Below, one piece after another: positions 1-64,000 of a stretch of DNA of 64,000 nt. Origin of the DNA: Puniceibacterium sediminis (GTDB taxonomy: Bacteria; Pseudomonadota; Alphaproteobacteria; Rhodobacterales; Rhodobacteraceae); the NCBI RefSeq assembly GCF_900188035.1, contig NZ_FZNN01000005.1, forward strand, positions 62,001-126,000, given 5' to 3'. Below the pieces are notes generated by a model. That model had not been told where the DNA came from. It saw only the letters and a program-made list of their open reading frames with translations, and searched no databases. The position numbers and the translations under genes were made by a program. The number at the start of each line of letters is the position of its first letter. Position 1 is the first letter of the stretch.

Positions 1-1055
1 ACCCAAAGGCGCTGCTAGACGTCATCCTTGTACTGGAAGCGGGAGATAGCCCGACCCGCGCCGCTCTGGACCAGGCCGAATATCCGCCCTGGATGCGGAT
101 CGTCGAAGTCCCCCCGGGGACGATCACCACCAAGCCGCGTGCAATGAACTATGCGCTGAGCTTTTGCCGGGGCGAAATTATCGGGGTCTATGACGCCGAA
201 GACGCCCCCGCCGCCAATCAGATCAGCCGCGTGGCTGATCGATTTTCGCAAACCCCCGATCATGTAGCCTGCATTCAGGGCATCCTCGATTTCTACAACC
301 CGCGCGCCAACTGGCTGTCGCGATGCTTTGCCATAGAATACGCGACATGGTTCCGCGTTCTGTTGCCCGGCCTTGCGCGGCTGGGATTCGCAATTCCGCT
401 GGGTGGGACGACCGTCTTCTTTCGTCGCGCAGCGCTGGAAAAGGTGCGTGGCTGGGATGCGCACAACGTGACAGAGGATGCCGATCTGGGTATCCGTCTC
501 GCCCGCTATGGCTATGTCACTGAACTGCTGCCCACCGTTACCCGTGAAGAGGCGAACAACCGCATCTGGCCATGGATCAAACAACGTTCGCGTTGGCTCA
601 AGGGATATATGGTCACCTACCGCGTTCACATGCGCCGCCCCGCACGCCTCATGCACACTCTTGGCCCTTGGAAATTTCTTGGTTTTCAACTGGTTTTTTT
701 AACGGCGATCCTGCAGTTTCTTCTGCTCCCCGCACTCTGGTCTTTCTGGCTTATCGTGTTCGGCTTGCCCCACCCTTTAAGCGGCCTGATTGCTCCCGGT
801 CTGATGACGGCATTGATCAGCATTTTTCTGATATCCGAGGCGATCTCCCTTCTTGTCAGTCTCGCCGCCGTGGCGCGAAGCCCGCATGACGGACTGCTGA
901 TCTGGGTGCCGACGATGTTTCTCTATTTCCCGTTGGGTGTCGTCGCAGCCTACAAGGGGCTTTACGAACTGGTGGTCAAACCGTTCTACTGGGACAAGAC
1001 CACACATGGCCATTCCCCGCCCGACAACGCCGGCGCAGATCAGGCCAAAGATTAA
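1..1055 (+). CDS. Glycosyltransferase family 2, C-terminal part (5' end outside window)
   Basis: The frame is open from base 3, so the gene starts before the window. An internal ATG at 93 is not the likely start. The visible ~350 residues carry the processive GT2 (cellulose-synthase-like) signatures: an acidic DAED motif, a TEDADL motif for acceptor and base, and a QRSRW motif for product-strand binding. Three to four hydrophobic segments follow in the last 130 residues, so the enzyme is membrane-anchored with a cytosolic catalytic domain. Family knowledge points to transfer of a sugar from a UDP-sugar to a polysaccharide or glycolipid; the product cannot be told. It converges on the GntR gene, with stop codons overlapping by 4 bases. 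Confidence 0.85.
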   Translation, partial: PKALLDVILVLEAGDSPTRAALDQAEYPPWMRIVEVPPGTITTKPRAMNYALSFCRGEIIGVYDAEDAPAANQISRVADRFSQTPDHVACIQGILDFYNPRANWLSRCFAIEYATWFRVLLPGLARLGFAIPLGGTTVFFRRAALEKVRGWDAHNVTEDADLGIRLARYGYVTELLPTVTREEANNRIWPWIKQRSRWLKGYMVTYRVHMRRPARLMHTLGPWKFLGFQLVFLTAILQFLLLPALWSFWLIVFGLPHPLSGLIAPGLMTALISIFLISEAISLLVSLAAVARSPHDGLLIWVPTMFLYFPLGVVAAYKGLYELVVKPFYWDKTTHGHSPPDNAGADQAKD

Positions 1056-1696
1056 CCCTTGGCCTTGCTGTCCAGCTTGAGCCGCGTCACGAAGGCTACG
1101 GAGATATGGTCGCGCAGCGCCCGGTAGGCCGCCGCTTCATCGCGTTTTGAAATGGCGTCGACAATCGCCAGATGCTCGGCCAGCGCAATTTCACCTCGTC
1201 CTTGCGCCGCAAGCGAGGTGGTCGCCATCAGCGCCATGGACCGATGCACCAGATCAAGCTGCTGGACCAGATAGCGGTTGTGCGAGGCAAGATGGATCTG
1301 CTGGTGGAACCGTCGATTCGCCCGCGCCAGCGCTCCGGGATTGTCCAGCAGGGCGCGGTCTTCCTCGACCATGTCATGCAGGACCTGGATTTCCTCTTCG
1401 GTGGCATGACGTGCCGCCAGTCTGGCCGCCAGCCCCTCAAGCTCGGTACGCACCACGTAGAGTTCGGCCATCTGGTTGTGATCAAGCGAGGCGACAATCA
1501 ACGACCGCCCGTCCCGCGCCAGCAAGGATTGCGTCTCAAGCCGTTGCAATGCCTCGCGGATGGGGGTGCGGGACACACCGAAACGATCTGCGAGATCGCT
1601 TTCCACCAGCCGGTCACCCGGCTTGTAAACGCCGACGTCAATCGCTTCGAGGATCAGCGTATAGGCATCCTTCTGCTGTGCCTTGACTTGATTCAT
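1052..1696 (-). CDS. GntR-family regulator, FCD subfamily
   Basis: A 214-residue protein with an N-terminal winged helix-turn-helix (about residues 8-72; recognition helix RFGVSRTPIREALQRLE). A C-terminal all-helical FCD ligand domain (about 80-205) follows, with the usual Asp/His metal-site spacing (HLAIVDAI near the end). FCD regulators normally repress catabolic or transport genes and are released by small organic acids. No enzyme gene lies next to it on the same strand, so its target is not evident. Length is typical for the family. Confidence 0.85.
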   Translation of the reverse strand: MNQVKAQQKDAYTLILEAIDVGVYKPGDRLVESDLADRFGVSRTPIREALQRLETQSLLARDGRSLIVASLDHNQMAELYVVRTELEGLAARLAARHATEEEIQVLHDMVEEDRALLDNPGALARANRRFHQQIHLASHNRYLVQQLDLVHRSMALMATTSLAAQGRGEIALAEHLAIVDAISKRDEAAAYRALRDHISVAFVTRLKLDSKAKG

Positions 1697-1907
1697 CTGC
1701 TGTCCTTTTTACCGCTTGGCGCACGATAGCCCCGTGCCGCCCCGTCAATCAAGCGCAGCGGCATCGCACTAAAGGATAGCGGGAATTACTGAAGAAAACC
1801 GCCAAAGCTAAAGTGCTCATTGGCGTTCCTTAAATCTTTTCATATCGACGCGCGCTACTCGTGCATCAGCGATTGCACCAGATCGCGTCGGGCGGTAGCC
1901 TCGCGCC

Positions 1908-2552
1908 ATGATCAAGCAAAGCTTCTCACATGTCCGCACTTGGGTGTTCGATCTCGACAACACCCTCTATCCGCCTGCCGCGAGGCTTTTCGATCAAATC
2001 GAGGTGCGCATGACCCGCTTTGTCATGCAGGCGCTTGGCGTGAATCACGTCCGCGCGAACTTCTTGCGTGGCCATTATTGGCGCACCTACGGCACGACCC
2101 TTGCCGGGCTCATGCGCGAACATGATGTCGATCCTGCCCCCTATCTGGAAGAGGTGCACGACATCACTTTCGACACGCTGGACCCCGATCCACATCTGGC
2201 CGCCCTTATCTCTGGCCTGCCGGGGCGCAAGATCGTTTACACCAACGGAACTGCCCCTTATGCCGCGCAAGTACTCAAGGCGCGCGGACTTGAGGCGGCA
2301 TTTGACGCCCTCTATGGCGTCGAACATGCTGATTTCGCGCCCAAACCGGAACGCGCCGCGTTCGAGGCCGTCTTTGCCCGCGACGGCACCGACACCCGCA
2401 CGGCCGCGATGTTCGAGGATGACGTTCGCAACCTGACCGAACCGCATGCAATGGGGATGCGCACCGTTCATGTCGCGCCCGAGCCTTTCAAGGCTGACCA
2501 CATCCACCATCACACTGACGACCTTGGCTCGTTTCTCGCCCGACTTACATGA
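1908..2552 (+). CDS. Pyrimidine 5'-nucleotidase (HAD superfamily)
   Basis: 214 residues with HAD motif I VFDLDNTLYP (nucleophile Asp and acid/base Asp), motif II around VYTNGT, a conserved Lys in APKPERAAF, and motif III MFEDDVRNL. This matches the SDT1/PHM8-like pyrimidine 5'-nucleotidases, which dephosphorylate UMP/CMP and related monophosphates in the cytosol and are common in alphaproteobacteria. The ATG at 1908 starts the conserved N-terminus. No strong Shine-Dalgarno is visible upstream. It stands alone, ahead of the hydroxylase gene. Confidence 0.85.
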   Translation: MIKQSFSHVRTWVFDLDNTLYPPAARLFDQIEVRMTRFVMQALGVNHVRANFLRGHYWRTYGTTLAGLMREHDVDPAPYLEEVHDITFDTLDPDPHLAALISGLPGRKIVYTNGTAPYAAQVLKARGLEAAFDALYGVEHADFAPKPERAAFEAVFARDGTDTRTAAMFEDDVRNLTEPHAMGMRTVHVAPEPFKADHIHHHTDDLGSFLARLT

Positions 2553-2620
2553 CCCCTGCGGCGCGATGATGCAGTGCCCTGACGCGCCGGGCTGCTAGAT
2601 ATCCTTGGCAGGAGGTCGAT

Positions 2621-3838
2621 ATGGACTATGACATCGTAATATCTGGCGGCGGGATCGCCGGACTGACAGCCGCTGCGGCCTTTGGGACGCAGGGCTTTTC
2701 TGTGCTTTGCGTCGACCCCACACCTCCCGTGACCGACCGAGAGGCCGCAGGTGCCGACCTGCGCAGCACCGCATTTCTTCAGCCTGCGCGCGGCTTTCTT
2801 GAACGCGCGGGGATTTGGGATCGGCTTGCGAATCACGCCATGCCGCTGCAGGTCATGCGCATCGTTGACGCTGGGGGGACCGATCCTGAGCCCCGCGTGA
2901 CCCGCGAATTCGACGCCAGCGAAATTTCGGATGCCCCCTTTGGCTGGAACCTGCCCAACTGGCTGCTGCGCCGCGAGCTGAGCGCGCATCTTGCTGATCT
3001 GGGCACGGTTGATTTTCGCCCCGGCATGGCAACCACGGGTTTGTTCACCCGCACCGCCTCGGCCAGGGTCAGTCTCAGCGACGGCAGCCGTGTGATCACC
3101 CGGCTGGTGGTCGCCGCGGATGGGCGCGATTCCCCCATGCGCCGGGCCGCGGATATCGGCGTGACGACCACGCGCTTTGGACAAAAGGCGCTGGCTTTTG
3201 CCGTGACCCACCCTGTCCCGCATCAGAACGTCTCGACCGAAATCCACCGTACCGGCGGGCCTTTCACCTTTGTCCCGCTGCCCGATATCGACGGGCAGCC
3301 ATCATCGGCCATCGTCTGGATGGAAGAGGCGGCAAAGGCCGACGCGCTGATGCAGCTGGACGTACCGGAATTCGAAGAAGCGATGTCGGCGCGGTCCTGC
3401 CAGCTATTCGGCCCGCTGAAACTGGCCAGTCGGCGTGGCCTTTGGCCGATTATCGCCCAGGTGGCGCATCGCCTGTCAGGTGAAAGGGTCGCACTGGTGG
3501 CCGAGGCGGCGCATGTGCTGCCGCCAATCGGCGCGCAGGGCCTGAACATGAGCCTTGCGGATCTGGATGTGCTGCTGGATCTGGCCATGGCGCAGCGGGG
3601 CACCCTGGGTTCCGTAGAAATGCTGGATGCCTATCACGCGAAACGCATCGCCGATATCCGCGCCCGGGTGGCCGGGATCACCCTGTTGAACCGCGCCTCT
3701 ATGGTATCGGATCCGCTGTTGCGCGACGCCCGTGCGGCAGGCCTTGACGCGCTTTATGCGCTCAAACCCCTGCGTGCCAAACTGATGCAGGTGGGGCTGG
3801 GAACGATCGGTCGCCAAATCCCTGAGCCATCACGCTAA
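2621..3838 (+). CDS. UbiH/UbiF/COQ6-type FAD-dependent hydroxylase
   Basis: 405 residues. The N-terminal Rossmann motif is SGGGIAGLTAAAAFG, the central motif is ADGRDSPMRR (DG motif binding FAD and NAD(P)H), and the C-terminal FAD-ribose motif is VALVAEAAHVLPPIGAQGLN. In the last motif the usual GDAAH Asp is replaced (AEAAH), which is worth noting. Family members hydroxylate the ubiquinone ring at the membrane surface. ATG 2621 follows AGGAGG with good spacing. Placement in ubiquinone synthesis is family inference; the Asp change could mean a specialised role. Confidence 0.82.
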   Translation: MDYDIVISGGGIAGLTAAAAFGTQGFSVLCVDPTPPVTDREAAGADLRSTAFLQPARGFLERAGIWDRLANHAMPLQVMRIVDAGGTDPEPRVTREFDASEISDAPFGWNLPNWLLRRELSAHLADLGTVDFRPGMATTGLFTRTASARVSLSDGSRVITRLVVAADGRDSPMRRAADIGVTTTRFGQKALAFAVTHPVPHQNVSTEIHRTGGPFTFVPLPDIDGQPSSAIVWMEEAAKADALMQLDVPEFEEAMSARSCQLFGPLKLASRRGLWPIIAQVAHRLSGERVALVAEAAHVLPPIGAQGLNMSLADLDVLLDLAMAQRGTLGSVEMLDAYHAKRIADIRARVAGITLLNRASMVSDPLLRDARAAGLDALYALKPLRAKLMQVGLGTIGRQIPEPSR

Positions 3839-3903
3839 ATCGCGGATTAGCCGGGCGGTAGTTGCCCTGTTGATGACGCTGCCACCAACAGGGCAAATGC
3901 CAG

Positions 3904-5028
3904 TCAGAAAACCTGATCGATCACTTTGTGCAGACGCGCCACGGTGCCGTCCACATCATAAAGTTTGTCCAGACCAAACAGGCCCAGTCGAAAGGTGCTG
4001 AAGCCCGCAGGTTCATCACACTGGAGCGGTACGCCAGCCGCGATTTGCATGCCCTTGGCGGCGAAGGCACGGCCAGACTGAACCTCTGGATCATCGGTGT
4101 AGCTGACCACCACGCCGGGCGCGCCGAAACCTTCGGCGGCGACTGATTTTACGCCCTTATCGGCCAGCATCTGCCGCACAGCCGTCCCCAGCGCCCACTG
4201 CGCCTCTTTCAGGCGAGAGAAACCATAATCGCGCGTCTCCAGGACGGTGTCGCGGAAGGCCCGCAGGCTGTCCGTCGGCATGGTTGCATGATAGGCATGG
4301 CCGCCGTTTTCGTAAGCCAGCATGATCTGATGCCATTTCTTCAGGTCGCAGGCAAAGCTGTCGGACGTGGTTTCGGCCATCCGCGCAACGGCGCGTTCTG
4401 ACAGCATGACGAGTCCCGCAGAGGGGGTGGCAGACCAGCCCTTTTGAGGGGCAGAAATCAGTACGTCCACACCTGTCGCTTTCATGTCGACCCAGATGCA
4501 ACCGCTTGCGATGCAATCCAGCACCATCAACGCGCCCACCTCATGTGCCGCCGCCGCGAGCGCGGTCAGATAATCATCGGGCAGGATGATCCCGGCCGAA
4601 GTTTCCACATGCGGCGCAAAGACGATGTCCGGCTTGATTTCGCGGATCTGCGCGGTCACCTCTTCGATCGGCGCGGGTGCAAACGGTGCCTGAGCGCCGT
4701 TGCCGGTCTGGCGGGCCTTCATCACATGGGTCTCACCCGCGAAGCCACCAGCCTCGAATATCTGGGTCCAACGGTAGGAAAACCATCCGTTCCGCACGAC
4801 GAGAACGTTCGCATCGCGACCGAACTGGCGCGCCACAGCCTCCATCCCATAGGTGCCACCACCCGGGACGATGGCCACGGCATCGGCGTGATAAACTTCT
4901 TTCAACATGCCCGAGATGTCGCGCATTACCTGCTGAAACGTCGCCGACATGTGGTTCAGCGACCGGTCCGTAAAGACCACCGAAAATTCATCAAGCCCCG
5001 TGGGGTCCACCTGATCAAGCAAAGCCAT
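3904..5028 (-). CDS. Class V aminotransferase (serine/alanine-glyoxylate type)
   Basis: 374 residues with fold type I PLP features: a PGGGTYGMEA phosphate-contact loop, HVETSAG, VLDCIASGC (PLP-ring Asp) and the Schiff-base lysine in SAPQKGWSATPSAG. This matches the alanine/serine-glyoxylate aminotransferase family, which moves an amino group between small amino acids and 2-oxo acids. The C-terminal FRLGLFGLDKL motif holds the substrate-carboxylate Arg. It is transcribed toward the hydroxylase gene and lies just downstream of two Lrp/AsnC regulator genes on the same strand, which may control it. The exact substrate is not evident. Confidence 0.85.
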   Translation of the reverse strand: MALLDQVDPTGLDEFSVVFTDRSLNHMSATFQQVMRDISGMLKEVYHADAVAIVPGGGTYGMEAVARQFGRDANVLVVRNGWFSYRWTQIFEAGGFAGETHVMKARQTGNGAQAPFAPAPIEEVTAQIREIKPDIVFAPHVETSAGIILPDDYLTALAAAAHEVGALMVLDCIASGCIWVDMKATGVDVLISAPQKGWSATPSAGLVMLSERAVARMAETTSDSFACDLKKWHQIMLAYENGGHAYHATMPTDSLRAFRDTVLETRDYGFSRLKEAQWALGTAVRQMLADKGVKSVAAEGFGAPGVVVSYTDDPEVQSGRAFAAKGMQIAAGVPLQCDEPAGFSTFRLGLFGLDKLYDVDGTVARLHKVIDQVF

Positions 5029-5105
5029 TTGCAGTCTCCTCTGGTTGCGCGCTGACTATCCTGTCGGCGTCGGTTTGGCAAAGGACTTCCTCTAAACCAA
5101 AGGTC

Positions 5106-5561
5106 TCAGATCGGCCCCGGCAGCCGTTCCTCGGACAAGAGCACGTTGGCATCCAGATTCCCCACCCCCGGCAGCGTCATGATCCGCCGCCGCAGAACGC
5201 GTTCAAAATCCGAGATGTCCCGCGCCACGACCCGCAAGCGGTAGTCATACATTCCAAGAACGTGCTCGACCGTCTGCACCTCGGGGATGGCGCTCACCGC
5301 GCGCTCGAAATCCTGCAAGGATACGCGACCCTTGGTGGCAAGCTTCACTCCCAGGAAAACCGTGACGCCAAACCCCAGTGCCTCACGGTCCAGATCCAGC
5401 CGCAGGCCACGGAATACGCCCGCTTCGCGCAGCCGCTTGATCCGCCGCCAACAGGCGGGCTGCGACAGGCCCAATTCACGCCCAAGCGCCCCGGCGCTCT
5501 GGGTTGCGTCCAGCGCCAGCGCGCGGATCAGCGCGCGGTCGGTTTCGTCCAGATCGATCAC
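5106..5561 (-). CDS. Lrp/AsnC-family regulator (second of a coupled pair)
   Basis: 151 residues: an N-terminal HTH (about 1-60; LGLSQPACWRRIKRL) and a C-terminal RAM/ligand domain (about 65-145) ending in a short beta strand. Lrp/AsnC proteins bind amino acids and act as octamers or dimers on amino-acid metabolism promoters. Its ATG overlaps the stop of the upstream paralogue by 4 bases, so the two are translationally coupled and may form hetero-oligomers (inference). Neighbours are a class V aminotransferase downstream and divergent ilvC. Confidence 0.88.
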   Translation of the reverse strand: MIDLDETDRALIRALALDATQSAGALGRELGLSQPACWRRIKRLREAGVFRGLRLDLDREALGFGVTVFLGVKLATKGRVSLQDFERAVSAIPEVQTVEHVLGMYDYRLRVVARDISDFERVLRRRIMTLPGVGNLDANVLLSEERLPGPI

Positions 5562-6013
5562 AGTGGCAGGCTTTCATCGGTCTTGAGCCGTGCCACATGC
5601 ATCAGCGCGTCTATGTCGGTGATATGCGGCAGCGTCAAAATCTGTCCGCGATAAACCTGCTGGTAGTGGGCCATATCCCGGGCGATCACTGACAGACGGG
5701 CATCGACCTGTCCCAGAAAAGTCTGGATCTCGATCACCTCGGGCACCTGCCGCGCGGCTTCGGCGAATTCCTCGAACGCCTGCGGCCGGGATTTGTCCAG
5801 CGTGATGCGCAGGGACACCTCGACCGTGTAACCAAGCGCTGGCCAGTGAATCATACCCCGCACCCCGCGCAGCACCCCGGTGTTCCGCATCCGATCGAGC
5901 CGCCGCGCCAGGGTGGTCGCGGTGACGCCACAACGCTCAGCCAGTTCTGCGGCGGGCGCTTCGGGAGTCGCCTGATACTGGCGCAGGATACGGCGGTCTG
6001 TGTCATCAAGCAT
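5558..6013 (-). CDS. Lrp/AsnC-family regulator (first of a coupled pair)
   Basis: 151 residues from the ATG at 6013 (MLDDTDRRILRQYQ). A TTG seven codons earlier is an alternative start. The HTH (about 1-60; ERCGVTATTLARRLDRM) and RAM domain (about 65-145) are arranged as in the downstream paralogue, and the equal length supports the ATG. The gene is divergent from ilvC with a gap of about 165 bases, so ilvC, the regulators' own promoter and the aminotransferase are the natural candidate targets. Confidence 0.85.
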   Translation of the reverse strand: MLDDTDRRILRQYQATPEAPAAELAERCGVTATTLARRLDRMRNTGVLRGVRGMIHWPALGYTVEVSLRITLDKSRPQAFEEFAEAARQVPEVIEIQTFLGQVDARLSVIARDMAHYQQVYRGQILTLPHITDIDALMHVARLKTDESLPL

Positions 6014-6101
6014 GAATATGTCAGTAAACTCCAATCAAGCGAATGAAAAGCGCAGATATAACGCGAAATCCCGCCATTTCGGCAAGTCCTTCGCAAGCTA
6101 A

Positions 6102-7202
<1,101 letters not shown>

Positions 7203-7224
7203 TTACGACCACTATGCGATCAAA

Positions 7225-7256
7225 CAGGCCGGGCAATTGCCCGGCCTGAGTTTTTT
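7225..7256 (+). terminator. Rho-independent terminator of ilvC
   Basis: A perfect 24-base palindrome (12-base arms, CAGGCCGGGCAA and its complement) is followed by AG and six T. It begins 22 bases after the ilvC stop. Confidence 0.9.
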
Positions 7257-7261
7257 CTGAG

Positions 7262-7556
7262 ACAGGAAGACCTTTGCGCACCTGTCGGTAGCCACACGCC
7301 ACCAATCCTTGATGCGGGCAAAGCTGTTCTGGATATTGTGGCGCCTGCAATAGTGACCCTCATCATGCCGGATCGGGACCCCGCGTTTGCTGCCAACTGG
7401 ACACAAGTATTTCCCTTTTTTCCAAGCGCTTCGCGATACCAGTCCGCGTCATAGCCCCTGTCCACCAGCAAGTGGTCGGCGGACTATGCAGCAGGCCACG
7501 CACACCGATATTTTCACCGCGTTGACCTGCCGTCAGCAACACACGCAACACTAGGT
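7262..7556 (-). pseudogene. IS5-family transposase remnant (C-terminal half, frameshifted)
   Basis: Two minus-strand frames together read as the C-terminal half of an IS5-family DDE transposase: LLTAGQRGENIGVRGLL, then DRGYDADWYREALGKKG (second catalytic Asp), then a jump of frame to VPIRHDEGHYCRRHNIQNSF and ARIKDWWRVATDRCAKVFLS. The catalytic Glu region is damaged, the N-terminal half is absent, and the end merges with the ilvC terminator region. It is a dead fragment. A better-preserved IS5 N-terminal fragment lies at 16.6-17.0 kb but need not come from the same copy. Confidence 0.75.
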
Positions 7557-7672
7557 GGTGACAGGAAAGCAATCCCCATCCTCAATGCCAGCATCGCAAG
7601 GTCACTCTTCGTTCGGATACAGACCGCCCAACCAAGCACACGACGCGAATGCACGTCGGCCCTCACATTTGG
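7557..7672 (-). pseudogene. IS3-family OrfB fragment
   Basis: A short minus-strand frame reads DVHSRRVLGWAVCIRTKSD and then LAMLALRMGIAFL. This is the segment after the first catalytic Asp in IS3-family (IS2/IS51-like) integrase-type transposases. No upstream or downstream continuation is intact. It abuts the IS5 remnant, so at least two element families have decayed in this gap between ilvC and the surface-protein gene. Confidence 0.6.
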
Positions 7673-7760
7673 CCTTCAGCTATTAGAAAACCGCTGGCCT
7701 ACAACCATGCTTCCGACATAAATCAGCTGTCTGAAGCCCGACCTTCTGCCCTTAGATTTT

Positions 7761-10415
7761 CTAGAATTCTAGCTTCACGCTGAAATCAAGCCCATAGCTC
7801 TCATAGTCTGAAATCCCGATACCATCGTAGTATGTGCCAAGAGTGATCAACTCCTGATTGGCGAAGCGATAGTTGAACCCAAGCTCCACTCTGGCCCGCA
7901 GACTGCCGTCATTACTGGACGTTTCCGCTGCCGCACCCGTATAGGTGATATCGCTCGCAATAGCGCTGACGCCTCCTGTTAGCAGCAGCCTGCGATCACG
8001 TTGCGCAAACGGCGCAGGAGTCTCAAAGTCGATACCTATTTCGAGTTCGCTTAATGCAAGGCCCTGACTTGGTATCTCGTTTCCAACACTGTCGGTATAG
8101 GCCTCCTGTTCATCGGTTACATAAGATACCTGAAGACTTGGGATTAACGTCGTCACATCGTACTGCAGCTCCCCGGATACTTTCAACATGGCCAGAAGCC
8201 GCTCTGTCTCCATGTCGTCCGTATAGGTGCCGAATGGCGAAATCTCGTTCGAGCTGCGACCATAAAGCAGACGGCCCTCGAGATAGACATCCTGATCCGG
8301 CACTTTGGTCACTAAATAAGGCCCCGCCATCCAACCGTGACCAATGACACTCGACACCCCGGTGTCCTGCTCCAGATAGTCGTACTCAAGAAGGACCCCA
8401 CCTAACAGATTCTCGTGAAATTTGTGGTGGGTTCCGACGGCACCGAAAAGATACGTACTTTTGGTGTCCCCATCCTTGGCTTTTGAACCATGGAAAGTTG
8501 TCCAGATAGCGGATCCGGGCTTGGACGAAAATTTGAATCGACCCTGACTGCTCGTGATACTTGCACTAAAGATACCGCGGGCTGACCCGGACAGAAGCCC
8601 TGTCAAATTAGGCTGACTGCCAAGCAAAAGACCCGAGCGCCGTTCGATGAACTGCTTTACGACGCGGGCCGTTTCAGTGATTGTTTCGCTTTGGATCGAC
8701 AGCGTGTTCGATGCCAGGTTGTCATTACCAGACGTGTCCTGAACGACGCTTGCCGGAATGGAAACAGTGGTGTCACCGCCGCCCGTCGGGCTGATCGTGA
8801 TCACGTAACTTGCGCCACTCCCTGCCAGCCCTGAGACCGAGCCATTTGTGACAGCGACATCCGAAGCGGTGAAGCCCACCACAGTCTCAGAGAATGCCGC
8901 ATTCACAGAGAAGGATTTCCCAGGCATGCTGCCGGTGGCCGAAGTCGTCAGCGTGACAGATGGCGCTGTTACATCCGCGTTAGTCAGCGCAAAGGTCACA
9001 TTGCTGAGGCTGCCGCTGCTGGCCGTCACATTATACGACCCCGCCGTCGCATTCGCCGTCGCCGTCACCGACACCTGGCCCGAGGCGTTGGTCACACCGG
9101 AGCTCGCCGAAAGTGTCGCGCTGGCGCCCGATCCCGGCACCGCAAAGCTCACCGTCTCACCCGCCACCGGGTTGCCGCCCGCATCCGTCACCGTCGCCAC
9201 AAGCGCGCTGGCGAACCCGGTCGAGATCGCCGTGCTCTGACCCCCGCCAGAGGTGGCCGCAAGCGTCGCCGCCGCCCCCGCCGTGTTGGTCAGCGCAAAG
9301 GTCACATTGCTGAGGCTGCCGCTGCTGGCCGTCACATTATACGACCCCGCCGTCGCATTCGCCGTCGCCGTCACCGACACCTGGCCCGAGGCGTTGGTCA
9401 CACCCGAACTCGCCGAAAGTGTCGCGCTGGCGCCCGATCCCGGCACCGCAAAGCTCACCGTTTCACCCGCCACCGGGTTGCCGCCCGCATCCGTCACCGT
9501 CGCCACAAGCGCGCTGGCGAACCCGGTCGAGATCGCCGTGCTCTGACCCCCGCCAGAGGTGGCCGCAAGCGTCGCCGCCGCCCCCGCCGTGTTGGTCAGC
9601 GCAAAGGTCACATTGCTGAGGCTGCCGCTGCTGGCCGTCACATTATACGACCCCGCCGTCGCATTCGCCGTCGCCGTCACCGACACCTGGCCCGAGGCGT
9701 TGGTCACACCGGAACTCGCAGAAAGTGTCGCGCTGGCGCCCGATCCCGGCACCGCAAAGCTCACCGTCTCACCCGCCACCGGGTTGCCGCCCGCATCCGT
9801 CACCGTCGCCACAAGCGCGCTGGCGAACCCGGTCGAGATCGCCGTGCTCTGACCCCCGCCAGAGGTGGCCGCAAGATTGGCGGGCGGACCGACCGCACCG
9901 CTGTTCGTTCCGCTTCCACCAGAAAATGTATAAACGAAGGATGTGAACGGCGTCCCCCCATATGTTCCACTAACATTGCACCCGGCTGAGCAATTGAAGT
10001 TAGTCGGCGAGCTCGCGACCGGAGTTGCGTTGACCTGAAGCACGATGGGATTTCCGGAATCGCCTCCGCCGTCAAAGGTTTGGAAATTGGTAGAACCGGC
10101 GCCATCAATAACTTCGATCAAAATGAACTGCTCTGATCCGTCTGTGTTTGATGACGGAAGAGTCGAAGAGTAGATGCATTCATCGTCGGTCAGATTCAAT
10201 GCTATCTGAGCGTCAGACACATTGTTTGCCGTCGGGGGGCAGTCGTTGAACGCAGCACGCGCGCCGGTCGGTACCATGCCCAAAAAGACCAGGCTCAAAA
10301 GTAGCGTGGCCAGTCTGACAATCGAGCGCTTTGATAAGAGAGAGATCCAAATGGCCGAGAAGAAGGCCGTCAAGCGACAAATGATTGCGAAAAGTATCCG
10401 TTTGAAAAGTGTCAT
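7761..10415 (-). CDS. Large surface protein with tandem Ig-like repeats and autotransporter-like C-terminus
   Basis: Start chosen at ATG 10415 (MTLFKRILF), because a long hydrophobic export signal then follows and ends near GARAAFND. An upstream in-frame ATG at 10517 would add 34 unlikely residues. The protein (884 residues) has a unique N-terminal domain of ~150 residues with a Cys pair (NCSAGCN), then three nearly identical ~102-residue Big_1-like Ig repeats. A different Ig-like domain (TAPSVTLTTS...) follows, and then a ~270-residue C-terminal region of alternating hydrophobic strands ending in SVKLEF. A terminal Phe is typical of outer-membrane beta-barrels. An adhesin or surface-display role is inferred. 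The tail-collar gene cluster starts divergently beyond the promoter region. Confidence 0.75.
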   Translation of the reverse strand: MTLFKRILFAIICRLTAFFSAIWISLLSKRSIVRLATLLLSLVFLGMVPTGARAAFNDCPPTANNVSDAQIALNLTDDECIYSSTLPSSNTDGSEQFILIEVIDGAGSTNFQTFDGGGDSGNPIVLQVNATPVASSPTNFNCSAGCNVSGTYGGTPFTSFVYTFSGGSGTNSGAVGPPANLAATSGGGQSTAISTGFASALVATVTDAGGNPVAGETVSFAVPGSGASATLSASSGVTNASGQVSVTATANATAGSYNVTASSGSLSNVTFALTNTAGAAATLAATSGGGQSTAISTGFASALVATVTDAGGNPVAGETVSFAVPGSGASATLSASSGVTNASGQVSVTATANATAGSYNVTASSGSLSNVTFALTNTAGAAATLAATSGGGQSTAISTGFASALVATVTDAGGNPVAGETVSFAVPGSGASATLSASSGVTNASGQVSVTATANATAGSYNVTASSGSLSNVTFALTNADVTAPSVTLTTSATGSMPGKSFSVNAAFSETVVGFTASDVAVTNGSVSGLAGSGASYVITISPTGGGDTTVSIPASVVQDTSGNDNLASNTLSIQSETITETARVVKQFIERRSGLLLGSQPNLTGLLSGSARGIFSASITSSQGRFKFSSKPGSAIWTTFHGSKAKDGDTKSTYLFGAVGTHHKFHENLLGGVLLEYDYLEQDTGVSSVIGHGWMAGPYLVTKVPDQDVYLEGRLLYGRSSNEISPFGTYTDDMETERLLAMLKVSGELQYDVTTLIPSLQVSYVTDEQEAYTDSVGNEIPSQGLALSELEIGIDFETPAPFAQRDRRLLLTGGVSAIASDITYTGAAAETSSNDGSLRARVELGFNYRFANQELITLGTYYDGIGISDYESYGLDFSVKLEF
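8983..9883 (-). repeat. Three tandem 306-bp coding repeats
   Basis: Unit starts fall at 8983, 9289 and 9595, exactly 306 bp (102 codons) apart; the third unit is partial. The copies differ at only a few positions (for example GGAGCTCGCC versus CGAACTCGCC, and CCGTCTC versus CCGTTTC), so the duplication is recent or the copies are being homogenised. The frame is kept, so copy-number change would alter protein length in steps of 102 residues. Confidence 0.95.
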
Positions 10416-10633
10416 GCGTGTGGTGCCCCGCTTGTGAGCCGCCCAACGAACAAATTTCGTTTGCGTGCCCCGATAATAAATGCAAGCATAACTTGAGCCC
10501 ATTAGCAATAAGCGCAACCCTTACCTGAGAAATTGACTAATTTTCAATCGAGATCGTCGCATGTGTTGCGTTTTTGGCCACACTCAAGAATCTGAAAGAG
10601 GCGAACTATTAGTACCAAACACGGGAGGTTTAC

Positions 10634-11146
10634 GTGTCAGAGCCATTTTTAGCTGAAATTCGAATGGTGAGTTTCAATTTTGCGCCAAGAGGCTGGGCCT
10701 TTCTTGACGGGCAGTTCCTGCCGATCAACCAGAACCAATCACTATATTCCCTTTTGGGCACGACATACGGTGGTGACGGGCGCACGACATTTGCTTTGCC
10801 CGATCTGCGCGGCCGCACGCCGCTTCATATGGGAGATGGGTTTAATCTTGGGCGCGCAAGCGGTTCGGAAGGCGTGGCGCTGACAACTGCCGAGATGCCC
10901 GCACATACCCATACTGCGAAAGCGTCCTCGCTTGCCGGTGACAGTCCTGTTCCCACAGATCATGTGCTTGCCGCCGAGGCGGGGAATGACCTCGCCTATC
11001 ATGCGCCCGAGGCACCAAACATGACCGCTTTGCGAGAAGGGACAGTGTCCTATGCAAGTGGCGGACAGCCGCATGAAAACATGCAGCCCTATCTTACAGT
11101 GGCGTTCTGCATCGCCCTACAGGGGCTTTTCCCCTCACAAAATTAA
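10634..11146 (+). CDS. Tail-collar (microcystin-dependent-protein-like) protein 1
   Basis: 170 residues. The N-terminal MSEPFLAEIRMVSFNFAPRG and the motif TYGGDGRTTFALPDLRGRTP mark the phage tail-collar domain (residues ~5-60), followed by HTHTAKAS and a C-terminal PYLTVAFCIALQGLFPSQN. GGGAGG lies before the start. These small proteins resemble distal tail-fibre collars but are found in bacteria as tandem sets outside complete phages, usually near a GNAT gene and DUF6916, as here. Their function is unknown; a surface or carbohydrate-binding role is a guess. It is the most diverged of the three copies. Confidence 0.85.
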   Translation: MSEPFLAEIRMVSFNFAPRGWAFLDGQFLPINQNQSLYSLLGTTYGGDGRTTFALPDLRGRTPLHMGDGFNLGRASGSEGVALTTAEMPAHTHTAKASSLAGDSPVPTDHVLAAEAGNDLAYHAPEAPNMTALREGTVSYASGGQPHENMQPYLTVAFCIALQGLFPSQN

Positions 11147-11162
11147 GATTGGAGGATATTGA

Positions 11163-11681
11163 ATGTCAGAACCATTTATTGGTGAGATTCGCATGTTTGC
11201 CGGTAATTTCGCCCCAGTCGGTTGGGCGTTTTGTGACGGCCAATTGTTGGCTGTGTCCCAAAATGACGCGCTTTTCTCGTTGATTGGGACGATATATGGC
11301 GGCGACGGAAGAACGACTTTTGGACTGCCTGACATGCGCGGGCGTGTGCCGCTCCACTTCGGTGACGGCCCGGGGCTCAGTTCGCGGCGATTGGGAAGCA
11401 AGGCCGGCACGGAGCACGTCACCCTGACCATGAATGAGCTCCCCATCCATGGTCACGACTTCCACGCCCAGACGAAAGAAGCGACTGCGGCCGGACCGGA
11501 AGGCAATGTTGCTGCCATGGGTGTTGGCGTCAACTTTTACAGTGAGACAGCGCAGGACACGAATATGGCCCAATCAATGCTGTCGCATACCGGGGGATCC
11601 CGCCAGCATACCAATTTGATGCCGACCCTCTGCGTCCACTTTATAATCGCCTTGTTTGGCATTTACCCAAGTCGTCAGTAG
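11163..11681 (+). CDS. Tail-collar (microcystin-dependent-protein-like) protein 2
   Basis: 172 residues, starting 17 bases after copy 1 with a TTGGAGG ribosome site. It has the same collar motif (IYGGDGRTTFGLPDMRGRVP), a longer insert around GPGLSSRRLGSKAG, HGHDFHAQ in place of the HTHT motif, and a C-terminal LCVHFIIALFGIYPSRQ. The RRLG insert is shared with copy 3 and absent from copy 1, so copies 2 and 3 are the closer pair. It is co-transcribed with its neighbours. Confidence 0.85.
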   Translation: MSEPFIGEIRMFAGNFAPVGWAFCDGQLLAVSQNDALFSLIGTIYGGDGRTTFGLPDMRGRVPLHFGDGPGLSSRRLGSKAGTEHVTLTMNELPIHGHDFHAQTKEATAAGPEGNVAAMGVGVNFYSETAQDTNMAQSMLSHTGGSRQHTNLMPTLCVHFIIALFGIYPSRQ

Positions 11682-11691
11682 GAGCATTGAT

Positions 11692-12225
11692 ATGTCGGAA
11701 CCATTTATCGCAGAAATCCGCATCTTTGCGGGGAACTTTGCACCGAGATCCTGGGCGTTTTGTGATGGTCAATTGCTGCCAGTGTCCAACAATACAGCAT
11801 TGTTTTCACTGATAGGGACCACCTATGGGGGCGATGGCAGGACTACCACTGCGTTGCCCAATCTTCAGGGACGTGCCCCGATGCACCCGGGACGCGGCCC
11901 GGGTCTGACGGCTCGACGACTTGGCGAAAAGGATGGAAATGAAACGGCATTACTGACAGAGGAACATATCCCCAAACACACGCACACAGTACGCGCCACA
12001 ACGTCAGCGGCAACCGCAAACATGGCGCCCGGCACCACAACCTCGTTGTCGCGTTCAAGTTTCGGTGACAACCTGTATCAATCCGACACGTCTGGAAACC
12101 TAGTCGATTTGGCAGAGGAAGCTGTGGCGGCGGCAGGTGGGAACCAGTCGCACACCAATCTTCAGCCGTATCTGACGTTGAACTTCATCATCGCCCTGGC
12201 CGGTATTTATCCCTCCCGGAGCTAG
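11692..12225 (+). CDS. Tail-collar (microcystin-dependent-protein-like) protein 3
   Basis: The start is at ATG 11692 (MSEPFIAEIRIFAGNF), matching the other two copies and preceded by AGGAGCA. An in-frame ATG at 11656 lies inside copy 2 and is rejected. 177 residues with TYGGDGRTTTALPNLQGRAP, GPGLTARRLGEKDG and HTHTVRAT motifs and the C-terminal LTLNFIIALAGIYPSRS. It is the last of the three tandem genes. A long inverted repeat follows immediately after its stop. Confidence 0.85.
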   Translation: MSEPFIAEIRIFAGNFAPRSWAFCDGQLLPVSNNTALFSLIGTTYGGDGRTTTALPNLQGRAPMHPGRGPGLTARRLGEKDGNETALLTEEHIPKHTHTVRATTSAATANMAPGTTTSLSRSSFGDNLYQSDTSGNLVDLAEEAVAAAGGNQSHTNLQPYLTLNFIIALAGIYPSRS

Positions 12226-12230
12226 TCATA

Positions 12231-12275
12231 ACGTCGAGGAGTAAGGTATCTCCTTTACGCCGCCCTCCTCGACGT
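12231..12275 (+). terminator. Inverted repeat after the tail-collar genes
   Basis: Eleven-base perfect arms (ACGTCGAGGAG and its complement) lie 5 bases after the third tail-collar stop, with a second weak pairing in the loop. There is no T-run, so it may be a transcript-stabilising hairpin rather than a true intrinsic terminator. Confidence 0.5.
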
Positions 12276-12459
12276 TCAGCATGTGCGGACAATCATTTCG
12301 CAGGGCAGCTGAACGTCCACTCGATCAACGAGTATATCTGGCGATCGAGTGAAGGAATAGGCTGCTCCGGGGAACGCTGCCTGCTGCTGATTGAACTGCC
12401 AATGGCGCCAGATATTCGGCGCTCCGACCTGCCATGATCTCACACAGGGTCCGCTTTCC

Positions 12460-12984
12460 GTGAACAATTTTCCGCCGACTGACCGTGTGTCCCGCTTTGG
12501 TGTGAGCTATCGCGACATGACAGACGCCGATATGCCGTTCCTCTCTCGTTTGTACCGTTCAACCCGCGAGGAAGAAATGTCTGGCTTGCCCTGGAGTGAT
12601 GAGCAAAAACAATCCTTTATCGACATGCAGTTTCGGGCGCAGCACGAGCATTATCAAAAGCACTATACGGATGCGCTCTGGCTGATCATTGAGATGAATT
12701 CGGCACCTATTGGCAGGCTTTATATTGAGCGGTGGGCCAGCGAGCTGCGTATCATCGACATCGCTCTGATACCGGATGCGCGAGGGAAGGGTATCGGGGC
12801 GGACATTCTAGAGGATTTACAGTCCGAAGCCGCAGCGACCGCTAAAAATATCGGTATTCATGTTGAAAAGGCCAACCCGGCGATGTCTCTGTATCACCGC
12901 CTCGGATTCAAACAGACCGAAGATAAGGGCGTCTACGATCTGCTGGTATGGCGCCCTGCAGAGACCGGCCACTGTCGCAGGTAG
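12460..12984 (+). CDS. GNAT-family N-acetyltransferase
   Basis: The start is uncertain. GTG 12460 gives 174 residues and begins close to the conserved fold (VNNFPPTDRV...YRDMTDADMPF); an ATG at 12391 would add 23 residues without a clear ribosome site. The acetyl-CoA loop is visible as IPDARGKGIGADIL (residues ~105-118), followed by the fourth motif NPAMSLYHRLGFKQTE. GNAT genes of this type accompany tail-collar sets in other bacteria, so a role in modifying that system is plausible, but the substrate is unknown. Confidence 0.75.
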   Translation: MNNFPPTDRVSRFGVSYRDMTDADMPFLSRLYRSTREEEMSGLPWSDEQKQSFIDMQFRAQHEHYQKHYTDALWLIIEMNSAPIGRLYIERWASELRIIDIALIPDARGKGIGADILEDLQSEAAATAKNIGIHVEKANPAMSLYHRLGFKQTEDKGVYDLLVWRPAETGHCRR

Positions 12985-13615
12985 CTGTCTGAATTTACTC
13001 GATGAACTGGCCAAAGCTGTATTATTAAAACTGCCAGGTTTTGTATGCCGGGTCCTGAAACCCTTCAAATCCCGGAGCCCTAATGAAGCCTCATCCCGCA
13101 CGGAAAAGCAGGACGACCTTCGGCGTCCCCACCCGACTAACATGACTGATTTACATGACGAGTTGGCGAAACTGGCAGCACTTTTCACCCGGGAGGTCGT
13201 CGAGCGCGAATAGGTCAGGTTATTTCCCTCCTCCACGCGTCGACCAGCCTCATCGCCGGGCCTTGTCGCGGGTCTACGGTATCTCCGGCACGCCTATCGT
13301 CTGTTAGACGCAGTGATCGTCTCCGCTGGAGGGGGGGGCCTCGTTCGCCGGGCAAGAGCCCCCCGGACTATTTACTGATCCGTCTCACTATCAACACTTC
13401 ACCGGCGACGTCTTCTTACAGCACCGCCCGCCGATTGATCTCCCCTCGCCGCCCCTTCTCAGCGAATGTAAACATTCGCCCGTCGGGTAACGGCTGGCGC
13501 AAGCGGGTCGGAAAGGAAGGCACAGGGTGGCGATTGATCAAGACGGTTGAAGCCGAGCACACCTCCGGTGGCAATCTGGTCGATCGATCGCGTGGTTCAG
13601 CCCGAACTATCCTGC
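12985..13615. other. Gap without a recognisable gene
   Basis: A short plus-strand frame (up to 13213) continues past the GNAT stop in another phase and ends LHDELAKLAALFTREVVERE. It has no convincing start or ribosome site. The rest holds G-runs and no coding signal I recognise. Confidence 0.4.
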
Positions 13616-15406
13616 CTACCCCGCCAAAGGCCAGATGAGCGGGATAAGGAATACGGTCGCAGCCCCGATGATGATGTTCATCGGTAGGCCGATCCTCAGA
13701 AAATCAGTGAACCTGTAGCCCCCCGCGTTGTAGACGAGGGTGTTGGTCTGGTAGCCGATTGGCGTTGCGAAGCTGGCGCTTGCACCGAACATCACGGCCA
13801 CAATAAAAGGACGTGGATCGAGGCCAAGCTGGACCGCCACGCCCGTTGCGATCGGCGCCAGCAGGACTGCGACGGCGTTGTTAGTGACCAACTCGGTCAG
13901 GACCGACGTCAGGGCGTAGACCAAAGCCAAGGCTATGATCGGCTGGACCGTCGCGAGGAGCGGCGACAGCTTGGCTATAATGAGCGAAAGCGCCCCTGAA
14001 TTGTCCAGCGCGCTGCCTAATGTCAGCATGGAGACGATCAGCAACAGCAACCGGCCGTCGATTGACCCTACGCCTTCCTCTGCATCGATGCAGTTTGTCA
14101 GCAGAACGACTGCAACACCGATCAACGCAAGTGTCAGGATCGGCGCCACATTGAGGGCCGCGAGGATGACGACGCCGATCATGGTCGCAATGGCGATCGG
14201 CGCTTTCTTGCGGCGAAAACCTCGAGAAGTGACCGGGGACAGCAGGATCAATCGCTCCTCCTCGGCGAGGCGGGCGATGTCGTCGGGCGCGCCATCAAGA
14301 AGCAATGTGTCTCCGACCGTCAGTTTGACCATCGCAAGGCGCATGTCGACCGCAGTTCCATTGCGGTGCAGCGCGATCGGATAGACGCCGAAACGGCGAC
14401 GCCAGTGCAAACGCCCGACCATTCTGTGCAGCGCTTTTGAATCCGGGCCGATCAGGACTTCGACAACCGAAGTGGGGCGGGCCGTCGACGCCTCTGTTCC
14501 CAGAACGGCGTTGCCCACGGCGGCGCCATCGCGAAACCCCATGATTTCGGTATCTGTGGTCTTTATGACCACGATATCCCCCGCTGCCATCGTCGATGTC
14601 GCCAGAGAGTCGCGCAAGGACAGATCACCGCTAACAAGATCGACAGCCCGGCTTCCGGCGTTCTTGAGTGCGTCCACCTCCAGCACTGTTTTGCCGATCA
14701 GAGGCGAGCCTGCCGGGATGAAGAGTTCAACCAGCCAGGTGCGCAGATCACGTTTCGATTGAAGGTCCCCGACAGTCTGACGCAGGGGCAGCAGGCGCGG
14801 GGCCGCGATGGCCAGAAACGCCCCACCGATTATAGCGACTGCAATTCCGACCGGGGCGATCTCGAACAGGCTAAAGGGAGTCATCCCGAGATCGCGTGCT
14901 ATGCCATCGACCAGCAGGTTCGTCGAGGTCCCGATTAGGGAACAGGTCCCGCCAAGAATGACCATGTAGGACAGCGGGATGAGCAGGTGTGATGCCGCAA
15001 TCTTCATCTGCCGCGCCAGCGTGATCACAACAGGGATCAGCACGATGACCACCGGAGTGTTGTTCATGAAGACCGAGGCTCCGGCAGCTGTGATAAAGAA
15101 TAATCCGAGCGTCAGGACCGGGTGGGCCGACGCATGTCGACCCAGAACACCACTCAGTGCCTCGAGCACGCCTGTCCGGACCAGCGCCGCGCTGAGGATG
15201 AACATCGCGCCGATCGTGGTCGGCGCCGGGTTGGCGAGCGCAGCCAGAATATCATTGGGCCCGACAAGACCCATGGCAAGTGCTGTAGCCGCCCCACAAA
15301 AGGCGACAACATCCGGGGATCGCAATTCCATGACGAAGGCCGTGAAAACGCCGACAAACAAGAGGACGGCGGCGTAAGGTGCCAGAGTTGCAAAGTCGAC
15401 TGCCAT
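13616..15406 (-). CDS. SLC13/DASS-family permease with TrkA-C domains
   Basis: 596 residues from ATG 15406 (MAVDFATLAPYAAVLLFVG); an ATG six codons upstream is an alternative. It has two bundles of about five to six membrane helices flanking a soluble centre of ~170 residues that contains two RCK/TrkA-C-like domains (GSPLIGKTVLEVDAL and IGPDSKALHRM...VGDTLLL). Helix-hairpin signatures typical of SLC13 are ILGGTCSLIGTSTNLLVDG and TNNAVAVLLAPIATG. Such proteins carry sulfate or dicarboxylates with sodium across the inner membrane; the substrate cannot be told. It sits between the GNAT and DUF6916 genes in opposite orientation, as if inserted there. Confidence 0.88.
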   Translation of the reverse strand: MAVDFATLAPYAAVLLFVGVFTAFVMELRSPDVVAFCGAATALAMGLVGPNDILAALANPAPTTIGAMFILSAALVRTGVLEALSGVLGRHASAHPVLTLGLFFITAAGASVFMNNTPVVIVLIPVVITLARQMKIAASHLLIPLSYMVILGGTCSLIGTSTNLLVDGIARDLGMTPFSLFEIAPVGIAVAIIGGAFLAIAAPRLLPLRQTVGDLQSKRDLRTWLVELFIPAGSPLIGKTVLEVDALKNAGSRAVDLVSGDLSLRDSLATSTMAAGDIVVIKTTDTEIMGFRDGAAVGNAVLGTEASTARPTSVVEVLIGPDSKALHRMVGRLHWRRRFGVYPIALHRNGTAVDMRLAMVKLTVGDTLLLDGAPDDIARLAEEERLILLSPVTSRGFRRKKAPIAIATMIGVVILAALNVAPILTLALIGVAVVLLTNCIDAEEGVGSIDGRLLLLIVSMLTLGSALDNSGALSLIIAKLSPLLATVQPIIALALVYALTSVLTELVTNNAVAVLLAPIATGVAVQLGLDPRPFIVAVMFGASASFATPIGYQTNTLVYNAGGYRFTDFLRIGLPMNIIIGAATVFLIPLIWPLAG

Positions 15407-15582
15407 GATGTGATCACGCTCCATTGTTGCGCAGACGGCGTAAGTTTACGTTTCTCGAATCAAACTGGTGTTTGACGTTCGGACGATACTTGCCTTTGCG
15501 AGGAACAGTCAGGGTGAAACTATGACTTGCCCCCGCATGAAACGTACGTCGCTAGGAGGGGGAACGGTAGTGCTCCGCAAAA

Positions 15583-16627
15583 CTAGGTGTTCAGTCCCGG
15601 CATCTGGTGGATCGGATTTGTGATGAAACGATCTGGCTCTGCAGTCCAGATCTTGCAGATGTATTCGTAAGGCGTGAGCCCGTTGAGGGTCTTGAGTCTG
15701 CGTGCGCAGTTGTAGGCTGCCAGGAAGTCGGTGAGGTGCGTGCGCAACTGGTCGTGGCTGTCGTAATGGTATCGTTTCACCGTCGCCTCCTTGATCGTTC
15801 GATTCACCCGCTCGACCTGACCATTCGTCCACGGATGGTTTGGCTTGGTCAGCCGATGCTCGATCCCATTTGCCTCGCAGATCATGTCGAAGCGCATCTG
15901 CCGCGAATATGCTGTGTTTCGGTTGCGAGGTTGCTCGGCGAACTGGATGCCGTTATCGGTCAGGATCGTGTGGATGCGATAGGGGACGGCCTTGAGCAGA
16001 TGTTCGAGGAACTCCCAGGCGGTCTTGCGATCCGCCTTTTCCACGAGTTGGGTGATCGCAAATTTGCTGGTCCGGTCAATGGCCACAAAGAGATAGAGCT
16101 TGCCCTCCACCGTCTGAACCTCGGCGATGTCGATGTGGAAGAAGCCCCCTCTCGGCAGATTTGCCTTGCAAATCGTCTGCCGGGCAGTGGATGGGATATC
16201 GCTTAAACTGCTGCCGCTTTGGCTTGTCACCCTCGACATCTGGCAAGCGCGAAATGCCATGTCGCTGAAGGCACCGATGTAGCGCCGACCGCGTCAGGTG
16301 CGGGGCAGACGGCTGAAGGGCATAGAGGCAATCATCCAGCGGCAGTAGCGTGTGCCGCCGGAATGCGACGATCATTGCCTCCTCCGCTTCGGTGAGAACG
16401 GTCGAACGCGGCTCTTTCGGTCCGGTCTTCAAGCCCTCTACCGTCGCACGCTTACGCCACTTCGCGACGGTTTTGGGATTGATGCCCAACTCCTTACTCA
16501 ACTGCGCGAGCGAAGCTTGCGATCGCTGTATTGCACAGCTCTGACGGCGTGCGTTGTCGTGGCGCTCCCGTGACGAACTTGTCTCACAATGCTTCCTTCC
16601 AGGCCTGAGAAAGGATCGCACCATCAA
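15583..16627 (-). pseudogene. IS481-family transposase, frame broken by a 43-bp hairpin insert
   Basis: Two minus-strand frames join into one IS481-type transposase. The N-terminal HTH part is ELGINPKTVAKWRKRATVEG...TRSALHRCLQRHGISRLP, up to KRYPI. The DDE part starts GFFHIDIAEVQTVEGKLYLF and runs through LTDNGIQF and NGQVERVNRTIKE. The break is not a point mutation: 43 bases at 16147-16189 lie exactly between KRYPI and GFFHIDIAEV, 12 bases before the first catalytic Asp codon. The three acidic catalytic residues are otherwise present. The element appears to have inserted into an IS5 element, whose N-terminal part continues at 16.63-17.03 kb. Confidence 0.82.
16147..16189 (-). repeat. Hairpin insert, copy A (43 bp)
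   Basis: On the minus strand it begins CACTGCCCGGCAG and ends CTGCCGAGAGGG. The stem is GGCAGA, a CGA bulge, then TTTGC paired with GCAAATCTGCC. It interrupts the IS481 transposase between the codons for KRYPI and GFFHID. 43 is not a multiple of three, so the frame shifts. Confidence 0.85.
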
Positions 16628-17033
16628 ACCATGCGATCAAACACTGTGCTGAAGTCGGGCACCGCCCAGTTCAAACCGATCGGACGCGACAGGCTCTCGA
16701 CGAACCCGGTCGTCTGCCGTAGCGCCATGCCGAACAGCACCTTCATCGTCAGGCAGGTCTGGATGGCGGTATCGCTGTAGGTTTGCTGTCGGCCGCGGTT
16801 GCCGGTCGGCGCAGAATCCCAGATCATCTCCGGGTCAAACCAACCTCTCGTGCCATTGCGGCGCAATGCACTGCCGGTCAGTGGATCGTCAGCGAGCCAC
16901 GGCGCTTGAGCGCTTCGTTATCGGCTGGCCAGTTCCGGGTCCGGTAGGTCGGGGCTGTCGGTCTGCTCATGTCGTCCAGCTACCAGGCTGGGTTCACGAC
17001 AGGAATCCCTCATCGGGTTTGTGCAACAAAGCC
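16628..17033 (-). pseudogene. IS5-family transposase N-terminal fragment
   Basis: The minus-strand reading begins at ATG 16970 (MSRPTAPTYRTRNWPADNEA), continues LKRRGSLTI, is interrupted by a 41-bp hairpin insert, and resumes WFDPEMIWDSAPTGNRGRQ to LRQTTGFVESLSRPIGLNW and VPDFSTV. This is the IS5-type N-terminal domain. The outer end has the IS5-type terminal sequence GGCTTTGTTGCACAAACCC (complement of 17015-17033). The rest of the transposase was lost where the IS481 element begins. Confidence 0.78.
16843..16883 (-). repeat. Hairpin insert, copy F (41 bp)
   Basis: On the minus strand it begins CACTGACCGGCAG and ends GGCACGAGAGGT. Its central arms TGCATTGCG and CGCAATGGCA pair. It splits the IS5 transposase between the codons for SLTI and WFDPEM, after an ATC codon as in copy A. 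41 bases shift the frame. Confidence 0.82.
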
Positions 17034-17141
17034 ATCGCACTGACAAATATTCCTGAACAAGGAACAGGCAATCAGCTATCCTGCGGTGGTAAACCCATGT
17101 AGAAATGAAACCAGAATGACAATCAGGGAAATTTTACGCAC

Positions 17142-17435
17142 GTGATTGATTTAAATGCCATGACAGCAGAGGATTTCGCCTTGATCGAGGGGATGGAATT
17201 CATGATTGTTTCCGTTGAGCCAGCAGTTCGTTTGAAGTTGATCGAAGTCAGGAAACTGGGTGCGGGTGAGCGTAAGGGCGGCGCTTTTTCCCTTCTTTGG
17301 CAGGGACCACCACATCCGGTTCTGCCACAAGCTACTTATCAGATGTCCCAGGACACGATTGGCAGCCATGATATTTTCCTGGTTCCCGTTTCATGGAAAG
17401 ATGCCGGAGTAGAATATGAGGCAATCTTCACCTAG
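17142..17435 (+). CDS. DUF6916-type small protein
   Basis: 97 residues (MIDLNAMTAEDFALIEGMEF ... YEAIFT). It resembles the DUF6916 family of small beta-rich proteins that usually sit in the same operon as tail-collar proteins and a GNAT. AGGG precedes the start at a fair distance. Here it is separated from those genes by the SLC13 gene and two broken IS elements. Its stop codon lies exactly at the edge of the IS3-type element on its right, so the native 3' end may have been altered. Function unknown. Confidence 0.7.
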   Translation: MIDLNAMTAEDFALIEGMEFMIVSVEPAVRLKLIEVRKLGAGERKGGAFSLLWQGPPHPVLPQATYQMSQDTIGSHDIFLVPVSWKDAGVEYEAIFT

Positions 17436-17908
17436 TGGACCTGTCGCGCTTTCGTGCCGCCCCAAGTGCTCATGTAAGCCACCTTTCGGTCGAAGGCGAC
17501 AGGGCTTTTCCAGCCCAATGCTGAGTGTCGGCGGCGCGGATTGTAGAAGCCGAGATAGCGGCCGATCTTGGCGCGAGCTTCCGAGATGCTGGCGTAGGCC
17601 CGCAGGTAGACGTCTTCGTATTTGCTGCTTCTCCAGAGGCGCTCCACGAAGACGTTGTCGCGCCACGCCCCTTTGCCATCCATGCTGATCTTGATCTCCC
17701 GGCTCGCCAGGACCTTGATGAAGTCGGTCGATGTGAACTGGCTACCCTGATCCGTGTTGAAGATCTCGGGAGCGCTGTGGCGCGCCAACGCCCCCTCCAC
17801 TGCTTCAATGCAAAAATCCGCTTCCAGCGTGATCGACACGCGCCAAGACAGCACCCGGCGGGTGAACCAGTCCAGCACAGCGGCGAGCTAGATGAACCCG
17901 CGCGCCAT

Positions 17909-17948
17909 CCACCGCCCGGCAGGGCATGCGTGCATACCCGAGAGGGAG
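17909..17948 (+). repeat. Hairpin insert, copy E (about 37 bp net)
   Basis: On the plus strand it begins CCACCGCCCGGCAG and ends CCCGAGAGGGAG, with a GGGCATGC / GCATACCC stem. In the IS3-type OrfB it lies just after the codons for DITYI, 12 bases beyond the first catalytic Asp codon. It is inverted relative to the gene. The 40 bases between conserved codons include one expected Pro codon. Confidence 0.8.
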
Positions 17949-18329
17949 AATGTAGGTGATGTCCATCGCCCACACCTGGTTGGGCCGGGTGATCGGCAGC
18001 TTCCTCAGCAGATAGGGGTAGATCTTGTGCCCTGGCACCGGTTTCGAGGTGTTGGGCTTGCGATAGAGCGCCTCAATCCCCATGCGCTTCATCAATGTGG
18101 CAACGTGCAGCCGCCCGACCTTGAAGCCTTCCTTAACCAGCAGGCCCTGCAGCATCCGGCTGCCCGCGAAGGGAAATTCCATGTGCAGTTTGTCGATCCG
18201 GTACATCAGCTTCAGATCGGAAGCCCGGATCGAGCGCGGCTAGTAGTAGACGCTGCCCCTGCTGATCCCCAGCACCTTGGCCTGACGGCCGACACTTAGC
18301 TTAGCTGTCCGGTCGATCATCTTTTTGCG

Positions 18330-18373
18330 CCCCCCTCTCGGCAGATTGCTGCGCAATCGCCTGCCGGGCAACG
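18330..18373 (-). repeat. Hairpin insert, copy B (about 43 bp)
   Basis: On the minus strand it begins CGTTGCCCGGCAG and ends CTGCCGAGAGGGG. The stem is GGCAG, a GCG bulge, then ATTGC paired with GCAATCTGCC. It lies between the OrfA sequence LLS and the KKMID segment of the IS3-type element. Its exact right edge is uncertain by one to three bases. Confidence 0.8.
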
Positions 18374-18671
18374 GGACAGCAGACCCGCCTTGCCGAGCGC
18401 GCCGGACAAAAAATCGTTCTCCAGCGTCAGCTCCCCGATCTTGGCATGCAGGGTCTTCACGTCGATCACCGGTTCCGGCTCGGCCTTCGGCCCATCACCA
18501 AACACCCCGGTCGCGCTCTGAAGAAGCAGATCACGCCATTGCTTGATCTGGTTAGGATGGAGGTCGAAATCCTGCGCCAACTAGATCAGCGTCTTCTCGC
18601 CCTTGATAGCGGCTACCGCCACTTTCGCCTTGAATGCCGGGCTGTGGTTCCGGCGCGGTCGTCTTGCCATG

Positions 18672-19564
18672 GTCTTCTCCTCGCTCGCAGCATCATGCTG
18701 CTGTTGCGCAGAAAATCCACCTATCCCGGCTGTTCAGATTTCCGAAACCACCTCTAAACGCCGCCTGAACGCGTCAGAAGGCTGAGTTCTGCGCTTTTCT
18801 GCCGTTCGTGACGAGCGCAGCGAACGGCAGCTCCCCGCCCCTTCCGTATGATGTTCAAAAGTCCCATGCAGATCATTCCGTTGCCTCCCAATGCGCGTCG
18901 CAGAGCGGAAGATCACAAGGGGCAAATCTCAATGAAAATCATGCGGCCACCCGGCTCACTTCTGGGTGGAAATCAACACCCCCTGCCTGCAGCTTCACGG
19001 AAATGGCACGATTCACCGACTGCGCGGCGTTTCGAGCGGCTTTTCCATGTCCACTCTCTCCGTCGGGAAGCATAGCGTTAGTCAAAAAATATGTAACAAA
19101 AAAGTACATATTTTTTATGTTATCGTGACAATTTGGTCAATTGTCTATTTTTGTCATTACAAATATTGACACATTTTGCAATTATGTGTACTTGAGTTCA
19201 CAACTTCGGCGGAGAGGATTTGGAGGACTGATGTGTTAAACCTTCTGGAGATTTACCACAGGTAACCGCAACGCAAGCGACGAGCATTTTGCCGCTTCGG
19301 CGGCGCACAGGCTTGAAAAGCTTGCATCAGATCCGAACGCTGTTCGGGACATCAATCTAACCGGTTCCCTCTGCTGTATGATTCGCTGCGGCAGCCTCAA
19401 AGCACACGCTGCATAGCGGAGGCTGACAGGCTGCCAGCCGATACGCGCATGCCGCTCAGGGAAATGCTTCAATCGCGTTTTGCTGACCGAGCTCTTGTGC
19501 GCCGGAAAGCACACTGGATTCACACCAACTGTGGCCGCAAAGAACCAAACAATAGGAAAAAGCT
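18672..19564. other. Gene-free stretch with inverted repeats upstream of the RraA-like gene
   Basis: I recognise no gene here. The stretch includes a perfect 10-base hairpin (CTGCCGTTCG, 18799-18808, with its complement at 18821-18830) in a GC-rich part. The part from 19080 to 19200 is strikingly AT-rich. The last 350 bases show no coding signal I can name. Confidence 0.5.
19084..19189 (+). promoter_or_regulatory. AT-rich control region with two inverted repeats before the RraA-like operon
   Basis: A perfect 12-base inverted repeat (AAAAAATATGTA at 19084-19095, complement at 19105-19116) is followed by a 6-base one (ACACAT 19169-19174, ATGTGT 19184-19189). The second overlaps a TTGACA hexamer at 19166-19171. 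Operator and promoter functions are inferred from position only. The regulator is perhaps the GntR gene at the end of the operon. Confidence 0.45.
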
Positions 19565-20290
19565 ATGAGCGATTACATCTTGTCCAGTGAGATCCGTGAC
19601 AAATTAAGGAAGGTATCCACGGCTTCCGTCGCGACGGCTCTGTTCAAGCGCGGTTTGCGCAATCAGTTTGTACAAGGTGTTGTGCCGATGGCGCGCAAGC
19701 CGGTGACCATGGTCGGCCAGGCCTTCACGCTGCGCTACATCCCTGCCCGGGAGGATCGCAATCCAATCACCATTTTCCGGGAACGCGACCACAAGCAACG
19801 CGTGGCGGTGGAAACCTGTCCCGAAGGTCATGTGCTGGTAATGGATGCCCGCAAGGACAGCCGCGCCGCCACGGCCGGATCGATCCTCGTCACCCGCCTT
19901 GCGAAACGCGGCGCCGCCGGCGTCGTGTCGGACGGTGGCGTGCGCGACGCGATCGGCATCGCTGCGCTTGACATGCCCGCCTATTTTGCCTGCTCCTCGG
20001 CACCGACAAACCTCACGTTGCATGAGGCCATTGACATAAACGTGCCGATTTCTTGCGGTGACGCGCCGGTCTTTCCCGGCGATGTCATGCTGGGGGACGG
20101 TGATGGCGTGATGGTAATCCCGGCCCACCTTGCCGATGAGATCGCAGAAGAATGCACGAACATGGAATCCTACGAAGATTTCGTGCTGGAGCAAGTGAAC
20201 GAGGGCGCTGGGATCATCGGCCTCTATCCGGCAACGGACGAAGAAAACCTCGTGAAATACGACGCATGGCGCGAACGGACAGGACGATAA
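19565..20290 (+). CDS. RraA-like / HMG-aldolase-family protein
   Basis: 241 residues. The RraA fold is recognised by GQAFTLRYIPA, VLVMDARKDSRAATAGSIL, the metal and substrate motif GAAGVVSDGGVRDAIGI, and GDVMLGDGDGVMVIP. Only some members of this family inhibit RNase E; many are class II aldolases or act on sugar-acid-derived 2-oxo acids. AGGAAAAAGCT precedes the ATG. The stop is one base from the start of an aldehyde dehydrogenase of the oxoglutarate-semialdehyde type, and a TTT importer follows. A catabolic step on a sugar acid is therefore more likely than RNase control (inference). Confidence 0.78.
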   Translation: MSDYILSSEIRDKLRKVSTASVATALFKRGLRNQFVQGVVPMARKPVTMVGQAFTLRYIPAREDRNPITIFRERDHKQRVAVETCPEGHVLVMDARKDSRAATAGSILVTRLAKRGAAGVVSDGGVRDAIGIAALDMPAYFACSSAPTNLTLHEAIDINVPISCGDAPVFPGDVMLGDGDGVMVIPAHLADEIAEECTNMESYEDFVLEQVNEGAGIIGLYPATDEENLVKYDAWRERTGR

Positions 20291-20291
20291 T

Positions 20292-21812
20292 ATGACCGAT
20301 ACCCTCCATGGAAATCACCTGATCGCAGGAAAACGGGTCAGCTCAGAGGCGCGGTTCTTATCCGCGCCCGCGACGGGCAGCGCCTTTGAGTTCTCGGCGG
20401 GGTCTCCCAAGCTTGTGGCCGAGGCTTGTGCTGCTGCCGAGGCCGCATTTGCGGGATTCGCCGCCACGTCCCGCGAGCAGCGCGCGAAGCTTTTGGAAAC
20501 CATAGCTGACGAGATCGACGCCCGTGGTGGCCAGATCACCGAGGTCGGAAGCGCGGAAACGGGGCTACCCGCAGCCCGCCTGCAGGGCGAGCGCGGCCGG
20601 ACCACCGGTCAGTTGCGTCTCTTTGCCTCGCACATTTTGGCCGGAGATTACCTTGATCGGCGACATGACGCGGCGCTGCCAGATCGTCAGCCGCTTCCCC
20701 GTCCTGATTTACGGATGATGCAGCGCCCCGTTGGCCCGGTGGCGGTCTTCGGTGCGTCCAATTTTCCGCTGGCGTTCTCGGTGGCCGGTGGCGACACCGC
20801 AGCGGCGCTTGCCGCGGGGTGTCCCGTCGTCGTCAAGGGGCACGGCGCGCATCCTGGCACGGGTGAGATCGTTGGTGACGCAATCGTCGCTGCACTCGAA
20901 AAACTTGGGATGGACGCGGGCATCTTCAGCCTCGTCCAGGGGGGCAGTCGCGCGGTGGGAGAAGCGCTTGTGACGGATCCGCGGATCAAGGCCGTCGGCT
21001 TCACCGGAAGCCTTGGCGGTGGGCGCGCGCTTTTTGATCTTTGCGCCTCGCGCCCCGAGCCGATCCCGTTCTTCGGGGAGCTCGGAAGCGTTAATCCCAT
21101 GTTCGTTCTGCCGCAAGCAGCCTCTGCCCGTGGCGCGGATATAGGCGCTGGCTGGGCCGGAAGTCTTACGATGGGTGTCGGACAGTTCTGCACCAACCCG
21201 GGCATTGCGATTGTGCTAGACGGGCCAGATGCGAATGCATTTGTGCAATCGGCGACAGATGGGCTCAGTTCCATTGAAGGCCAGACCATGCTGACAGATG
21301 GCATGGCCGCCGCCTACCGCAAAGGCGCCCGGCGGGTTTCCGAAGGCGCGGGCGTCAAGTCTCTCCTGAGCACATCCTGCGAGGGTCGGAATGCCGCGCC
21401 GTATCTGTTCGAGGTCTTGGCCAGCGACTGGATGGCCAATGAAGAGTTGTCCGAAGAAGTGTTCGGCCCTCTCGGGCTGGTGATCCGGGTGAAGGACGCA
21501 TCGCAGATGAAGGAAATAGCGCATAGCTTCAAAGGCCAATTGACCGCAACGCTTCAGATGGATGACGGCGATATCGACCTTGCGCGGGAGCTGCTGCCCG
21601 TGCTGGAGCGAATGGCTGGTCGCGTCATGGCCAATGGTTTCCCGACAGGGGTCGAGGTCTGCGACTCCATGGTTCACGGGGGCCCCTATCCGGCAAGCAC
21701 CAACTTTGGTGCCACATCCGTCGGCACACTTTCCATCCGACGCTTCCTGCGGCCGGTGTGTTACCAGAACCTCCCCGAAGCGCTTCTTCCGGCCGATCTC
21801 GTGTACGTTTAG
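20292..21812 (+). CDS. NADP-type aldehyde dehydrogenase (2-oxoglutarate semialdehyde dehydrogenase-like)
   Basis: 506 residues: PVAVFGASNFPLAFSVAGGD (cofactor-binding region), AVGFTGSLGGG, the general-base Glu in FFGELGSVNP and the catalytic Cys in GVGQFCTNPG. Length and the ELGSVNP / GQFCTNPG pair match the enzymes that oxidise 2,5-dioxopentanoate to 2-oxoglutarate, the last step of non-phosphorylating pentose, aldarate and hydroxyproline pathways. It follows the RraA-like gene by one base and precedes the TTT importer. Substrate assignment is family inference. Confidence 0.85.
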   Translation: MTDTLHGNHLIAGKRVSSEARFLSAPATGSAFEFSAGSPKLVAEACAAAEAAFAGFAATSREQRAKLLETIADEIDARGGQITEVGSAETGLPAARLQGERGRTTGQLRLFASHILAGDYLDRRHDAALPDRQPLPRPDLRMMQRPVGPVAVFGASNFPLAFSVAGGDTAAALAAGCPVVVKGHGAHPGTGEIVGDAIVAALEKLGMDAGIFSLVQGGSRAVGEALVTDPRIKAVGFTGSLGGGRALFDLCASRPEPIPFFGELGSVNPMFVLPQAASARGADIGAGWAGSLTMGVGQFCTNPGIAIVLDGPDANAFVQSATDGLSSIEGQTMLTDGMAAAYRKGARRVSEGAGVKSLLSTSCEGRNAAPYLFEVLASDWMANEELSEEVFGPLGLVIRVKDASQMKEIAHSFKGQLTATLQMDDGDIDLARELLPVLERMAGRVMANGFPTGVEVCDSMVHGGPYPASTNFGATSVGTLSIRRFLRPVCYQNLPEALLPADLVYV

Positions 21813-22445
21813 CTTCGGTCACATAAATCCACTGTACCGCCACTGTATTCTTTTGCGGTGGCGGAACCACAAGTCAGCTGCGGGCCGGTGGCTACGCCTA
21901 CCCCCATCAGACAACCTCGCCCCTGCAATTGCCAAGGCCGCTTTGCACGTTTGGCATGCGGCATGCGGCGGGGCTATGCGGATCACAATATGTTAAAAGT
22001 TGTTCTCAAAAAGAACATACAACGCACAAAAATCACACATTTTCTCCAAAATTGGTAATATTTCGCATTGATTTGTAAATATTATACAAGTATCGTGATT
22101 CAAGTCTCCCGATCCACACCGTCTGCTGCGCTGACGGTTTCAGGGGGCCGAAGCTTGGTAATATATGGGAGGATGTTATCAGTCGCATTTGGAGCACAGT
22201 CGCGTCGTGCTTCAATGGGTGCAAAGTTTCGATCAGGCGATGGCGCGCCCCTTGCAGCCAGATCGCGCCCAGTCATTTTCAAAAGCGCGCAAGCAAAGTC
22301 CTGAACCTCATTCAGGCTTGGCTTTCTCTCAAAAAGACAAACTTGAAGTTGCTCTGTCGAAGCGCCCTGCTTCGTCGGACCAGTCGGTTCATTCAACTTG
22401 CCAGACTTATCTGGATCACGACATCTATTAAGGAGGAACAGGTCT
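21813..22445 (+). promoter_or_regulatory. Long leader of tctC with inverted repeats
   Basis: No gene is recognised. AT-rich DNA holds TGTTCT (22001-22006) paired with AGAACA (22012-22017), and TAATATTT (22056-22063) paired with AAATATTA (22077-22084). Both resemble operator half-sites. A strong AAGGAGG at 22431-22437 sets the tctC start. Confidence 0.45.
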
Positions 22446-23411
22446 ATGTTTTCTAAAAGCCTGAAAGGCAAAATCGCGTTGGCACTTGGTGCCTGCATCA
22501 TTGGTACCTCGGTTGCTGCGGCGGATTTCCCGACCCGCGATATTCGTCTAATCGTTCCGTGGCCGGCGGGCGGCGGTGCGGACGCCATTTCGCGCAAGAT
22601 CAGCAACATTGCCGAAGATGAACTGCCAAAATCTGTCTATGTGGAAAATATCGCGGGTGCCGTGACGGCGACCGGTCTGATCCAGATGACCAATTCGCGC
22701 CCGGACGGGCACACCGTCGGCGTGCTGACCTACGACAGTGTCATCACCCTGCCGCGTGGCCAGATGGTGCCCGGCTATTCGCTGGACAACATGACACCGA
22801 TCGCCCGCATCACCACCGAAGCCGATGCGATCGTCGTCTCCAAGCACTCCGGAATCAACACCTTCGAAGAACTGGTGGAAGCGGCGAAGGCCAGTCCCGG
22901 CACAGTGCGCGTCGGCGTGGCTCCAAAGGGGTCGGGTCCGTATCTGTCGGTCATCCAGCTTGAAAAACTGTTGGACGTCGATTTCAACGTGATCACCTAT
23001 GCCGGATCTTCAAGCGCAGAAGCAGAAGCACTCCTGTCTGGCGAGCTTGATGCAGCAATCTCGAGCCTGGGCGATTTCAGCGGCATCATTGCGTCGGGCG
23101 ATGTCAAAGGTGTGGTTGAACTGTCCTCTGTGCAAAACCTGACCTACACGGACGTGCCCACGATCAGTTCAAAGGGCTACGATCTGCAAACGGGCAGTTT
23201 CATCATTCTTTCGGCTCCGAAAGACACTCCGCCAGAGGCCGTCGCCACGATCGAGACAGCGTTCAAAACGGCATACGATAGTGCAGAGTTCCAGGACTGG
23301 CTGAAGCAGGTTGGCGTCACCCCAGACTGGCTCGGCTCGGACGAGGTCAAAGGCTGGATGGACGAGCTCCAGAACAAGACGTTCAAGCTCATGGACGAAC
23401 TGAATCTGTAA
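22446..23411 (+). CDS. tctC: TTT transporter substrate-binding protein
   Basis: 321 residues from ATG 22446, chosen because AAGGAGG precedes it and a signal peptide (MFSKSLKGKIALALGACIIG to SVAAA) begins there. The mature protein shows the Bug/TctC features FPTRDIRLIVPWPAGGGADA and a late DWLGSDEVKGWMDE segment. It is periplasmic and delivers a carboxylate to the TctAB membrane pair encoded just downstream. The next gene starts after ~210 bases that contain no other gene. Upstream enzymes suggest a sugar acid as ligand (inference). Confidence 0.9.
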   Translation: MFSKSLKGKIALALGACIIGTSVAAADFPTRDIRLIVPWPAGGGADAISRKISNIAEDELPKSVYVENIAGAVTATGLIQMTNSRPDGHTVGVLTYDSVITLPRGQMVPGYSLDNMTPIARITTEADAIVVSKHSGINTFEELVEAAKASPGTVRVGVAPKGSGPYLSVIQLEKLLDVDFNVITYAGSSSAEAEALLSGELDAAISSLGDFSGIIASGDVKGVVELSSVQNLTYTDVPTISSKGYDLQTGSFIILSAPKDTPPEAVATIETAFKTAYDSAEFQDWLKQVGVTPDWLGSDEVKGWMDELQNKTFKLMDELNL

Positions 23412-23624
23412 CCACCAAGCATGATGTCTCCGGTCCTGTATCGGAGACATCGCCCTCCGGGGGCGCTTTGTTTGGGGTGGTGATGCAAGCGCTATCATCG
23501 ACCGGCAAGCTGCCCCATACCAACGCAGCAGCTCGCACGAGATGTTCCACCGTGCCTCTTGACGCTGAGTCCAAAACAGCAGCTTGCCGCTACCCCCACC
23601 AACAACCCAGCCCGGGAGAAGACG

Positions 23625-24074
23625 ATGCTCTTAAACAGGCCTCTGGTATTTCTATATGTCATTCTTGCAGTGTCTGTCGGATATCTCATCTCGGCACTGA
23701 ATTTAGGCGCCCCGATATCCGAGAGCGGATTGACACCTTCGTTCTTTCCCATCCTGGTGGGGGGCGCTGCGATCTTCTTTTGCAGCATTCTCATTCTTCA
23801 GAAGCTGCGTGCCGAACCCGAAAAGTTCCAGTCTGATGTGCCGCGGAATTACACCCACATCTGGGTCGTGGTCGCTATTTTCTTTTACATTCTCGGCTTT
23901 AAACCAATGGGATACTTCATCTCGTCGGGCCTCTTCGTTTTCGCGCTTATCGTACTTTTTTCTTCTTTCGAGAAGCTTCTGCAGAAGGCCGCCATATCGG
24001 CGGTAATTGTCGTGATTGCCTATGTCATGTTTCAGCAATTGTTCGGGGTCCGACTCCCGACGCTTTGGGGTTAA
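23625..24074 (+). CDS. tctB: TTT transporter small membrane subunit
   Basis: 149 residues from ATG 23625 (MLLNRPLVFLYVILAVSVGY), preceded by GGGAGAAG. Four hydrophobic helices are arranged as in TctB. An upstream in-frame ATG at 23559 would add a hydrophilic tail with no ribosome site. It is encoded 3 bases ahead of tctA and acts with it in the inner membrane. Confidence 0.88.
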   Translation: MLLNRPLVFLYVILAVSVGYLISALNLGAPISESGLTPSFFPILVGGAAIFFCSILILQKLRAEPEKFQSDVPRNYTHIWVVVAIFFYILGFKPMGYFISSGLFVFALIVLFSSFEKLLQKAAISAVIVVIAYVMFQQLFGVRLPTLWG

Positions 24075-24077
24075 GTC

Positions 24078-25604
24078 ATGGATTTCATTTTTCTTGTTTT
24101 CAACAGCTTCACCCTCCTGCTGGATCCGTTCAATCTGACCTACGTGATCCTGGGCTTCGTGATCGGCACCGTTTTTGCAGCCATTCCCGGTCTGACTGCG
24201 ACGCTGGCGATGGCCTTGCTGCTGCCGGTGACCTACACACTCAGCGTTGAAACCGCGCTTATGGCCTGTGCCAGCATCTACATGGCCGGCATGTGCGGCG
24301 GGAGCATCACGGCAATCACGATCAACATTCCGGGTGCGCCATCCTCGATGATGACCGCGCTGGACGGGTATCCCATGCAACAACAGGGCAAAGGCGCCCT
24401 TGCGTTGGGCCACGCGGCCCTCGGCTCGATGATCGGCGGTGCTGTCGGGGCTTTGCTCCTTATTGCGGTCGCGCCTTTCGTGGCCGAAGTCTCCTTGCTC
24501 GTCAAAACGACCGGCAAATTCTCTCTGCTTGCATTTGCCATCATCGTTGTCGTGATCGCACAGCGCGGACAAATAGCGCAGGCCGGTCTGGCCGCCTGTA
24601 TCGGGCTCATGCTTGCGACCGTAGGCCTGGACGCAATGGAACCGATCACCCGCTTCACCTACGGCTATTCCAACCTCACGGCAGGTATCGACCTGATGCC
24701 CGTCATCATCGGCACCTTCGCCATCGCCGAAGTCCTGACACAGGCCGTGGCATCCAATGATATCAGCGCCTTTGCCGCGGCCGCCGACAAGGTCAAGATC
24801 AGACGCCGCGATTTTCTGCCGCCGCTTTCCGACATCCGCAAAATTGGCTTTGGCTGTTATATCAAGTCCTGCCTAATCGGGTATTTCGTGGGGACACTGC
24901 CGGGCGCCGGAGGATCAATGGGCTCTTTCCTCGCCTATACCGAGGCTGTCCGCACCTCGTCCGAGCCGGAAACCTTCGGCAAAGGAAACCCGAAAGGTAT
25001 TGCTGCGTCCGAAAGTGCCAACAATGCTGTCTGTGGCGGAGCCATGGTGCCGATGCTGACCTTCGGCATCCCGGGCGATCCGATCACGGCGATCATGCTC
25101 GGCGTGCTGGTCATCAACGGTATCCAGCCCGGGCCGCAACTGATGACCGCCCAGGCCCCCTTGATCGCGCCGATGCTGGCAACTCTCCTGTTTAGCGCGG
25201 TGGTGCTCATTCCCTTGACGCTCTACCTGCTCGGACCTTACTTCATCAAGATCGTATCAGTTCGCAAGGATGTCCTCTACGCGGTCATCGCTCTTCTGGC
25301 TGTGGTAGGAAGCTACGTTGCAACCTATTCCACCTTCCAGATGTTCATGGCTCTGGGCATGGGTGTTCTGGCCTTCTATCTGCGGCGCAACGGGTTCCCG
25401 GTAATCACGATGCTGCTCGGCTATATCCTGGGCCCCAACCTGGAGGAATTCCTGCGGCGTTCACTGGCCCTGTCCAACGGGGATCCGACGACCTTCGTCA
25501 CCAATCCGGACAGCTTGTTCTTTGTTCTGCTTACTCTGGTCTTTGTCTACTTCCTCGTAATCAGGAAGCCGACCAAGAACCCGACGGTCTCCACGGGCAT
25601 GTGA
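24078..25604 (+). CDS. tctA: TTT transporter large membrane subunit
   Basis: 508 residues and about a dozen hydrophobic segments. TctA hallmarks are GTVFAAIPGLTATLAMALLL and SITAITINIPGAPSSMMTALD in the first half, and GTLPGAGGSMGSFLAYTEA plus LTFGIPGDPITAIMLGVL in the second (the inverted-repeat halves). It is the transport channel of the TctABC importer, ion-coupled rather than ATP-driven by family knowledge. It is the last transporter gene before the GntR regulator. Confidence 0.93.
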   Translation: MDFIFLVFNSFTLLLDPFNLTYVILGFVIGTVFAAIPGLTATLAMALLLPVTYTLSVETALMACASIYMAGMCGGSITAITINIPGAPSSMMTALDGYPMQQQGKGALALGHAALGSMIGGAVGALLLIAVAPFVAEVSLLVKTTGKFSLLAFAIIVVVIAQRGQIAQAGLAACIGLMLATVGLDAMEPITRFTYGYSNLTAGIDLMPVIIGTFAIAEVLTQAVASNDISAFAAAADKVKIRRRDFLPPLSDIRKIGFGCYIKSCLIGYFVGTLPGAGGSMGSFLAYTEAVRTSSEPETFGKGNPKGIAASESANNAVCGGAMVPMLTFGIPGDPITAIMLGVLVINGIQPGPQLMTAQAPLIAPMLATLLFSAVVLIPLTLYLLGPYFIKIVSVRKDVLYAVIALLAVVGSYVATYSTFQMFMALGMGVLAFYLRRNGFPVITMLLGYILGPNLEEFLRRSLALSNGDPTTFVTNPDSLFFVLLTLVFVYFLVIRKPTKNPTVSTGM

Positions 25605-25918
25605 TAAGCTTCCGTTCCAAGGCCGGGTGGCGACAACAAACTGAATATGCGTTTGTATAGAAACTCCATTACCCCGCGGGCCGCTATGTATCAGGAAGTA
25701 GGCGTGCCTCCCCAAAGCCAAAAGCGGCTTGATGGCACAAGGCGAAACAACGCAGGCCATATCTTCCGGTGACCACCGGCCCGGCATACGCCTCCGAAGG
25801 TCCGGCAGTTCGCGACTGCCATGGATCATGTGTATCAACGGTCGGTCCCAAAAACGCGCCACCGTCAGGCTTTTAACTAAGCCAATTTGCAGACTATTAA
25901 GGACAAAAGTTGCACGGC

Positions 25919-25928
25919 CAGTGTACAC
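25919..25928 (+). promoter_or_regulatory. Candidate operator before the GntR gene
   Basis: The perfect palindrome AGTGTACACT lies about 30 bases before the TTG start. Its GT-N-AC core fits FCD-type GntR sites, so autoregulation is plausible. Confidence 0.4.
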
Positions 25929-25959
25929 TCCAGTCCAATCCAAAACAAAGGAGACCACG

Positions 25960-26661
25960 TTGTCAGAAACCCGTCGCCCCTCGTTGGCCGATCAAGTTTA
26001 CGATCAACTGATGGCGAAAATTCTGGAAGAGGAGTATTCAGTTGACAGCCGGTTACCCCCCGAAGAGGTCCTGGCCCAGAGTTTCGGCGTATCCCGCCCG
26101 ATTGTGCGCGCAGCGCTTTCGCGGCTACGTGATGACGGAATCGTCCAGTCACGCCGTGGCTCCGGCAGCTATGTCCTACGCCGTCCCGACCGGCAACTGA
26201 TCAGTTTCGTACCACTGGACTCGGTGTCCGAGGTCCAACGGTGTTACGAATTCCGCATCGATGTGGAAGGTGCGGCAGCTGCATGGGCAGCCAGGCGAAG
26301 AGAAGACGAGGATCTGGCCGCCATGGATCACGCCTATCAGGTGATGGAGCAAGCCTACGAACAAAACGCTCTGGGTGTCGAAGCAGATCTGATGCTTCAC
26401 CTCGCGGTGGCGCGCGCCTCGAGAAACTCATTCTTTGCTTCAGTTCTCGAATCTCTTGGAGAACAAATTGCCTTTGGCGTAAAGCTCTCGCGATCCCTGA
26501 CACTTTTGGATACGCCGGTTCGCCAGGAACTCGTGCTGGCTGAACATAGAGCCGTGCTGGACGCGATCCGCCTCAAGCAACCGGAGGTCGCGCAGGCTAC
26601 GATGCGTCATCATATCACTGCCGCTAAGGACCGTATGTTCGTTGGTACACAGGAATCGTAA
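25960..26661 (+). CDS. GntR-family regulator, FCD subfamily, of the TTT operon
   Basis: Start chosen at TTG 25960, because AAAGGAGA lies 5 bases upstream and the winged helix begins at once (LSETRRPSLADQVYDQLMAK). Longer ATG starts have no ribosome site. 233 residues: HTH (SFGVSRPIVRAALSRLRDDG) and FCD domain with YEFRIDVEGAAA, DLMLHLAVARAS and LAEHRAVLDAI metal-site segments. It lies directly downstream of tctA on the same strand and likely controls the RraA-like/dehydrogenase/Tct genes (inference). Confidence 0.85.
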   Translation: MSETRRPSLADQVYDQLMAKILEEEYSVDSRLPPEEVLAQSFGVSRPIVRAALSRLRDDGIVQSRRGSGSYVLRRPDRQLISFVPLDSVSEVQRCYEFRIDVEGAAAAWAARRREDEDLAAMDHAYQVMEQAYEQNALGVEADLMLHLAVARASRNSFFASVLESLGEQIAFGVKLSRSLTLLDTPVRQELVLAEHRAVLDAIRLKQPEVAQATMRHHITAAKDRMFVGTQES

Positions 26662-26822
26662 AAAGTACGGTAAGAGCGCGCCCGACCTGCCTTTGAATAG
26701 CGGACTTTCCCCAAATTCGCACGACAGCATTCCATTTTCGCGCGCGGCCGTTTCAGGCTATAATGGATCTTGGTGCAATGCGCATGCATCTTTGTTTCTT
26801 ATGTCGCTTTAATTTACCGGTA

Positions 26823-26946
26823 CTTAGGTTCAGCATCACCTCTGATCATCCGGGCTGTTTTGATGAACGTGTAGGCGATGGCCGCAGCGTCGCCTGCCCC
26901 TTCCGAGCCCATGAAGAGGTAGTTTTTCCTGCCGGGAATCAGGGGG
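26823..26946 (-). pseudogene. IS66-family transposase C-terminal fragment
   Basis: The minus-strand frame reads PGRKNYLFMGSEGAGDAAAI and then AYTFIKTARMIRGDAEP. This matches the conserved end of IS66 TnpC-type transposases (R-NWLF-GS-GG--AA-IYSLI-TAKL). Nothing else of the element remains. It lies directly after the kdgK stop. Confidence 0.65.
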
Positions 26947-26953
26947 GTCAGGT

Positions 26954-27895
26954 TCAAGAGATTGCACAGTCCAGCGGTACAAGTGCGCCGCGCTGTCCCA
27001 CGACCTGCGCGGCGACTCGACTTCCCTGCTGCACGGCCTGATCAGCCGGTTCTCCCGAGAGCAGACCAGCCAGCACGCCGGCGTTGAAGCTGTCGCCCGC
27101 TGATGTGGTGTCCACAACCGTCCTGACGGGATGGGGCAGAAAAGTGCCAGTCGTGTCTTCGTGGCGAAAAAGAACGGCACCCGGGCCATTCTTGACGATC
27201 ACGGTTCTGGTGTTTCCTTGCAGGTAGCGCGCAAGCGTCGCCTCCGGATTGGCATCACCAAAGTGTTCGGCTTCGTCCTCGAACGAGGGCAGGACAATAT
27301 CGCTGACCGCCGCAGTTTGCGTCACAACCCGGCACATGGTTTGGGCATCCTCCCAGAGTTGCGACCGCAGGTTAGGGTCAAAGGCGATCAGACTGCCCGC
27401 CGCCCGCGTCCGAACCAGTTCGCCAAGTAGCGTCTCGCGCCCGAAATCGTCCAGAATGGCCATGGTGATGCCCGACACATAGACCAGCGCCGCGCCCTTC
27501 ATCGCCTGTGCCAACACATCCGGATCCTGTGCGAGGCGGCGCGCGGCGGATTGGCTGCGCCAGTAGGAAAAGCTGCGTTCGCCGTTCTGCAGCGCAATGA
27601 GGTATAGCCCGACCGTTCGCTCTGGATCACGCAGAACATGGCGCGTGTCTATCCCGGCGCCCTGCATCTTTGCCAGCATAGCGTCCGATACCGCGTCCCG
27701 CCCCACCGCTGTCATGTAGCGGACAGCCCAGCCAGGCTGAAGTTGGCGCAGATACCACGCTGTGTTGAAGGTATCACCGGCAAAGCCGAGCCGAAAATTG
27801 TCCGGGTCCGCGCCGGGTGCAAGTTCGACCATACATTCACCGATGGACACCAGACAACGATGCGCAGGCGAAGAAGAGAAACGTTTTGGATACAT
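26954..27895 (-). CDS. kdgK: 2-keto-3-deoxygluconate kinase (PfkB family)
   Basis: 313 residues from ATG 27895 (a TTG one codon earlier is possible). PfkB signatures are FAGDTFNTAWYLRQL near the N-terminus and VVDTTSAGDSFNAGVLAGLL near the C-terminus, with the catalytic Asp in SAGDSF. It phosphorylates KDG to KDPG in uronate and alginate breakdown. It is divergent from kdgF across ~120 bases and close to a PL15 lyase and an SDR reductase, which fits the KDG assignment. Other sugar kinases of the family remain possible. Confidence 0.85.
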   Translation of the reverse strand: MYPKRFSSSPAHRCLVSIGECMVELAPGADPDNFRLGFAGDTFNTAWYLRQLQPGWAVRYMTAVGRDAVSDAMLAKMQGAGIDTRHVLRDPERTVGLYLIALQNGERSFSYWRSQSAARRLAQDPDVLAQAMKGAALVYVSGITMAILDDFGRETLLGELVRTRAAGSLIAFDPNLRSQLWEDAQTMCRVVTQTAAVSDIVLPSFEDEAEHFGDANPEATLARYLQGNTRTVIVKNGPGAVLFRHEDTTGTFLPHPVRTVVDTTSAGDSFNAGVLAGLLSGEPADQAVQQGSRVAAQVVGQRGALVPLDCAIS

Positions 27896-28014
27896 CAATC
27901 GAAGTAGCCTTTTGAAATTTTGGGGATACTATTGATCATGGGGGCGGTCGGGTGCGACACGATCAAGAGGACGTGACGCACCATCGGGCCGGATAAAACG
28001 AGGAATTGATCGCC

Positions 28015-28326
28015 ATGAACACTTTCCCTGTAGTTTCGACCGGAGAAGACGTGACACGACAGGTCCTGTCCGATCATCCGGACCTCATGGTTGTGGCCTT
28101 CCGGTTCGGCAAGACCGGCGCAGAAGGTGCGCTGCACGATCACCCGCATGTGCAGTCGACCTATGTCGAAAGTGGCCGCTACCGGTTCACGGTGGGCGAC
28201 CGGGAATTTGAGGTCTCGAAAGGGGACAGCTTTGTCGTTCCGTCGGGCGCGCGGCATGGCTGTGTCTGCATCGAACCGGGTTGCCTTGTTGATTGCTTTA
28301 CGCCACGCCGGGACGACTTCCTTTAG
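28015..28326 (+). CDS. kdgF: KdgF-like cupin (unsaturated uronate linearisation)
   Basis: 103 residues from ATG 28015. A single cupin barrel with metal ligands in HDHPHVQSTYVESGRY and a second motif VPSGARHGCVCIEPG. KdgF proteins speed ring opening of 4,5-unsaturated monouronates released by pectin or alginate lyases, giving DEH or DKI. The context (oligoalginate lyase, reductase, KDG kinase) supports this. It converges with the SDR gene. Confidence 0.82.
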   Translation: MNTFPVVSTGEDVTRQVLSDHPDLMVVAFRFGKTGAEGALHDHPHVQSTYVESGRYRFTVGDREFEVSKGDSFVVPSGARHGCVCIEPGCLVDCFTPRRDDFL

Positions 28327-28371
28327 TTGAACGCTCCGGCGCACGACGGACGGGCGCCGGAGCTTGCCGGA

Positions 28372-29115
28372 TCAGCTGAACAGCATCCCGCCGTTGATGT
28401 CGAAATTGGCCCCGGTGACAAAGGACGACTGATCGCTCGCCAGGAAATAGACCATGTTCGCTATATCGGCCGGAACGCCCTGGCGTTTCACGGGGGTTGC
28501 TGCCTCGACGTTCTTGCGTACCTCGGGCTTGGTAAAGACATTGTGGAAATCGGTGTCGATCATGCCCGGGCACAGGGCGTTGACGCGGATGTCCGGCCCC
28601 AACTCCTTGGCCAAACCACGCGTCAGGGTCATCACCGCGCCCTTGGATGCGGCATAGGCCCCGGCTCCGGGTCCGCCACCGTCACGGCCAGCCTGGCTGG
28701 CAAGGTTGACGATCGTGCCCGACTTCATGTGTTCAAGCACGGCTTTGGTCATCATGAAGACGCTGGTCAGGTTCAGGTCCATCACGGCCAGCCAATGGTC
28801 TACAGACATCTCGCGGATCGACTTGCGCGCGATCAGCCCGCCTGAGTTGTTCACCAGAATGTCGATGCTGCCGAACGCCTTTACCGTTGCCGCGACAAGC
28901 GTCGCAACGCCGTCGGCCTTGCTGAGGTCCGCCTGCACTGCGATGGCCTTGCCCCCTGCCCCGGTGATTTCTGCAACCGTCGCGTGGGCACCGTCTGCGC
29001 TCGCGAAATAGCTGATGGCGACGTTTGCACCTTCTGCCGCCAGCCGGACGGCGCAAGCGCGCCCAATGTCACGTCCGCCACCGGTCACAATTGCTGTCTT
29101 GCCTTGAAGTGTCAT
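28372..29115 (-). CDS. SDR oxidoreductase, candidate DEH reductase
   Basis: 247 residues: classical SDR with nucleotide motif VTGGGRDIGRACAVRLAAEG, NNSGG, a catalytic Ser in NLASQAGRDG and the YAASKGAVMTL Tyr/Lys pair. In alginate-using bacteria an SDR reduces 4-deoxy-5-hexoseulose uronate (DEH) to KDG with NAD(P)H. The position between kdgK/kdgF and the PL15 lyase supports that role, but SDR specificity cannot be read from sequence. It lies 34 bases downstream of the lyase stop and is probably co-transcribed with it. Confidence 0.8.
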   Translation of the reverse strand: MTLQGKTAIVTGGGRDIGRACAVRLAAEGANVAISYFASADGAHATVAEITGAGGKAIAVQADLSKADGVATLVAATVKAFGSIDILVNNSGGLIARKSIREMSVDHWLAVMDLNLTSVFMMTKAVLEHMKSGTIVNLASQAGRDGGGPGAGAYAASKGAVMTLTRGLAKELGPDIRVNALCPGMIDTDFHNVFTKPEVRKNVEAATPVKRQGVPADIANMVYFLASDQSSFVTGANFDINGGMLFS

Positions 29116-29149
29116 CTGTCTTCCTTCCGTTTATTCTGATTGTTCGTTG

Positions 29150-31501
29150 TCAGGTTGTCGGTGTAGTGCCCACGTCGAACGTCTTTGGCACGACGACCTT
29201 GAAGCTGTTGTTGTCGGCATCCGTGAAATAGAGGTCGCAGTCGTAGCCCTGATCATCGAGAAAGCTGAACACCCGCCGGGGTGCCGCCAGCGGATAAGGC
29301 ACGATCAGTGTGGCGATGCGCTGGCGTGTCGATTTAGGGAAACGTACGGTCAGGCAGGTGCTGACCGGCAGGCCCTTGATCTCGGACGGGTCGACGTCCG
29401 GAAACCCGGTGTCCTGCGACAGCGTGGCCGCCCCGGCCTCGGACCACAGGACCTGACCGTAAAAACCCGCCTTTGCGCCGGTATAGCGGAAGGTGCTATC
29501 GCCCAGCGCCATTGGCGCATTGGCGTGCAGCCGCCAGTCGATGCTGACCGGCGTTTCCGCATCAATGGCGTCGACGATCACGAAATACTCGCGATTGACG
29601 AAGTAGATGTCGCGCAGGACGCTTGTCACCTCGGGCGACATTGTCTGGTAGGCCGCCGTCGCATCGCCCTGCATGAAGATGTGATCGCCACGGTCTTCGG
29701 CCACCAAAAGACGCCCCGTCGAGCGCATCGCCTGCGCCTTGTCCTTGCCCGCATACTGGCCCTTGCCGTTGATGAGGATGGCGTTCTTGGACAGGGTCTG
29801 CCGCCGCCAGTTCTGATGCATGGTGCTGTTAAAGGCGACGTAGTGACCCGACTGGATCGCCAGATCCTCGCCAAAGGCAGACAGACAGAATGCGTTCTGG
29901 TCGCCATGGCTGTGACTGATCGCCCCGAAGGGCGAGGATTTCATCACGAACTGGATGTGGTTTTCCGGGTCCTGCATCCGGTGTTGAATCCCGACCCAAC
30001 CGATCCCCTTGAACCAGCGCATCGCGTCATCGTCGGATGGTGGCACGGCCTCTACAATCGGGAAATCGGTCCGGTAGAGCATTTCATCAAAGCGGAAATC
30101 CCACCAGCCCCAGTTGTAGAACGCCATTTCGGTGCCCGGGTTGGTGCGTTTGATTTCGTCGTAATACCACTGATAGGCGCCGTTACCGGTCACGCCTGCA
30201 TACTGACGCAGGTTATAGCCAATCTTGATCGCAGGCAGATCGCCCATGGTGCTGTCGTCACCGAATGTGGCACGGCGGGTGTCGGGCGCCTTGGTATACA
30301 GCGGAAAATCCCCGGTCTTCTGAAAGAACGGTCTCTGGTACAGGTCGATGCCCGACCAGCCCTTTAGCAGGTTGGCGGCGTCGATCAGATACGCCATGCC
30401 GGTCATCCAGTAATGCGGACCCTCGGCCCAACCACCGTCGTGATCGCCCCAGGGCGAATAGACGGTGAACAGGAATTCAACGGAATAGTGCAGCCAGCCT
30501 TCGGCCTCTGGTTCGTCGTCCAGAAGGGCAATGGCGGCGGGGATCAGCACCGCAGACACGGCGCGCACGGCGTGGCTGTCGAACGGGAACAACTGGATGT
30601 TGGCGTGCTTGATCAGATGATCGGCCGTCTGGCGGGTCCGCTCCAACAGGGCCTTGCGCACCAGTGCACGCTCGTCCTCGTCCAACTGGTCGTGCAGCCA
30701 GTCATAGCCCCAGGCCAGCGCGAGGTTCACCCGGAAGGCCCATTCGTCGGTATAGGCACGCGACGTGGTTCCAGCGGGGTTCCAGCGTGCCGCGCTCAGC
30801 AGCCACTCCTTGGCCCGGGCCAGCATGGCCGCGTCCCGCGTGACCTGCCCGCCCACCGCCAGATGGCGGATCGCATAAAGCAGCTCCTGACAGTCGATAT
30901 AGGTCTGCCGCCAGATATGCGCGACGCGCTTGTGATCCGGGTATCCTGCGGGTTCGGGGATGATGTCACGCTCCATCCACGGCAGGACGGACCCGGCATG
31001 GAAGGTGGACCATGTGCAATGCTCGGGGTCCTCTGCCACATCCTTACGGAACTGGGTCAGACGCTCGGGGCTCAGCCACAGACGCGGATGCGCGCGTGTC
31101 GCCCTGTCGAAACGGCTGGCACGCGGGGCCAGCGGGGTGTCTGGCAGGCCGTCGGGCAGATGAAAGCGACGGTCCGTGCTCCAGCGGGTCAACGGTTTAC
31201 CGGCAGCATCGCACTGGGCATAAGACCAGTGATAATCCCCTGCAGGCAGCGCAGCGTCCGGCGTGAAAAAGTTCAGCGGGATGCCCGTGAACACATATGT
31301 CGCGGCCTTGGGATAACGCGCGTCGGTCGAGACGCGAAGGGTATAGACTGCCTCGTCCTCGATCACCGGAATCCAGGAAAACCGGGGCGGATTTTCGGCC
31401 AGCACGGTCTCCGCGGTCGGGCCGTACTGGATTGTCAGGCGACCGGCTCTGGGTTCATCAAGCGTGGGAAGGGTCGGGCGTATTCGGGTGTCCGTGGACA
31501 T
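29150..31501 (-). CDS. PL15-family oligoalginate lyase (heparinase II/III-like)
   Basis: 783 residues from ATG 31501 (MSTDTRIRPTLPTLDEPRAG); an ATG 15 codons upstream is possible. It has an N-terminal fibronectin-like beta domain (~1-130), an (alpha/alpha) toroid with PFDSHAVRAVSAVLIPAAIA and WAEGPHYWMTGMAYL, then a beta-sandwich with AISHSHGDQNAFCLSAFG. Those His and Tyr residues match the exo-acting oligoalginate lyase Atu3025 family in length and order. No signal peptide is seen, so it probably acts in the cytosol on imported oligomers, releasing unsaturated monouronate. The importer genes follow upstream on the same strand. Confidence 0.85.
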   Translation of the reverse strand: MSTDTRIRPTLPTLDEPRAGRLTIQYGPTAETVLAENPPRFSWIPVIEDEAVYTLRVSTDARYPKAATYVFTGIPLNFFTPDAALPAGDYHWSYAQCDAAGKPLTRWSTDRRFHLPDGLPDTPLAPRASRFDRATRAHPRLWLSPERLTQFRKDVAEDPEHCTWSTFHAGSVLPWMERDIIPEPAGYPDHKRVAHIWRQTYIDCQELLYAIRHLAVGGQVTRDAAMLARAKEWLLSAARWNPAGTTSRAYTDEWAFRVNLALAWGYDWLHDQLDEDERALVRKALLERTRQTADHLIKHANIQLFPFDSHAVRAVSAVLIPAAIALLDDEPEAEGWLHYSVEFLFTVYSPWGDHDGGWAEGPHYWMTGMAYLIDAANLLKGWSGIDLYQRPFFQKTGDFPLYTKAPDTRRATFGDDSTMGDLPAIKIGYNLRQYAGVTGNGAYQWYYDEIKRTNPGTEMAFYNWGWWDFRFDEMLYRTDFPIVEAVPPSDDDAMRWFKGIGWVGIQHRMQDPENHIQFVMKSSPFGAISHSHGDQNAFCLSAFGEDLAIQSGHYVAFNSTMHQNWRRQTLSKNAILINGKGQYAGKDKAQAMRSTGRLLVAEDRGDHIFMQGDATAAYQTMSPEVTSVLRDIYFVNREYFVIVDAIDAETPVSIDWRLHANAPMALGDSTFRYTGAKAGFYGQVLWSEAGAATLSQDTGFPDVDPSEIKGLPVSTCLTVRFPKSTRQRIATLIVPYPLAAPRRVFSFLDDQGYDCDLYFTDADNNSFKVVVPKTFDVGTTPTT

Positions 31502-31598
31502 GGCATGGCATCCTTGCTGGCGGGAACGGGCAAAGGGGAGGGACACGGCGGCACAACGCCGCGTCCCTCGACCAGGGTCGGTCGGGAGAAGGCCGACC

Positions 31599-33146
31599 CT
31601 AGTTGTACTGACGTTGATAGGCTGCGTTCATCACTTCGATGACCTGCTGGTAGCCCATCTTGTCGAGCGTCTGGATATAGCTGTCCCAGTCCGCCTTCAC
31701 GTCGCCGGACCCAAGGATCCAGGCCTGCTGACGCTCCAGCATGTAGGTGCGCAGGGACGGCCAGAATTTGTCATAGACCTTTTGTTCGTCCTGGTCGAAG
31801 GCAACGCCCAGGAACTGATCGATCAGCAGGTCGTTCGCGTCATAAAGCGCGATGCCTTCGCGCGCCGCCTCGGAGGTCCACTGATCCTCGTAACGGTAAT
31901 CCTGCCAGAACCCGCGCTGGATCTGTGCGCCTACCAGATACATCTGACTGTTGACCGGGCTGTCGCTGTTCAGCACCTCGGGTTTGTAGATCGGCTGACC
32001 GTCCACCATGTCCCAGGTTTCGCCTTCGACACCAAAGTTTGACAGAAGACGACCTTCGTCAGTGAACCAGAAATCGAAATACTTGATCGTCTCGACCGGG
32101 TGCTCGTTCATGTAGGAAATCGCCCAGCCATCCGGCTTGATTGGGATGCGGCGATGTTCTTCCATGCGCACGCCACCCGCAGACTCCGGCGGCAGAAACG
32201 GTATGAGGTTGAAGCCTTCGATCTTGTCCTTGAGCGCGTCGTTGTACCCCGAGGTCGAAGCGAACCAGTCATGAGTCACACCACCCAGGTTTTCAGACAG
32301 CAGATAATCGCGCGACGACGATCCGCGGGTAAAGATTTCCGGGTCGATCAGACCTTCCTTGTACCACTGCGCCACATTGGCCAGCGCGCCCCGATAGGCG
32401 GGCTGTGCGTAGGGATGCACCACCTTACCCTCATCGTTCACGTAGAAGTCGTGATAGGTGTCCGACCCCGAGGAACGTGCATCCCACAGCGTCAGAAGGC
32501 GGTTCACCTCTTCCCACTGGCGCGAGAAGTAGGGAATTTCATCCTTCAGCCCGTTGCCGTTCGGATCGTCGTTGCGGAACGCGGTCAGGACGGCGTGCAG
32601 CTCTTCTACGTTCTGCGGCTGTTCCAGCCCCAGTTTGTCGAGCCAGTCCTGACGCACATACCACGCCCGACCGTATTTGCCGTCTGGCAGATAGGGGATG
32701 TAGTAATAGTTGCCATCGTAGGAGGAAATCGCCTCCATCAGGCCAGGGTGACTGTCCCAAAAGGCCTGGATGTGCGGCGCATGTTCTTTGACCAGATCGT
32801 TCAACGGTAGAAAGGCGCCTTCGGGTCCGTACTGGTTCACCGGCTGCTGGATCAGGTGACCGCCAACGATGTCGGGCATGTTTCCTTGGGCGATCAGCAG
32901 GTTCATCGCCTCGTTGCTGTCGGTGCTGTTGCGCCCCGCCGTTGCATCCTTGAGGCAGATGTTCGTCAGCTCACAGGCCTTTTTCTCGACCGTGTAGCTT
33001 TCGTCATAACCCTGGGCGCGGGGCCAGTGCATGTGGATCGTCAGTTCCATCGGCTTGTCGACGACCTGAAGATGGCTATCGGCGAAGGCGGGCGCGGTCA
33101 GCGCCGAAGTCGCCAGAAAAGCCGAGGCGAGAGTGAATGTACGCAT
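31599..33146 (-). CDS. ABC importer solute-binding protein, oligoalginate (AlgQ) type
   Basis: 515 residues from ATG 33146 (GGGAGG upstream), with a signal peptide MRTFTLASAFLATSALTAPA to FADS. The mature protein carries an EF-hand-like calcium loop NDDPNGNGLKDEIPYFSRQW, as in the Sphingomonas alginate-binding proteins AlgQ1/AlgQ2, and a late aromatic-rich region. It is periplasmic and hands oligosaccharide to the permeases encoded upstream on the same strand. The nearby lyase supports oligoalginate as ligand; other uronate oligomers are possible. Confidence 0.85.
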   Translation of the reverse strand: MRTFTLASAFLATSALTAPAFADSHLQVVDKPMELTIHMHWPRAQGYDESYTVEKKACELTNICLKDATAGRNSTDSNEAMNLLIAQGNMPDIVGGHLIQQPVNQYGPEGAFLPLNDLVKEHAPHIQAFWDSHPGLMEAISSYDGNYYYIPYLPDGKYGRAWYVRQDWLDKLGLEQPQNVEELHAVLTAFRNDDPNGNGLKDEIPYFSRQWEEVNRLLTLWDARSSGSDTYHDFYVNDEGKVVHPYAQPAYRGALANVAQWYKEGLIDPEIFTRGSSSRDYLLSENLGGVTHDWFASTSGYNDALKDKIEGFNLIPFLPPESAGGVRMEEHRRIPIKPDGWAISYMNEHPVETIKYFDFWFTDEGRLLSNFGVEGETWDMVDGQPIYKPEVLNSDSPVNSQMYLVGAQIQRGFWQDYRYEDQWTSEAAREGIALYDANDLLIDQFLGVAFDQDEQKVYDKFWPSLRTYMLERQQAWILGSGDVKADWDSYIQTLDKMGYQQVIEVMNAAYQRQYN

Positions 33147-33172
33147 GGTTTCCTCCCTATTGCGCAAGATGG

Positions 33173-34054
33173 TCATTCCTTGACTCCACCGAGCAACATG
33201 CCCTTGTTGAAGTACTTCTGCAGGAACGGGTAAATCAGCAGGATCGGGATGATCGAGCAGACGATGATCGCGGCACTCACCGTCTCGAACGAATAGACCG
33301 AGGTGAGCAGAGTGTTGGCAAAGGTCTCGTCATCGGACAGTTCGACGATGACGTGGCGCAGATAAACCTGCAGCGGGATCTTGTCCTCGTCCTGAAGCAG
33401 CACCATCGCCCAGAAGAATCCGTTCCAGCGCGACACGATGCAAAACAGCGCCACGGTCGCGATGGCCGGTTTCGACAGCGGCATGTAGACCTTCCAAAGC
33501 ACCTGGAATTCGTTGGCGCCATCCATCCGCGCAGCCTCTTCAAAGCTCTGCGGGATGCCTTCAAAGAAGTTGCGCAGCAGGATGATGTTGAAGCCGTTGA
33601 CCGCGAAACCGATGATGATGCCGAAATAGCTGTCGAGCAGCCCCAGATCCCGCATGTTCAGAAAGAACGGGATCATCCCGGCGTGAAACCACATGGTGAA
33701 GGCCACCATCAGGTTCCAGAATCTGCGCCCGTACAGTTGCGAACGCGACAGGGCATAGGCACCGGGGATGATGAACGCGAGGCTCATCAGCGTGCCGAAG
33801 ATCGTGTAGATAAAGGTGTTCTTGTACGAGATCCAGAACATCGGCTCGGACAGAACCTGCTTGTAAGCCTCAAGCGTGAAGCCCACGGGCGTCAGGATCA
33901 CATTGCCAGCGCGAGCTTCGAAACCGGTGCTCATCGACAGCGACGCAATGTAGATGAAGGGATACAGCGCCGAGAGTGTGAACATCCCGATCAGCACCAT
34001 GTTCAGGATCACAAAGGCCTTGTCGCCGCGTGAATAGAGATTCATGTTCAGCAT
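33173..34054 (-). CDS. ABC importer permease (AlgM2-like)
   Basis: 293 residues with six predicted membrane helices. The EAA cytoplasmic loop is EEAARMDGANEFQVLWKVYM, which docks the ATPase. It ends in FLQKYFNKGMLLGGVKE, the usual C-terminus of CUT1/LplC-type permeases. It lies 13 bases downstream of its partner permease and 26 bases before the binding-protein start, so it is one transcription unit. Confidence 0.88.
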   Translation of the reverse strand: MLNMNLYSRGDKAFVILNMVLIGMFTLSALYPFIYIASLSMSTGFEARAGNVILTPVGFTLEAYKQVLSEPMFWISYKNTFIYTIFGTLMSLAFIIPGAYALSRSQLYGRRFWNLMVAFTMWFHAGMIPFFLNMRDLGLLDSYFGIIIGFAVNGFNIILLRNFFEGIPQSFEEAARMDGANEFQVLWKVYMPLSKPAIATVALFCIVSRWNGFFWAMVLLQDEDKIPLQVYLRHVIVELSDDETFANTLLTSVYSFETVSAAIIVCSIIPILLIYPFLQKYFNKGMLLGGVKE

Positions 34055-34067
34055 GGTCCTGTCCTCC

Positions 34068-35063
34068 TCACCACAGCGATGTGCGTGAATAGCGCTTGGA
34101 AATCGTGTTCGCGCTCATCACCAGAACAAAGGCGACAACGGCGTTGAACAGACCCGCGGCGGCGGCAAGATCGTATTGACCGCCCTGGATGCCCTGCCGG
34201 TAGATGAAGGTGTTGACCACATCCGCCGTCTCATAGGTCGCAGGCTGGTAGAGCAGGATGATCATCTCGAAACTGACTTCGAGCATGTTGCCGATACGAA
34301 TGATCAGCATGATGATGATCGTCGGCAGGATCGACGGCACGGTGATTTTCCACACCATCTGCCATCGCGATGCCCCGTCCACGACCGCGCTTTCGTATAG
34401 CGTGGGCGAGATACCGGCGATTGCGGCGAGGTAGACGATGGATTGGAAGCCGGCCTCTTGCCAGATCGTGGTGCCGACAAAGATCGGCCTGAACCATTCG
34501 GCCTTGGTCAGGAAATACACCGGATCGACCCCGAACCATCCCATGATCGTGTTGACGATGCCCGCAGATGGCGAAAAGGCCGTGATGACAATACCGGCGA
34601 TGATCACGGAACTGATGAAGTGCGGCAGGTAAACGATGGTCTGCGCCGTCTTCTTAAAGGTCTGGTGCAGCACTTCGTTGAACATGAGCGCCAGCAGAAT
34701 CGGCATGGGAAAGCCGAAAACCAGGCTCAGCATGCTAATGTAGATCGTGTTGCGTAGCGCCCGCAGGAACTGATCGTTGCCGAACAACGTATAGAAATGT
34801 TCCAGCCCGACCCAGGGACTGCCCGCGACACCGCGGAACACGCTGAAATCCTTGAACGCGATCTGCAGCCCGTACATCGGCTTGTACAGGAACACGAGCA
34901 GCCAGATGATGGTGGGTAGCAGCAGCACATAAAGCTGCCATTCGCGGCGCAGGTGGTCGCCGACACGCTGAACCCGGCCGGGGCGGCGAATTCGCAGGGC
35001 CTCTTTGGCCTCAGCGACCAGTTCTTCGGTCGACCCTCCGGTCGTGTTGTTTGGATCCATCAT
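34068..35063 (-). CDS. ABC importer permease (AlgM1-like)
   Basis: 331 residues. A hydrophilic N-terminal extension (~45 residues) is followed by six membrane helices; the EAA-type loop is ESAVVDGASRWQMVWKITVP. LplB/AlgM1-type permeases have this layout. Its ATG overlaps the stop of the ATPase gene by 4 bases, indicating translational coupling. Confidence 0.88.
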   Translation of the reverse strand: MMDPNNTTGGSTEELVAEAKEALRIRRPGRVQRVGDHLRREWQLYVLLLPTIIWLLVFLYKPMYGLQIAFKDFSVFRGVAGSPWVGLEHFYTLFGNDQFLRALRNTIYISMLSLVFGFPMPILLALMFNEVLHQTFKKTAQTIVYLPHFISSVIIAGIVITAFSPSAGIVNTIMGWFGVDPVYFLTKAEWFRPIFVGTTIWQEAGFQSIVYLAAIAGISPTLYESAVVDGASRWQMVWKITVPSILPTIIIMLIIRIGNMLEVSFEMIILLYQPATYETADVVNTFIYRQGIQGGQYDLAAAAGLFNAVVAFVLVMSANTISKRYSRTSLW

Positions 35064-36163
35064 GCGACACGCGTCTGGCCAGAAAGGGCCGCCCCTGTCT
35101 TGGCGTCGAACACCTTGATCAAATGCGGTTCGACGGTAAATCCGCTGACCGCGTTGAGACGCTCCATGTTGCCCAGAGTCTCTGTCCGGATCACGAAGGG
35201 ATCCCCGGCGATCATGGTGTGCAGCAGCGCCTCGGACCCCAGGGTTTCCACCAGATCCAGATCGCAGGCCACGCTGTTTGACTGAGGCTCGGTCACTATG
35301 GTTGCGTATTCAGGTCGGACGCCGACGATAACTTCGCGCCCCACGGCATTCTGCAGGCCCGGTAGCGGTGCCAGCTCCAGCGATTGCCCGTCAAACTGCG
35401 CCACGGGGGCCCTGTCACCTGCGGCGATCACGGCCTTAATCTGGTTCATCGGAGGTGCGCCCAGGAAACCCGCTACAAAGGCATTGGCGGGATTCAGGAA
35501 CAGCTCCATCGGGGTGCCGATCTGTTCGATCCGTCCGTCGTGCATAACGACAATACGGTCGGCCAGTGTCATCGCTTCGACCTGATCGTGGGTTACATAG
35601 ATGCTGGTCGCGCCCAACCGTTTATGAAGGCGCTTGATCTCGGCGCGCATCTGGGTGCGCAGTTTGGCGTCAAGGTTCGATAGCGGTTCGTCAAACAGGA
35701 ACACCTTGGGGCGGCGCACAATGGCGCGGCCCATGGCGACGCGCTGGCGCTGACCACCCGACAGGTCCGCCGGGCGCCGTTCAAGGTAAGGCGTGAGGCC
35801 AAGGATACCGCCAACTTCCTCAACCGAGGATGCGATGACCTCTTTGCTTTCCTTGCGGATGCGCAGGCCGAATGCGATGTTTTCCGCGACGTTCAAATGC
35901 GGATACAGCGCGTAGTTCTGGAACACCATCGCCACATCGCGATCCTTTGGCGCGACCCGGTTCATCACACGGTCTTCGATGGTCAGCGTCCCGTCCGAGA
36001 TTTCTTCGAGCCCCGCGATCATCCGCAGCGTCGTGGATTTTCCGCAGCCGGATGGCCCAACAAGAACGACGAATTCCTTGTCCGCGATTTCAAGGTCAAT
36101 GCCATGGACAACCTGTAGCGCCCCGTAGGCCTTGACGATTCCGTCCAGTCGAACACCCGACAT
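35060..36163 (-). CDS. ABC importer ATPase (MsmK/UgpC/AlgS-like)
   Basis: 367 residues from ATG 36163, which has GGGAGAGG upstream; the long upstream open frame is unsupported. Walker A GPSGCGKST, Q-loop VFQNYALYPH, signature LSGGQRQRVAMGRA, Walker B VFLFDEPLSNLDA and H-loop YVTHDQVEAM are all present. A C-terminal TOBE/OB regulatory domain (~235-367) follows. It is the first gene of the alginate-type operon, divergent from the glucarate-dehydratase-like gene across a control region that holds the shared operator. Confidence 0.92.
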   Translation of the reverse strand: MSGVRLDGIVKAYGALQVVHGIDLEIADKEFVVLVGPSGCGKSTTLRMIAGLEEISDGTLTIEDRVMNRVAPKDRDVAMVFQNYALYPHLNVAENIAFGLRIRKESKEVIASSVEEVGGILGLTPYLERRPADLSGGQRQRVAMGRAIVRRPKVFLFDEPLSNLDAKLRTQMRAEIKRLHKRLGATSIYVTHDQVEAMTLADRIVVMHDGRIEQIGTPMELFLNPANAFVAGFLGAPPMNQIKAVIAAGDRAPVAQFDGQSLELAPLPGLQNAVGREVIVGVRPEYATIVTEPQSNSVACDLDLVETLGSEALLHTMIAGDPFVIRTETLGNMERLNAVSGFTVEPHLIKVFDAKTGAALSGQTRVA

Positions 36164-36268
36164 GGCGCCTCTCCCTAAAAATGGCCGCGTCAGCCTGCGT
36201 GGTAATCCCTGGTCGCTCTGCAACCTGTGGGATGGCAGGCCGGAACGCGATTCGCTCCTCCAGCATGA

Positions 36269-36290
36269 CTTGTATACTAGTTTACAATCT
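36269..36290 (+). promoter_or_regulatory. Shared operator motif, site 1 (divergent promoter region)
   Basis: CTTGTATACTAGTTTACAAT lies between the ATPase and dehydratase genes. It matches the palindrome at 38551-38568 in front of dctP at nearly all positions. A second partial half, TACTAGTATTA, follows at 36294. The GntR protein encoded at 37.7 kb is the likely binder (inference). Confidence 0.6.
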
Positions 36291-36352
36291 TGGCTACTAG
36301 TATTATATTTAAACGCGAGAGACTCAAAATCCCCATCCCCAGAGGAGAGATG

Positions 36353-37615
36353 ATGCGCATCGTTGAAATTAGGGTCACGCCGATCGCCGTGCCGGATGTG
36401 CCGCTTGCCAATACAAAAGGCGTTCACCAGCCCGTCTTTCTGCGCTCGGTGATCGAGGTGGAAACCGACTGTGGCCGGGTCGGTCTGGGCGAAACCTATG
36501 GTGCCGCGCGCACGCTTGCCGGGCTAAGATCGGTAGCGCCGATGCTGGAAGGGTTGGACCCATGGAACCTGAACGATCTGCGCCAAAGGACAGAGACCGC
36601 ATTGCCTGATGCGGGCGGCGTAAACGCCCCGACGGCGTTGGCCGATCACAAACTGGTAGATGTCGTCTATAGCGCATTCGAGATTGCCTGCCTTGACCTT
36701 GCAGGCCAACAGGCCGGACGCCCGGTGCATAAACTGCTGGGGGGCGCGGTACGCGACACTGTATCCTTTGGGGGCTATCTGTTCTTCAAATTCGCAAAGC
36801 AGGATCTGACCTTTGGCCCCGATATTCTTGGCGAAGTGATGACCCCGGACGCGCTGGTCGATCAGGCACGCTGGATGGTCGGCGAATATGGATTCCGCTC
36901 GCTCAAGCTCAAGGGCGGGGTGTTGGAACCGGACCTGGAAATCGAAACCCTGCTCAAGCTGCGCGAGGCCTTTCCGCATCATCCGCTGCGCATCGACCCA
37001 ATGGGGGCATGGACCGTGCCGACAGCCCTGCGTGTCATCAAAGCGCTGGGTGGCGTAGAAGGCGGTGTACTGGAATACCTCGAAGACCCCTGCCGCGGCA
37101 TGGACGCCATGGCCGAGCTTTCGGTCCAGACAGATATGCCGCTGGCCACCAACCTCGTGGTGGTGGAATTTGAGCAAGTGTTCGAGGCTGTTCGCAAGAA
37201 TGCCGTGCAAATCGTTCTGTCCGACCCGCATTACTGGCGTGGCGCGACCGGCTCGATTCACTTGGGCCAGATGTGCCGCGCAGCCGGGCTCGGCGTGTCG
37301 ATGCATTCAAATTCGCACCTCGGCATTTCACTGGCTGCGATGCTTCATGTCGCTGCCTCGACCCCGAATCTTACCTATGACTGCGACACGCATTATCCGT
37401 GGTCGTCGCATGATATCGTCAAGGGTGGGCGACGGCCCTTTGCGGATGGCACATGGCCGGTCCCGACCACGCCCGGCCTTGGCGTGGAATTGGACAGGGA
37501 CGCACTGGCCGACCTGCACGATCTTTACAGCCGCACCATGGTGCGCGACCGGGACGACACAGACGAAATGCTAAAATACGTGCCGGATTACGTTCGCAAG
37601 GTTCCACGATGGTAA
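36353..37615 (+). CDS. Glucarate/galactarate dehydratase-like enolase-superfamily protein
   Basis: 420 residues from ATG 36353 (an ATG one codon earlier is equally possible; AGAGGAGAG lies upstream). Enolase-superfamily ligands are visible: the SLKLKGG KxK base pair, metal ligands in RIDPMGAW, YLEDPC and SDPHYW, and the His base in MHSNSHLGIS. The HSN-H motif and length fit the GlucD branch, which dehydrates D-glucarate or related aldarates to 5-keto-4-deoxyglucarate. The neighbours are uronate genes, and the semialdehyde dehydrogenase at 20.3 kb could finish the route. The exact substrate is uncertain. Confidence 0.8.
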   Translation: MRIVEIRVTPIAVPDVPLANTKGVHQPVFLRSVIEVETDCGRVGLGETYGAARTLAGLRSVAPMLEGLDPWNLNDLRQRTETALPDAGGVNAPTALADHKLVDVVYSAFEIACLDLAGQQAGRPVHKLLGGAVRDTVSFGGYLFFKFAKQDLTFGPDILGEVMTPDALVDQARWMVGEYGFRSLKLKGGVLEPDLEIETLLKLREAFPHHPLRIDPMGAWTVPTALRVIKALGGVEGGVLEYLEDPCRGMDAMAELSVQTDMPLATNLVVVEFEQVFEAVRKNAVQIVLSDPHYWRGATGSIHLGQMCRAAGLGVSMHSNSHLGISLAAMLHVAASTPNLTYDCDTHYPWSSHDIVKGGRRPFADGTWPVPTTPGLGVELDRDALADLHDLYSRTMVRDRDDTDEMLKYVPDYVRKVPRW

Positions 37616-37641
37616 TCTGTACGCACATCAACATATCGGAT

Positions 37642-37682
37642 TGCTGGATAGTGGCGGCACGATTGGCTAAGACAATCCAGCA
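37642..37682 (+). repeat. Inverted repeat before the GntR gene
   Basis: TGCTGGAT (37642-37649) and ATCCAGCA (37675-37682) form an 8-base stem around a 25-base loop, 15 bases before the GntR start. There is no T-run. It may be an operator or an mRNA structure. Confidence 0.35.
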
Positions 37683-37696
37683 TTGGAGAGTGACAT

Positions 37697-38389
37697 ATGG
37701 CGGATACGACACAGACTTGGGACCGGCGGACCGGCGTGGATCTCGTTGCCAATCATCTATATGATGAAATCACATCGCTGCGCCTGCTGCCCGGGACGAA
37801 GATTTCCGAAACGGATATCGCGGCCCGATTTGGCGTCTCACGCCAGCCTGTTCGGGATGCGTTTGTGCGGCTCGCCAATCTGGATCTGCTGCTGATCCGC
37901 CCCCAAAAGGCGACTGAGGTTAGGCGGTTTTCTGTCCGCGCCATCGAAAAAGCCCGGTTCGTGCGCGCCTCGGTCGAATCCGAAGTGTTGCGGCGCGCGG
38001 CGCGACTCTGCGACAAAGACGGCGCGAAACTGCTTGAGGACAGCCTGCAACGTCAGCGAAACCTGCTGGCGGATCAGGACTATGCTGCGTTCGGCACGCT
38101 GGATTACGAATTTCACAAACTGCTGTGCGACATCGCCGACGTCGAATATGCTTTTGATGTGATTTCCGCAGAAAAGGCCAAGGTCGACAGGCTTTGCATG
38201 CTAGGCCTGTCGAAAGAGGATCGTATGCCCCAGCTCATTGAAGATCATGAACAGATTGCCGCGATGGTCATCGCAGGCAAACCCGAAGAGGCTGTGGAAG
38301 CGGGCATGCTGCACCTCTCTCGTCTCGACTCCACCATTGAATCGATCAAAACCCGCAACGCCGCTTATTTCGAAACAGACGACGACTGA
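37697..38389 (+). CDS. GntR-family regulator, FCD subfamily, of the uronate genes
   Basis: 230 residues: HTH ~residues 25-85 (ARFGVSRQPVRDAFVRLAN) and an FCD domain with SVESEVLRRAAR, DYEFHKLLCDIA and EDHEQIAAMVI metal-site segments. GGAGAG precedes the ATG. It stands between the dehydratase and the TRAP genes, each preceded by the same CTTGTATAC-type palindrome. That makes it the natural regulator of the dehydratase, ABC and TRAP operons (inference). Confidence 0.87.
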   Translation: MADTTQTWDRRTGVDLVANHLYDEITSLRLLPGTKISETDIAARFGVSRQPVRDAFVRLANLDLLLIRPQKATEVRRFSVRAIEKARFVRASVESEVLRRAARLCDKDGAKLLEDSLQRQRNLLADQDYAAFGTLDYEFHKLLCDIADVEYAFDVISAEKAKVDRLCMLGLSKEDRMPQLIEDHEQIAAMVIAGKPEEAVEAGMLHLSRLDSTIESIKTRNAAYFETDDD

Positions 38390-38550
38390 AATCCCACCAC
38401 CGGGCATTTCCAGAACTGTTGATCGGTTCATAGACTGCGCGCAATGCATTGCGCCGCAGCTAGGTCCCCTGTGCGACAGCCAATTTCCCACTCGATACGC
38501 GACCTGAAGCAAAAACTCTAAACAGCTGAACAATTTTCTTCCAAAAAATT

Positions 38551-38568
38551 CTTATACTAGTATACAAG
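38551..38568 (+). promoter_or_regulatory. Shared operator motif, site 2 (before dctP)
   Basis: CTTATACTAGTATACAAG is an almost perfect palindrome (core TATACTAGTATA) 65 bases before the dctP ribosome site. Its complement matches site 1 at 36269. Confidence 0.62.
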
Positions 38569-38632
38569 ATTCATGACGCGAGGCGACTCCCGGGTCGCAA
38601 GCGTTACAAAAAGAGGGATTAGGGAGGAAACC

Positions 38633-39628
38633 ATGACCTTTTGTCTGCCACTGAAATGCATCGCCACAGCTGTCACTATCAGCACGGCGCTGACGGCTTT
38701 TGCCGGTGTCGCATCGGCCACCGAACTGCGCGGCTGGAACATCCACGTCGACGATTACCCCGTCTCCATCGCGATGGAGAGTTTTGCCGCCGAAGTCGCG
38801 GAAAAAACCGGCGGTGAGGTCACCGCAAAGATCTATCACAACGGCGTTCTGGGCGATCAGCCGGATGCAATCGAGCAGATCCGCCTGGGCGTGATCGATT
38901 TCGGTGAATTCAGCCTTGGACCCATGGGCCAGTCGGTTCCCGAAGCCAACGTCGTGTCCCTGCCCTTCATCTTTCCGAGCATCCCCAAGATGTACGAACT
39001 AATGGACGGCGCGGTGGGCGACGCAATCGGCGAAGGTCTCAAGGCCAAGGGCATCGTGCCGCTGGGCTGGTATGACGCCGGCGCACGATCATTCTACAAT
39101 TCGGTTCACCCAATCAATACCCCCACCGATGTCGAGGGCCTGAAAATCCGCGTCATGTCCAACGATCTGTTCGTCAAGATGGTCGAATCCATGGATGGCA
39201 ACGCTACACCGATGGCTTTTGGCGAAGTCTATCAGTCGATCAAGACCGGTGTCGTGGACGGAGCCGAAAACAACCCGCCGTCCTATGAATCCACCAATCA
39301 CTTTGAAGTGGCCAAGTACTACTCGATGACCGAGCATCTCATCATCCCCGAGTGCCTGTGCATGAGCCTCAAGTCTTGGGAAAAGCTGACAGCCGAGCAG
39401 CAGTCCGTCGTGATGGAGGCAGGCCGCACCAGTGCCAACCTTCAGCGCGAACTCTGGGCCAAGCGTGAGGCCGCCAGCCTGGAAAAGGTCAAGGCAGGCG
39501 GAACCGAGGTGAACATGATCGCCGACAAGGCGCCGTTCCAGACGGCAATGGCCCCGGTCTACGATTCGTTTCTCGCGGCCAATCCGGGCCTGACCGATCT
39601 GGTCAACATGATCCGCGACGCGAAATAA
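38633..39628 (+). CDS. dctP: TRAP transporter solute-binding protein
   Basis: 331 residues from ATG 38633, which follows AGGGAGGAAACC; the earlier in-frame ATG is rejected. A signal peptide runs to GVASATE. DctP features are GEVTAKIYHNGVLGDQPDAI, LKIRVMSNDLFVKMVESM (ligand-carboxylate Arg) and GVVDGAENNPPSYES. It is periplasmic and binds a sugar acid or uronate. It is the first gene of a dctPQM operon under the shared palindromic operator. Confidence 0.92.
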   Translation: MTFCLPLKCIATAVTISTALTAFAGVASATELRGWNIHVDDYPVSIAMESFAAEVAEKTGGEVTAKIYHNGVLGDQPDAIEQIRLGVIDFGEFSLGPMGQSVPEANVVSLPFIFPSIPKMYELMDGAVGDAIGEGLKAKGIVPLGWYDAGARSFYNSVHPINTPTDVEGLKIRVMSNDLFVKMVESMDGNATPMAFGEVYQSIKTGVVDGAENNPPSYESTNHFEVAKYYSMTEHLIIPECLCMSLKSWEKLTAEQQSVVMEAGRTSANLQRELWAKREAASLEKVKAGGTEVNMIADKAPFQTAMAPVYDSFLAANPGLTDLVNMIRDAK

Positions 39629-39707
39629 TCTGCACCGCTTGTCATGTCGGCCCACCCCTTTTCGGGGTGGGCCGTTAGCCAAGATCACGGCATTCCCGGA
39701 GCCCCAG

Positions 39708-40238
39708 ATGTCGCCCCAGTCCCCATTTATCCAAACCGTCTCGCACCTGCTCGACCTGATCCGCGGCCTGTGCATGGCTGTCGCTGCCACCGCGCTCGTC
39801 GTGCTGATCGCAACCTTCGGTTGGCTGGTCTTCGGGCGCTATGTGCTGAACGTCACCCCGACCTGGGTGGAACAGCTTGCCCTGATCCTAGTCTGCTACA
39901 TCGCCTTTCTGGGTGCCGCCGCCGGGGTTCAGGAAGACACCCACATCGGCGTCACCCTGTTTCGCGACATGCTGCCGCCCGGCGCACGCAAGGTACTGAT
40001 GATCGCCATCGACTTTGCCCTTGCGGCCTTTGGCGCGGTCATGCTGATCGCGGGCGTCACGCTGATGCGGTTCGGCTGGGACACCATGTTGCCCATGCTG
40101 AACATCCCCGAAAGTTTTCGCACGCTGGCCATCACGTCCTGTGGCGCGCTTGTCCTGCTGTTCGCCGGCCTGCGCGGCCTGCTGCGTATCCTGTCCTTCG
40201 GATCCTGGGATCCCGAAGCCCTTTTCAAGGAATTCTAA
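39708..40238 (+). CDS. dctQ: TRAP transporter small permease
   Basis: 176 residues from ATG 39708 (MSPQSPFIQ). Four membrane helices and the DctQ motif TWVEQLALILVCYIAFLGAA are visible. An earlier in-frame ATG at 39639 lies too close to dctP and is less likely. It is followed after 2 bases by dctM. Confidence 0.88.
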   Translation: MSPQSPFIQTVSHLLDLIRGLCMAVAATALVVLIATFGWLVFGRYVLNVTPTWVEQLALILVCYIAFLGAAAGVQEDTHIGVTLFRDMLPPGARKVLMIAIDFALAAFGAVMLIAGVTLMRFGWDTMLPMLNIPESFRTLAITSCGALVLLFAGLRGLLRILSFGSWDPEALFKEF

Positions 40239-40240
40239 CC

Positions 40241-41521
40241 GTGGGTCTTGCTATTCTGCTGTGCGTCTTTGGTGCCGGAGTCGTGATCGGCGCGCCTGTG
40301 GCCTTTGCCATGGGCATCGCCGCCGCCGCCGCCTTCTGGTACGAAGGTTTTCCGATGCTGATCACCTTTCAGCGCGCCACCGCCGGCGTCACGGTGTTTT
40401 CACTGCTCGCCATCCCCTTCTTTGTCTTCGCGGGCGAAATCATGCTGCACGGCGGCATCGCCAAGCGCTTGGTGAAACTCGCCTCGGCCCTTGTCGGGCA
40501 CTTTCGCGGCGGACTTGCGATGGTCAACATCTTCTCGTCCATGCTCTTCGGCGGCATCTCGGGGTCAGCCGTGGCCGACATTTCGGCGCTCGGCTCGTTG
40601 CTGGTGCCGGTGATGAAGGAACGCGGGTATCGCGCCGATTTCGCGGTGAATGTCACCGTGACATCCTCGATCGCAGGTATCGTCATCCCTCCCAGCCACA
40701 ACATGATCATCTTTGCCGTGGCGGCGGGCGGCGGCATATCCGTTTCCAAGCTGTTCCTGGCGGGTGTGGTCCCGGGCATCCTGATGTGCGTCTGCCTAGC
40801 CATTGCGGCCTACATCCTGTCAATCAGACACAACTACCCGTCCGAGGCTTTCCCCGGCTGGCGCGCCGTCGGCACCACGGCTGCCGACGCCCTGCCCGGA
40901 TTCTTTACCGCTGTCATCATCGTCGGCGGCACCCTGTCGGGCGTGTTCACTGTAACCGAATCCGGCGCTTTCGGCGCGATTTACGCCGTCCTGCTGACGA
41001 CATTCTATTACCGCAGTCTGACGTTGAAATCCTTTATCACAGCCTTGACCGGGGCAGTTCGCACCACGGCGATGGTGATGATCCTGATCGCCTTTGCCAG
41101 TTCCTTTGCCTACCTTCTCGCTCTCTATCAGGTTCCGATGAAGCTGAGCGCGCTTCTGGTGTCCATTTCGGACAACCCCATCATTATCCTGCTGATGATC
41201 AACGTCATCTTGCTGCTGCTGGGCATGATCATGGACATGGCGGCACTGATCCTGATCTGCACGCCGATCTTCCTACCCATCGCCAAGGGGCTGGGCATGG
41301 ACCCGACGCAGTTCGGGATCATGATGCTGATCAACCTCGGGCTGGGCCTCTGCACGCCCCCCGTGGGCACCTGCCTGTTCGTCGGCTGCGCCGTGGGCAA
41401 GATCAAGCTGGAAGAGGCGCTCAGAACGATCTGGCCCTTCTACCTCGCCATCTTTGTCGCGCTGATGCTGGTGACCTATGTGCCGGGGGTATCGCTCTGG
41501 TTACCCTCCGTCCTTGAATGA
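40241..41521 (+). CDS. dctM: TRAP transporter large permease
   Basis: 426 residues from GTG 40241, 2 bases after the dctQ stop; the open frame extends further upstream, but only as overlap with dctQ. About 12 helices. DctM motifs are IPFFVFAGEIMLHGGIAKRL, FGGISGSAVADISALGSLLV, VIPPSHNMIIFA and GLCTPPVGTCLFVGC. It is a sodium-coupled importer of a sugar acid, by family knowledge. Confidence 0.92.
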   Translation: MGLAILLCVFGAGVVIGAPVAFAMGIAAAAAFWYEGFPMLITFQRATAGVTVFSLLAIPFFVFAGEIMLHGGIAKRLVKLASALVGHFRGGLAMVNIFSSMLFGGISGSAVADISALGSLLVPVMKERGYRADFAVNVTVTSSIAGIVIPPSHNMIIFAVAAGGGISVSKLFLAGVVPGILMCVCLAIAAYILSIRHNYPSEAFPGWRAVGTTAADALPGFFTAVIIVGGTLSGVFTVTESGAFGAIYAVLLTTFYYRSLTLKSFITALTGAVRTTAMVMILIAFASSFAYLLALYQVPMKLSALLVSISDNPIIILLMINVILLLLGMIMDMAALILICTPIFLPIAKGLGMDPTQFGIMMLINLGLGLCTPPVGTCLFVGCAVGKIKLEEALRTIWPFYLAIFVALMLVTYVPGVSLWLPSVLE

Positions 41522-41559
41522 CTTGTTGAGCGAAACCGCAGAACCAAAGGAACTGCATC

Positions 41560-42927
41560 TTGACCACCGCTGAAACGGGCGCTGCAACGGACGGCGCACT
41601 GTCGCCCACACGGGCCATCTTCGACATGGCCTGGCCGATGACCCTGCGCGCCATGATGCTGCACGGCGTCGTCGTGATCGACGCCTTCCTGATCGCCGGT
41701 CTGGGCGAAGAGGCACTGGCCGCCTTGGGTCTGGCCAGCGCCGTCGGCGGGCTTTTGCTGGGCATCCTGCTGGCCTTTTCCAACGCCACGCAGATCCTCG
41801 TGGCGCAGGGGTTCGGCACCACACAGCCCGTCGCACTCAAGACCGGGTTCTGGTGTGGGCTGATCGTCAACGTTTCTGCGGCACTGATCGGGCTGATCAT
41901 CACCCTGTTCGCCGCCGGGCCGATCATCGACGGCGGCGCGCACAGTCTGTGGATCGCCAGCGAGGCCAAGCAGTACCTCGCCGTTTTCACCATCGTCGTG
42001 CTGGCCGAAGCCGCGGGGCAAAGCCTGTCGGCGCATTTCAACGGCTGCGGCGAAACCCGGCGTCCGTTCTACAGCTACCTCTACGCGGTGCCCATCAACA
42101 TCGTGGTCAGCCTTGTGCTTATCTACGGGTTATTCGGTTTTCCCGCCTTTGGTGTCACTGGGGCCGCACTTGGCAGCGCGGTCTCTGCGGTGGTGCGCGC
42201 GTGGTACCTGGCCCACCACCTGCTGCGCGAAAACGGCCCCTCCCTGCGCGCACCGGGATGGCTGCACGGCAGCCTCTGGCGCGCACTGCGCCGCCACCTT
42301 GCCTTTTCTCTGCCGGTCGCGGCGACCTTCATCAGCGCGAACCTCGCCGGCAGCGTCTGCACCCTGATCTATGCCCGGCTTGGCGTGAACGAATTCGCCG
42401 CGATGACGCTGATCCAGCCGTGGATCATGGTAGTCGGCACGGTCGGCATGTGCTGGGCACAGGCCACCGGCATCCTCGTGGCACAGTTCCTGGGGCGTGG
42501 CGCACCGGAACAAGTTCTGGACAATTTCCTGCGTCAGGCGTGGCGGGGGGCCTTCGTCACGTCATTCGTGGTGTCTGCCATCTATGTCACGGTCTGCCTG
42601 TCCTCCGGCTGGATCTATAGCGATCTTCAGCCCGAAACCCGCGCCGCGCTGCTGATCTTTCTACCGACGCTGCTGTTCCTGCCCTTCCCAAAGAATTCAA
42701 ACGCGATCTGTGGCAACACCCTGCGCGCCGGCGGCGAGACTGTCTATGTCATGCACATCTTTGTCTGGTCGCAATGGCTGTTCCGCGTGCCCGCCACCGC
42801 TGCGCTGGTTTATATGGGCGCGCCGGTCGGCTGGGTGTTTTCGCTGTTCCTGCTGGAGGAACTGGTAAAATTCCCGCCCTTCCACCTGCGCATGTTCAAG
42901 GGCCACTGGAAAAAGGCAATGGTCTAG
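41560..42927 (+). CDS. MATE-family efflux transporter
   Basis: 455 residues from TTG 41560, with AAAGGA upstream. Twelve predicted helices in two MatE domains (DMAWPMTLRAMMLHGVVVID near the start; AFSLPVAATFISANLAGSVC in the second half). MATE proteins export cationic drugs or metabolites in exchange for sodium or protons. It lies 38 bases after dctM, and its stop overlaps the convergent TetR gene by 4 bases. Confidence 0.88.
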   Translation: MTTAETGAATDGALSPTRAIFDMAWPMTLRAMMLHGVVVIDAFLIAGLGEEALAALGLASAVGGLLLGILLAFSNATQILVAQGFGTTQPVALKTGFWCGLIVNVSAALIGLIITLFAAGPIIDGGAHSLWIASEAKQYLAVFTIVVLAEAAGQSLSAHFNGCGETRRPFYSYLYAVPINIVVSLVLIYGLFGFPAFGVTGAALGSAVSAVVRAWYLAHHLLRENGPSLRAPGWLHGSLWRALRRHLAFSLPVAATFISANLAGSVCTLIYARLGVNEFAAMTLIQPWIMVVGTVGMCWAQATGILVAQFLGRGAPEQVLDNFLRQAWRGAFVTSFVVSAIYVTVCLSSGWIYSDLQPETRAALLIFLPTLLFLPFPKNSNAICGNTLRAGGETVYVMHIFVWSQWLFRVPATAALVYMGAPVGWVFSLFLLEELVKFPPFHLRMFKGHWKKAMV

Positions 42928-43523
42928 GCCGCGTGCCCCAACCGGGCGAATTCATCCGCCAGATCCTGCACCAGATGCTGCATCGCCGCCGGATCCGTCT
43001 CGCGCTGTGCCTGAATCTTGAGCCCAAAGACATAGGTTTGCATCCGCCGCGCCAGTCGGTCAGTATCCACATCCATCGGCAACTCCCCAGCCAAACGCGC
43101 CTTTTCGAATCCCTCCGCCAGCAGTCTTCGGACGCATTCCAGATGGCCCAGCACCACGTCTCGTAACTCGGGCTGATCCTCGTGAATTTCGAGCAGCGAC
43201 TTCACCAGCATGCAGGCGGTCGAAGGCTTCTCGCACCGCTCCAGCCCGCCCAGCGACAACAGGTACCGCTGCAGTGCCCCCAAAGGAGAGGCCGACTCCT
43301 CGATCTGTCGCGACAGGTCCGCCTCCATCCGCTTTGCGTAGAGCTCCAGCGTGGCGCGGAACAAACCCTCCTTGTTGTGAAAGGCGGCATAGATTGATCC
43401 CGGGCGCATCTTCAACGCCAGCTCCAGATCGCGCATCGAGGTGGTGTGATACCCTTTGGCCCAGAACAGGGACATCGCGGTATTCAGGGCCACATCACGG
43501 TCATATGCAGGTTCTCTGGGCAT
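42924..43523 (-). CDS. TetR/AcrR-family regulator
   Basis: 199 residues: HTH (~residues 10-55; YHTTSMRDLELALKMRPGSI) and an all-helical ligand domain with a Cys (CEKPSTACMLVKSLLE) of the kind seen in NemR-like electrophile sensors. It is divergent from the CMD-family gene; the perfect inverted repeat at 43583-43625 lies between them and is its likely operator. The convergent MATE gene may also be a target. Confidence 0.87.
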   Translation of the reverse strand: MPREPAYDRDVALNTAMSLFWAKGYHTTSMRDLELALKMRPGSIYAAFHNKEGLFRATLELYAKRMEADLSRQIEESASPLGALQRYLLSLGGLERCEKPSTACMLVKSLLEIHEDQPELRDVVLGHLECVRRLLAEGFEKARLAGELPMDVDTDRLARRMQTYVFGLKIQAQRETDPAAMQHLVQDLADEFARLGHAA

Positions 43524-43582
43524 TGGTGATCAATACACCTTTCAGCCTTCGTACAAAAGGCCGTCCGGCGCGCCTCACCCAA

Positions 43583-43625
43583 TTTTGAACGATCACTCAA
43601 ATATTACTTGAGTGATCGTTCAAAA
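43583..43625 (+). promoter_or_regulatory. Perfect 18-bp inverted repeat, TetR operator candidate
   Basis: TTTTGAACGATCACTCAA (43583-43600) and its exact complement (43608-43625) flank a 7-base spacer in the divergent TetR / CMD promoter region. TGA-CGATCA-type half-sites are usual for TetR proteins. Confidence 0.8.
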
Positions 43626-43680
43626 ACCTCCATCTGGGTTTAGAACCCGCCGTCCAGAACGGCAAAACAAGGAGAGACCC

Positions 43681-44244
43681 ATGTCCACACTCGCCCGTCT
43701 TGATGAAACGAACGCGCCAGCAGCCTCCGTGCCCCTGATCGAAAAATCGAAAAAGGCATTTGGTCGACTGCCCGGCCTGCACAGCGTTCTGTCCGCCTCC
43801 CCCGCCGCCTTCGAAGGCTATCAGGTCCTGCACCGGCTCTTTGCTGAGCAGACCGCCTTTGACGCTGATGAAAAAACCGTGGTCTGGCAGACGATCAACG
43901 TCGAACATCAATGCCACTATTGCGTCCCCGCCCACACCGGAATCGCCAAGATGATGGGAGTCAGCGACGACATCTCGAACGCACTACGCGACGAAACGCC
44001 CCTGCCCACCACCAGGCTCGAGTCGCTGCGCAGCTTCACACTCGCCATGGTCCGCGACCGTGGCAGCGTCAGCGACGACGCGTTGCAGACCTTTTACGAT
44101 GCGGGCTACGAACAGCGCCACGTTCTCGAAGTCGTGCTCGGCCTCGCGCAAAAGGTGATGAGCAACTACATCAATCACATCGCCGACACCCCGGTGGATC
44201 AGGTCATGCAGAAATTCGCGTGGACTCCGAAATCGGGTCGTTAA
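43681..44244 (+). CDS. Carboxymuconolactone decarboxylase / AhpD-like protein
   Basis: 187 residues from ATG 43681 (AAGGAGAG upstream). The AhpD-like core is QTINVEHQCHYCVPAHTGIA, with the CxxC redox pair and downstream His, followed by a second helical half. Such proteins act as peroxidases or isomerase-like enzymes in stress defence. Divergent TetR control with a Cys-bearing sensor fits a response to electrophiles or oxidants (inference). Confidence 0.85.
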   Translation: MSTLARLDETNAPAASVPLIEKSKKAFGRLPGLHSVLSASPAAFEGYQVLHRLFAEQTAFDADEKTVVWQTINVEHQCHYCVPAHTGIAKMMGVSDDISNALRDETPLPTTRLESLRSFTLAMVRDRGSVSDDALQTFYDAGYEQRHVLEVVLGLAQKVMSNYINHIADTPVDQVMQKFAWTPKSGR

Positions 44245-44384
44245 AATCACGTGATCTGCTACGATTCTTAAATATCTTCGGACGTGTCATTACCGGCGCG
44301 TCCGAGGGTTGATTTGATTCCGCGATAGGACCTCCAGTCCACCACATCCTCGGACACTATCCGTTTTTCCCCAAGAGGCATGGC

Positions 44385-44492
44385 ATGTCAACGGCGCGTG
44401 AGTTCATGTTTGATCTGGCCTCGCGTCTCGCCACACGTATCCAGCTTACAACAGACGGTCACGGCGCATACCTCAAGGCCGTTACAGACGCA
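44385..44492 (+). pseudogene. IS1-type transposase fragment
   Basis: The plus-strand frame MSTAREFMFDLASRLATRIQ and LTTDGHGAYLKAVTDA resembles the DDE segment of IS1-type transposases (RLANRVQLTSDGHKAYLEAV). It is cut off exactly where the IS3 element begins at 44493. Confidence 0.6.
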
Positions 44493-44564
44493 TGGTAATC
44501 CTCCCCGAAAGTAAGGGGCTGCATAAGTAGAATTTTCTCGGCAAGATGCATGAGGAGATTCTGA

Positions 44565-44828
44565 ATGAAGACAAGCAGATACACTGAGGCGCAGATCCTT
44601 TCGATCCTGCGCCAGGGCGAAGGCGGAGTGCCGGTGGCAGAGCTTTGCCGTGAGCATGGCATGAGCAATGCGTCGTTCTACAAGTGGCGGGCGAAGTATG
44701 GCGGCATGGACGCGTCCATGATCAGCCAGATGAAGGCCATGGAAGATGAGAACCGGCGCCTGAAGCGGATGTATGCAGATCTGAGCATGCAGGCTGATCT
44801 GTTGAAGGAAGCCCTTGGAAAAAAGTAA
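44565..44828 (+). CDS. IS3-family OrfA
   Basis: 87 residues: an HTH_Tnp_1 domain (YTEAQILSILRQGEGGVPVA, then LCREHGMSNASFYKWRAKYG) and a C-terminal leucine-zipper-like coiled coil (MEDENRRLKRMYADLSMQAD). It ends in the usual LLKEALGKK before OrfB. It appears intact; it is the DNA-binding part of the transposase. AGGAG lies upstream of the ATG. Confidence 0.88.
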   Translation: MKTSRYTEAQILSILRQGEGGVPVAELCREHGMSNASFYKWRAKYGGMDASMISQMKAMEDENRRLKRMYADLSMQADLLKEALGKK

Positions 44829-45115
44829 TTGGGCCGTCTCACCGCCGGGAGATGGCCGAGAATGCGGTGGCGCGCCGTGGGGTCAGCATTGCGCTGGCTT
44901 GCCGAGCCTTCGGGGTCAGCGAGACTTGTTATCGCTACAGCCCCCTGCTGAGCGACGAGAATGAGCAGATAGCCGATCTGCTTGTTGGGTTAACCGAGGC
45001 CCGGAAGACTTGGGGATTTAGGCTGTGCTTCCTGCATTTGCGCAACGTCAAAGGCCATCCCTGGAATCACAAAAGGGTTTACCGGATCTACTGCGAACTT
45101 GAGCTGAACTTGCGC

Positions 45116-45159
45116 CCCTCTCGGGACATTGGCTTCGCGCAATGCCCTGCCGGGTGACA
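45116..45159 (-). repeat. Hairpin insert, copy C (44 bp)
   Basis: On the minus strand it begins TGTCACCCGGCAG and ends TGTCCCGAGAGGG, with CATTG/CAATG pairing. It splits OrfB between the codons for ELNLR and IKPRK. It is inverted relative to the gene. Confidence 0.82.
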
Positions 45160-45239
45160 ATCAAACCCCGGAAACGGTTGAAACGCGACAAACCCGATGC
45201 GCTTGCGGTGCCAGAGGCACCGAACGTGACCTGGTCGAT

Positions 45240-45276
45240 CATTGCCCGGCAGGCGATGCAAAGCATCGCTGAGAGG
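45240..45276 (+). repeat. Hairpin insert, copy D (37 bp)
   Basis: On the plus strand it begins CATTGCCCGGCAG and ends CGCTGAGAGG. The perfect stem is GCGATGC with GCATCGC around AAA. It lies inside the Met codon directly before the first catalytic Asp codon (WSM-DFM). It is the shortest copy. Confidence 0.84.
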
Positions 45277-45773
45277 GGACTTCATGGCCGATCGCCTTGG
45301 GGACGGTCGCGCATTCCGGCTCTTGAACGTTCTGGACGACTTCAACCGCGAGGGCTTGGGTATCGAAGTGGATTTTTCCTTGCCCGCCGAAAGGGTCATC
45401 CGGAGCCTCAACCCCATCATCGAATGGCGCGGCAAGCCCGGCACCGTAAGGGTCGACAACGGCCCGGAATACATCAGTGGAAAGCTAATGGAATGGGCCG
45501 AGGAACAAGGGGTTACGATCCAGCACATCCAACCTGGGCAGCCGCAACAGAACGCCTACATCGAGCGCTACAACCGCACGGTCCGGCATGAGTGGCTGGA
45601 TCAATACATCATCGAAAGCATAGAGGAGGCGCAAGATCACGCCACGCAATGGCTATGGACATACAACAATGACCGCCCGAACATGGGCATCGGCGGCATC
45701 ACTCCCGCCCAGAAACTGAAAATGGCCGCGTAAGTTCTACGGACGCACCCCGTTAAAAACGGGGGGATTACCC

Positions 45774-47088
45774 AATCGCCGAGCACCAGTCGCGTGAGAC
45801 AGGCGACAAGACAAGGCGAGGCCAGATCGGCACAACTCGGCGTGGAAGGGTCGCAGCAGGGTTGGCATACGGCTATCGCATCAAACACAGCCAAAGCCTC
45901 AATCGCGAAATAGACGAAGGCCACGCTGCAATCGTAAGACGGATATTCGATGACTATGCGTCCGGCCAATCTCCTCGCAAAATTGCGTCATCTTTGAATG
46001 AGGAAGGTATTCCGTCGCCGTCCGGTGGAAAGTGGAATGACAGCACGATCCGGGGAAATGCCAAGAAGCGTGACGGTATGCTCCGGAACGAAGCGTATAT
46101 CGGTATTATCGTTTACGGTCGAAACCGTTTTCGTCGGGACCCTGATACGGGCAACCGGATTTCTCGACCCGCTGCAGCCGAAGACATCATCTACTGCGAA
46201 GAGCCGGGTCTGCAAATAGTCGATGACCACATCTGGAATGTCGTTCAGGATCGTCTGGACGAGACGACGCAGAAATACAGCCGTAAAAGCACGCCTTTGA
46301 ACAAAAGCCATCGTGCGACCTATTTGTTATCCAGATTGATCAAATGCGAGTGTTGCGGAGATAGCTATACAGTGGTTGCGCAGGAACGTTACGGTTGCTC
46401 AACTCGTAAGACCAAGGGGCTTTCGGTGTGTTCAAACACAAAGACCATCACCAAGCAAAAAATAGAAGCGCGTGTTCTTGCACGACTTCGGGCGGGTCTA
46501 CTCGCGCCGGAAATGGCCGGTCGTTTTGCAAGTGAGGTCCGGTCGCTTCTGGAAGCTGAGGCGCAGCAATTGGCACCAGACAAAATGCAACTCGAGGCTG
46601 ACCTGATCAAGGTGAACCGCGCAATTGAGCGGATTTTGGATCGGCTGGAAACCGATGAACTGGGCGATGCATTGGTGGACCGCCTACGCGCGAGGGAGGC
46701 AGAACGCGCCCGAATTCGGAATGCGCTGGAAGATGCTGAGGCTGCGAGGCATCCAATTAGCCTGCCAACGGTGAAAGACCTGGAACAGATTTACGCTGGT
46801 CAGGTGAAACGCCTTGAGAGTTTGCTGGCTGGGAGCAATCAGATGGTTGAAGCCAACGCATTGATCGGAGAGCTTGTTGGTTGCGTTTACGTCGCGCCAG
46901 ACCCTGATGCACAAGATGGGCTGCGGATCACGATCCGCAGCTCTGCCGCGCGGTGTTTTCTGAGCGAAGGCGGAGGCTTGAACGCCAAAGGCCTCCCGAA
47001 GGAGGCCTATTTGGAATGTAGTAAGATTTCGGTGGTTGCGGGAGGGTGCAACCGCCGGATCCTACCCAAATTGCGGTGCAATGTTTAG
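45774..47088 (+). pseudogene. Large serine recombinase, catalytic domain lost
   Basis: The frame is open from the IS3 edge (about 45775) and reads [30 protein letters not shown], a recombinase domain ([20 protein letters not shown]), a zinc ribbon ([20 protein letters not shown]) and a coiled-coil C-terminus. Large serine recombinases need an N-terminal resolvase domain of ~140 residues with the catalytic Ser; it is absent, replaced by the IS3 element. It was probably the integrase of a vanished integrative element. Confidence 0.82.
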
Positions 47089-47218
47089 GCCCAGCATGGA
47101 GCGGGTATCAGCGCGAATCGATGCCTCGTTAGCAGCAGAAAAGCGGATCGAACGCTATTCGGTCCTGTCGACCCAAGTGTCGACATTCATCGTCGTCGCC
47201 GCCGAGGCCACCCCAAGG

Positions 47219-47340
47219 CCATGCCCGTGATCCTCACGGATCCGGCGGACTGGGAAACCTGGATGACAGCGGACTGGGCGGAGGCGAAAGCGCTACAGCG
47301 GAAACTTCCGGATGGAACTCTGGCATCCAGGCTCCCCTGA
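47219..47340 (+). pseudogene. SRAP (YedK/HMCES-like) C-terminal fragment
   Basis: MPVILTDPADWETWMTADWA followed by EAKALQRKLPDGTLASRLP matches the last ~40 residues of SOS-response-associated peptidases, which crosslink to abasic sites. The catalytic N-terminal Cys and the rest of the domain are absent, and the end is truncated. About 130 bases before it show no further similarity. Confidence 0.7.
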
Positions 47341-47376
47341 CGCACGATTAGATGTGCGCGGAAGCGAAACCTGACC

Positions 47377-47405
47377 TTGAATTTTGATAACATATTTGCT
47401 ATATA
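47377..47405 (+). promoter_or_regulatory. Candidate promoter of the toxin-antitoxin-like trio
   Basis: TTGAAT (47377-47382) and TATATA (47400-47405) are 17 bases apart. GGAGGC then lies before the ATG at 47424. Confidence 0.55.
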
Positions 47406-47423
47406 TAGGGCGTCGGAGGCGCC

Positions 47424-47765
47424 ATGACCACTTACAGAGTCGAACCAGTTCCTGGGTACGAAGACGAGGTCATCGTCCTCTTCTGTGGCTTGCCCCTGAA
47501 GTGCGCTGATGGTTTCGACAGCCTGCTCGATGTGTTCGCAGAGCGCGAGCCAGGCATCCTGTACCGCTGTGGCTTGCTTGCCGATCGATACGAGGTCTAC
47601 GCCATCGACCTGCCGGACTGTCCGGAGTTGAAGATGATCCTGTCCATCGACAGGAGAGAACCTTCCCAACCGAGAGTCGTCCCGACATCGGACGACAGCT
47701 GCAATCAGGGCGCATCTCTTGCGATCCGACAGTTCGGATTGATCAACCCCTCCTGGGAGACATGA
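47424..47765 (+). CDS. Hypothetical protein, possible toxin of a toxin-antitoxin pair
   Basis: 113 residues of no family I recognise (MTTYRVEPVPGYEDEVIVLF ... INPSWET). Size, position ahead of an XRE regulator and a 4-base overlap (ATGA) with it are what HigB- or RelE-type toxin genes show. A KMILSIDRREPSQPR segment could be part of a RelE-like strand pair, but I cannot align catalytic residues. It has its own promoter and a clear ribosome site. Confidence 0.6.
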   Translation: MTTYRVEPVPGYEDEVIVLFCGLPLKCADGFDSLLDVFAEREPGILYRCGLLADRYEVYAIDLPDCPELKMILSIDRREPSQPRVVPTSDDSCNQGASLAIRQFGLINPSWET

Positions 47766-48076
47766 CCATGACCAAAGATACCAGAACCTTCCGCCAGAAG
47801 ATGCGCGACGCACGTCCCGACATGGTCGAACTGCAGGAAAAGAATGTCCACAAGCGCGAGATCGCCATGAAACTACGTGTCCTGAGGGACGCGGTCGGCA
47901 TGACTCAGGCCGATGTGGCCCGAAACTCGGATATGAAACAGCCGACGATTGCCCGTATGGAGGCGCTTAGCGGGCCTGTGCCCAGCCTCGATTCCATCAG
48001 CAGGTACGTTGAAGCGTGTGGCGGTCATTACCATATTGTCATCACCCATAACGAACCGGAAAACGCGGTCGCGTGA
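47762..48076 (+). CDS. XRE-family HTH protein, likely antitoxin
   Basis: 104 residues. A central-to-C-terminal Cro/C1-type HTH (LRDAVGMTQADVARNSDMKQ, PTIARMEAL) follows a helical N-terminus, the order seen in HigA-like antitoxins. Its start overlaps the upstream stop. It ends in a hydrophobic strand HYHIVITH and likely represses its own promoter. Confidence 0.75.
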   Translation: MTMTKDTRTFRQKMRDARPDMVELQEKNVHKREIAMKLRVLRDAVGMTQADVARNSDMKQPTIARMEALSGPVPSLDSISRYVEACGGHYHIVITHNEPENAVA

Positions 48077-48366
48077 TGTTCACCTTCGCCTGGTGGCTCA
48101 ACCTGGCAACCTTTGCCGGTATCGCGATCCTTGCTGTCCCGGTCTGGTCGCTGAACAGTCGCAAAAGAAAGCTGCACCAGGTCAGGCAGGCTGATCAATC
48201 TGCGGAGGATGATAGTGACTTCAGAAGCAAGACCCGTAAGATACTGAAAGACATGCATGAGAAAGATGTTGCTGGCTGGCGGTGGCGCGACCACTTCTGC
48301 CTTCTCGTCGGTTATGTGCTGCTACTGGGCTCCGCCTTTTTGAGGGTTCTGTTTCCGACGGGCTGA
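48076..48366 (+). CDS. Small membrane protein of the same operon
   Basis: 96 residues with one helix at each end (FAWWLNLATFAGIAILAVPV and HFCLLVGYVLLLGSAFLRVL) and a charged middle (~residues 28-65). The ATG overlaps the XRE stop by one base (TGATG), so it is translated with the pair. No family is recognised. A three-gene unit of unknown protein, XRE regulator and membrane protein is unusual for a toxin-antitoxin system. Confidence 0.65.
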   Translation: MFTFAWWLNLATFAGIAILAVPVWSLNSRKRKLHQVRQADQSAEDDSDFRSKTRKILKDMHEKDVAGWRWRDHFCLLVGYVLLLGSAFLRVLFPTG

Positions 48367-48486
48367 TGTTTCAAAGCCTGACACCAAAGGCCGCGAGAGA
48401 TGGAACAGGTCAGCCAGGATCGACATGAATTTATTCTCAGAGTATTCTCTGTTCTCAACTAATCAAAGAAAGACGGTCCAAGCCAC

Positions 48487-48687
48487 ATGCAGGTCAGTGT
48501 TCGCGACAACAATGTCGATCAAGCCCTTCGGGTCTTGAAGAAAAAACTCCAGCGCGAAGGCGTGTTCCGTGAGATGCGGCTCAAGGAGCAGTTCGAGAAG
48601 CCATCAGAGAAGAAGGCGCGGGAGAAGGCGGAGGGTATTCGCCGTCAGCGCAAGCTGGCGCGCAAGAAGCTCGAGCGCGAGTCCTAA
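48487..48687 (+). CDS. rpsU: 30S ribosomal protein S21
   Basis: 66 residues, [20 protein letters not shown] ... [15 protein letters not shown]: the normal alphaproteobacterial S21 length, with a basic C-terminal helix. It binds the small subunit near the anti-Shine-Dalgarno region. An essential gene between mobile-element debris, it marks a return of core sequence. Confidence 0.95.
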
Positions 48688-48979
48688 ATAGAAGCGTTTC
48701 ACAATTGCGAGGATGAGAGTCACGGGGCCAACATGCATGGGATTGCGAGCACTCTGTTGCTTGTTGGCTTGGTCGACGGTGCCGATAAGTCTGATCGGCA
48801 TGCTTGCTTTGTGGAGACATTAAGACCCCCCAATCTCGCACTCCACGGCCATGCAGCCTTCTCCAGAACACGCTTGGGCCGGAACGTAGGCGGGCTCCTC
48901 CCCATCCGGCGCTTGGCCAGGATCTGGGAGTACGATTTCAACCCCCGATCCTGAATAAACGCCGCTACTTCCATTACTA
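48688..48979. other. Gap between rpsU and the IS427-type element
   Basis: Open frames on both strands here have no recognised similarity or ribosome site. I see no gene. Confidence 0.4.
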
Positions 48980-49830
48980 GGTCATGTTGACAAAAGGCGG
49001 ACCCAGAGGCGGATGGATGTGATGTCTATAAAGCCAAGGAAGCTCTCGGCGGTGTTGTCGTAGCGGGTTGCGACACGTCGAGCGTTTTTAAGGTTGTTGA
49101 AGCACCGTTCGACGAGGTTGCGCAACGAATACAGCGAATGATCCACACCGACGCGCATTTTACGGGATTTGCGCATGGGAATTTGGGTGAAAACGTCGCG
49201 TGCCTCCATCTTTCCCCGAATGCTGTCAGCATCATAGCCTCGGTCTGCCAGCAGGACACTGGGCTCTGGCAGGTTGTCGGCCATGACCAGATCGAACCCC
49301 AGATAATCCGACGTCTGGCCCGGCGTGATTTCGGTTCTCATGGGCAGACCCGCTGCATTGACACGGAGGTGGATCTTGGTCGTGAAGCCACCACGAGAAC
49401 GGCCAAAACCCTGTCGCGGAGTCCCCCTTTTGCGCCCGCTGCCTGATGGTGCGCGCGGATAACGGTGCCGTCGATCATTTGCAGGGCGTCCGTCACCGCC
49501 CCGCAATGGTTCAAGGCGTCCATGATCTCTTCCCAGAGCCCAGCCAGTGTCCAGCGTCGGAACTGCCGGTAGACGCTCGACCACTTGCCGAACTCTTCAG
49601 GCAGGTCACGCCACGGGGCGCCGGTGCGCGCGATCCAGAAAATCCCATCAAGAACAAGGCGGTGGTTAGTCGGTTTGCGCCCGTTCGGCGCACGGACTGC
49701 CAACATGAAACGTTCAAAGAACGCCCATTCCTCGTCCGAGATCAGGTCTCGTGCCAAGCTGGTCTCCATAGCAGATACCAGCTTGAATCATGACTGCACC
49801 GCGATGTGAATCGCTTTTGTCAACACACCC
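48980..49830 (-). mobile_element. IS5-family (IS427 group) insertion sequence, 851 bp
   Basis: The ends are inverted repeats sharing TGTTGACAAAAG near both tips (left GGTCATGTTGACAAAAGGCG; right, complement, GGGTGTGTTGACAAAAGCG). They are flanked by a TA duplication inside CTAG at each side (48978-48979 and 49831-49832). The transposase is in two overlapping frames. It looks complete and lies 3 bases from the last repeat of CRISPR array 1. Confidence 0.88.
48982..49769 (-). CDS. IS427-group transposase (two frames joined by frameshift)
   Basis: Frame one (from ATG 49769, METSLARDLISDEEWAFFER) holds the N-terminal domain and the first Asp (QMIDGTVIRAHHQAAG). Frame two (ending 48982) continues GTPRQGFGRSRGGFTTKIHL, with the second Asp in LLADRGYDAD and the Glu in NLVERCFNNLK. 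The frames overlap at a run of A and G (complement of 49422-49431), the usual programmed slip site of this IS group. Total length ~260 residues, so probably functional. Confidence 0.85.
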
Positions 49831-49833
49831 TAG

Positions 49834-50353
49834 GTTTCAATCGCCTCGATATCGGGCATGGGTCCAGACCGGACCCAATCACATGGGCCACCGGAGAGTT
49901 TCTGTTTCAATCGCCTCGATATCGGGCATGGGTCCAGACAAAAGGTTCCAAGATGATACTGCCGATTTTTCTGTTTCAATCGCCTCGATATCGGGCATGG
50001 GTCCAGACAAAACACAAACAAACAACAGGGACGTTCCATCCGTTTCAATCGCCTCGATATCGGGCATGGGTCCAGACCCGGCTTCGAAAAGACTGTCGGC
50101 CTGTAAATCAGTTTCAATCGCCTCGATATCGGGCATGGGTCCAGACAAAGGTCCGTAAATAACCCAAAAGGGGAGAAAGGTTTCAATCGCCTCGATATCG
50201 GGCATGGGTCCAGACCGAGCCGCGCGTCGACCTGAGCCGAGCCGACGGGGTTTCAATCGCCTCGATATCGGGCATGGGTCCAGACTCAACGTCTGCAAAA
50301 AGTCCGGGAAGAAAATCGTTTCAATCGCCTCGATATCGGGCATGGGTCCAGAC
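49834..50353 (-). CRISPR. CRISPR array 1: eight 36-bp repeats, seven spacers
   Basis: Repeats start at 49834, 49904, 49973, 50042, 50111, 50180, 50250 and 50318. On the plus strand they begin GTTTCAATCGCCTCGATATC and end GGGTCCAGAC, all identical. Spacers are 32-34 bp. The leader lies to the right, so transcription is leftward and the transcribed repeat ends in ATTGAAAC, the usual type III/I 3' handle. The spacer at 50147-50179 is identical to one in array 3. Confidence 0.97.
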
Positions 50354-50475
50354 TGCACCCCCTAATTTTCTCCTTTGTTTACAGTGGGATTTTCGGGCTA
50401 ATTTCACGTTTTCATATTCGGAAAAAGTAAAAGTGAAAATTCCACCACTGGTTGTTTCGTTTCGCATCTTTTCCC
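50354..50475 (-). promoter_or_regulatory. Leader of array 1
   Basis: It starts TGCACCCCCT next to the first repeat, as do the leaders of arrays 2 and 3, then becomes AT-rich with a GGAAAAAGTAAAAG segment also seen there. The remainder differs from the other two leaders. It lies just after the cas2 stop. Confidence 0.75.
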
Positions 50476-50817
50476 TCATTTTTCGGGTTTGAGTTCAGGT
50501 AAGGGAATCGCATGAAGTGAGGCGAGTGTGCGGGCCAAAGGCGATCCGGTCAAGATAATCCCGTCCTTCTGTATCGCCATCCCGGCCCATCCCCCTCCGC
50601 GATTTGGAATGGCATAGATACGCAGATCGTCCTCTGCCGGATCGATGCGTTTGAACAGGCCCGCCTTGAGACGGTTCAGATCCTTCGCCCGCGCCTCTAC
50701 CGCGAAGACCGAATATTGCAGCGGCGTGCCCCAATTCAACATGAAGCGATGGACCCGGCGCAGACGTTTGGGATCGCGAATGTCATAGGCCACAAGCCAG
50801 ACTTTAGGGCCGGCCAT
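50476..50817 (-). CDS. cas2: Cas2 (copy downstream of cas1)
   Basis: 113 residues: ferredoxin-like Cas2 with the conserved Asp in WLVAYDIRDPKRLRRVHRFM and the second strand YSVFAVEARAKDLNRL. It is longer than usual at the C-terminus (ends LPELKPEK). Its start overlaps the end of cas1 by 14 bases. It forms the adaptation complex with Cas1. A second, clearly different Cas2 precedes cas1. Confidence 0.92.
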   Translation of the reverse strand: MAGPKVWLVAYDIRDPKRLRRVHRFMLNWGTPLQYSVFAVEARAKDLNRLKAGLFKRIDPAEDDLRIYAIPNRGGGWAGMAIQKDGIILTGSPLARTLASLHAIPLPELKPEK

Positions 50818-51790
50818 CGTCGCTTAGGCGTCGGGTTTCAGAGGTGTGGCGCAGCTCTGCCACGAAGGCTTTGGTCACACGGTCCAGACTGATATCGGCC
50901 TCTGCCATGTGATCCTCGAAGGCGCGATAGAACCGGGTGCGGGCGGGTTTGCTCATCCGGCAGGCGGTTCTGGACAGGGTGAAATTCTGCACCTCAAGCG
51001 TGCCCTCGCGGAACAGGGAAATTGCAGCGTTGTCCACCAGCGGGCGCAGCGTCTCTGCCAGATCACAGGCAAGGCTGTCCCGTCCCGAGGCCAGATCGTG
51101 ATAGAACCCGATAGAGGCATCCAACCCGACAGAGGCAATCGCCTGTACGGCCCGGTGGTGCAGGATGGTATAGCCAAGGCTGAGGCAGACATTGACCGGA
51201 TCCCGAGGGGGCCGCCTGTTGCGGGTGGTAAAGCCAAGGTCGGGCGCGAAGAGTTGCGTCAACCCGGCGAAATAGGCCGCCGCAGCCGCGCCCTCGATCC
51301 CGCGCAGGGTGTCTCGGCTTTGCGCGGGCATATCAGTCGAGAGCTTGGCAGAGGCCCGGTCAAGCGCCTCGATGGAATGGATCATGCGCGTGCTGTCCAG
51401 ACCTGCCTTTTGATGCGCGGCCACGGCCTTGCGCAACAGACGTGCCTGATGGGCCAGCTTGGTGCGCACCAGATCCGTGGACAGGGCCGCGCGCCGTCGG
51501 GGATCTTGCAGCAATTCCAACTGCGCCAACCGCAGCGCCGCGTCCCCCTTTGCCGGAGCCAGAACAGAAGCCGGGGCACTGGCGCGACCGGGCAACAAGG
51601 TCAGCCCGATCCCGCGTTCCGTCAGCCGGGACACCAGCCGCGTCCCGATCTGTGCCGCACCGCGCACGACCACACGCTCCAGCACGCGCAAGGGGGCTGT
51701 CCCCTCGCGCTGGCCATCGACGCGCACGACAATGGTGTCGCCCTCAAGGTCAATCGCGGCACCGCGCCGATCCACGTAAAGCGTGCTCAT
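50804..51790 (-). CDS. cas1: Cas1 integrase
   Basis: 328 residues. Metal-site residues are visible: Glu in LRGIEGAAAAAYFAG, His in IGFYHDLASGR and the acidic LACDLAETLRPLV. The N-terminal beta domain starts TLYVDRRGAAIDLEGD. It integrates new spacers at the leader end. Not fused to a reverse transcriptase here, although an RT gene lies 12 kb away at the same locus. It overlaps both flanking cas2 genes. Confidence 0.95.
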   Translation of the reverse strand: MSTLYVDRRGAAIDLEGDTIVVRVDGQREGTAPLRVLERVVVRGAAQIGTRLVSRLTERGIGLTLLPGRASAPASVLAPAKGDAALRLAQLELLQDPRRRAALSTDLVRTKLAHQARLLRKAVAAHQKAGLDSTRMIHSIEALDRASAKLSTDMPAQSRDTLRGIEGAAAAAYFAGLTQLFAPDLGFTTRNRRPPRDPVNVCLSLGYTILHHRAVQAIASVGLDASIGFYHDLASGRDSLACDLAETLRPLVDNAAISLFREGTLEVQNFTLSRTACRMSKPARTRFYRAFEDHMAEADISLDRVTKAFVAELRHTSETRRLSDDGRP

Positions 51791-52086
51791 GCGATCACCA
51801 GAACGCGTGGGGCCAGCGGTGCGCGGGTCTGCCCGCCAAGGGTCACGATTGTGCTGCGGGGATCCAGTGGCAGGACCATGATCCGGTCCGTGTCCGGGTC
51901 AATCAGCCCAGAGAGCCGCAGCGATAACTCGCGCCGTTCGCTCTGGCTCAGGGCGCATTCGTGGACGGATTTCTGGCCGTCCAATCCAAAGGCCTTGACC
52001 GCACGCAGGGCGCGGGCGCGGCGGGTATCCTCGCGTATGTCATAGGCGACAAGGCAAAGGGTTCTGTGGGGGGCTCTGTGTGTCAT
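51787..52086 (-). CDS. cas2: Cas2 (copy upstream of cas1)
   Basis: 99 residues from ATG 52086 (MTHRAPHRTLCLVAYDIRED); an earlier start would run into the array-2 flank. It carries the Asp in VAYDIREDTRRARALRAVKA and the strand KSVHECALSQSERRELSLRL. Its stop overlaps the cas1 start (ATGA). Low similarity to the other Cas2 suggests different ancestry or partner roles. Confidence 0.9.
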   Translation of the reverse strand: MTHRAPHRTLCLVAYDIREDTRRARALRAVKAFGLDGQKSVHECALSQSERRELSLRLSGLIDPDTDRIMVLPLDPRSTIVTLGGQTRAPLAPRVLVIA

Positions 52087-52199
52087 GCCCTTAAGATAAG
52101 AGCGGCCCAGCAAAAGCAGCGGACTGCAAATTTGCAGCACATCTTTCAGAGAGCCCCCTTACCGACCCACCTGCGTGGTCCGATCCAAACCGGACAGAC

Positions 52200-52373
52200 A
52201 CATCAATCGCCTCGATATCGGGCATGGGTCAGCACATCGCAAGTGGCTAAAGCAATTGAAAATGCTGCGTTTCAATCGCCTCGATATCGGGCATGGGTCA
52301 GCACGACAGAGAGATTCTTGAGCGCGGATTCGGCGGGGTTTCAATCGCCTCGATATCGGGCATGGGTCAGCAC
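52200..52373 (-). CRISPR. CRISPR array 2: three repeats (one degenerate), two spacers
   Basis: Repeats are at 52200 (degenerate, first bases ACATCAATCG), 52269 and 52338. They share all but the last part with array 1, ending GGGTCAGCAC instead of GGGTCCAGAC. Both spacers are 33 bp. The degenerate repeat is distal to the leader, as expected. Transcription is leftward, toward cas2-cas1-cas2. Confidence 0.95.
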
Positions 52374-52601
52374 TGCACCCCCTGTTTTTTTCTAATGATT
52401 TCAAAGAGCAAAATGTGGATAACTTGACGATTTGCATTTCCGAAAAGTAAAAAAGATTTTTCTACCTTTGCGTGTGTTTTGAAACCCGGTCTCACCTTAC
52501 TCTCCACATCTGTTTTCAGCATGCCCTGCCGATGATCGCCGGTCAAGCGGGCTTGGGAAAATCTTGATCTTGGCCGGGGCACCAAAGGCATGACTTGCGC
52601 G
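52374..52601 (-). promoter_or_regulatory. Leader of array 2
   Basis: It begins TGCACCCCCTG, then ATGATTTCAAAGAGCA, GTGGATAACTT and CGAAAAGTAAAAAA segments. All recur, in inverted orientation, in front of array 3 (about 63340-63434). It lies between the array and the effector operon, which ends at 52602. Confidence 0.8.
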
Positions 52602-54755
52602 TTAAACCTTGGTCAATGAGGACAAGTTGACACACTCAGTCTCGCCGTCATGGAATTGCACCAAGGCGGTTGTTGCATTGGGGCCTACGTCTTCCATCAC
52701 GGTGACCTCTTCGCCCTCGTCAATGTTGATGGCCCGGTCCCCCTTGCGCCAGCGCGGGCGCGCGGCGGGTGCGGGTTTGTTCGGGCTCTGCGCCGGAGGG
52801 GGCGCGGCTTTGGGTTTGCTGGGATCAACCTCATAACCGCCAGAGGCCAGCGGCAGAACATAGCCCATTTTCTTGGCGTCCACGAATTCTCGCGGGGTGC
52901 GCATCGGTTCTAGCAGCCCATCGGCGCGCATCTTGTCGCCGTGGTCCAGATTGGCCAGCGTCAGCAGTTCGGTCTTTTGCAGACCCGTCGACCAGCCCGG
53001 AATTGCACTCTCCATATAGGCGGTGAAGGCCGCTACTGCCTTGCGCAGAATGATCGCCGCGTCCTCGTCGCGTTGGGTCTGAAAGTCCGGGTCATCGTTA
53101 CAGGCCAGTTCGGTGCGCGACAGGTCGATCGAGATTTCGCAGGCCCCAAGGCCAAAGGCTTTGCCCGCGCCGATCATATGGGCGTGGCCAGCGTTTGGTT
53201 TTGTGGCGTCATCTGGCGCGCCGCCCCAATGCAAGGTCCAGATCAATGCGCCAAGTTCACGGGGATCAAGGTTGAACACCCGCAGCTTGCCAGTGAAGGT
53301 CGCGCCTTGTTTCACGGGTTGAATGCGAGTGATGATCTTGCGGTTGAACTTGCCCTTGTTGTCGGGCAGCGGCTTGGGGATTTCATACCCCCGGCTGGCG
53401 ACATAGCGAGAGGCACCACGCAGGCGGGCTTTGTCGTCTTGCAGGGTTGTGTATTGATTGACCGGGCTGCTGCGCGGGTTTTCCTTGACCCGATTGACCG
53501 CAGGAGGCTTGCCGGGTGCTACGCTAAGCTGCTTGATCAGCGCGGGGTAAAAGCCATATTTCGGTGCAAGCAGCACGGTTTCCTGTTCCGCCATAAGCGG
53601 CGTGTCGCAGGATTGCAGGAAGTGGCTGAAACTGGCGCGGCCTTTCAGGCTGAGATTTTCGCCAGCGGATTGATCCTCGACCACACGGCCAAAAATCAGG
53701 TCGGCCATGTCCCAAGTTTCATTTGTTTCCGTCGGCGCGGCCTCATGGAGCGTTTTGGCGTAAGGCAGGCGGAACATCATCGCCAGTCCAATGGCCTTGA
53801 TGCCGGCTGACCCATCGTCGAGCCAAAAAACAGGGATGCGCTGCTTGTACTTGCGATATTGGGTCAGCCACATGCCCCATTCTTCGTTGGGCGTGCCTGC
53901 GTCGTCGCGGTTGATGCTTTCAAAGTCGCGTCGGATATCAGCTGGCACCGTTAGCGGATCGCCATCGTCTCCGTGAAAGATGAACTCTGAGGATTTCGCG
54001 GTCTTGTTCGGTTGGCCATTGCGGATCCGGTCCTGCGGCTGACCGGTAAAGACGATATGGCCCTTGGTGCGGCCCTTGCCCAGATTTGAGATCCGAGAGA
54101 GCTCTCGGCCCTTGGCATAATCGCCCTCTGTACTGACGGACAGAGGATCGAAGTTCACAGAAAGGCGTTGCCAGCCCCATTTCTGATATTTCTGCGAAGA
54201 GGACTGCCTGCGCCCAAGCTGGATATTCTCTTTATGGTATCTCTCCAAATCCGATTGCCGCACAAGGGACCACTGACATGGGGTCAACTCCCATCCGTTG
54301 CGAGAGGGTTTTAGCCATCCGGCCTGTGAGAGCGGACGGAACATATCGGTGAGATGATCGATATAATCGGTGCGGTTTTGTAGATCACGTATGGACAGGC
54401 GGCGCTCATCCATACGGCCCGCAAAGCGTCCATGGGTCAGAGGTTCAAGAACGCCACGTACAGCCCCTTTGATGGATGTCGAAGATATGGCGCGTTTGTC
54501 TTTCAGGACCAGCCAGTTCTTTCGCTTTCCTTCATCCCTGCCTGAAACAGTGACATCTTCCTGGCTTGCTCCCACGACCAGGGGCGTCATGGCGCGGATC
54601 GTCAGCCCGATCTCGCCTGAAACACCCTCTTTCAGGGGCCAGTCATGCGGGCCGATGCCCGTTTTCTTGAATATATCTGCCCACGCAGGCTCGTGAACGT
54701 TTTCCCAAGCGGGCACGTATCGCTTTGGCCCAGCCAGCCCGACATTACTCATCAC
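52602..54755 (-). CDS. TIGR03986-type CRISPR RAMP protein with C-terminal SH3-like domain
   Basis: 717 residues. The RAMP-type start LTIRAMTPLVVGAS is followed by the glycine-rich loop AISSTSIKGAVRGVLEPL; a second RAMP-like region runs through GATFTGKLRVFNLDPRELGA and a GAGKAFGLGACEISID loop. A Pro-rich linker leads to ~50 C-terminal residues (RWRKGDRAINIDEGEEVTVM ... VNLSSLTKV) that look like an SH3/KOW barrel. It is a large backbone or target-binding subunit of the type III complex, last in the operon. The start overlaps the previous gene by 11 bases. The barrel is not usual, as far as I know. Confidence 0.82.
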   Translation of the reverse strand: MMSNVGLAGPKRYVPAWENVHEPAWADIFKKTGIGPHDWPLKEGVSGEIGLTIRAMTPLVVGASQEDVTVSGRDEGKRKNWLVLKDKRAISSTSIKGAVRGVLEPLTHGRFAGRMDERRLSIRDLQNRTDYIDHLTDMFRPLSQAGWLKPSRNGWELTPCQWSLVRQSDLERYHKENIQLGRRQSSSQKYQKWGWQRLSVNFDPLSVSTEGDYAKGRELSRISNLGKGRTKGHIVFTGQPQDRIRNGQPNKTAKSSEFIFHGDDGDPLTVPADIRRDFESINRDDAGTPNEEWGMWLTQYRKYKQRIPVFWLDDGSAGIKAIGLAMMFRLPYAKTLHEAAPTETNETWDMADLIFGRVVEDQSAGENLSLKGRASFSHFLQSCDTPLMAEQETVLLAPKYGFYPALIKQLSVAPGKPPAVNRVKENPRSSPVNQYTTLQDDKARLRGASRYVASRGYEIPKPLPDNKGKFNRKIITRIQPVKQGATFTGKLRVFNLDPRELGALIWTLHWGGAPDDATKPNAGHAHMIGAGKAFGLGACEISIDLSRTELACNDDPDFQTQRDEDAAIILRKAVAAFTAYMESAIPGWSTGLQKTELLTLANLDHGDKMRADGLLEPMRTPREFVDAKKMGYVLPLASGGYEVDPSKPKAAPPPAQSPNKPAPAARPRWRKGDRAINIDEGEEVTVMEDVGPNATTALVQFHDGETECVNLSSLTKV

Positions 54756-55293
54756 GTTGTCCCCCTGACTTTACGAAGCCGACAAAGCGGACAGCATAGG
54801 GGCTTCCCTTTTCGACGTCCCAAAAGGTTCGATATCGCAGATCATCAAGCCCGTCACTTTCGGGAGACTTCGGGTTGTCTCGGATGATCCCGCGAAAGAC
54901 ACCATCGAAGGAGGGCATCTCGTTGCCGGTTTCAAGAATTTCGGTGAGATGCCAGGTCTCCAGATGGTGGTGGCGGATCTGCAATGACCCCACAAATCCG
55001 TCGACGACACCCGTCACTTCGCCGTTCAGAATACGGACGTCTGATGACAGAGAGGCGTGCTGGTTGGTCGTCGGCGAAATCCAATGGGTATCACCATCGG
55101 TTCGGTATCTGACAGCATCGACGCATTCGAGCCAGCCATCACCGCCAAACCGCGCCAAAGCAGCCAGCAAGGCCACTTGTCCCTCCACCAGGCGTGGTGT
55201 TTGCTTGACCGCGCGGCTTGACAAATTGAGCCGAAGGTCAGGCAGGATCGCTGTTTTGGTGAGCGCGTTATAGTGATCGATCACTTTATCCAT
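54745..55293 (-). CDS. Csx19-like CRISPR-associated protein (by position)
   Basis: 182 residues from ATG 55293 (MDKVIDHYNALTKTAILPDL), overlapping the upstream stop. It is beta-rich, with an IRHHHLETWHLTEIL segment and a C-terminal PYAVRFVGFVKSG. Size and place, between RAMP genes in a Csx10-bearing operon, fit Csx19 (TIGR03984), an accessory of type III-D complexes. Sequence motifs alone do not prove it. It could be an in-complex regulator. Confidence 0.6.
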   Translation of the reverse strand: MDKVIDHYNALTKTAILPDLRLNLSSRAVKQTPRLVEGQVALLAALARFGGDGWLECVDAVRYRTDGDTHWISPTTNQHASLSSDVRILNGEVTGVVDGFVGSLQIRHHHLETWHLTEILETGNEMPSFDGVFRGIIRDNPKSPESDGLDDLRYRTFWDVEKGSPYAVRFVGFVKSGGQRDE

Positions 55294-56845
55294 GGACTTG
55301 ATCCTGTCGCTTATTCTCGAACCAATCTTGTACCTGCGCATCGAGCGACAAAGATGCAGAGAATGCCCCGTGTCCTCGTCCCACCCCGCCACCAAGGCTC
55401 AGACGACCCGCACATAAATCATCCAGCGCAAGCATCAAGGCAGCGCGTCCATGGGGATCGATGCGAGCCGCTTTTGCCAAATCAATCTCGATTTTCACCC
55501 CATCCAACTGGCCACCTATGCGGGTTTTTTCCGAAAAGAGCAGACCCGCACGAACACCGGATGTGAAGCGATCCAAGACATTATGCGTGAAGCTCACATC
55601 CGAGTGGCTGTCCAGATAGAGGTCATCGAAAAACAGCACGCCAGGCCTCGCCGTCTCAGAGCCCGCATCGTTTTTGACTTCACCAAACATCTCTTTCAGC
55701 ACGGCATTGGCGGGATCATTTTCTGTGCTTTCCAGCTCCATCCAGCAGTCATTACGGCGCCGTAAATGCCAGAGTATGCGATGTCGAAGCGCCCCTTTTA
55801 TTCCGGATGCCGGGACAAGACATATTGCTTCGCTGACGTATCCGGGCTGATTGGTTGGGGGCGCGTTCCACAAAATAACGGCTTCAGAGACCGGGGTGAT
55901 GTCCTCGTCTTCGGTCGGGTCGCCACCACCGAAATACCAAGTGTCTTCCGGACACATGTCGACCAATTGAATTGTGCCTAAAGTGCTATCTTTTGCAACG
56001 ATCTCAGAGGGAGCAAAATGCGCGGGCTTGGTCCGGAAAGACCCTGTCACCGCGAGGTAGTCGCATAGCTTTGCGTTACAATAGCCCGGTCGTGAAATCG
56101 TGCCCCACACGTCGTTAGAAGGCATCCAATGGATCGCTTCCTGCACTTGAACGACCCGAAACGCACCATACCCAGAGCGCACACTCTGGCCCAGACGGGT
56201 CTGCCGTCCCGCCAAATTCGACAACAACATATCCCAGATCTTTTTCCCGATATCGGGGTCCCGCGTCGCTTCGTCTTCGGCCTCGCCCGGCGAGCCCCAG
56301 ACGAATTCCAACTCGAAGGTGAACCGCGCGCCTTTGGGGCACAGCAAAGCGTCAAATTTCCCACGGGAGTCTGCAGTGCCCCGGGCGTTGATCCGTACTC
56401 TGTCTCGATGAGACCCCTGGCGCCCCAGACGGGTGACCTCGTCCTCCTCCAATTCACCCAAATCCTGATCCACGGGGCGATCTGAGGCATCGTGGAAATA
56501 TCCATCCGACACCCGCAACCGCGACGCCATGGACCTTGTGGAAGCGCCGGGATCGCCTCCATCTTCGGTCTGCATTTCGCCCGACACAGGCGTGCTTCCG
56601 AATGCGATGGGACGCAACACGTCGGGTTCCAAATCTGAGACCGAAGTCATGGCATGGGACAGAAGTCCCGCAATCGAGGTTCCAGGGATCATCGGCAAGC
56701 CATGTACATCTCTGACAAAGCCCTGATCATGGGCTTTTCGTTCCGATCCGTCGGCGACCAGAACCGCTGTCTGACATTCAATCGTGACCCGCGCCACAAA
56801 GCGCACAGGATCAATGCCCATCAAGGTGTTATCCTGCCCTGTCAT
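55286..56845 (-). CDS. Fusion of two RAMP (Cas7/Csm3-like) domains
   Basis: 519 residues. Domain one (~1-250) shows ECQTAVLVADGSERKAHDQG, LPMIPGTSIAGLLSHAM and TRLGQSVRSGYGAF. Domain two (~260-505) shows VPASGIKGALRHRILWHL, a FFDDLYLDSHS strand and RLSLGGGVGRGHGAFSAS. Two Cas7-like units in one chain, as in type III-D, form the RNA-binding backbone. An Asp near KAHDQGFVRDVHG is a candidate target-cleavage residue (inference from Csm3). ATGA overlap with csx10. Confidence 0.85.
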   Translation of the reverse strand: MTGQDNTLMGIDPVRFVARVTIECQTAVLVADGSERKAHDQGFVRDVHGLPMIPGTSIAGLLSHAMTSVSDLEPDVLRPIAFGSTPVSGEMQTEDGGDPGASTRSMASRLRVSDGYFHDASDRPVDQDLGELEEDEVTRLGRQGSHRDRVRINARGTADSRGKFDALLCPKGARFTFELEFVWGSPGEAEDEATRDPDIGKKIWDMLLSNLAGRQTRLGQSVRSGYGAFRVVQVQEAIHWMPSNDVWGTISRPGYCNAKLCDYLAVTGSFRTKPAHFAPSEIVAKDSTLGTIQLVDMCPEDTWYFGGGDPTEDEDITPVSEAVILWNAPPTNQPGYVSEAICLVPASGIKGALRHRILWHLRRRNDCWMELESTENDPANAVLKEMFGEVKNDAGSETARPGVLFFDDLYLDSHSDVSFTHNVLDRFTSGVRAGLLFSEKTRIGGQLDGVKIEIDLAKAARIDPHGRAALMLALDDLCAGRLSLGGGVGRGHGAFSASLSLDAQVQDWFENKRQDQVHG

Positions 56846-58314
56846 CGACGTTCCCTCTCTGCATTGGCGATCAATCGCGGCATTTCCGTCGCAAGCAGCA
56901 AAAGGCGATTCAGGACGACGCGATCTCCCTCATCAGATGAGTCATCGACGTAGGCACGCAGCAAGGCCCGGAAACTGGGCGGCTGACTGTCATTGACCTC
57001 CCACTCGAACTCCCAGACCCTGCGGCTTTGCGATCCAAACGTCAGTCCTTCGGCCTTTTTTTCTTCGTGGAACAGGGCGTTGATTGCCTCCTGCGCAGAG
57101 GCACTTTTGACCGCAATTTTGCGGACTTCTCCCCATTGGGCCTTTCCCGGCGCCACATCTTTCAAGGCTTTGTATGAGGTTGTGGCGTCTTCGATTGCCT
57201 GGCGATAAAGCCAATCGAACTGATCGAAATAGTCGTTCAAGAAGACCCTGTCATCCGTTTCGGACTCAGCCTGGTTTGCCCGTGCCAATGCCCATCGATA
57301 TGCGGCATCATCAGGTACATGACCAGACGCCTGCACAATCCGGTCACCGTCGACCTCTTCGCCAAGCGGGGGCGCGTCAAGAAACGCTGGCTCTGCCAGA
57401 ACCTCCCCAAAGCCATCAGACCGACCCGCTCCAAGGCCCTCGGCACATCTGAGCTTGAACGTCTCGACTTCCGTGCTGGTAAGCGCTGGGCCGGAGAAGA
57501 TCAGGACCGAACCCTTTTCAATCACGGCACGTTCGGTGGTATTCAGTTTGCGATGAGAGTTGAACCCAAAGCTGTTGTTCCGCCTCGTTTTGGTTTCTTG
57601 CCCAAAGCTCCACTTGTCGGACAAGCCAAGATATTCACAGATTTCCCGCCCGGTCATATTGCCAAAATCCACGTCTGAGGCGCAGAACACCCGCAGCTTG
57701 CTGATGGATTGCCCAAGTGTGGCTGTCTGTAAGGGCGCGCGCTCCACAATACGACATTTCGCCAATCCAAATTCCGTGTTTCTGGACCTGCCAAATGTCA
57801 TTTCACAGTCATCTAGGAGTTCGGACAATCGATCCCGGATCTCTGGAAAGCCATCTTCAATCCAGACGCTCGCGGCAAAAACCTGCCCCTGCGCAAGAGC
57901 GGCAACATCAAAGAACTGGCCATCTTCCACAGCACCGCGCCGCTGACGACTATTGGATGTTTTTTGACGTCGAATGGCTTGAACGCCGACAATCTCATCA
58001 CCAAAAAAGAATTTATCGCGGGCGGATTTATCGAGGGCTGGATCGGTGTTCGCGTCAGGTTTTTCGGTCCACATGCGCGCCACTGGCAAACAGCGCTGGC
58101 CGTTGCGGGCCGGATAGGCGTTTCCAAATCGCGTCGCACCGGAATGGAAAACATCCCAGGCCAAAGGCCCAAATGCCTCGTACTGCGCCGACACACAGCC
58201 CAGTATCTTGTTTCCGGGAATGTAGGACATGCATTCATGCCCGCTGCGTTGGGTGGCATCCGAAGAAATCGCGGTATCTTCGAGCAACGTGATTTCAAGA
58301 TCGATCCGCATCAC
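56842..58314 (-). CDS. csx10: Csx10 (Cas5-like RAMP of type III-D)
   Basis: 490 residues. The N-terminal LEITLLEDTAISSDATQRSG followed by YIPGNKILGCVSAQY is the typical Csx10 opening; GLGAGRSDGFGEVL is the later glycine-rich loop. A helical C-terminal third (~330-490) follows. Csx10 takes the Cas5 place, holding the crRNA 5' handle. Its presence is the main reason to call the locus III-D-like. Overlaps of 4 bases on both sides. Confidence 0.85.
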   Translation of the reverse strand: MMRIDLEITLLEDTAISSDATQRSGHECMSYIPGNKILGCVSAQYEAFGPLAWDVFHSGATRFGNAYPARNGQRCLPVARMWTEKPDANTDPALDKSARDKFFFGDEIVGVQAIRRQKTSNSRQRRGAVEDGQFFDVAALAQGQVFAASVWIEDGFPEIRDRLSELLDDCEMTFGRSRNTEFGLAKCRIVERAPLQTATLGQSISKLRVFCASDVDFGNMTGREICEYLGLSDKWSFGQETKTRRNNSFGFNSHRKLNTTERAVIEKGSVLIFSGPALTSTEVETFKLRCAEGLGAGRSDGFGEVLAEPAFLDAPPLGEEVDGDRIVQASGHVPDDAAYRWALARANQAESETDDRVFLNDYFDQFDWLYRQAIEDATTSYKALKDVAPGKAQWGEVRKIAVKSASAQEAINALFHEEKKAEGLTFGSQSRRVWEFEWEVNDSQPPSFRALLRAYVDDSSDEGDRVVLNRLLLLATEMPRLIANAERERR

Positions 58315-58949
58315 GCTGTCCCCTCCGCTGGCTGCTCAAGATCAAGTCTGACCGTCACTCGACCAAAGCCACGGGTGCGACCCGCTCCCAAGGCCTTGAT
58401 CAGTCCTGCTGATTTTTCCAACAGATCAATCGCACCCGGAACGTCGTGCAGACACCATATCGGCGCCGTCAAATGAACCGGAGCGGCCACCTCAACACGG
58501 CGCAGAGAACCTGTTTTCGCGAGACCATCAGACTCAATCGCTGTCATAGATCGACGGTCAAATAGCGCCGCTATTACAGATTGAGCGGCGGCATTTTCTT
58601 TGCCCGCGCCTGATGCCCAGTCTCGCCACATGGCATTCATTTCGCCAGAGCCAAAGCGATAGGCAGCAGGCTCCGTCAGATACCGAGCCTCGATCGCCAG
58701 TCCAGGCGCATGCACATTGCTGACATGCAATCCAAAAACCGCATCAATCATGTCCTGCCTGGCGTGGCCCAATGCGCAAAGCTGACAGGCCGCATCGCGC
58801 AGCAAGCCTTTCAGCGTCCGTCCCGCAAGCCACGGAAGCCCCTCCGGCGACTTTTGGATGACATCGTCAAGGCGATCCCCCTCTGTATGCCCGCTGGCCG
58901 TCCGCCACCAGCCGTGCAACTGGATGTCAAAATGTCCAATATTATCCAT
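58311..58949 (-). CDS. Single-domain RAMP (Cas7/Csm3-like)
   Basis: 212 residues: FDIQLHGWWRTASGHTEGDR, the loop LPWLAGRTLKGLLRDAA, and the glycine-rich ALGAGRTRGFGRVTV at the C-terminus. The Asp residues in DRLDDVIQKSPEG lie where Csm3 has its catalytic Asp, so it may cleave target RNA. Start and the cas10 stop share one base (TAATG). Confidence 0.85.
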   Translation of the reverse strand: MDNIGHFDIQLHGWWRTASGHTEGDRLDDVIQKSPEGLPWLAGRTLKGLLRDAACQLCALGHARQDMIDAVFGLHVSNVHAPGLAIEARYLTEPAAYRFGSGEMNAMWRDWASGAGKENAAAQSVIAALFDRRSMTAIESDGLAKTGSLRRVEVAAPVHLTAPIWCLHDVPGAIDLLEKSAGLIKALGAGRTRGFGRVTVRLDLEQPAEGTA

Positions 58950-60721
58950 TATGACACCTCATCCGTTTTGATGATCATGGGCTGGGCGGTTTTTCCGGGT
59001 CGATGGGATACGCTGATGAGCGTATTGGCATCGGACAGCGGGGTTGACAGCGGCGTATCGGCACCAATCTTGTATGTGCCCTGCTTTGAATAAATGCGCC
59101 CTCGCGGACGCCAAATTGACACTCCCTTGCCGTTTGTTTGCGATGGCGAGAGCTGCTGTTTCAAGTCCTTTGCGAGATCCCGCACTTTCGGTGCGTCAGA
59201 CCCATCAGAGACCTCGAAAATGCGTTTCAGCCGGGCATCACCGTCGCTGGGAAGCTGATCTACAAGGTCCAGAACTTTCCTCATAGGGCCGTTGGGGAAC
59301 TCTGGATGTGCAAGTGTGATCACCAGATCGCTGAGTTGATCAACCGTCATAAAGCCGTTCAACATGCCCAATGTCTCGCTAGATCGATCCGCTGCCATGC
59401 CCTTTCCGCCAAACTGCAGGTCGGACTCTGTCTGGGGCGCAGACAGCAAGTATGGACCGTTGGTCGAGAACCGCAACCCGCCCACTGATACCGTCAGTTC
59501 ATCCTTTAGAATGCTCTTGTAGTCGCTCGCATTCGCCGCCCCTTTTACGCGATGGAAGGCAAGCGCGCTTGTGGTGCGACCCACACTTACCTTCGAAAAA
59601 CTGCACAAACTGTCTGCCAGTTCCAGAGCGTTTCTGGCTGGGTAATGCGGACCAACAAAGGCGATCCCACAGCCCACATTGATGCTATCCGGCAAAGTCT
59701 CTAAGCCGACGCGCTGTTTGGTTTCTGCCATCAACACCCGCGAACGGCTTTTGAATTGAGACATGAAAGCCACTGCAAACGCATAGCCCAACGTCGCTGG
59801 CAGAATAACCGTCACATCATCGCCACCCACAAGGATCGGCCGGATTGGCAATGGTTTTTCGCCCGATGACCCTTGGAACAGGGCCACGCATTTACCGACA
59901 GCAAACCTCACCGACTCTTGCGTCAGATGGTCCAGACCTTCTGAGAACCTTTTCACCTCGGATTTGGAGGCTTTGCTTACATTAAGCGCACCATAAACAG
60001 CGCCCAATCCAGACGCGTCCGCATGCACGTAGGCCAAAGACCGTCTGCCCGCCCGTTCCGAGAGCTCTTCGGTATCAGACATTAATACGAGCGTGTCTTC
60101 CCCACTGTCCGGAATGATCTTTTGGAGCAAGAGTGTGACGTTTTTCTCGTTGGCTTTGGTATTGCCCGTCTTGGCATCTTTGCGCGTCCGCCTTCCATAA
60201 AGTCTGCGTGCAAAGGTTGCCTGATCGACAACCTCTTTCTCTGACGTGTCAGCACGCCCGCTGGAGACCGGGACAGCAGCAACGGCTGGTCGGCCTGTCA
60301 AAGGTGACCGTTGAACCATCGGGCCGATCATTGGCAGTGCGCCCTGACCACCAAAGTCACGATGCACCGTAATGATTTCGTCCCCATGCTCATCAAATGC
60401 GATAGTTCGGATATCCAGATCGTATTTCAAGTCTGGGGCAATGCTGCGCAAGACGAGCACCCAGAGGCGGCAGAAAGCAATGCACTTGGCTTCTTCCTCC
60501 TGCTCGCATTCAATTTGTATCCGAGACGCTGCATTTACGACCAGATTGCCAGCCACTTCACTCTGTCTAAGACATTGCATCAACAGGCTTTCATCACCGC
60601 CTGCCTGAGGCTGCGAAGACACTAATACTTCCAGAATTTCACTTCCGCCGGAAATATCATTGAGTTTATTGCCAGAACTTATCCATTCTTGGATACTTTT
60701 GGCCTCAAATTGAATCATCAT
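58949..60721 (-). CDS. cas10: Cas10, GGDD cyclase, no HD domain
   Basis: 590 residues from ATG 60721 (MMIQFEAKSIQEWISSGNKL); the longer frame adds 34 doubtful residues. The catalytic palm motif GGDD is intact (ILVGGDDVTVILPATLG), so cyclic oligoadenylate synthesis is expected. A first palm-like region begins VHADASGLGAVYGAL. No HD nuclease motif is present N-terminally, as in other small III-D Cas10 proteins, so defence should rest on signalling. Two CARF genes start divergently ~200 bases away. Confidence 0.93.
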   Translation of the reverse strand: MMIQFEAKSIQEWISSGNKLNDISGGSEILEVLVSSQPQAGGDESLLMQCLRQSEVAGNLVVNAASRIQIECEQEEEAKCIAFCRLWVLVLRSIAPDLKYDLDIRTIAFDEHGDEIITVHRDFGGQGALPMIGPMVQRSPLTGRPAVAAVPVSSGRADTSEKEVVDQATFARRLYGRRTRKDAKTGNTKANEKNVTLLLQKIIPDSGEDTLVLMSDTEELSERAGRRSLAYVHADASGLGAVYGALNVSKASKSEVKRFSEGLDHLTQESVRFAVGKCVALFQGSSGEKPLPIRPILVGGDDVTVILPATLGYAFAVAFMSQFKSRSRVLMAETKQRVGLETLPDSINVGCGIAFVGPHYPARNALELADSLCSFSKVSVGRTTSALAFHRVKGAANASDYKSILKDELTVSVGGLRFSTNGPYLLSAPQTESDLQFGGKGMAADRSSETLGMLNGFMTVDQLSDLVITLAHPEFPNGPMRKVLDLVDQLPSDGDARLKRIFEVSDGSDAPKVRDLAKDLKQQLSPSQTNGKGVSIWRPRGRIYSKQGTYKIGADTPLSTPLSDANTLISVSHRPGKTAQPMIIKTDEVS

Positions 60722-60927
60722 AAGCTGTGCCCTCAGAATATTTACACAATAGGACAGAATGGCCGCCTTGAACTCAAGCAAATTTTCGCAACGCTTGAAA
60801 TATAGACGCCGTGCCAAGCTCATATCACATAGGCCAGTGGTCGAGCTTGGTGCAAATTTGCAGTGACGAGACCCGTAGAAACCGGCCTATATCTGACGCG
60901 AAACAGCAAAATAGGGGCGCACAAAAG

Positions 60928-62058
60928 ATGCCGGATAGCAAAATGACATTTGACCGACGCATCCTTCTGGCAACTGTGGGCATGAGTCCTGCCGTTGTGA
61001 CCGAAACACTCTGGGCCCTGCAAAACGAACGCCAGTCTCAATCATTTCCCACTGAGGTTCATTTTGCGACAACCACGACCGGCGCGACAAAAATTGAAGA
61101 GCATTTCCTCAAGGGGTCAATTTTCCGGGATTTTGCGAAGCAGTACGATCTGGATATCAAGATATCGGCAGAGAATATTCACATTGTTCACGGAAAATCC
61201 GGACCACTCGCAAACATCCAGACCGACGATGACAATATGCGCCTTGCAGACCTTGTCGTTAATCTTGTGCGCGACTTCACCAAGGATCCGGCAAGTTCAC
61301 TGCATGTTTCAATTGCCGGTGGACGCAAGACAATGACCTTCTTTGGCGGGTACATCTTGTCGCTGTTTTCGCGACCGCAGGATCGGCTGAGCCATGTACT
61401 TGTCGATCCAAGATTTGAAATCCCCGGATTTTTCTTTCCACCTCATCCGCCCGCGGACATCGACGTTCGGGGCGGACGCGCCAGCACGAAGGATGCCGGA
61501 ATTGTCCTCGCAGACATCCCTATTCTAAGGCTGCGTGGGTTCCTGCGCCACAATCCCATGGACGGCGATCTGAGCTATTCCGACATCGTCGCCCTTGCCC
61601 AACGCCTGATTGACCCGCCGGAAATGGTTGTGGACATCCCCAACCGCAAACTGATCTGCCAAGGGGTGAGCGTGGACTTCAGCAGCGCCACCAGCCAGTT
61701 CGCGCTCGCCATCTATCTGGCCAAACGCATAGTCGATGAAGGCAAAATGTATGCCGGTGCCATCTCGCACGAAGAGTTTCTCGACCCTTCGGAACAATCC
61801 GCGTTTCAACAGGCTCAGACCCTGGCGGCCGGAACTCGGGATGACATCGACCGCCTGCAGGAAAAGCTTGCGGATCGCGGACATGCTCCGCTGCGAGAGG
61901 TCTCCTTTCTCTCCACCCGGACCCGGCTCAATGAGCGCCTCGATCTGGCTCTGGCGGACCTGGCGGACCGATATAAAATCCACAGGATTGCAACAAAGCC
62001 CAAAGCGGCCCGTGGGTTTCGACTTGAGCCACATCAAATCACCATTCTGGAGGACTGA
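60928..62058 (+). CDS. CARF protein of the NE0113/Csm6-ring-nuclease type with winged-helix-like C-terminus
   Basis: 376 residues from ATG 60928. The CARF domain opens RRILLATVGMSPAVVTETLW (the PF09623-type signature) and has the second ligand motif VSIAGGRKTMTFFGGYIL. From ~residue 215 a second domain begins (VVDIPNRKLICQGVSVDFSS, then ATSQFALAIYLAKRI) and ends RGFRLEPHQITILED. Its pattern of predicted helices and final beta-wing resembles a winged helix, rather than HEPN. It may degrade or sense cyclic oligoadenylate, or regulate transcription. It runs 2 bases ahead of the membrane CARF gene. Confidence 0.8.
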   Translation: MPDSKMTFDRRILLATVGMSPAVVTETLWALQNERQSQSFPTEVHFATTTTGATKIEEHFLKGSIFRDFAKQYDLDIKISAENIHIVHGKSGPLANIQTDDDNMRLADLVVNLVRDFTKDPASSLHVSIAGGRKTMTFFGGYILSLFSRPQDRLSHVLVDPRFEIPGFFFPPHPPADIDVRGGRASTKDAGIVLADIPILRLRGFLRHNPMDGDLSYSDIVALAQRLIDPPEMVVDIPNRKLICQGVSVDFSSATSQFALAIYLAKRIVDEGKMYAGAISHEEFLDPSEQSAFQQAQTLAAGTRDDIDRLQEKLADRGHAPLREVSFLSTRTRLNERLDLALADLADRYKIHRIATKPKAARGFRLEPHQITILED

Positions 62059-62060
62059 TC

Positions 62061-63194
62061 ATGTCTAAAAAGGGCTCGAATACCTTCCTTTATGTCCTTA
62101 TCCGGCAGGGCCTCATCAACTGGAAGAGCGCCATCGTGATCATATCGCTGGCGGTTTTTCTTGGTATTGTCGGGAACAGTGCCTCTGATGTTCTTGACGG
62201 CCTGATCGCGCTCGGCATGAACGAGGCCAGCGCAGGGTTCCCGTGGACCAGCCTCGTGCTCTTACTCTCATCGACGGGTCTCATGCTGGGCTTTGTGTGG
62301 TTCTTGCTGCGAAAAATGACGCAGAAATACCGCGAGGCAAGCATTCCGACCGTCAAACTGGATGATGGTCCGTCCCCCAAGGTCCTGATACTCTTCGTCA
62401 GCGCGCCACCCTTTTTCCTGCGCCCCAGATGGCCGGGCACAGCCGACACTCCAATAACCGATGGAAACCCCATCTTTGGGATCCACATGAACCCCTCGGG
62501 ATTCCCCGTTCCCGAAAACCTCTTGTCCCAGACGGCCCTGATCACTCCGGACTTTGCGTCCTGGAGCCGCAGCGCGGCGCGGGACACACCAGAGAACAGT
62601 TACTACCAAAGCTGGCGCATGCCATTGGAAGCAATCCAATATCTGCGACACCCGGTGCGCGGTGCTTCGCGACTTGAACAGATCGTGCTTATTCCATCGG
62701 CGGACACCTTTCTGCCCGGCCACGGGCCCGAAACCGCCGTTGACGGCAAGCCGCCAAAGGGATGGAACCCGGGCAGCCATCACAATGAGCACCAACTCAA
62801 AGGCCTGATCCTGGAAATGCTGGGGGCAGAGTCCGGGATCAGGGTCGATGTGCTGGCCGATGTGCTGCGCGGTGACACCATCCTGTCCGATGGCAGCAAA
62901 AGCTCTGTGGTGCGCGGCATACCCTTTGGCGATATCGAGGCCGTTGCCATCACTCTGGACCGGCTTTGGCATTACTTCACCAACCGGCACGGCGACGCGC
63001 CATATGGCGAGGACGAGATCGTCGTGGACACCACAGGGGGTCTTGCCGTGACCTCGGTCGCCGCCGCAGCCTACACGCTGAAACACCCCAGACGCCGGAT
63101 CATCTATGTGGATACCAACACCTATCAAACCAAAAGCTACAATGTGATCCATAATCTGGATGAAATGATCGCAGAGGCAGAGTCTTTCTATTAA
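62061..63194 (+). CDS. Membrane-anchored CARF-like protein, candidate cOA-gated effector
   Basis: 377 residues. Two N-terminal membrane helices (~22-42, IVIISLAVFLGIVG; ~63-83, LVLLLSSTGLMLGFVWFLL) are followed by a ~270-residue soluble domain. It has a first strand KVLILFVSAPP and a CARF-type loop DTTGGLAVTSVAAAAYTLKH near the C-terminus. No HEPN, nuclease or protease motif is seen. This layout recalls Cam1-type and other TM-CARF effectors that depolarise the membrane on cyclic oligoadenylate binding; the two-helix, long-domain form is not one I can name. It lies directly after the soluble CARF gene and before array 3. Confidence 0.8.
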   Translation: MSKKGSNTFLYVLIRQGLINWKSAIVIISLAVFLGIVGNSASDVLDGLIALGMNEASAGFPWTSLVLLLSSTGLMLGFVWFLLRKMTQKYREASIPTVKLDDGPSPKVLILFVSAPPFFLRPRWPGTADTPITDGNPIFGIHMNPSGFPVPENLLSQTALITPDFASWSRSAARDTPENSYYQSWRMPLEAIQYLRHPVRGASRLEQIVLIPSADTFLPGHGPETAVDGKPPKGWNPGSHHNEHQLKGLILEMLGAESGIRVDVLADVLRGDTILSDGSKSSVVRGIPFGDIEAVAITLDRLWHYFTNRHGDAPYGEDEIVVDTTGGLAVTSVAAAAYTLKHPRRRIIYVDTNTYQTKSYNVIHNLDEMIAEAESFY

Positions 63195-63434
63195 GGCCGC
63201 CCGCCCGGCGAAACTGTGATCCGCCTGTGTCCCCGCGCGTGCGTCTTGCGACCCGAAAAGCTTGACGGACGGAAAGGGACAAGGCATGCTGAATTCAATT
63301 GTGGAGACGAAGGTGAAGCGGCAGCCCGAAACACACGTTAAGGTGGAAAAATATTTTTTACTTTTCGGAAATCCAAATCGCAAAGTTATCCACAATGTGC
63401 TCTTTGAAATCATTGGGAAAAATCAGGGGGTGCA
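63195..63434 (+). promoter_or_regulatory. Leader of array 3
   Basis: The last ~95 bases are the inverted counterpart of the array-2 leader: TTTTTACTTTTCGGAAAT, AAGTTATCCACA, TGCTCTTTGAAATCATT and AGGGGGTGCA next to the first repeat. The first part, after the CARF gene, shows no gene. Confidence 0.8.
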
Positions 63435-63609
63435 GTGCTGACCCATGCCCGATATCGAGGCGATTGAAACCTTTCTCCCCTTTTGGGTTATTTACGGACC
63501 TTTGTGCTGACCCATGCCCGATATCGAGGCGATTGAAACTTAGCCGTGCGGGCCGATATAACCTCCCTGCCGCGTGCTGACCCATGCCCGATATCGAGGC
63601 GATTGATCT
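63435..63609 (+). CRISPR. CRISPR array 3: three repeats (last degenerate), two spacers
   Basis: Repeats at 63435, 63504 and 63574 begin GTGCTGACCCATGCCCGATA and end GATTGAAAC (last copy ends GATTGATCT). This is the complement of the array-2 type. Spacers are 63471-63503 (33 bp) and 63540-63573 (34 bp). The first, leader-proximal spacer is the exact complement of 50147-50179 in array 1. Transcription is rightward. Confidence 0.96.
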
Positions 63610-63661
63610 GCGTCAGGACGGGGCGCTCGGGTCATTCAGGGCGCTCTTCCAGACCAATAGG

Positions 63662-64000
63662 TTACCGGATAAGCGGCTGCACCCCCGACCCGGTGAACCA
63701 GAGCCCGAGAAAGGCAATCCCCTCGTCAAAACTGGCAATCCGGGTCTTGGCCGCATTGGGTTTCAGCCTGAGACCGCGCAGGGCGGACTCTGCCCGGGCG
63801 CGCATGGCTTCGGCCTGCGTCCGGCTGCGGGTCAGCAAAAGGATGTCATCGGCATAGCGCACGACCCGTGTCTGCCCCCTGTTCATCTCGTGATCAAAGG
63901 GCGACAGATACCAGTTCGCAAGCACCGGAGAGATCGGCGACCCCTGCGCAAGGCCCCGCCGCCAGCGGCCAAACCCCGATAGCCAGCGCCCCAGAACAGA
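63662..64000 (-). CDS. Reverse transcriptase, C-terminal part (5' end outside window)
   Basis: 113 visible residues, open to the window edge. RT domain 4 GLAQGSPISPVLANWYL, domain 5 with the catalytic RYADDILLL, then the LRLKPNAAKTRIASF and FLGLWFTGSG segments of domains 6-7. It stops at VQPLIR, with no maturase X domain, HNH endonuclease or fused Cas1 after it. QGSPISP and YADD are the group II-like type also found in CRISPR-associated RTs. Next to array 3 of a type III locus, it is probably an adaptation RT, acting with the separate Cas1 and Cas2; whether Cas6 is fused upstream cannot be seen. Confidence 0.88.
   Translation of the reverse strand, partial: SVLGRWLSGFGRWRRGLAQGSPISPVLANWYLSPFDHEMNRGQTRVVRYADDILLLTRSRTQAEAMRARAESALRGLRLKPNAAKTRIASFDEGIAFLGLWFTGSGVQPLIR

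Follow-up and report, generated by a model that had tools for sequence, protein, structure and literature searches.

A family of short hairpin insertions in transposase genes of marine Rhodobacterales

Transposase genes of the marine Rhodobacterales harbour a family of small hairpins, which occurs order-wide and in hundreds of separate insertions. Six copies lie in the window, by which we mean the whole analyzed stretch of 64,000 nucleotides of Puniceibacterium sediminis, and about 50 are found in the genome to which it belongs. Our data make it probable that the segments are a non-autonomous mobile palindrome that inserts without scars, in either orientation and almost always into transposase genes. 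The sequence-only reading of the window had proposed a mobile palindrome, and this overall reading is supported. A search of the open literature for palindromes inserted into transposases of these bacteria found nothing, and the family seems to be undescribed so far.

The hairpin unit and its distribution

The pooled set comprises 302 distinct and independent insertion sites, at which the unit is as a rule 41 nt long. Its consensus is CAYTG-CCC-GGCAG-(variable stem-loop)-YGAGA-GGG, with CAYTG as the 5' tail, a closing stem CCC/GGG that reaches exactly to the 3' end, a conserved inner collar GGCAG/YGAGA and an inner stem-loop that varies freely. The ends of the unit, CAYTG and GGG, do not form inverted repeats. 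Compensatory base changes are strong, with double changes in 10 of the 12 pairs and a covariation score of 0.272 (0.081 in shuffles), which was reached by none of 500 shuffles; the terminal pair covaries as well, from C-G to A-T. The longest variants, of up to 68 nt, differ by extensions of the apical loop only. Among the loci read, neither an orphan left end nor a longer, cargo-bearing element with these ends was found; at nine loci with exact left ends, the right end is at most about 41 nt away, without cargo, except for one chance match. Rfam 15 gave two chance-level hits only for window positions 15500-19000, and no described RNA family matched.

In the window's genome, the exact core pattern has 25 matches, compared to 0 for the reversed control. 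Among the sampled family members, 137 of 397 genomes are carriers, and few other Alphaproteobacteria have the hairpin. It is present in Dinoroseobacter shibae DFL 12, a laboratory model. One match, in an Ignavibacteriales bin (L273), lacks the stem and was dismissed as chance, and weak covariance-model hits (L063, L071, L072:617, L080:4090, L077:3082 and L132:2234) were excluded as false.

Insertion sites and host genes

All six hairpins claimed for the window are present, with covariance-model E-values from 9e-19 to 1e-6, and the covariance-model search detected no further convincing copy there; the exact core pattern matches three times in the window and 0 times in 100 shuffles. Exact ends were set by comparison with empty relatives, and the ends given earlier proved right within three bases, with shifts of 1 to 3 bases for the third and fourth copies. 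The claimed hosts, an IS481, an IS5 and two different IS3 elements, were also borne out. The first copy (16147..16189, minus strand, 43 nt, 50.5 bits) is inside an IS481-type transposase gene on the minus strand; the homologous site is empty in L187, and in L174 the same site holds a different hairpin. The second (16843..16883, minus strand, 41 nt, 43.5 bits), inside an IS5-type gene on the minus strand, is a rare variant, TGACC...GAGAGGT, which L077 and L194 also carry at this site; the site is empty in L022. The third (17910..17946, plus strand, 37 nt, 29.1 bits) and fourth (18333..18373, minus strand, 41 nt, 71.7 bits) share one IS3-type gene on the minus strand, and an empty IS3 of Paracoccus liaowanqingii (NZ_CP040765) has a clean gap for the third and a gap for the fourth. 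By direct reading against L128, this host IS3 extends over approximately 17435..18680 on the minus strand. Because it has three in-frame TAG codons, it is a pseudogene regardless of its hairpins; recoding was rejected, since these codons replace Y, R and E of the relative. The fifth (45116..45159, minus strand, 44 nt, 31.9 bits) and sixth copies (45240..45276, plus strand, 37 nt, 37.7 bits) are inside the second, different IS3-type gene on the plus strand, read directly at approximately 44700..45700 with L072, L129, L130 and L131 as homologs. The site of the fifth is empty in L150 and filled in L072 and L078; that of the sixth is empty in L150 and in L130, which shares about 98% identity with the copy of this IS3 in L072.

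Filled and empty sites were compared in 77 clean pairs, at which insertion was scarless and the joins mostly exact, without target duplication or deletion. Uninterrupted relatives, such as the Paracoccus IS3, lack the segments. Insertion is mostly just 3' of YCRTC^G, that is (C/T)C(A/G)TC^G, a motif that spans positions -5 to +1, with C at -1 in 91% and T at -2 in 64%. Both orientations to the host gene are used, 51 with and 72 against it. The sequence-only reading had noted that the lengths break the reading frame, and this holds for 260 of the 302 sites, the length being a multiple of three at the other 42. The same site can hold different stem types, and one unit (L126) is nested.

At least about 93% of 161 inspected sites are inside transposase genes, so that the copies are not mainly intergenic sequences of ordinary REP type. 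The hosts come from more than ten IS families (IS3, IS5, IS21, IS66, IS91, IS110, IS256, IS481, IS630, IS1182 and others), in agreement with the earlier view of a very small mobile palindrome and not of one IS copied. A single transposase gene can hold up to seven units and otherwise be about 90-98% like its empty relative. The usual effect of a unit is a broken host transposase, and filled IS then act like non-autonomous elements. Extra stops occur near the insert in 22 of 67 listed in-frame hosts, about a third. Three broken hosts have nevertheless multiplied: the D. shibae IS5, with an in-frame TGA and three near-identical copies examined, the P. porticola IS3, of which a 123-bp-deleted form occurs twice, and the G309 IS21, which retains istA only in part. 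Since filled IS go on multiplying, frequently in forms that have extra stops or deletions, the data point to their mobilization in trans.

Proposed movement of the hairpins and competing explanations

Neither an enzyme nor an autonomous partner for the hairpin was found, which speaks against our best explanation, the mobile palindrome. Y1 transposases (PF01797) occur in 30 of the 397 genomes and are absent from G000, G018, G080 and G268; the window's genome has none. IS91-type Y2 transposases (PF04986) occur in 44 of the 397, with G018, G080, G268, G327 and G347 not among them, and reverse transcriptase (PF00078) is absent from G268, G327, G347, G255 and G352. With copy-rich genomes lacking them, RAYT/IS200, IS91-type Y2 and reverse transcriptase were rejected as the required enzyme. 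The hairpin is somewhat enriched in Y1-positive genomes (18 of 30, compared to 137 of 397), which we put down to IS load.

We suggest that a putative enzyme acts in trans on the hairpin. The lack of target duplications and of terminal inverted repeats, together with the one conserved hairpin, makes folded single-stranded DNA the probable moved form. Spread could then take three forms: units would rarely jump to new sites, would repeatedly reinvade a given site in related IS in a homing-like manner, and would be carried along when the IS copy around them transposes. Whether the palindrome prefers transposase genes or is tolerated only there had been left as alternatives by the sequence-only reading; the location is confirmed. 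Intergenic DNA should tolerate inserts too and is nearly free of them, which makes preference or another IS-linked process the more probable, and in our judgement tolerance alone would not give such near-exclusive hits in transposase genes, for which an IS-linked targeting step would be needed. Identical rare hairpins occur in hosts with a synonymous divergence of 0.5 to more than 2 and dN/dS of 0.1-0.2, which suggests that one site may be reinvaded in a homing-like manner. For equal hairpins at one site, gene conversion was rejected, as L227 and L212 show no greater similarity in their 60-nt flanks than elsewhere. Together with the grouping of L227 among empty IS copies, this agrees better with reinvasion or with repeated loss.

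Identical rare hairpins in diverged, low-dN/dS hosts could, against the mobile-palindrome explanation, also mean long retention in working genes. The units would then be intron- or bypass-like: splicing-like removal from the RNA, ribosomal skipping or precise excision from the DNA would keep filled genes working, and inserts would persist. In the complete genome G018, an IS3 has four hairpins per copy and at least six copies, no hairpin-free copy was found, and exact removal of the hairpins gives intact OrfA and OrfB in all six, an odd finding if the only effect of the units were to inactivate the gene. Removal also leaves the G018 IS30 and the G309 IstB intact, the L188 IS5 is intact across three units, and hairpins at shared sites are more conserved than their flanks. 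However, we know of no RNA or ribosome mechanism that tolerates both orientations, take-off and landing triplets match in 1 of 123 cases, so that bypass by matching codons is rejected, about a third of the in-frame hosts have further stops, and several multiplied hosts are broken. Moreover, close pairs that share a unit are mostly relaxed, with dN/dS of about 0.5-0.9 (one at 0.25), and we regard intron- or bypass-like units as unlikely. We are similarly doubtful about dedicated machinery that would direct palindromes into transposase genes of unrelated families and remove them precisely, from DNA or RNA, as a reversible transposon off-switch or a function-sparing homing parasite. The intact G018 IS3, the exact restoration of frames and the identical hairpins at one site in strongly diverged hosts make such a reading compatible with the data.

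Insertion might instead be random, with survivors only in dead IS copies and amplified with them. Many hosts are indeed pseudogenes, and IS copies multiply and get transferred. Yet IS DNA should offer a smaller haven than intergenic DNA, which holds very few sites; the excess in IS DNA per length, which is a rough estimate and not an exact count, points the same way, and up to seven units in a gene that is otherwise close to its empty relative need a high local rate. Random insertion thus has a low probability in our view. Less probable still are REP-like sequences of the RAYT/IS200 kind, caught in IS by chance. Their size, palindromic form, lack of target duplication and insertion 3' of a short motif are matched here, but the location in transposase genes, the absence of a GTAG or CGTC end tag and a window's genome that has about 50 copies and no Y1 transposase largely refute this reading.

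Known elements and significance

MITEs are defined by a target duplication and by terminal inverted repeats that they have in common with an autonomous IS. Tests for both were negative for the hairpin unit, which resembles MITEs in being short, non-coding and non-autonomous (PMC10969869). REP/BIME sequences with RAYT are GTAG- or CGTC-tagged palindromes of 20-40 bp, in high copy number and mainly intergenic, and REPs are regarded as non-autonomous sequences that are mobilized in trans (PMC3733652). The hairpins share with them the short, high-copy and seemingly non-autonomous palindrome, but they reside in transposase genes, lack GTAG/CGTC, and many carriers have no Y1 transposase. Rickettsia palindromic elements keep the reading frame of the genes that they enter, whose products are likely functional proteins (PMC3733652). 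The sequence-only reading had compared them in concept only, and rightly so: in both cases palindromes are inside genes of an alphaproteobacterium, but the in-frame insertion that defines the Rickettsia elements was tested and does not apply here, where the frame is mostly broken and the hosts are transposases. Single-strand transposition of IS200/IS605 is similar in that a hairpin element inserts scarlessly 3' of a short motif, as the tests found here; it differs in that many hairpin carriers lack Y1, the unit has one hairpin only, and no autonomous element with these ends was found. The byp elements of yeast mitochondria are mobile hairpins that interrupt coding sequences (PMC5009743). Their length is similar, but our units occur in both orientations and lack the matching triplets required for ribosome bypass.

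The hairpin family would be a mobile element that has other mobile elements as its habitat, order-wide, frame-breaking and scarless. This raises the questions of what drives the movement of a 41-nt unit, how it finds transposase genes that belong to unrelated families, and whether nesting of this kind restrains the IS or allows survival within them. For the Rhodobacterales, it means that many annotated “frameshifted transposases” are interrupted by hairpins, and not merely decayed.

The unit and its mode of insertion

All six hairpin segments that the sequence-only reading had located in transposase genes are present in the sequence, and comparison with empty relatives, in which the host site lacks the hairpin, fixed their ends at 16147-16189, 16843-16883, 17910-17946, 18333-18373, 45116-45159 and 45240-45276. 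A covariance model built from seven hairpin copies from the same genome recovered six of six in the window (E-values 9e-19 to 1e-6), and its scan of these 64 kb gave no convincing additional copy. Genome-wide, the model finds 50 hairpins at E <= 0.01, and the core pattern TGCCCGGCAG-N(4-30)-GAGAGG has 25 exact matches in 4.64 Mb, versus none for the reversed pattern. Elsewhere in the window, a 22-mer recurs at 9003, 9309 and 9615; the spacing of 306 bp points to a tandem repeat of roughly this length at 9003-9636, probably within a repetitive protein gene.

The unit, 41 nt long at 158 of 302 sites, consists of CAYTG, CCC, GGCAG, an inner stem with a loop of 2-4 nt, YGAGA and GGG. The outer CCC/GGG pairs and the inner stem covary, with both-sided changes in 10 of 12 pairs; the covariation score is 0.272, as against 0.081 after shuffling (none of 500 shuffles reaches it), and the signal is lost in the control in which pairing partners are slid. 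Rare TGACC variants have the 3' end GAGAGGT, i.e. a changed terminal pair. Two 68-nt long forms, at the loci L192:945-1019 and L200:1349-1423, carry an additional hairpin in the apical loop and are perhaps nearer to the ancestral form.

Among the loci read, 77 hairpin sites have an empty homologous counterpart. Typically the unit joins its flanks exactly, neither duplicating nor removing a base, and the same holds for the Dinoroseobacter shibae IS5 and for an IS21 in the sampled genome G309, both compared with empty relatives. Units are placed 3' of a short target whose best form is (C/T)C(A/G)TC^G. Among 120 sites, 91% have C at -1, 64% have T at -2 and 69% have G at +1, and no position more than five bases upstream is informative. 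The units lie with the host gene in 51 cases and against it in 72, and one in locus L126 is nested within another unit.

Transposase genes as habitat

The proposed association with transposase genes is borne out by roughly 93% or more of 161 individually examined sites, a figure that is our tally over separate inspections; at 123 of them a junction-crossing protein relative exists at another locus. A random draw of 20 sites from the GTDB loci gave 18 in transposases by inspection. NCBIfam and Pfam name IS3, IS5, IS481, IS1182, IS21 (IstA, IstB), IS982, IS4, IS630, IS91 and IS66 as hosts, most peptides being short and many remaining unnamed; IS110, IS256, IS1595, IS6/IS240 and IS30 were added by eye and Pfam. 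The only clear host beyond mobile elements is a RelE-type toxin gene (L120:1501-1548). A handful of other units, including one in L126, occupy unnamed or non-coding places. L104:1501 and L316:5761 carry the same unit, equally positioned within a conserved, unnamed stretch (74% identity over 565 bp). Two units at L308:5449-5500 and 6440-6491 have a common longer flank, GGATGCGCGGGCAGCCTGCGGCTGCTATT, possibly a different carrier sequence, in a setting that looks like non-coding repeats.

It is common for a gene to contain multiple units: an IS3 from the window's genome has seven, a gene in Phaeobacter porticola five and one in the genome G018 four. In a Jannaschia IS5, a short tandem repeat (translation FRASVLPC) adjoins the unit (L329, near 483-530). 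Just 42 of the 302 sites hold a unit with a length divisible by three, in agreement with the frame breakage noted earlier, and many filled hosts carry damage besides: three nonsense codons in the window's IS3, a TGA in the D. shibae IS5 and additional frameshifts in the seven-unit IS3. Such broken filled copies nevertheless multiply, which fits mobilisation in trans. The D. shibae IS5 exists in three near-identical copies, the P. porticola IS in four places (two with a 123-bp deletion) and the G309 IS21, with partial istA only, in two copies. For close host pairs with a common unit, most dN/dS values lie at about 0.5-0.9, and one is 0.25.

The hairpin occurs in 6 of 6 species of the genus (at most 69 per genome) and, at E <= 1e-6, in 137 of 397 genomes of the family, surveyed at one genome per genus, but in only four of about 377 from other families of the wider class. 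Carriers include Puniceibacterium antarcticum, D. shibae DFL 12, P. porticola P97, Roseobacter litoralis, Sulfitobacter pontiacus, Leisingera aquimarina and Jannaschia species. Among the GTDB matches listed, all are Rhodobacterales or unnamed Alphaproteobacteria except one record, a chance match in which the stem is absent. Three virus-collection contigs match as well.

Mechanism and relationships

In our preferred reading, the units are copies of a mobile palindrome that is non-autonomous and on which an enzyme would act in trans. Because insertion is scarless, terminal repeats are absent and the fold is conserved, the palindrome is probably handled as folded single-stranded DNA. Y1 (IS200/RAYT-type) transposase, Y2 (IS91-type) transposase and reverse transcriptase were each rejected as the required enzyme, since they are missing from copy-rich genomes; the sole RVT_1 domain of the window's genome lies at 63698-64000 (minus strand, E 7e-29) and runs beyond the window end. 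No larger element sharing the hairpin's ends was seen among the loci read. Mere tolerance in transposase genes should yield intergenic copies too, and we therefore lean towards an IS-linked targeting step that would direct units into these genes.

Some observations fit less easily. In G018 (two contigs), the four-unit IS3 has six full copies that share 99% identity, and each of them regains an intact OrfA/OrfB when its four units are deleted exactly in silico. No copy free of the hairpins turned up, and the next relative has 32% identity. An IS30 of this genome is likewise intact once hairpin sequence is taken out. Among same-site filled host pairs with flanks 60-93% alike, 30% have near-identical hairpins (distance at most 2), versus 2% of random pairs. 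Hairpins match at 39/39 positions between L072 and L088 (host dS 1.5), and at 41/41 between Jannaschia L329 and L227 of the genome G347 (host dS 1.8, dN/dS 0.11). In the latter case the filled copies do not form one clade, L227 being placed with empty IS copies to which it is 84% identical. The same variant repeatedly reinvading the same site, or repeated exact loss, would explain the pattern; plain inheritance does not.

No Rfam family matches the hairpin beyond chance level in window 15500-19000, and no published description was found in the open-access literature. The unit works similarly to REP and IS200-type hairpins, yet it lacks defining traits of REP/RAYT that were tested, and likewise those tested for Rickettsia palindromic elements, for MITEs and for byp elements. 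It is one of the short mobile palindromes, for which a transposase-gene habitat is, to our knowledge, without precedent.
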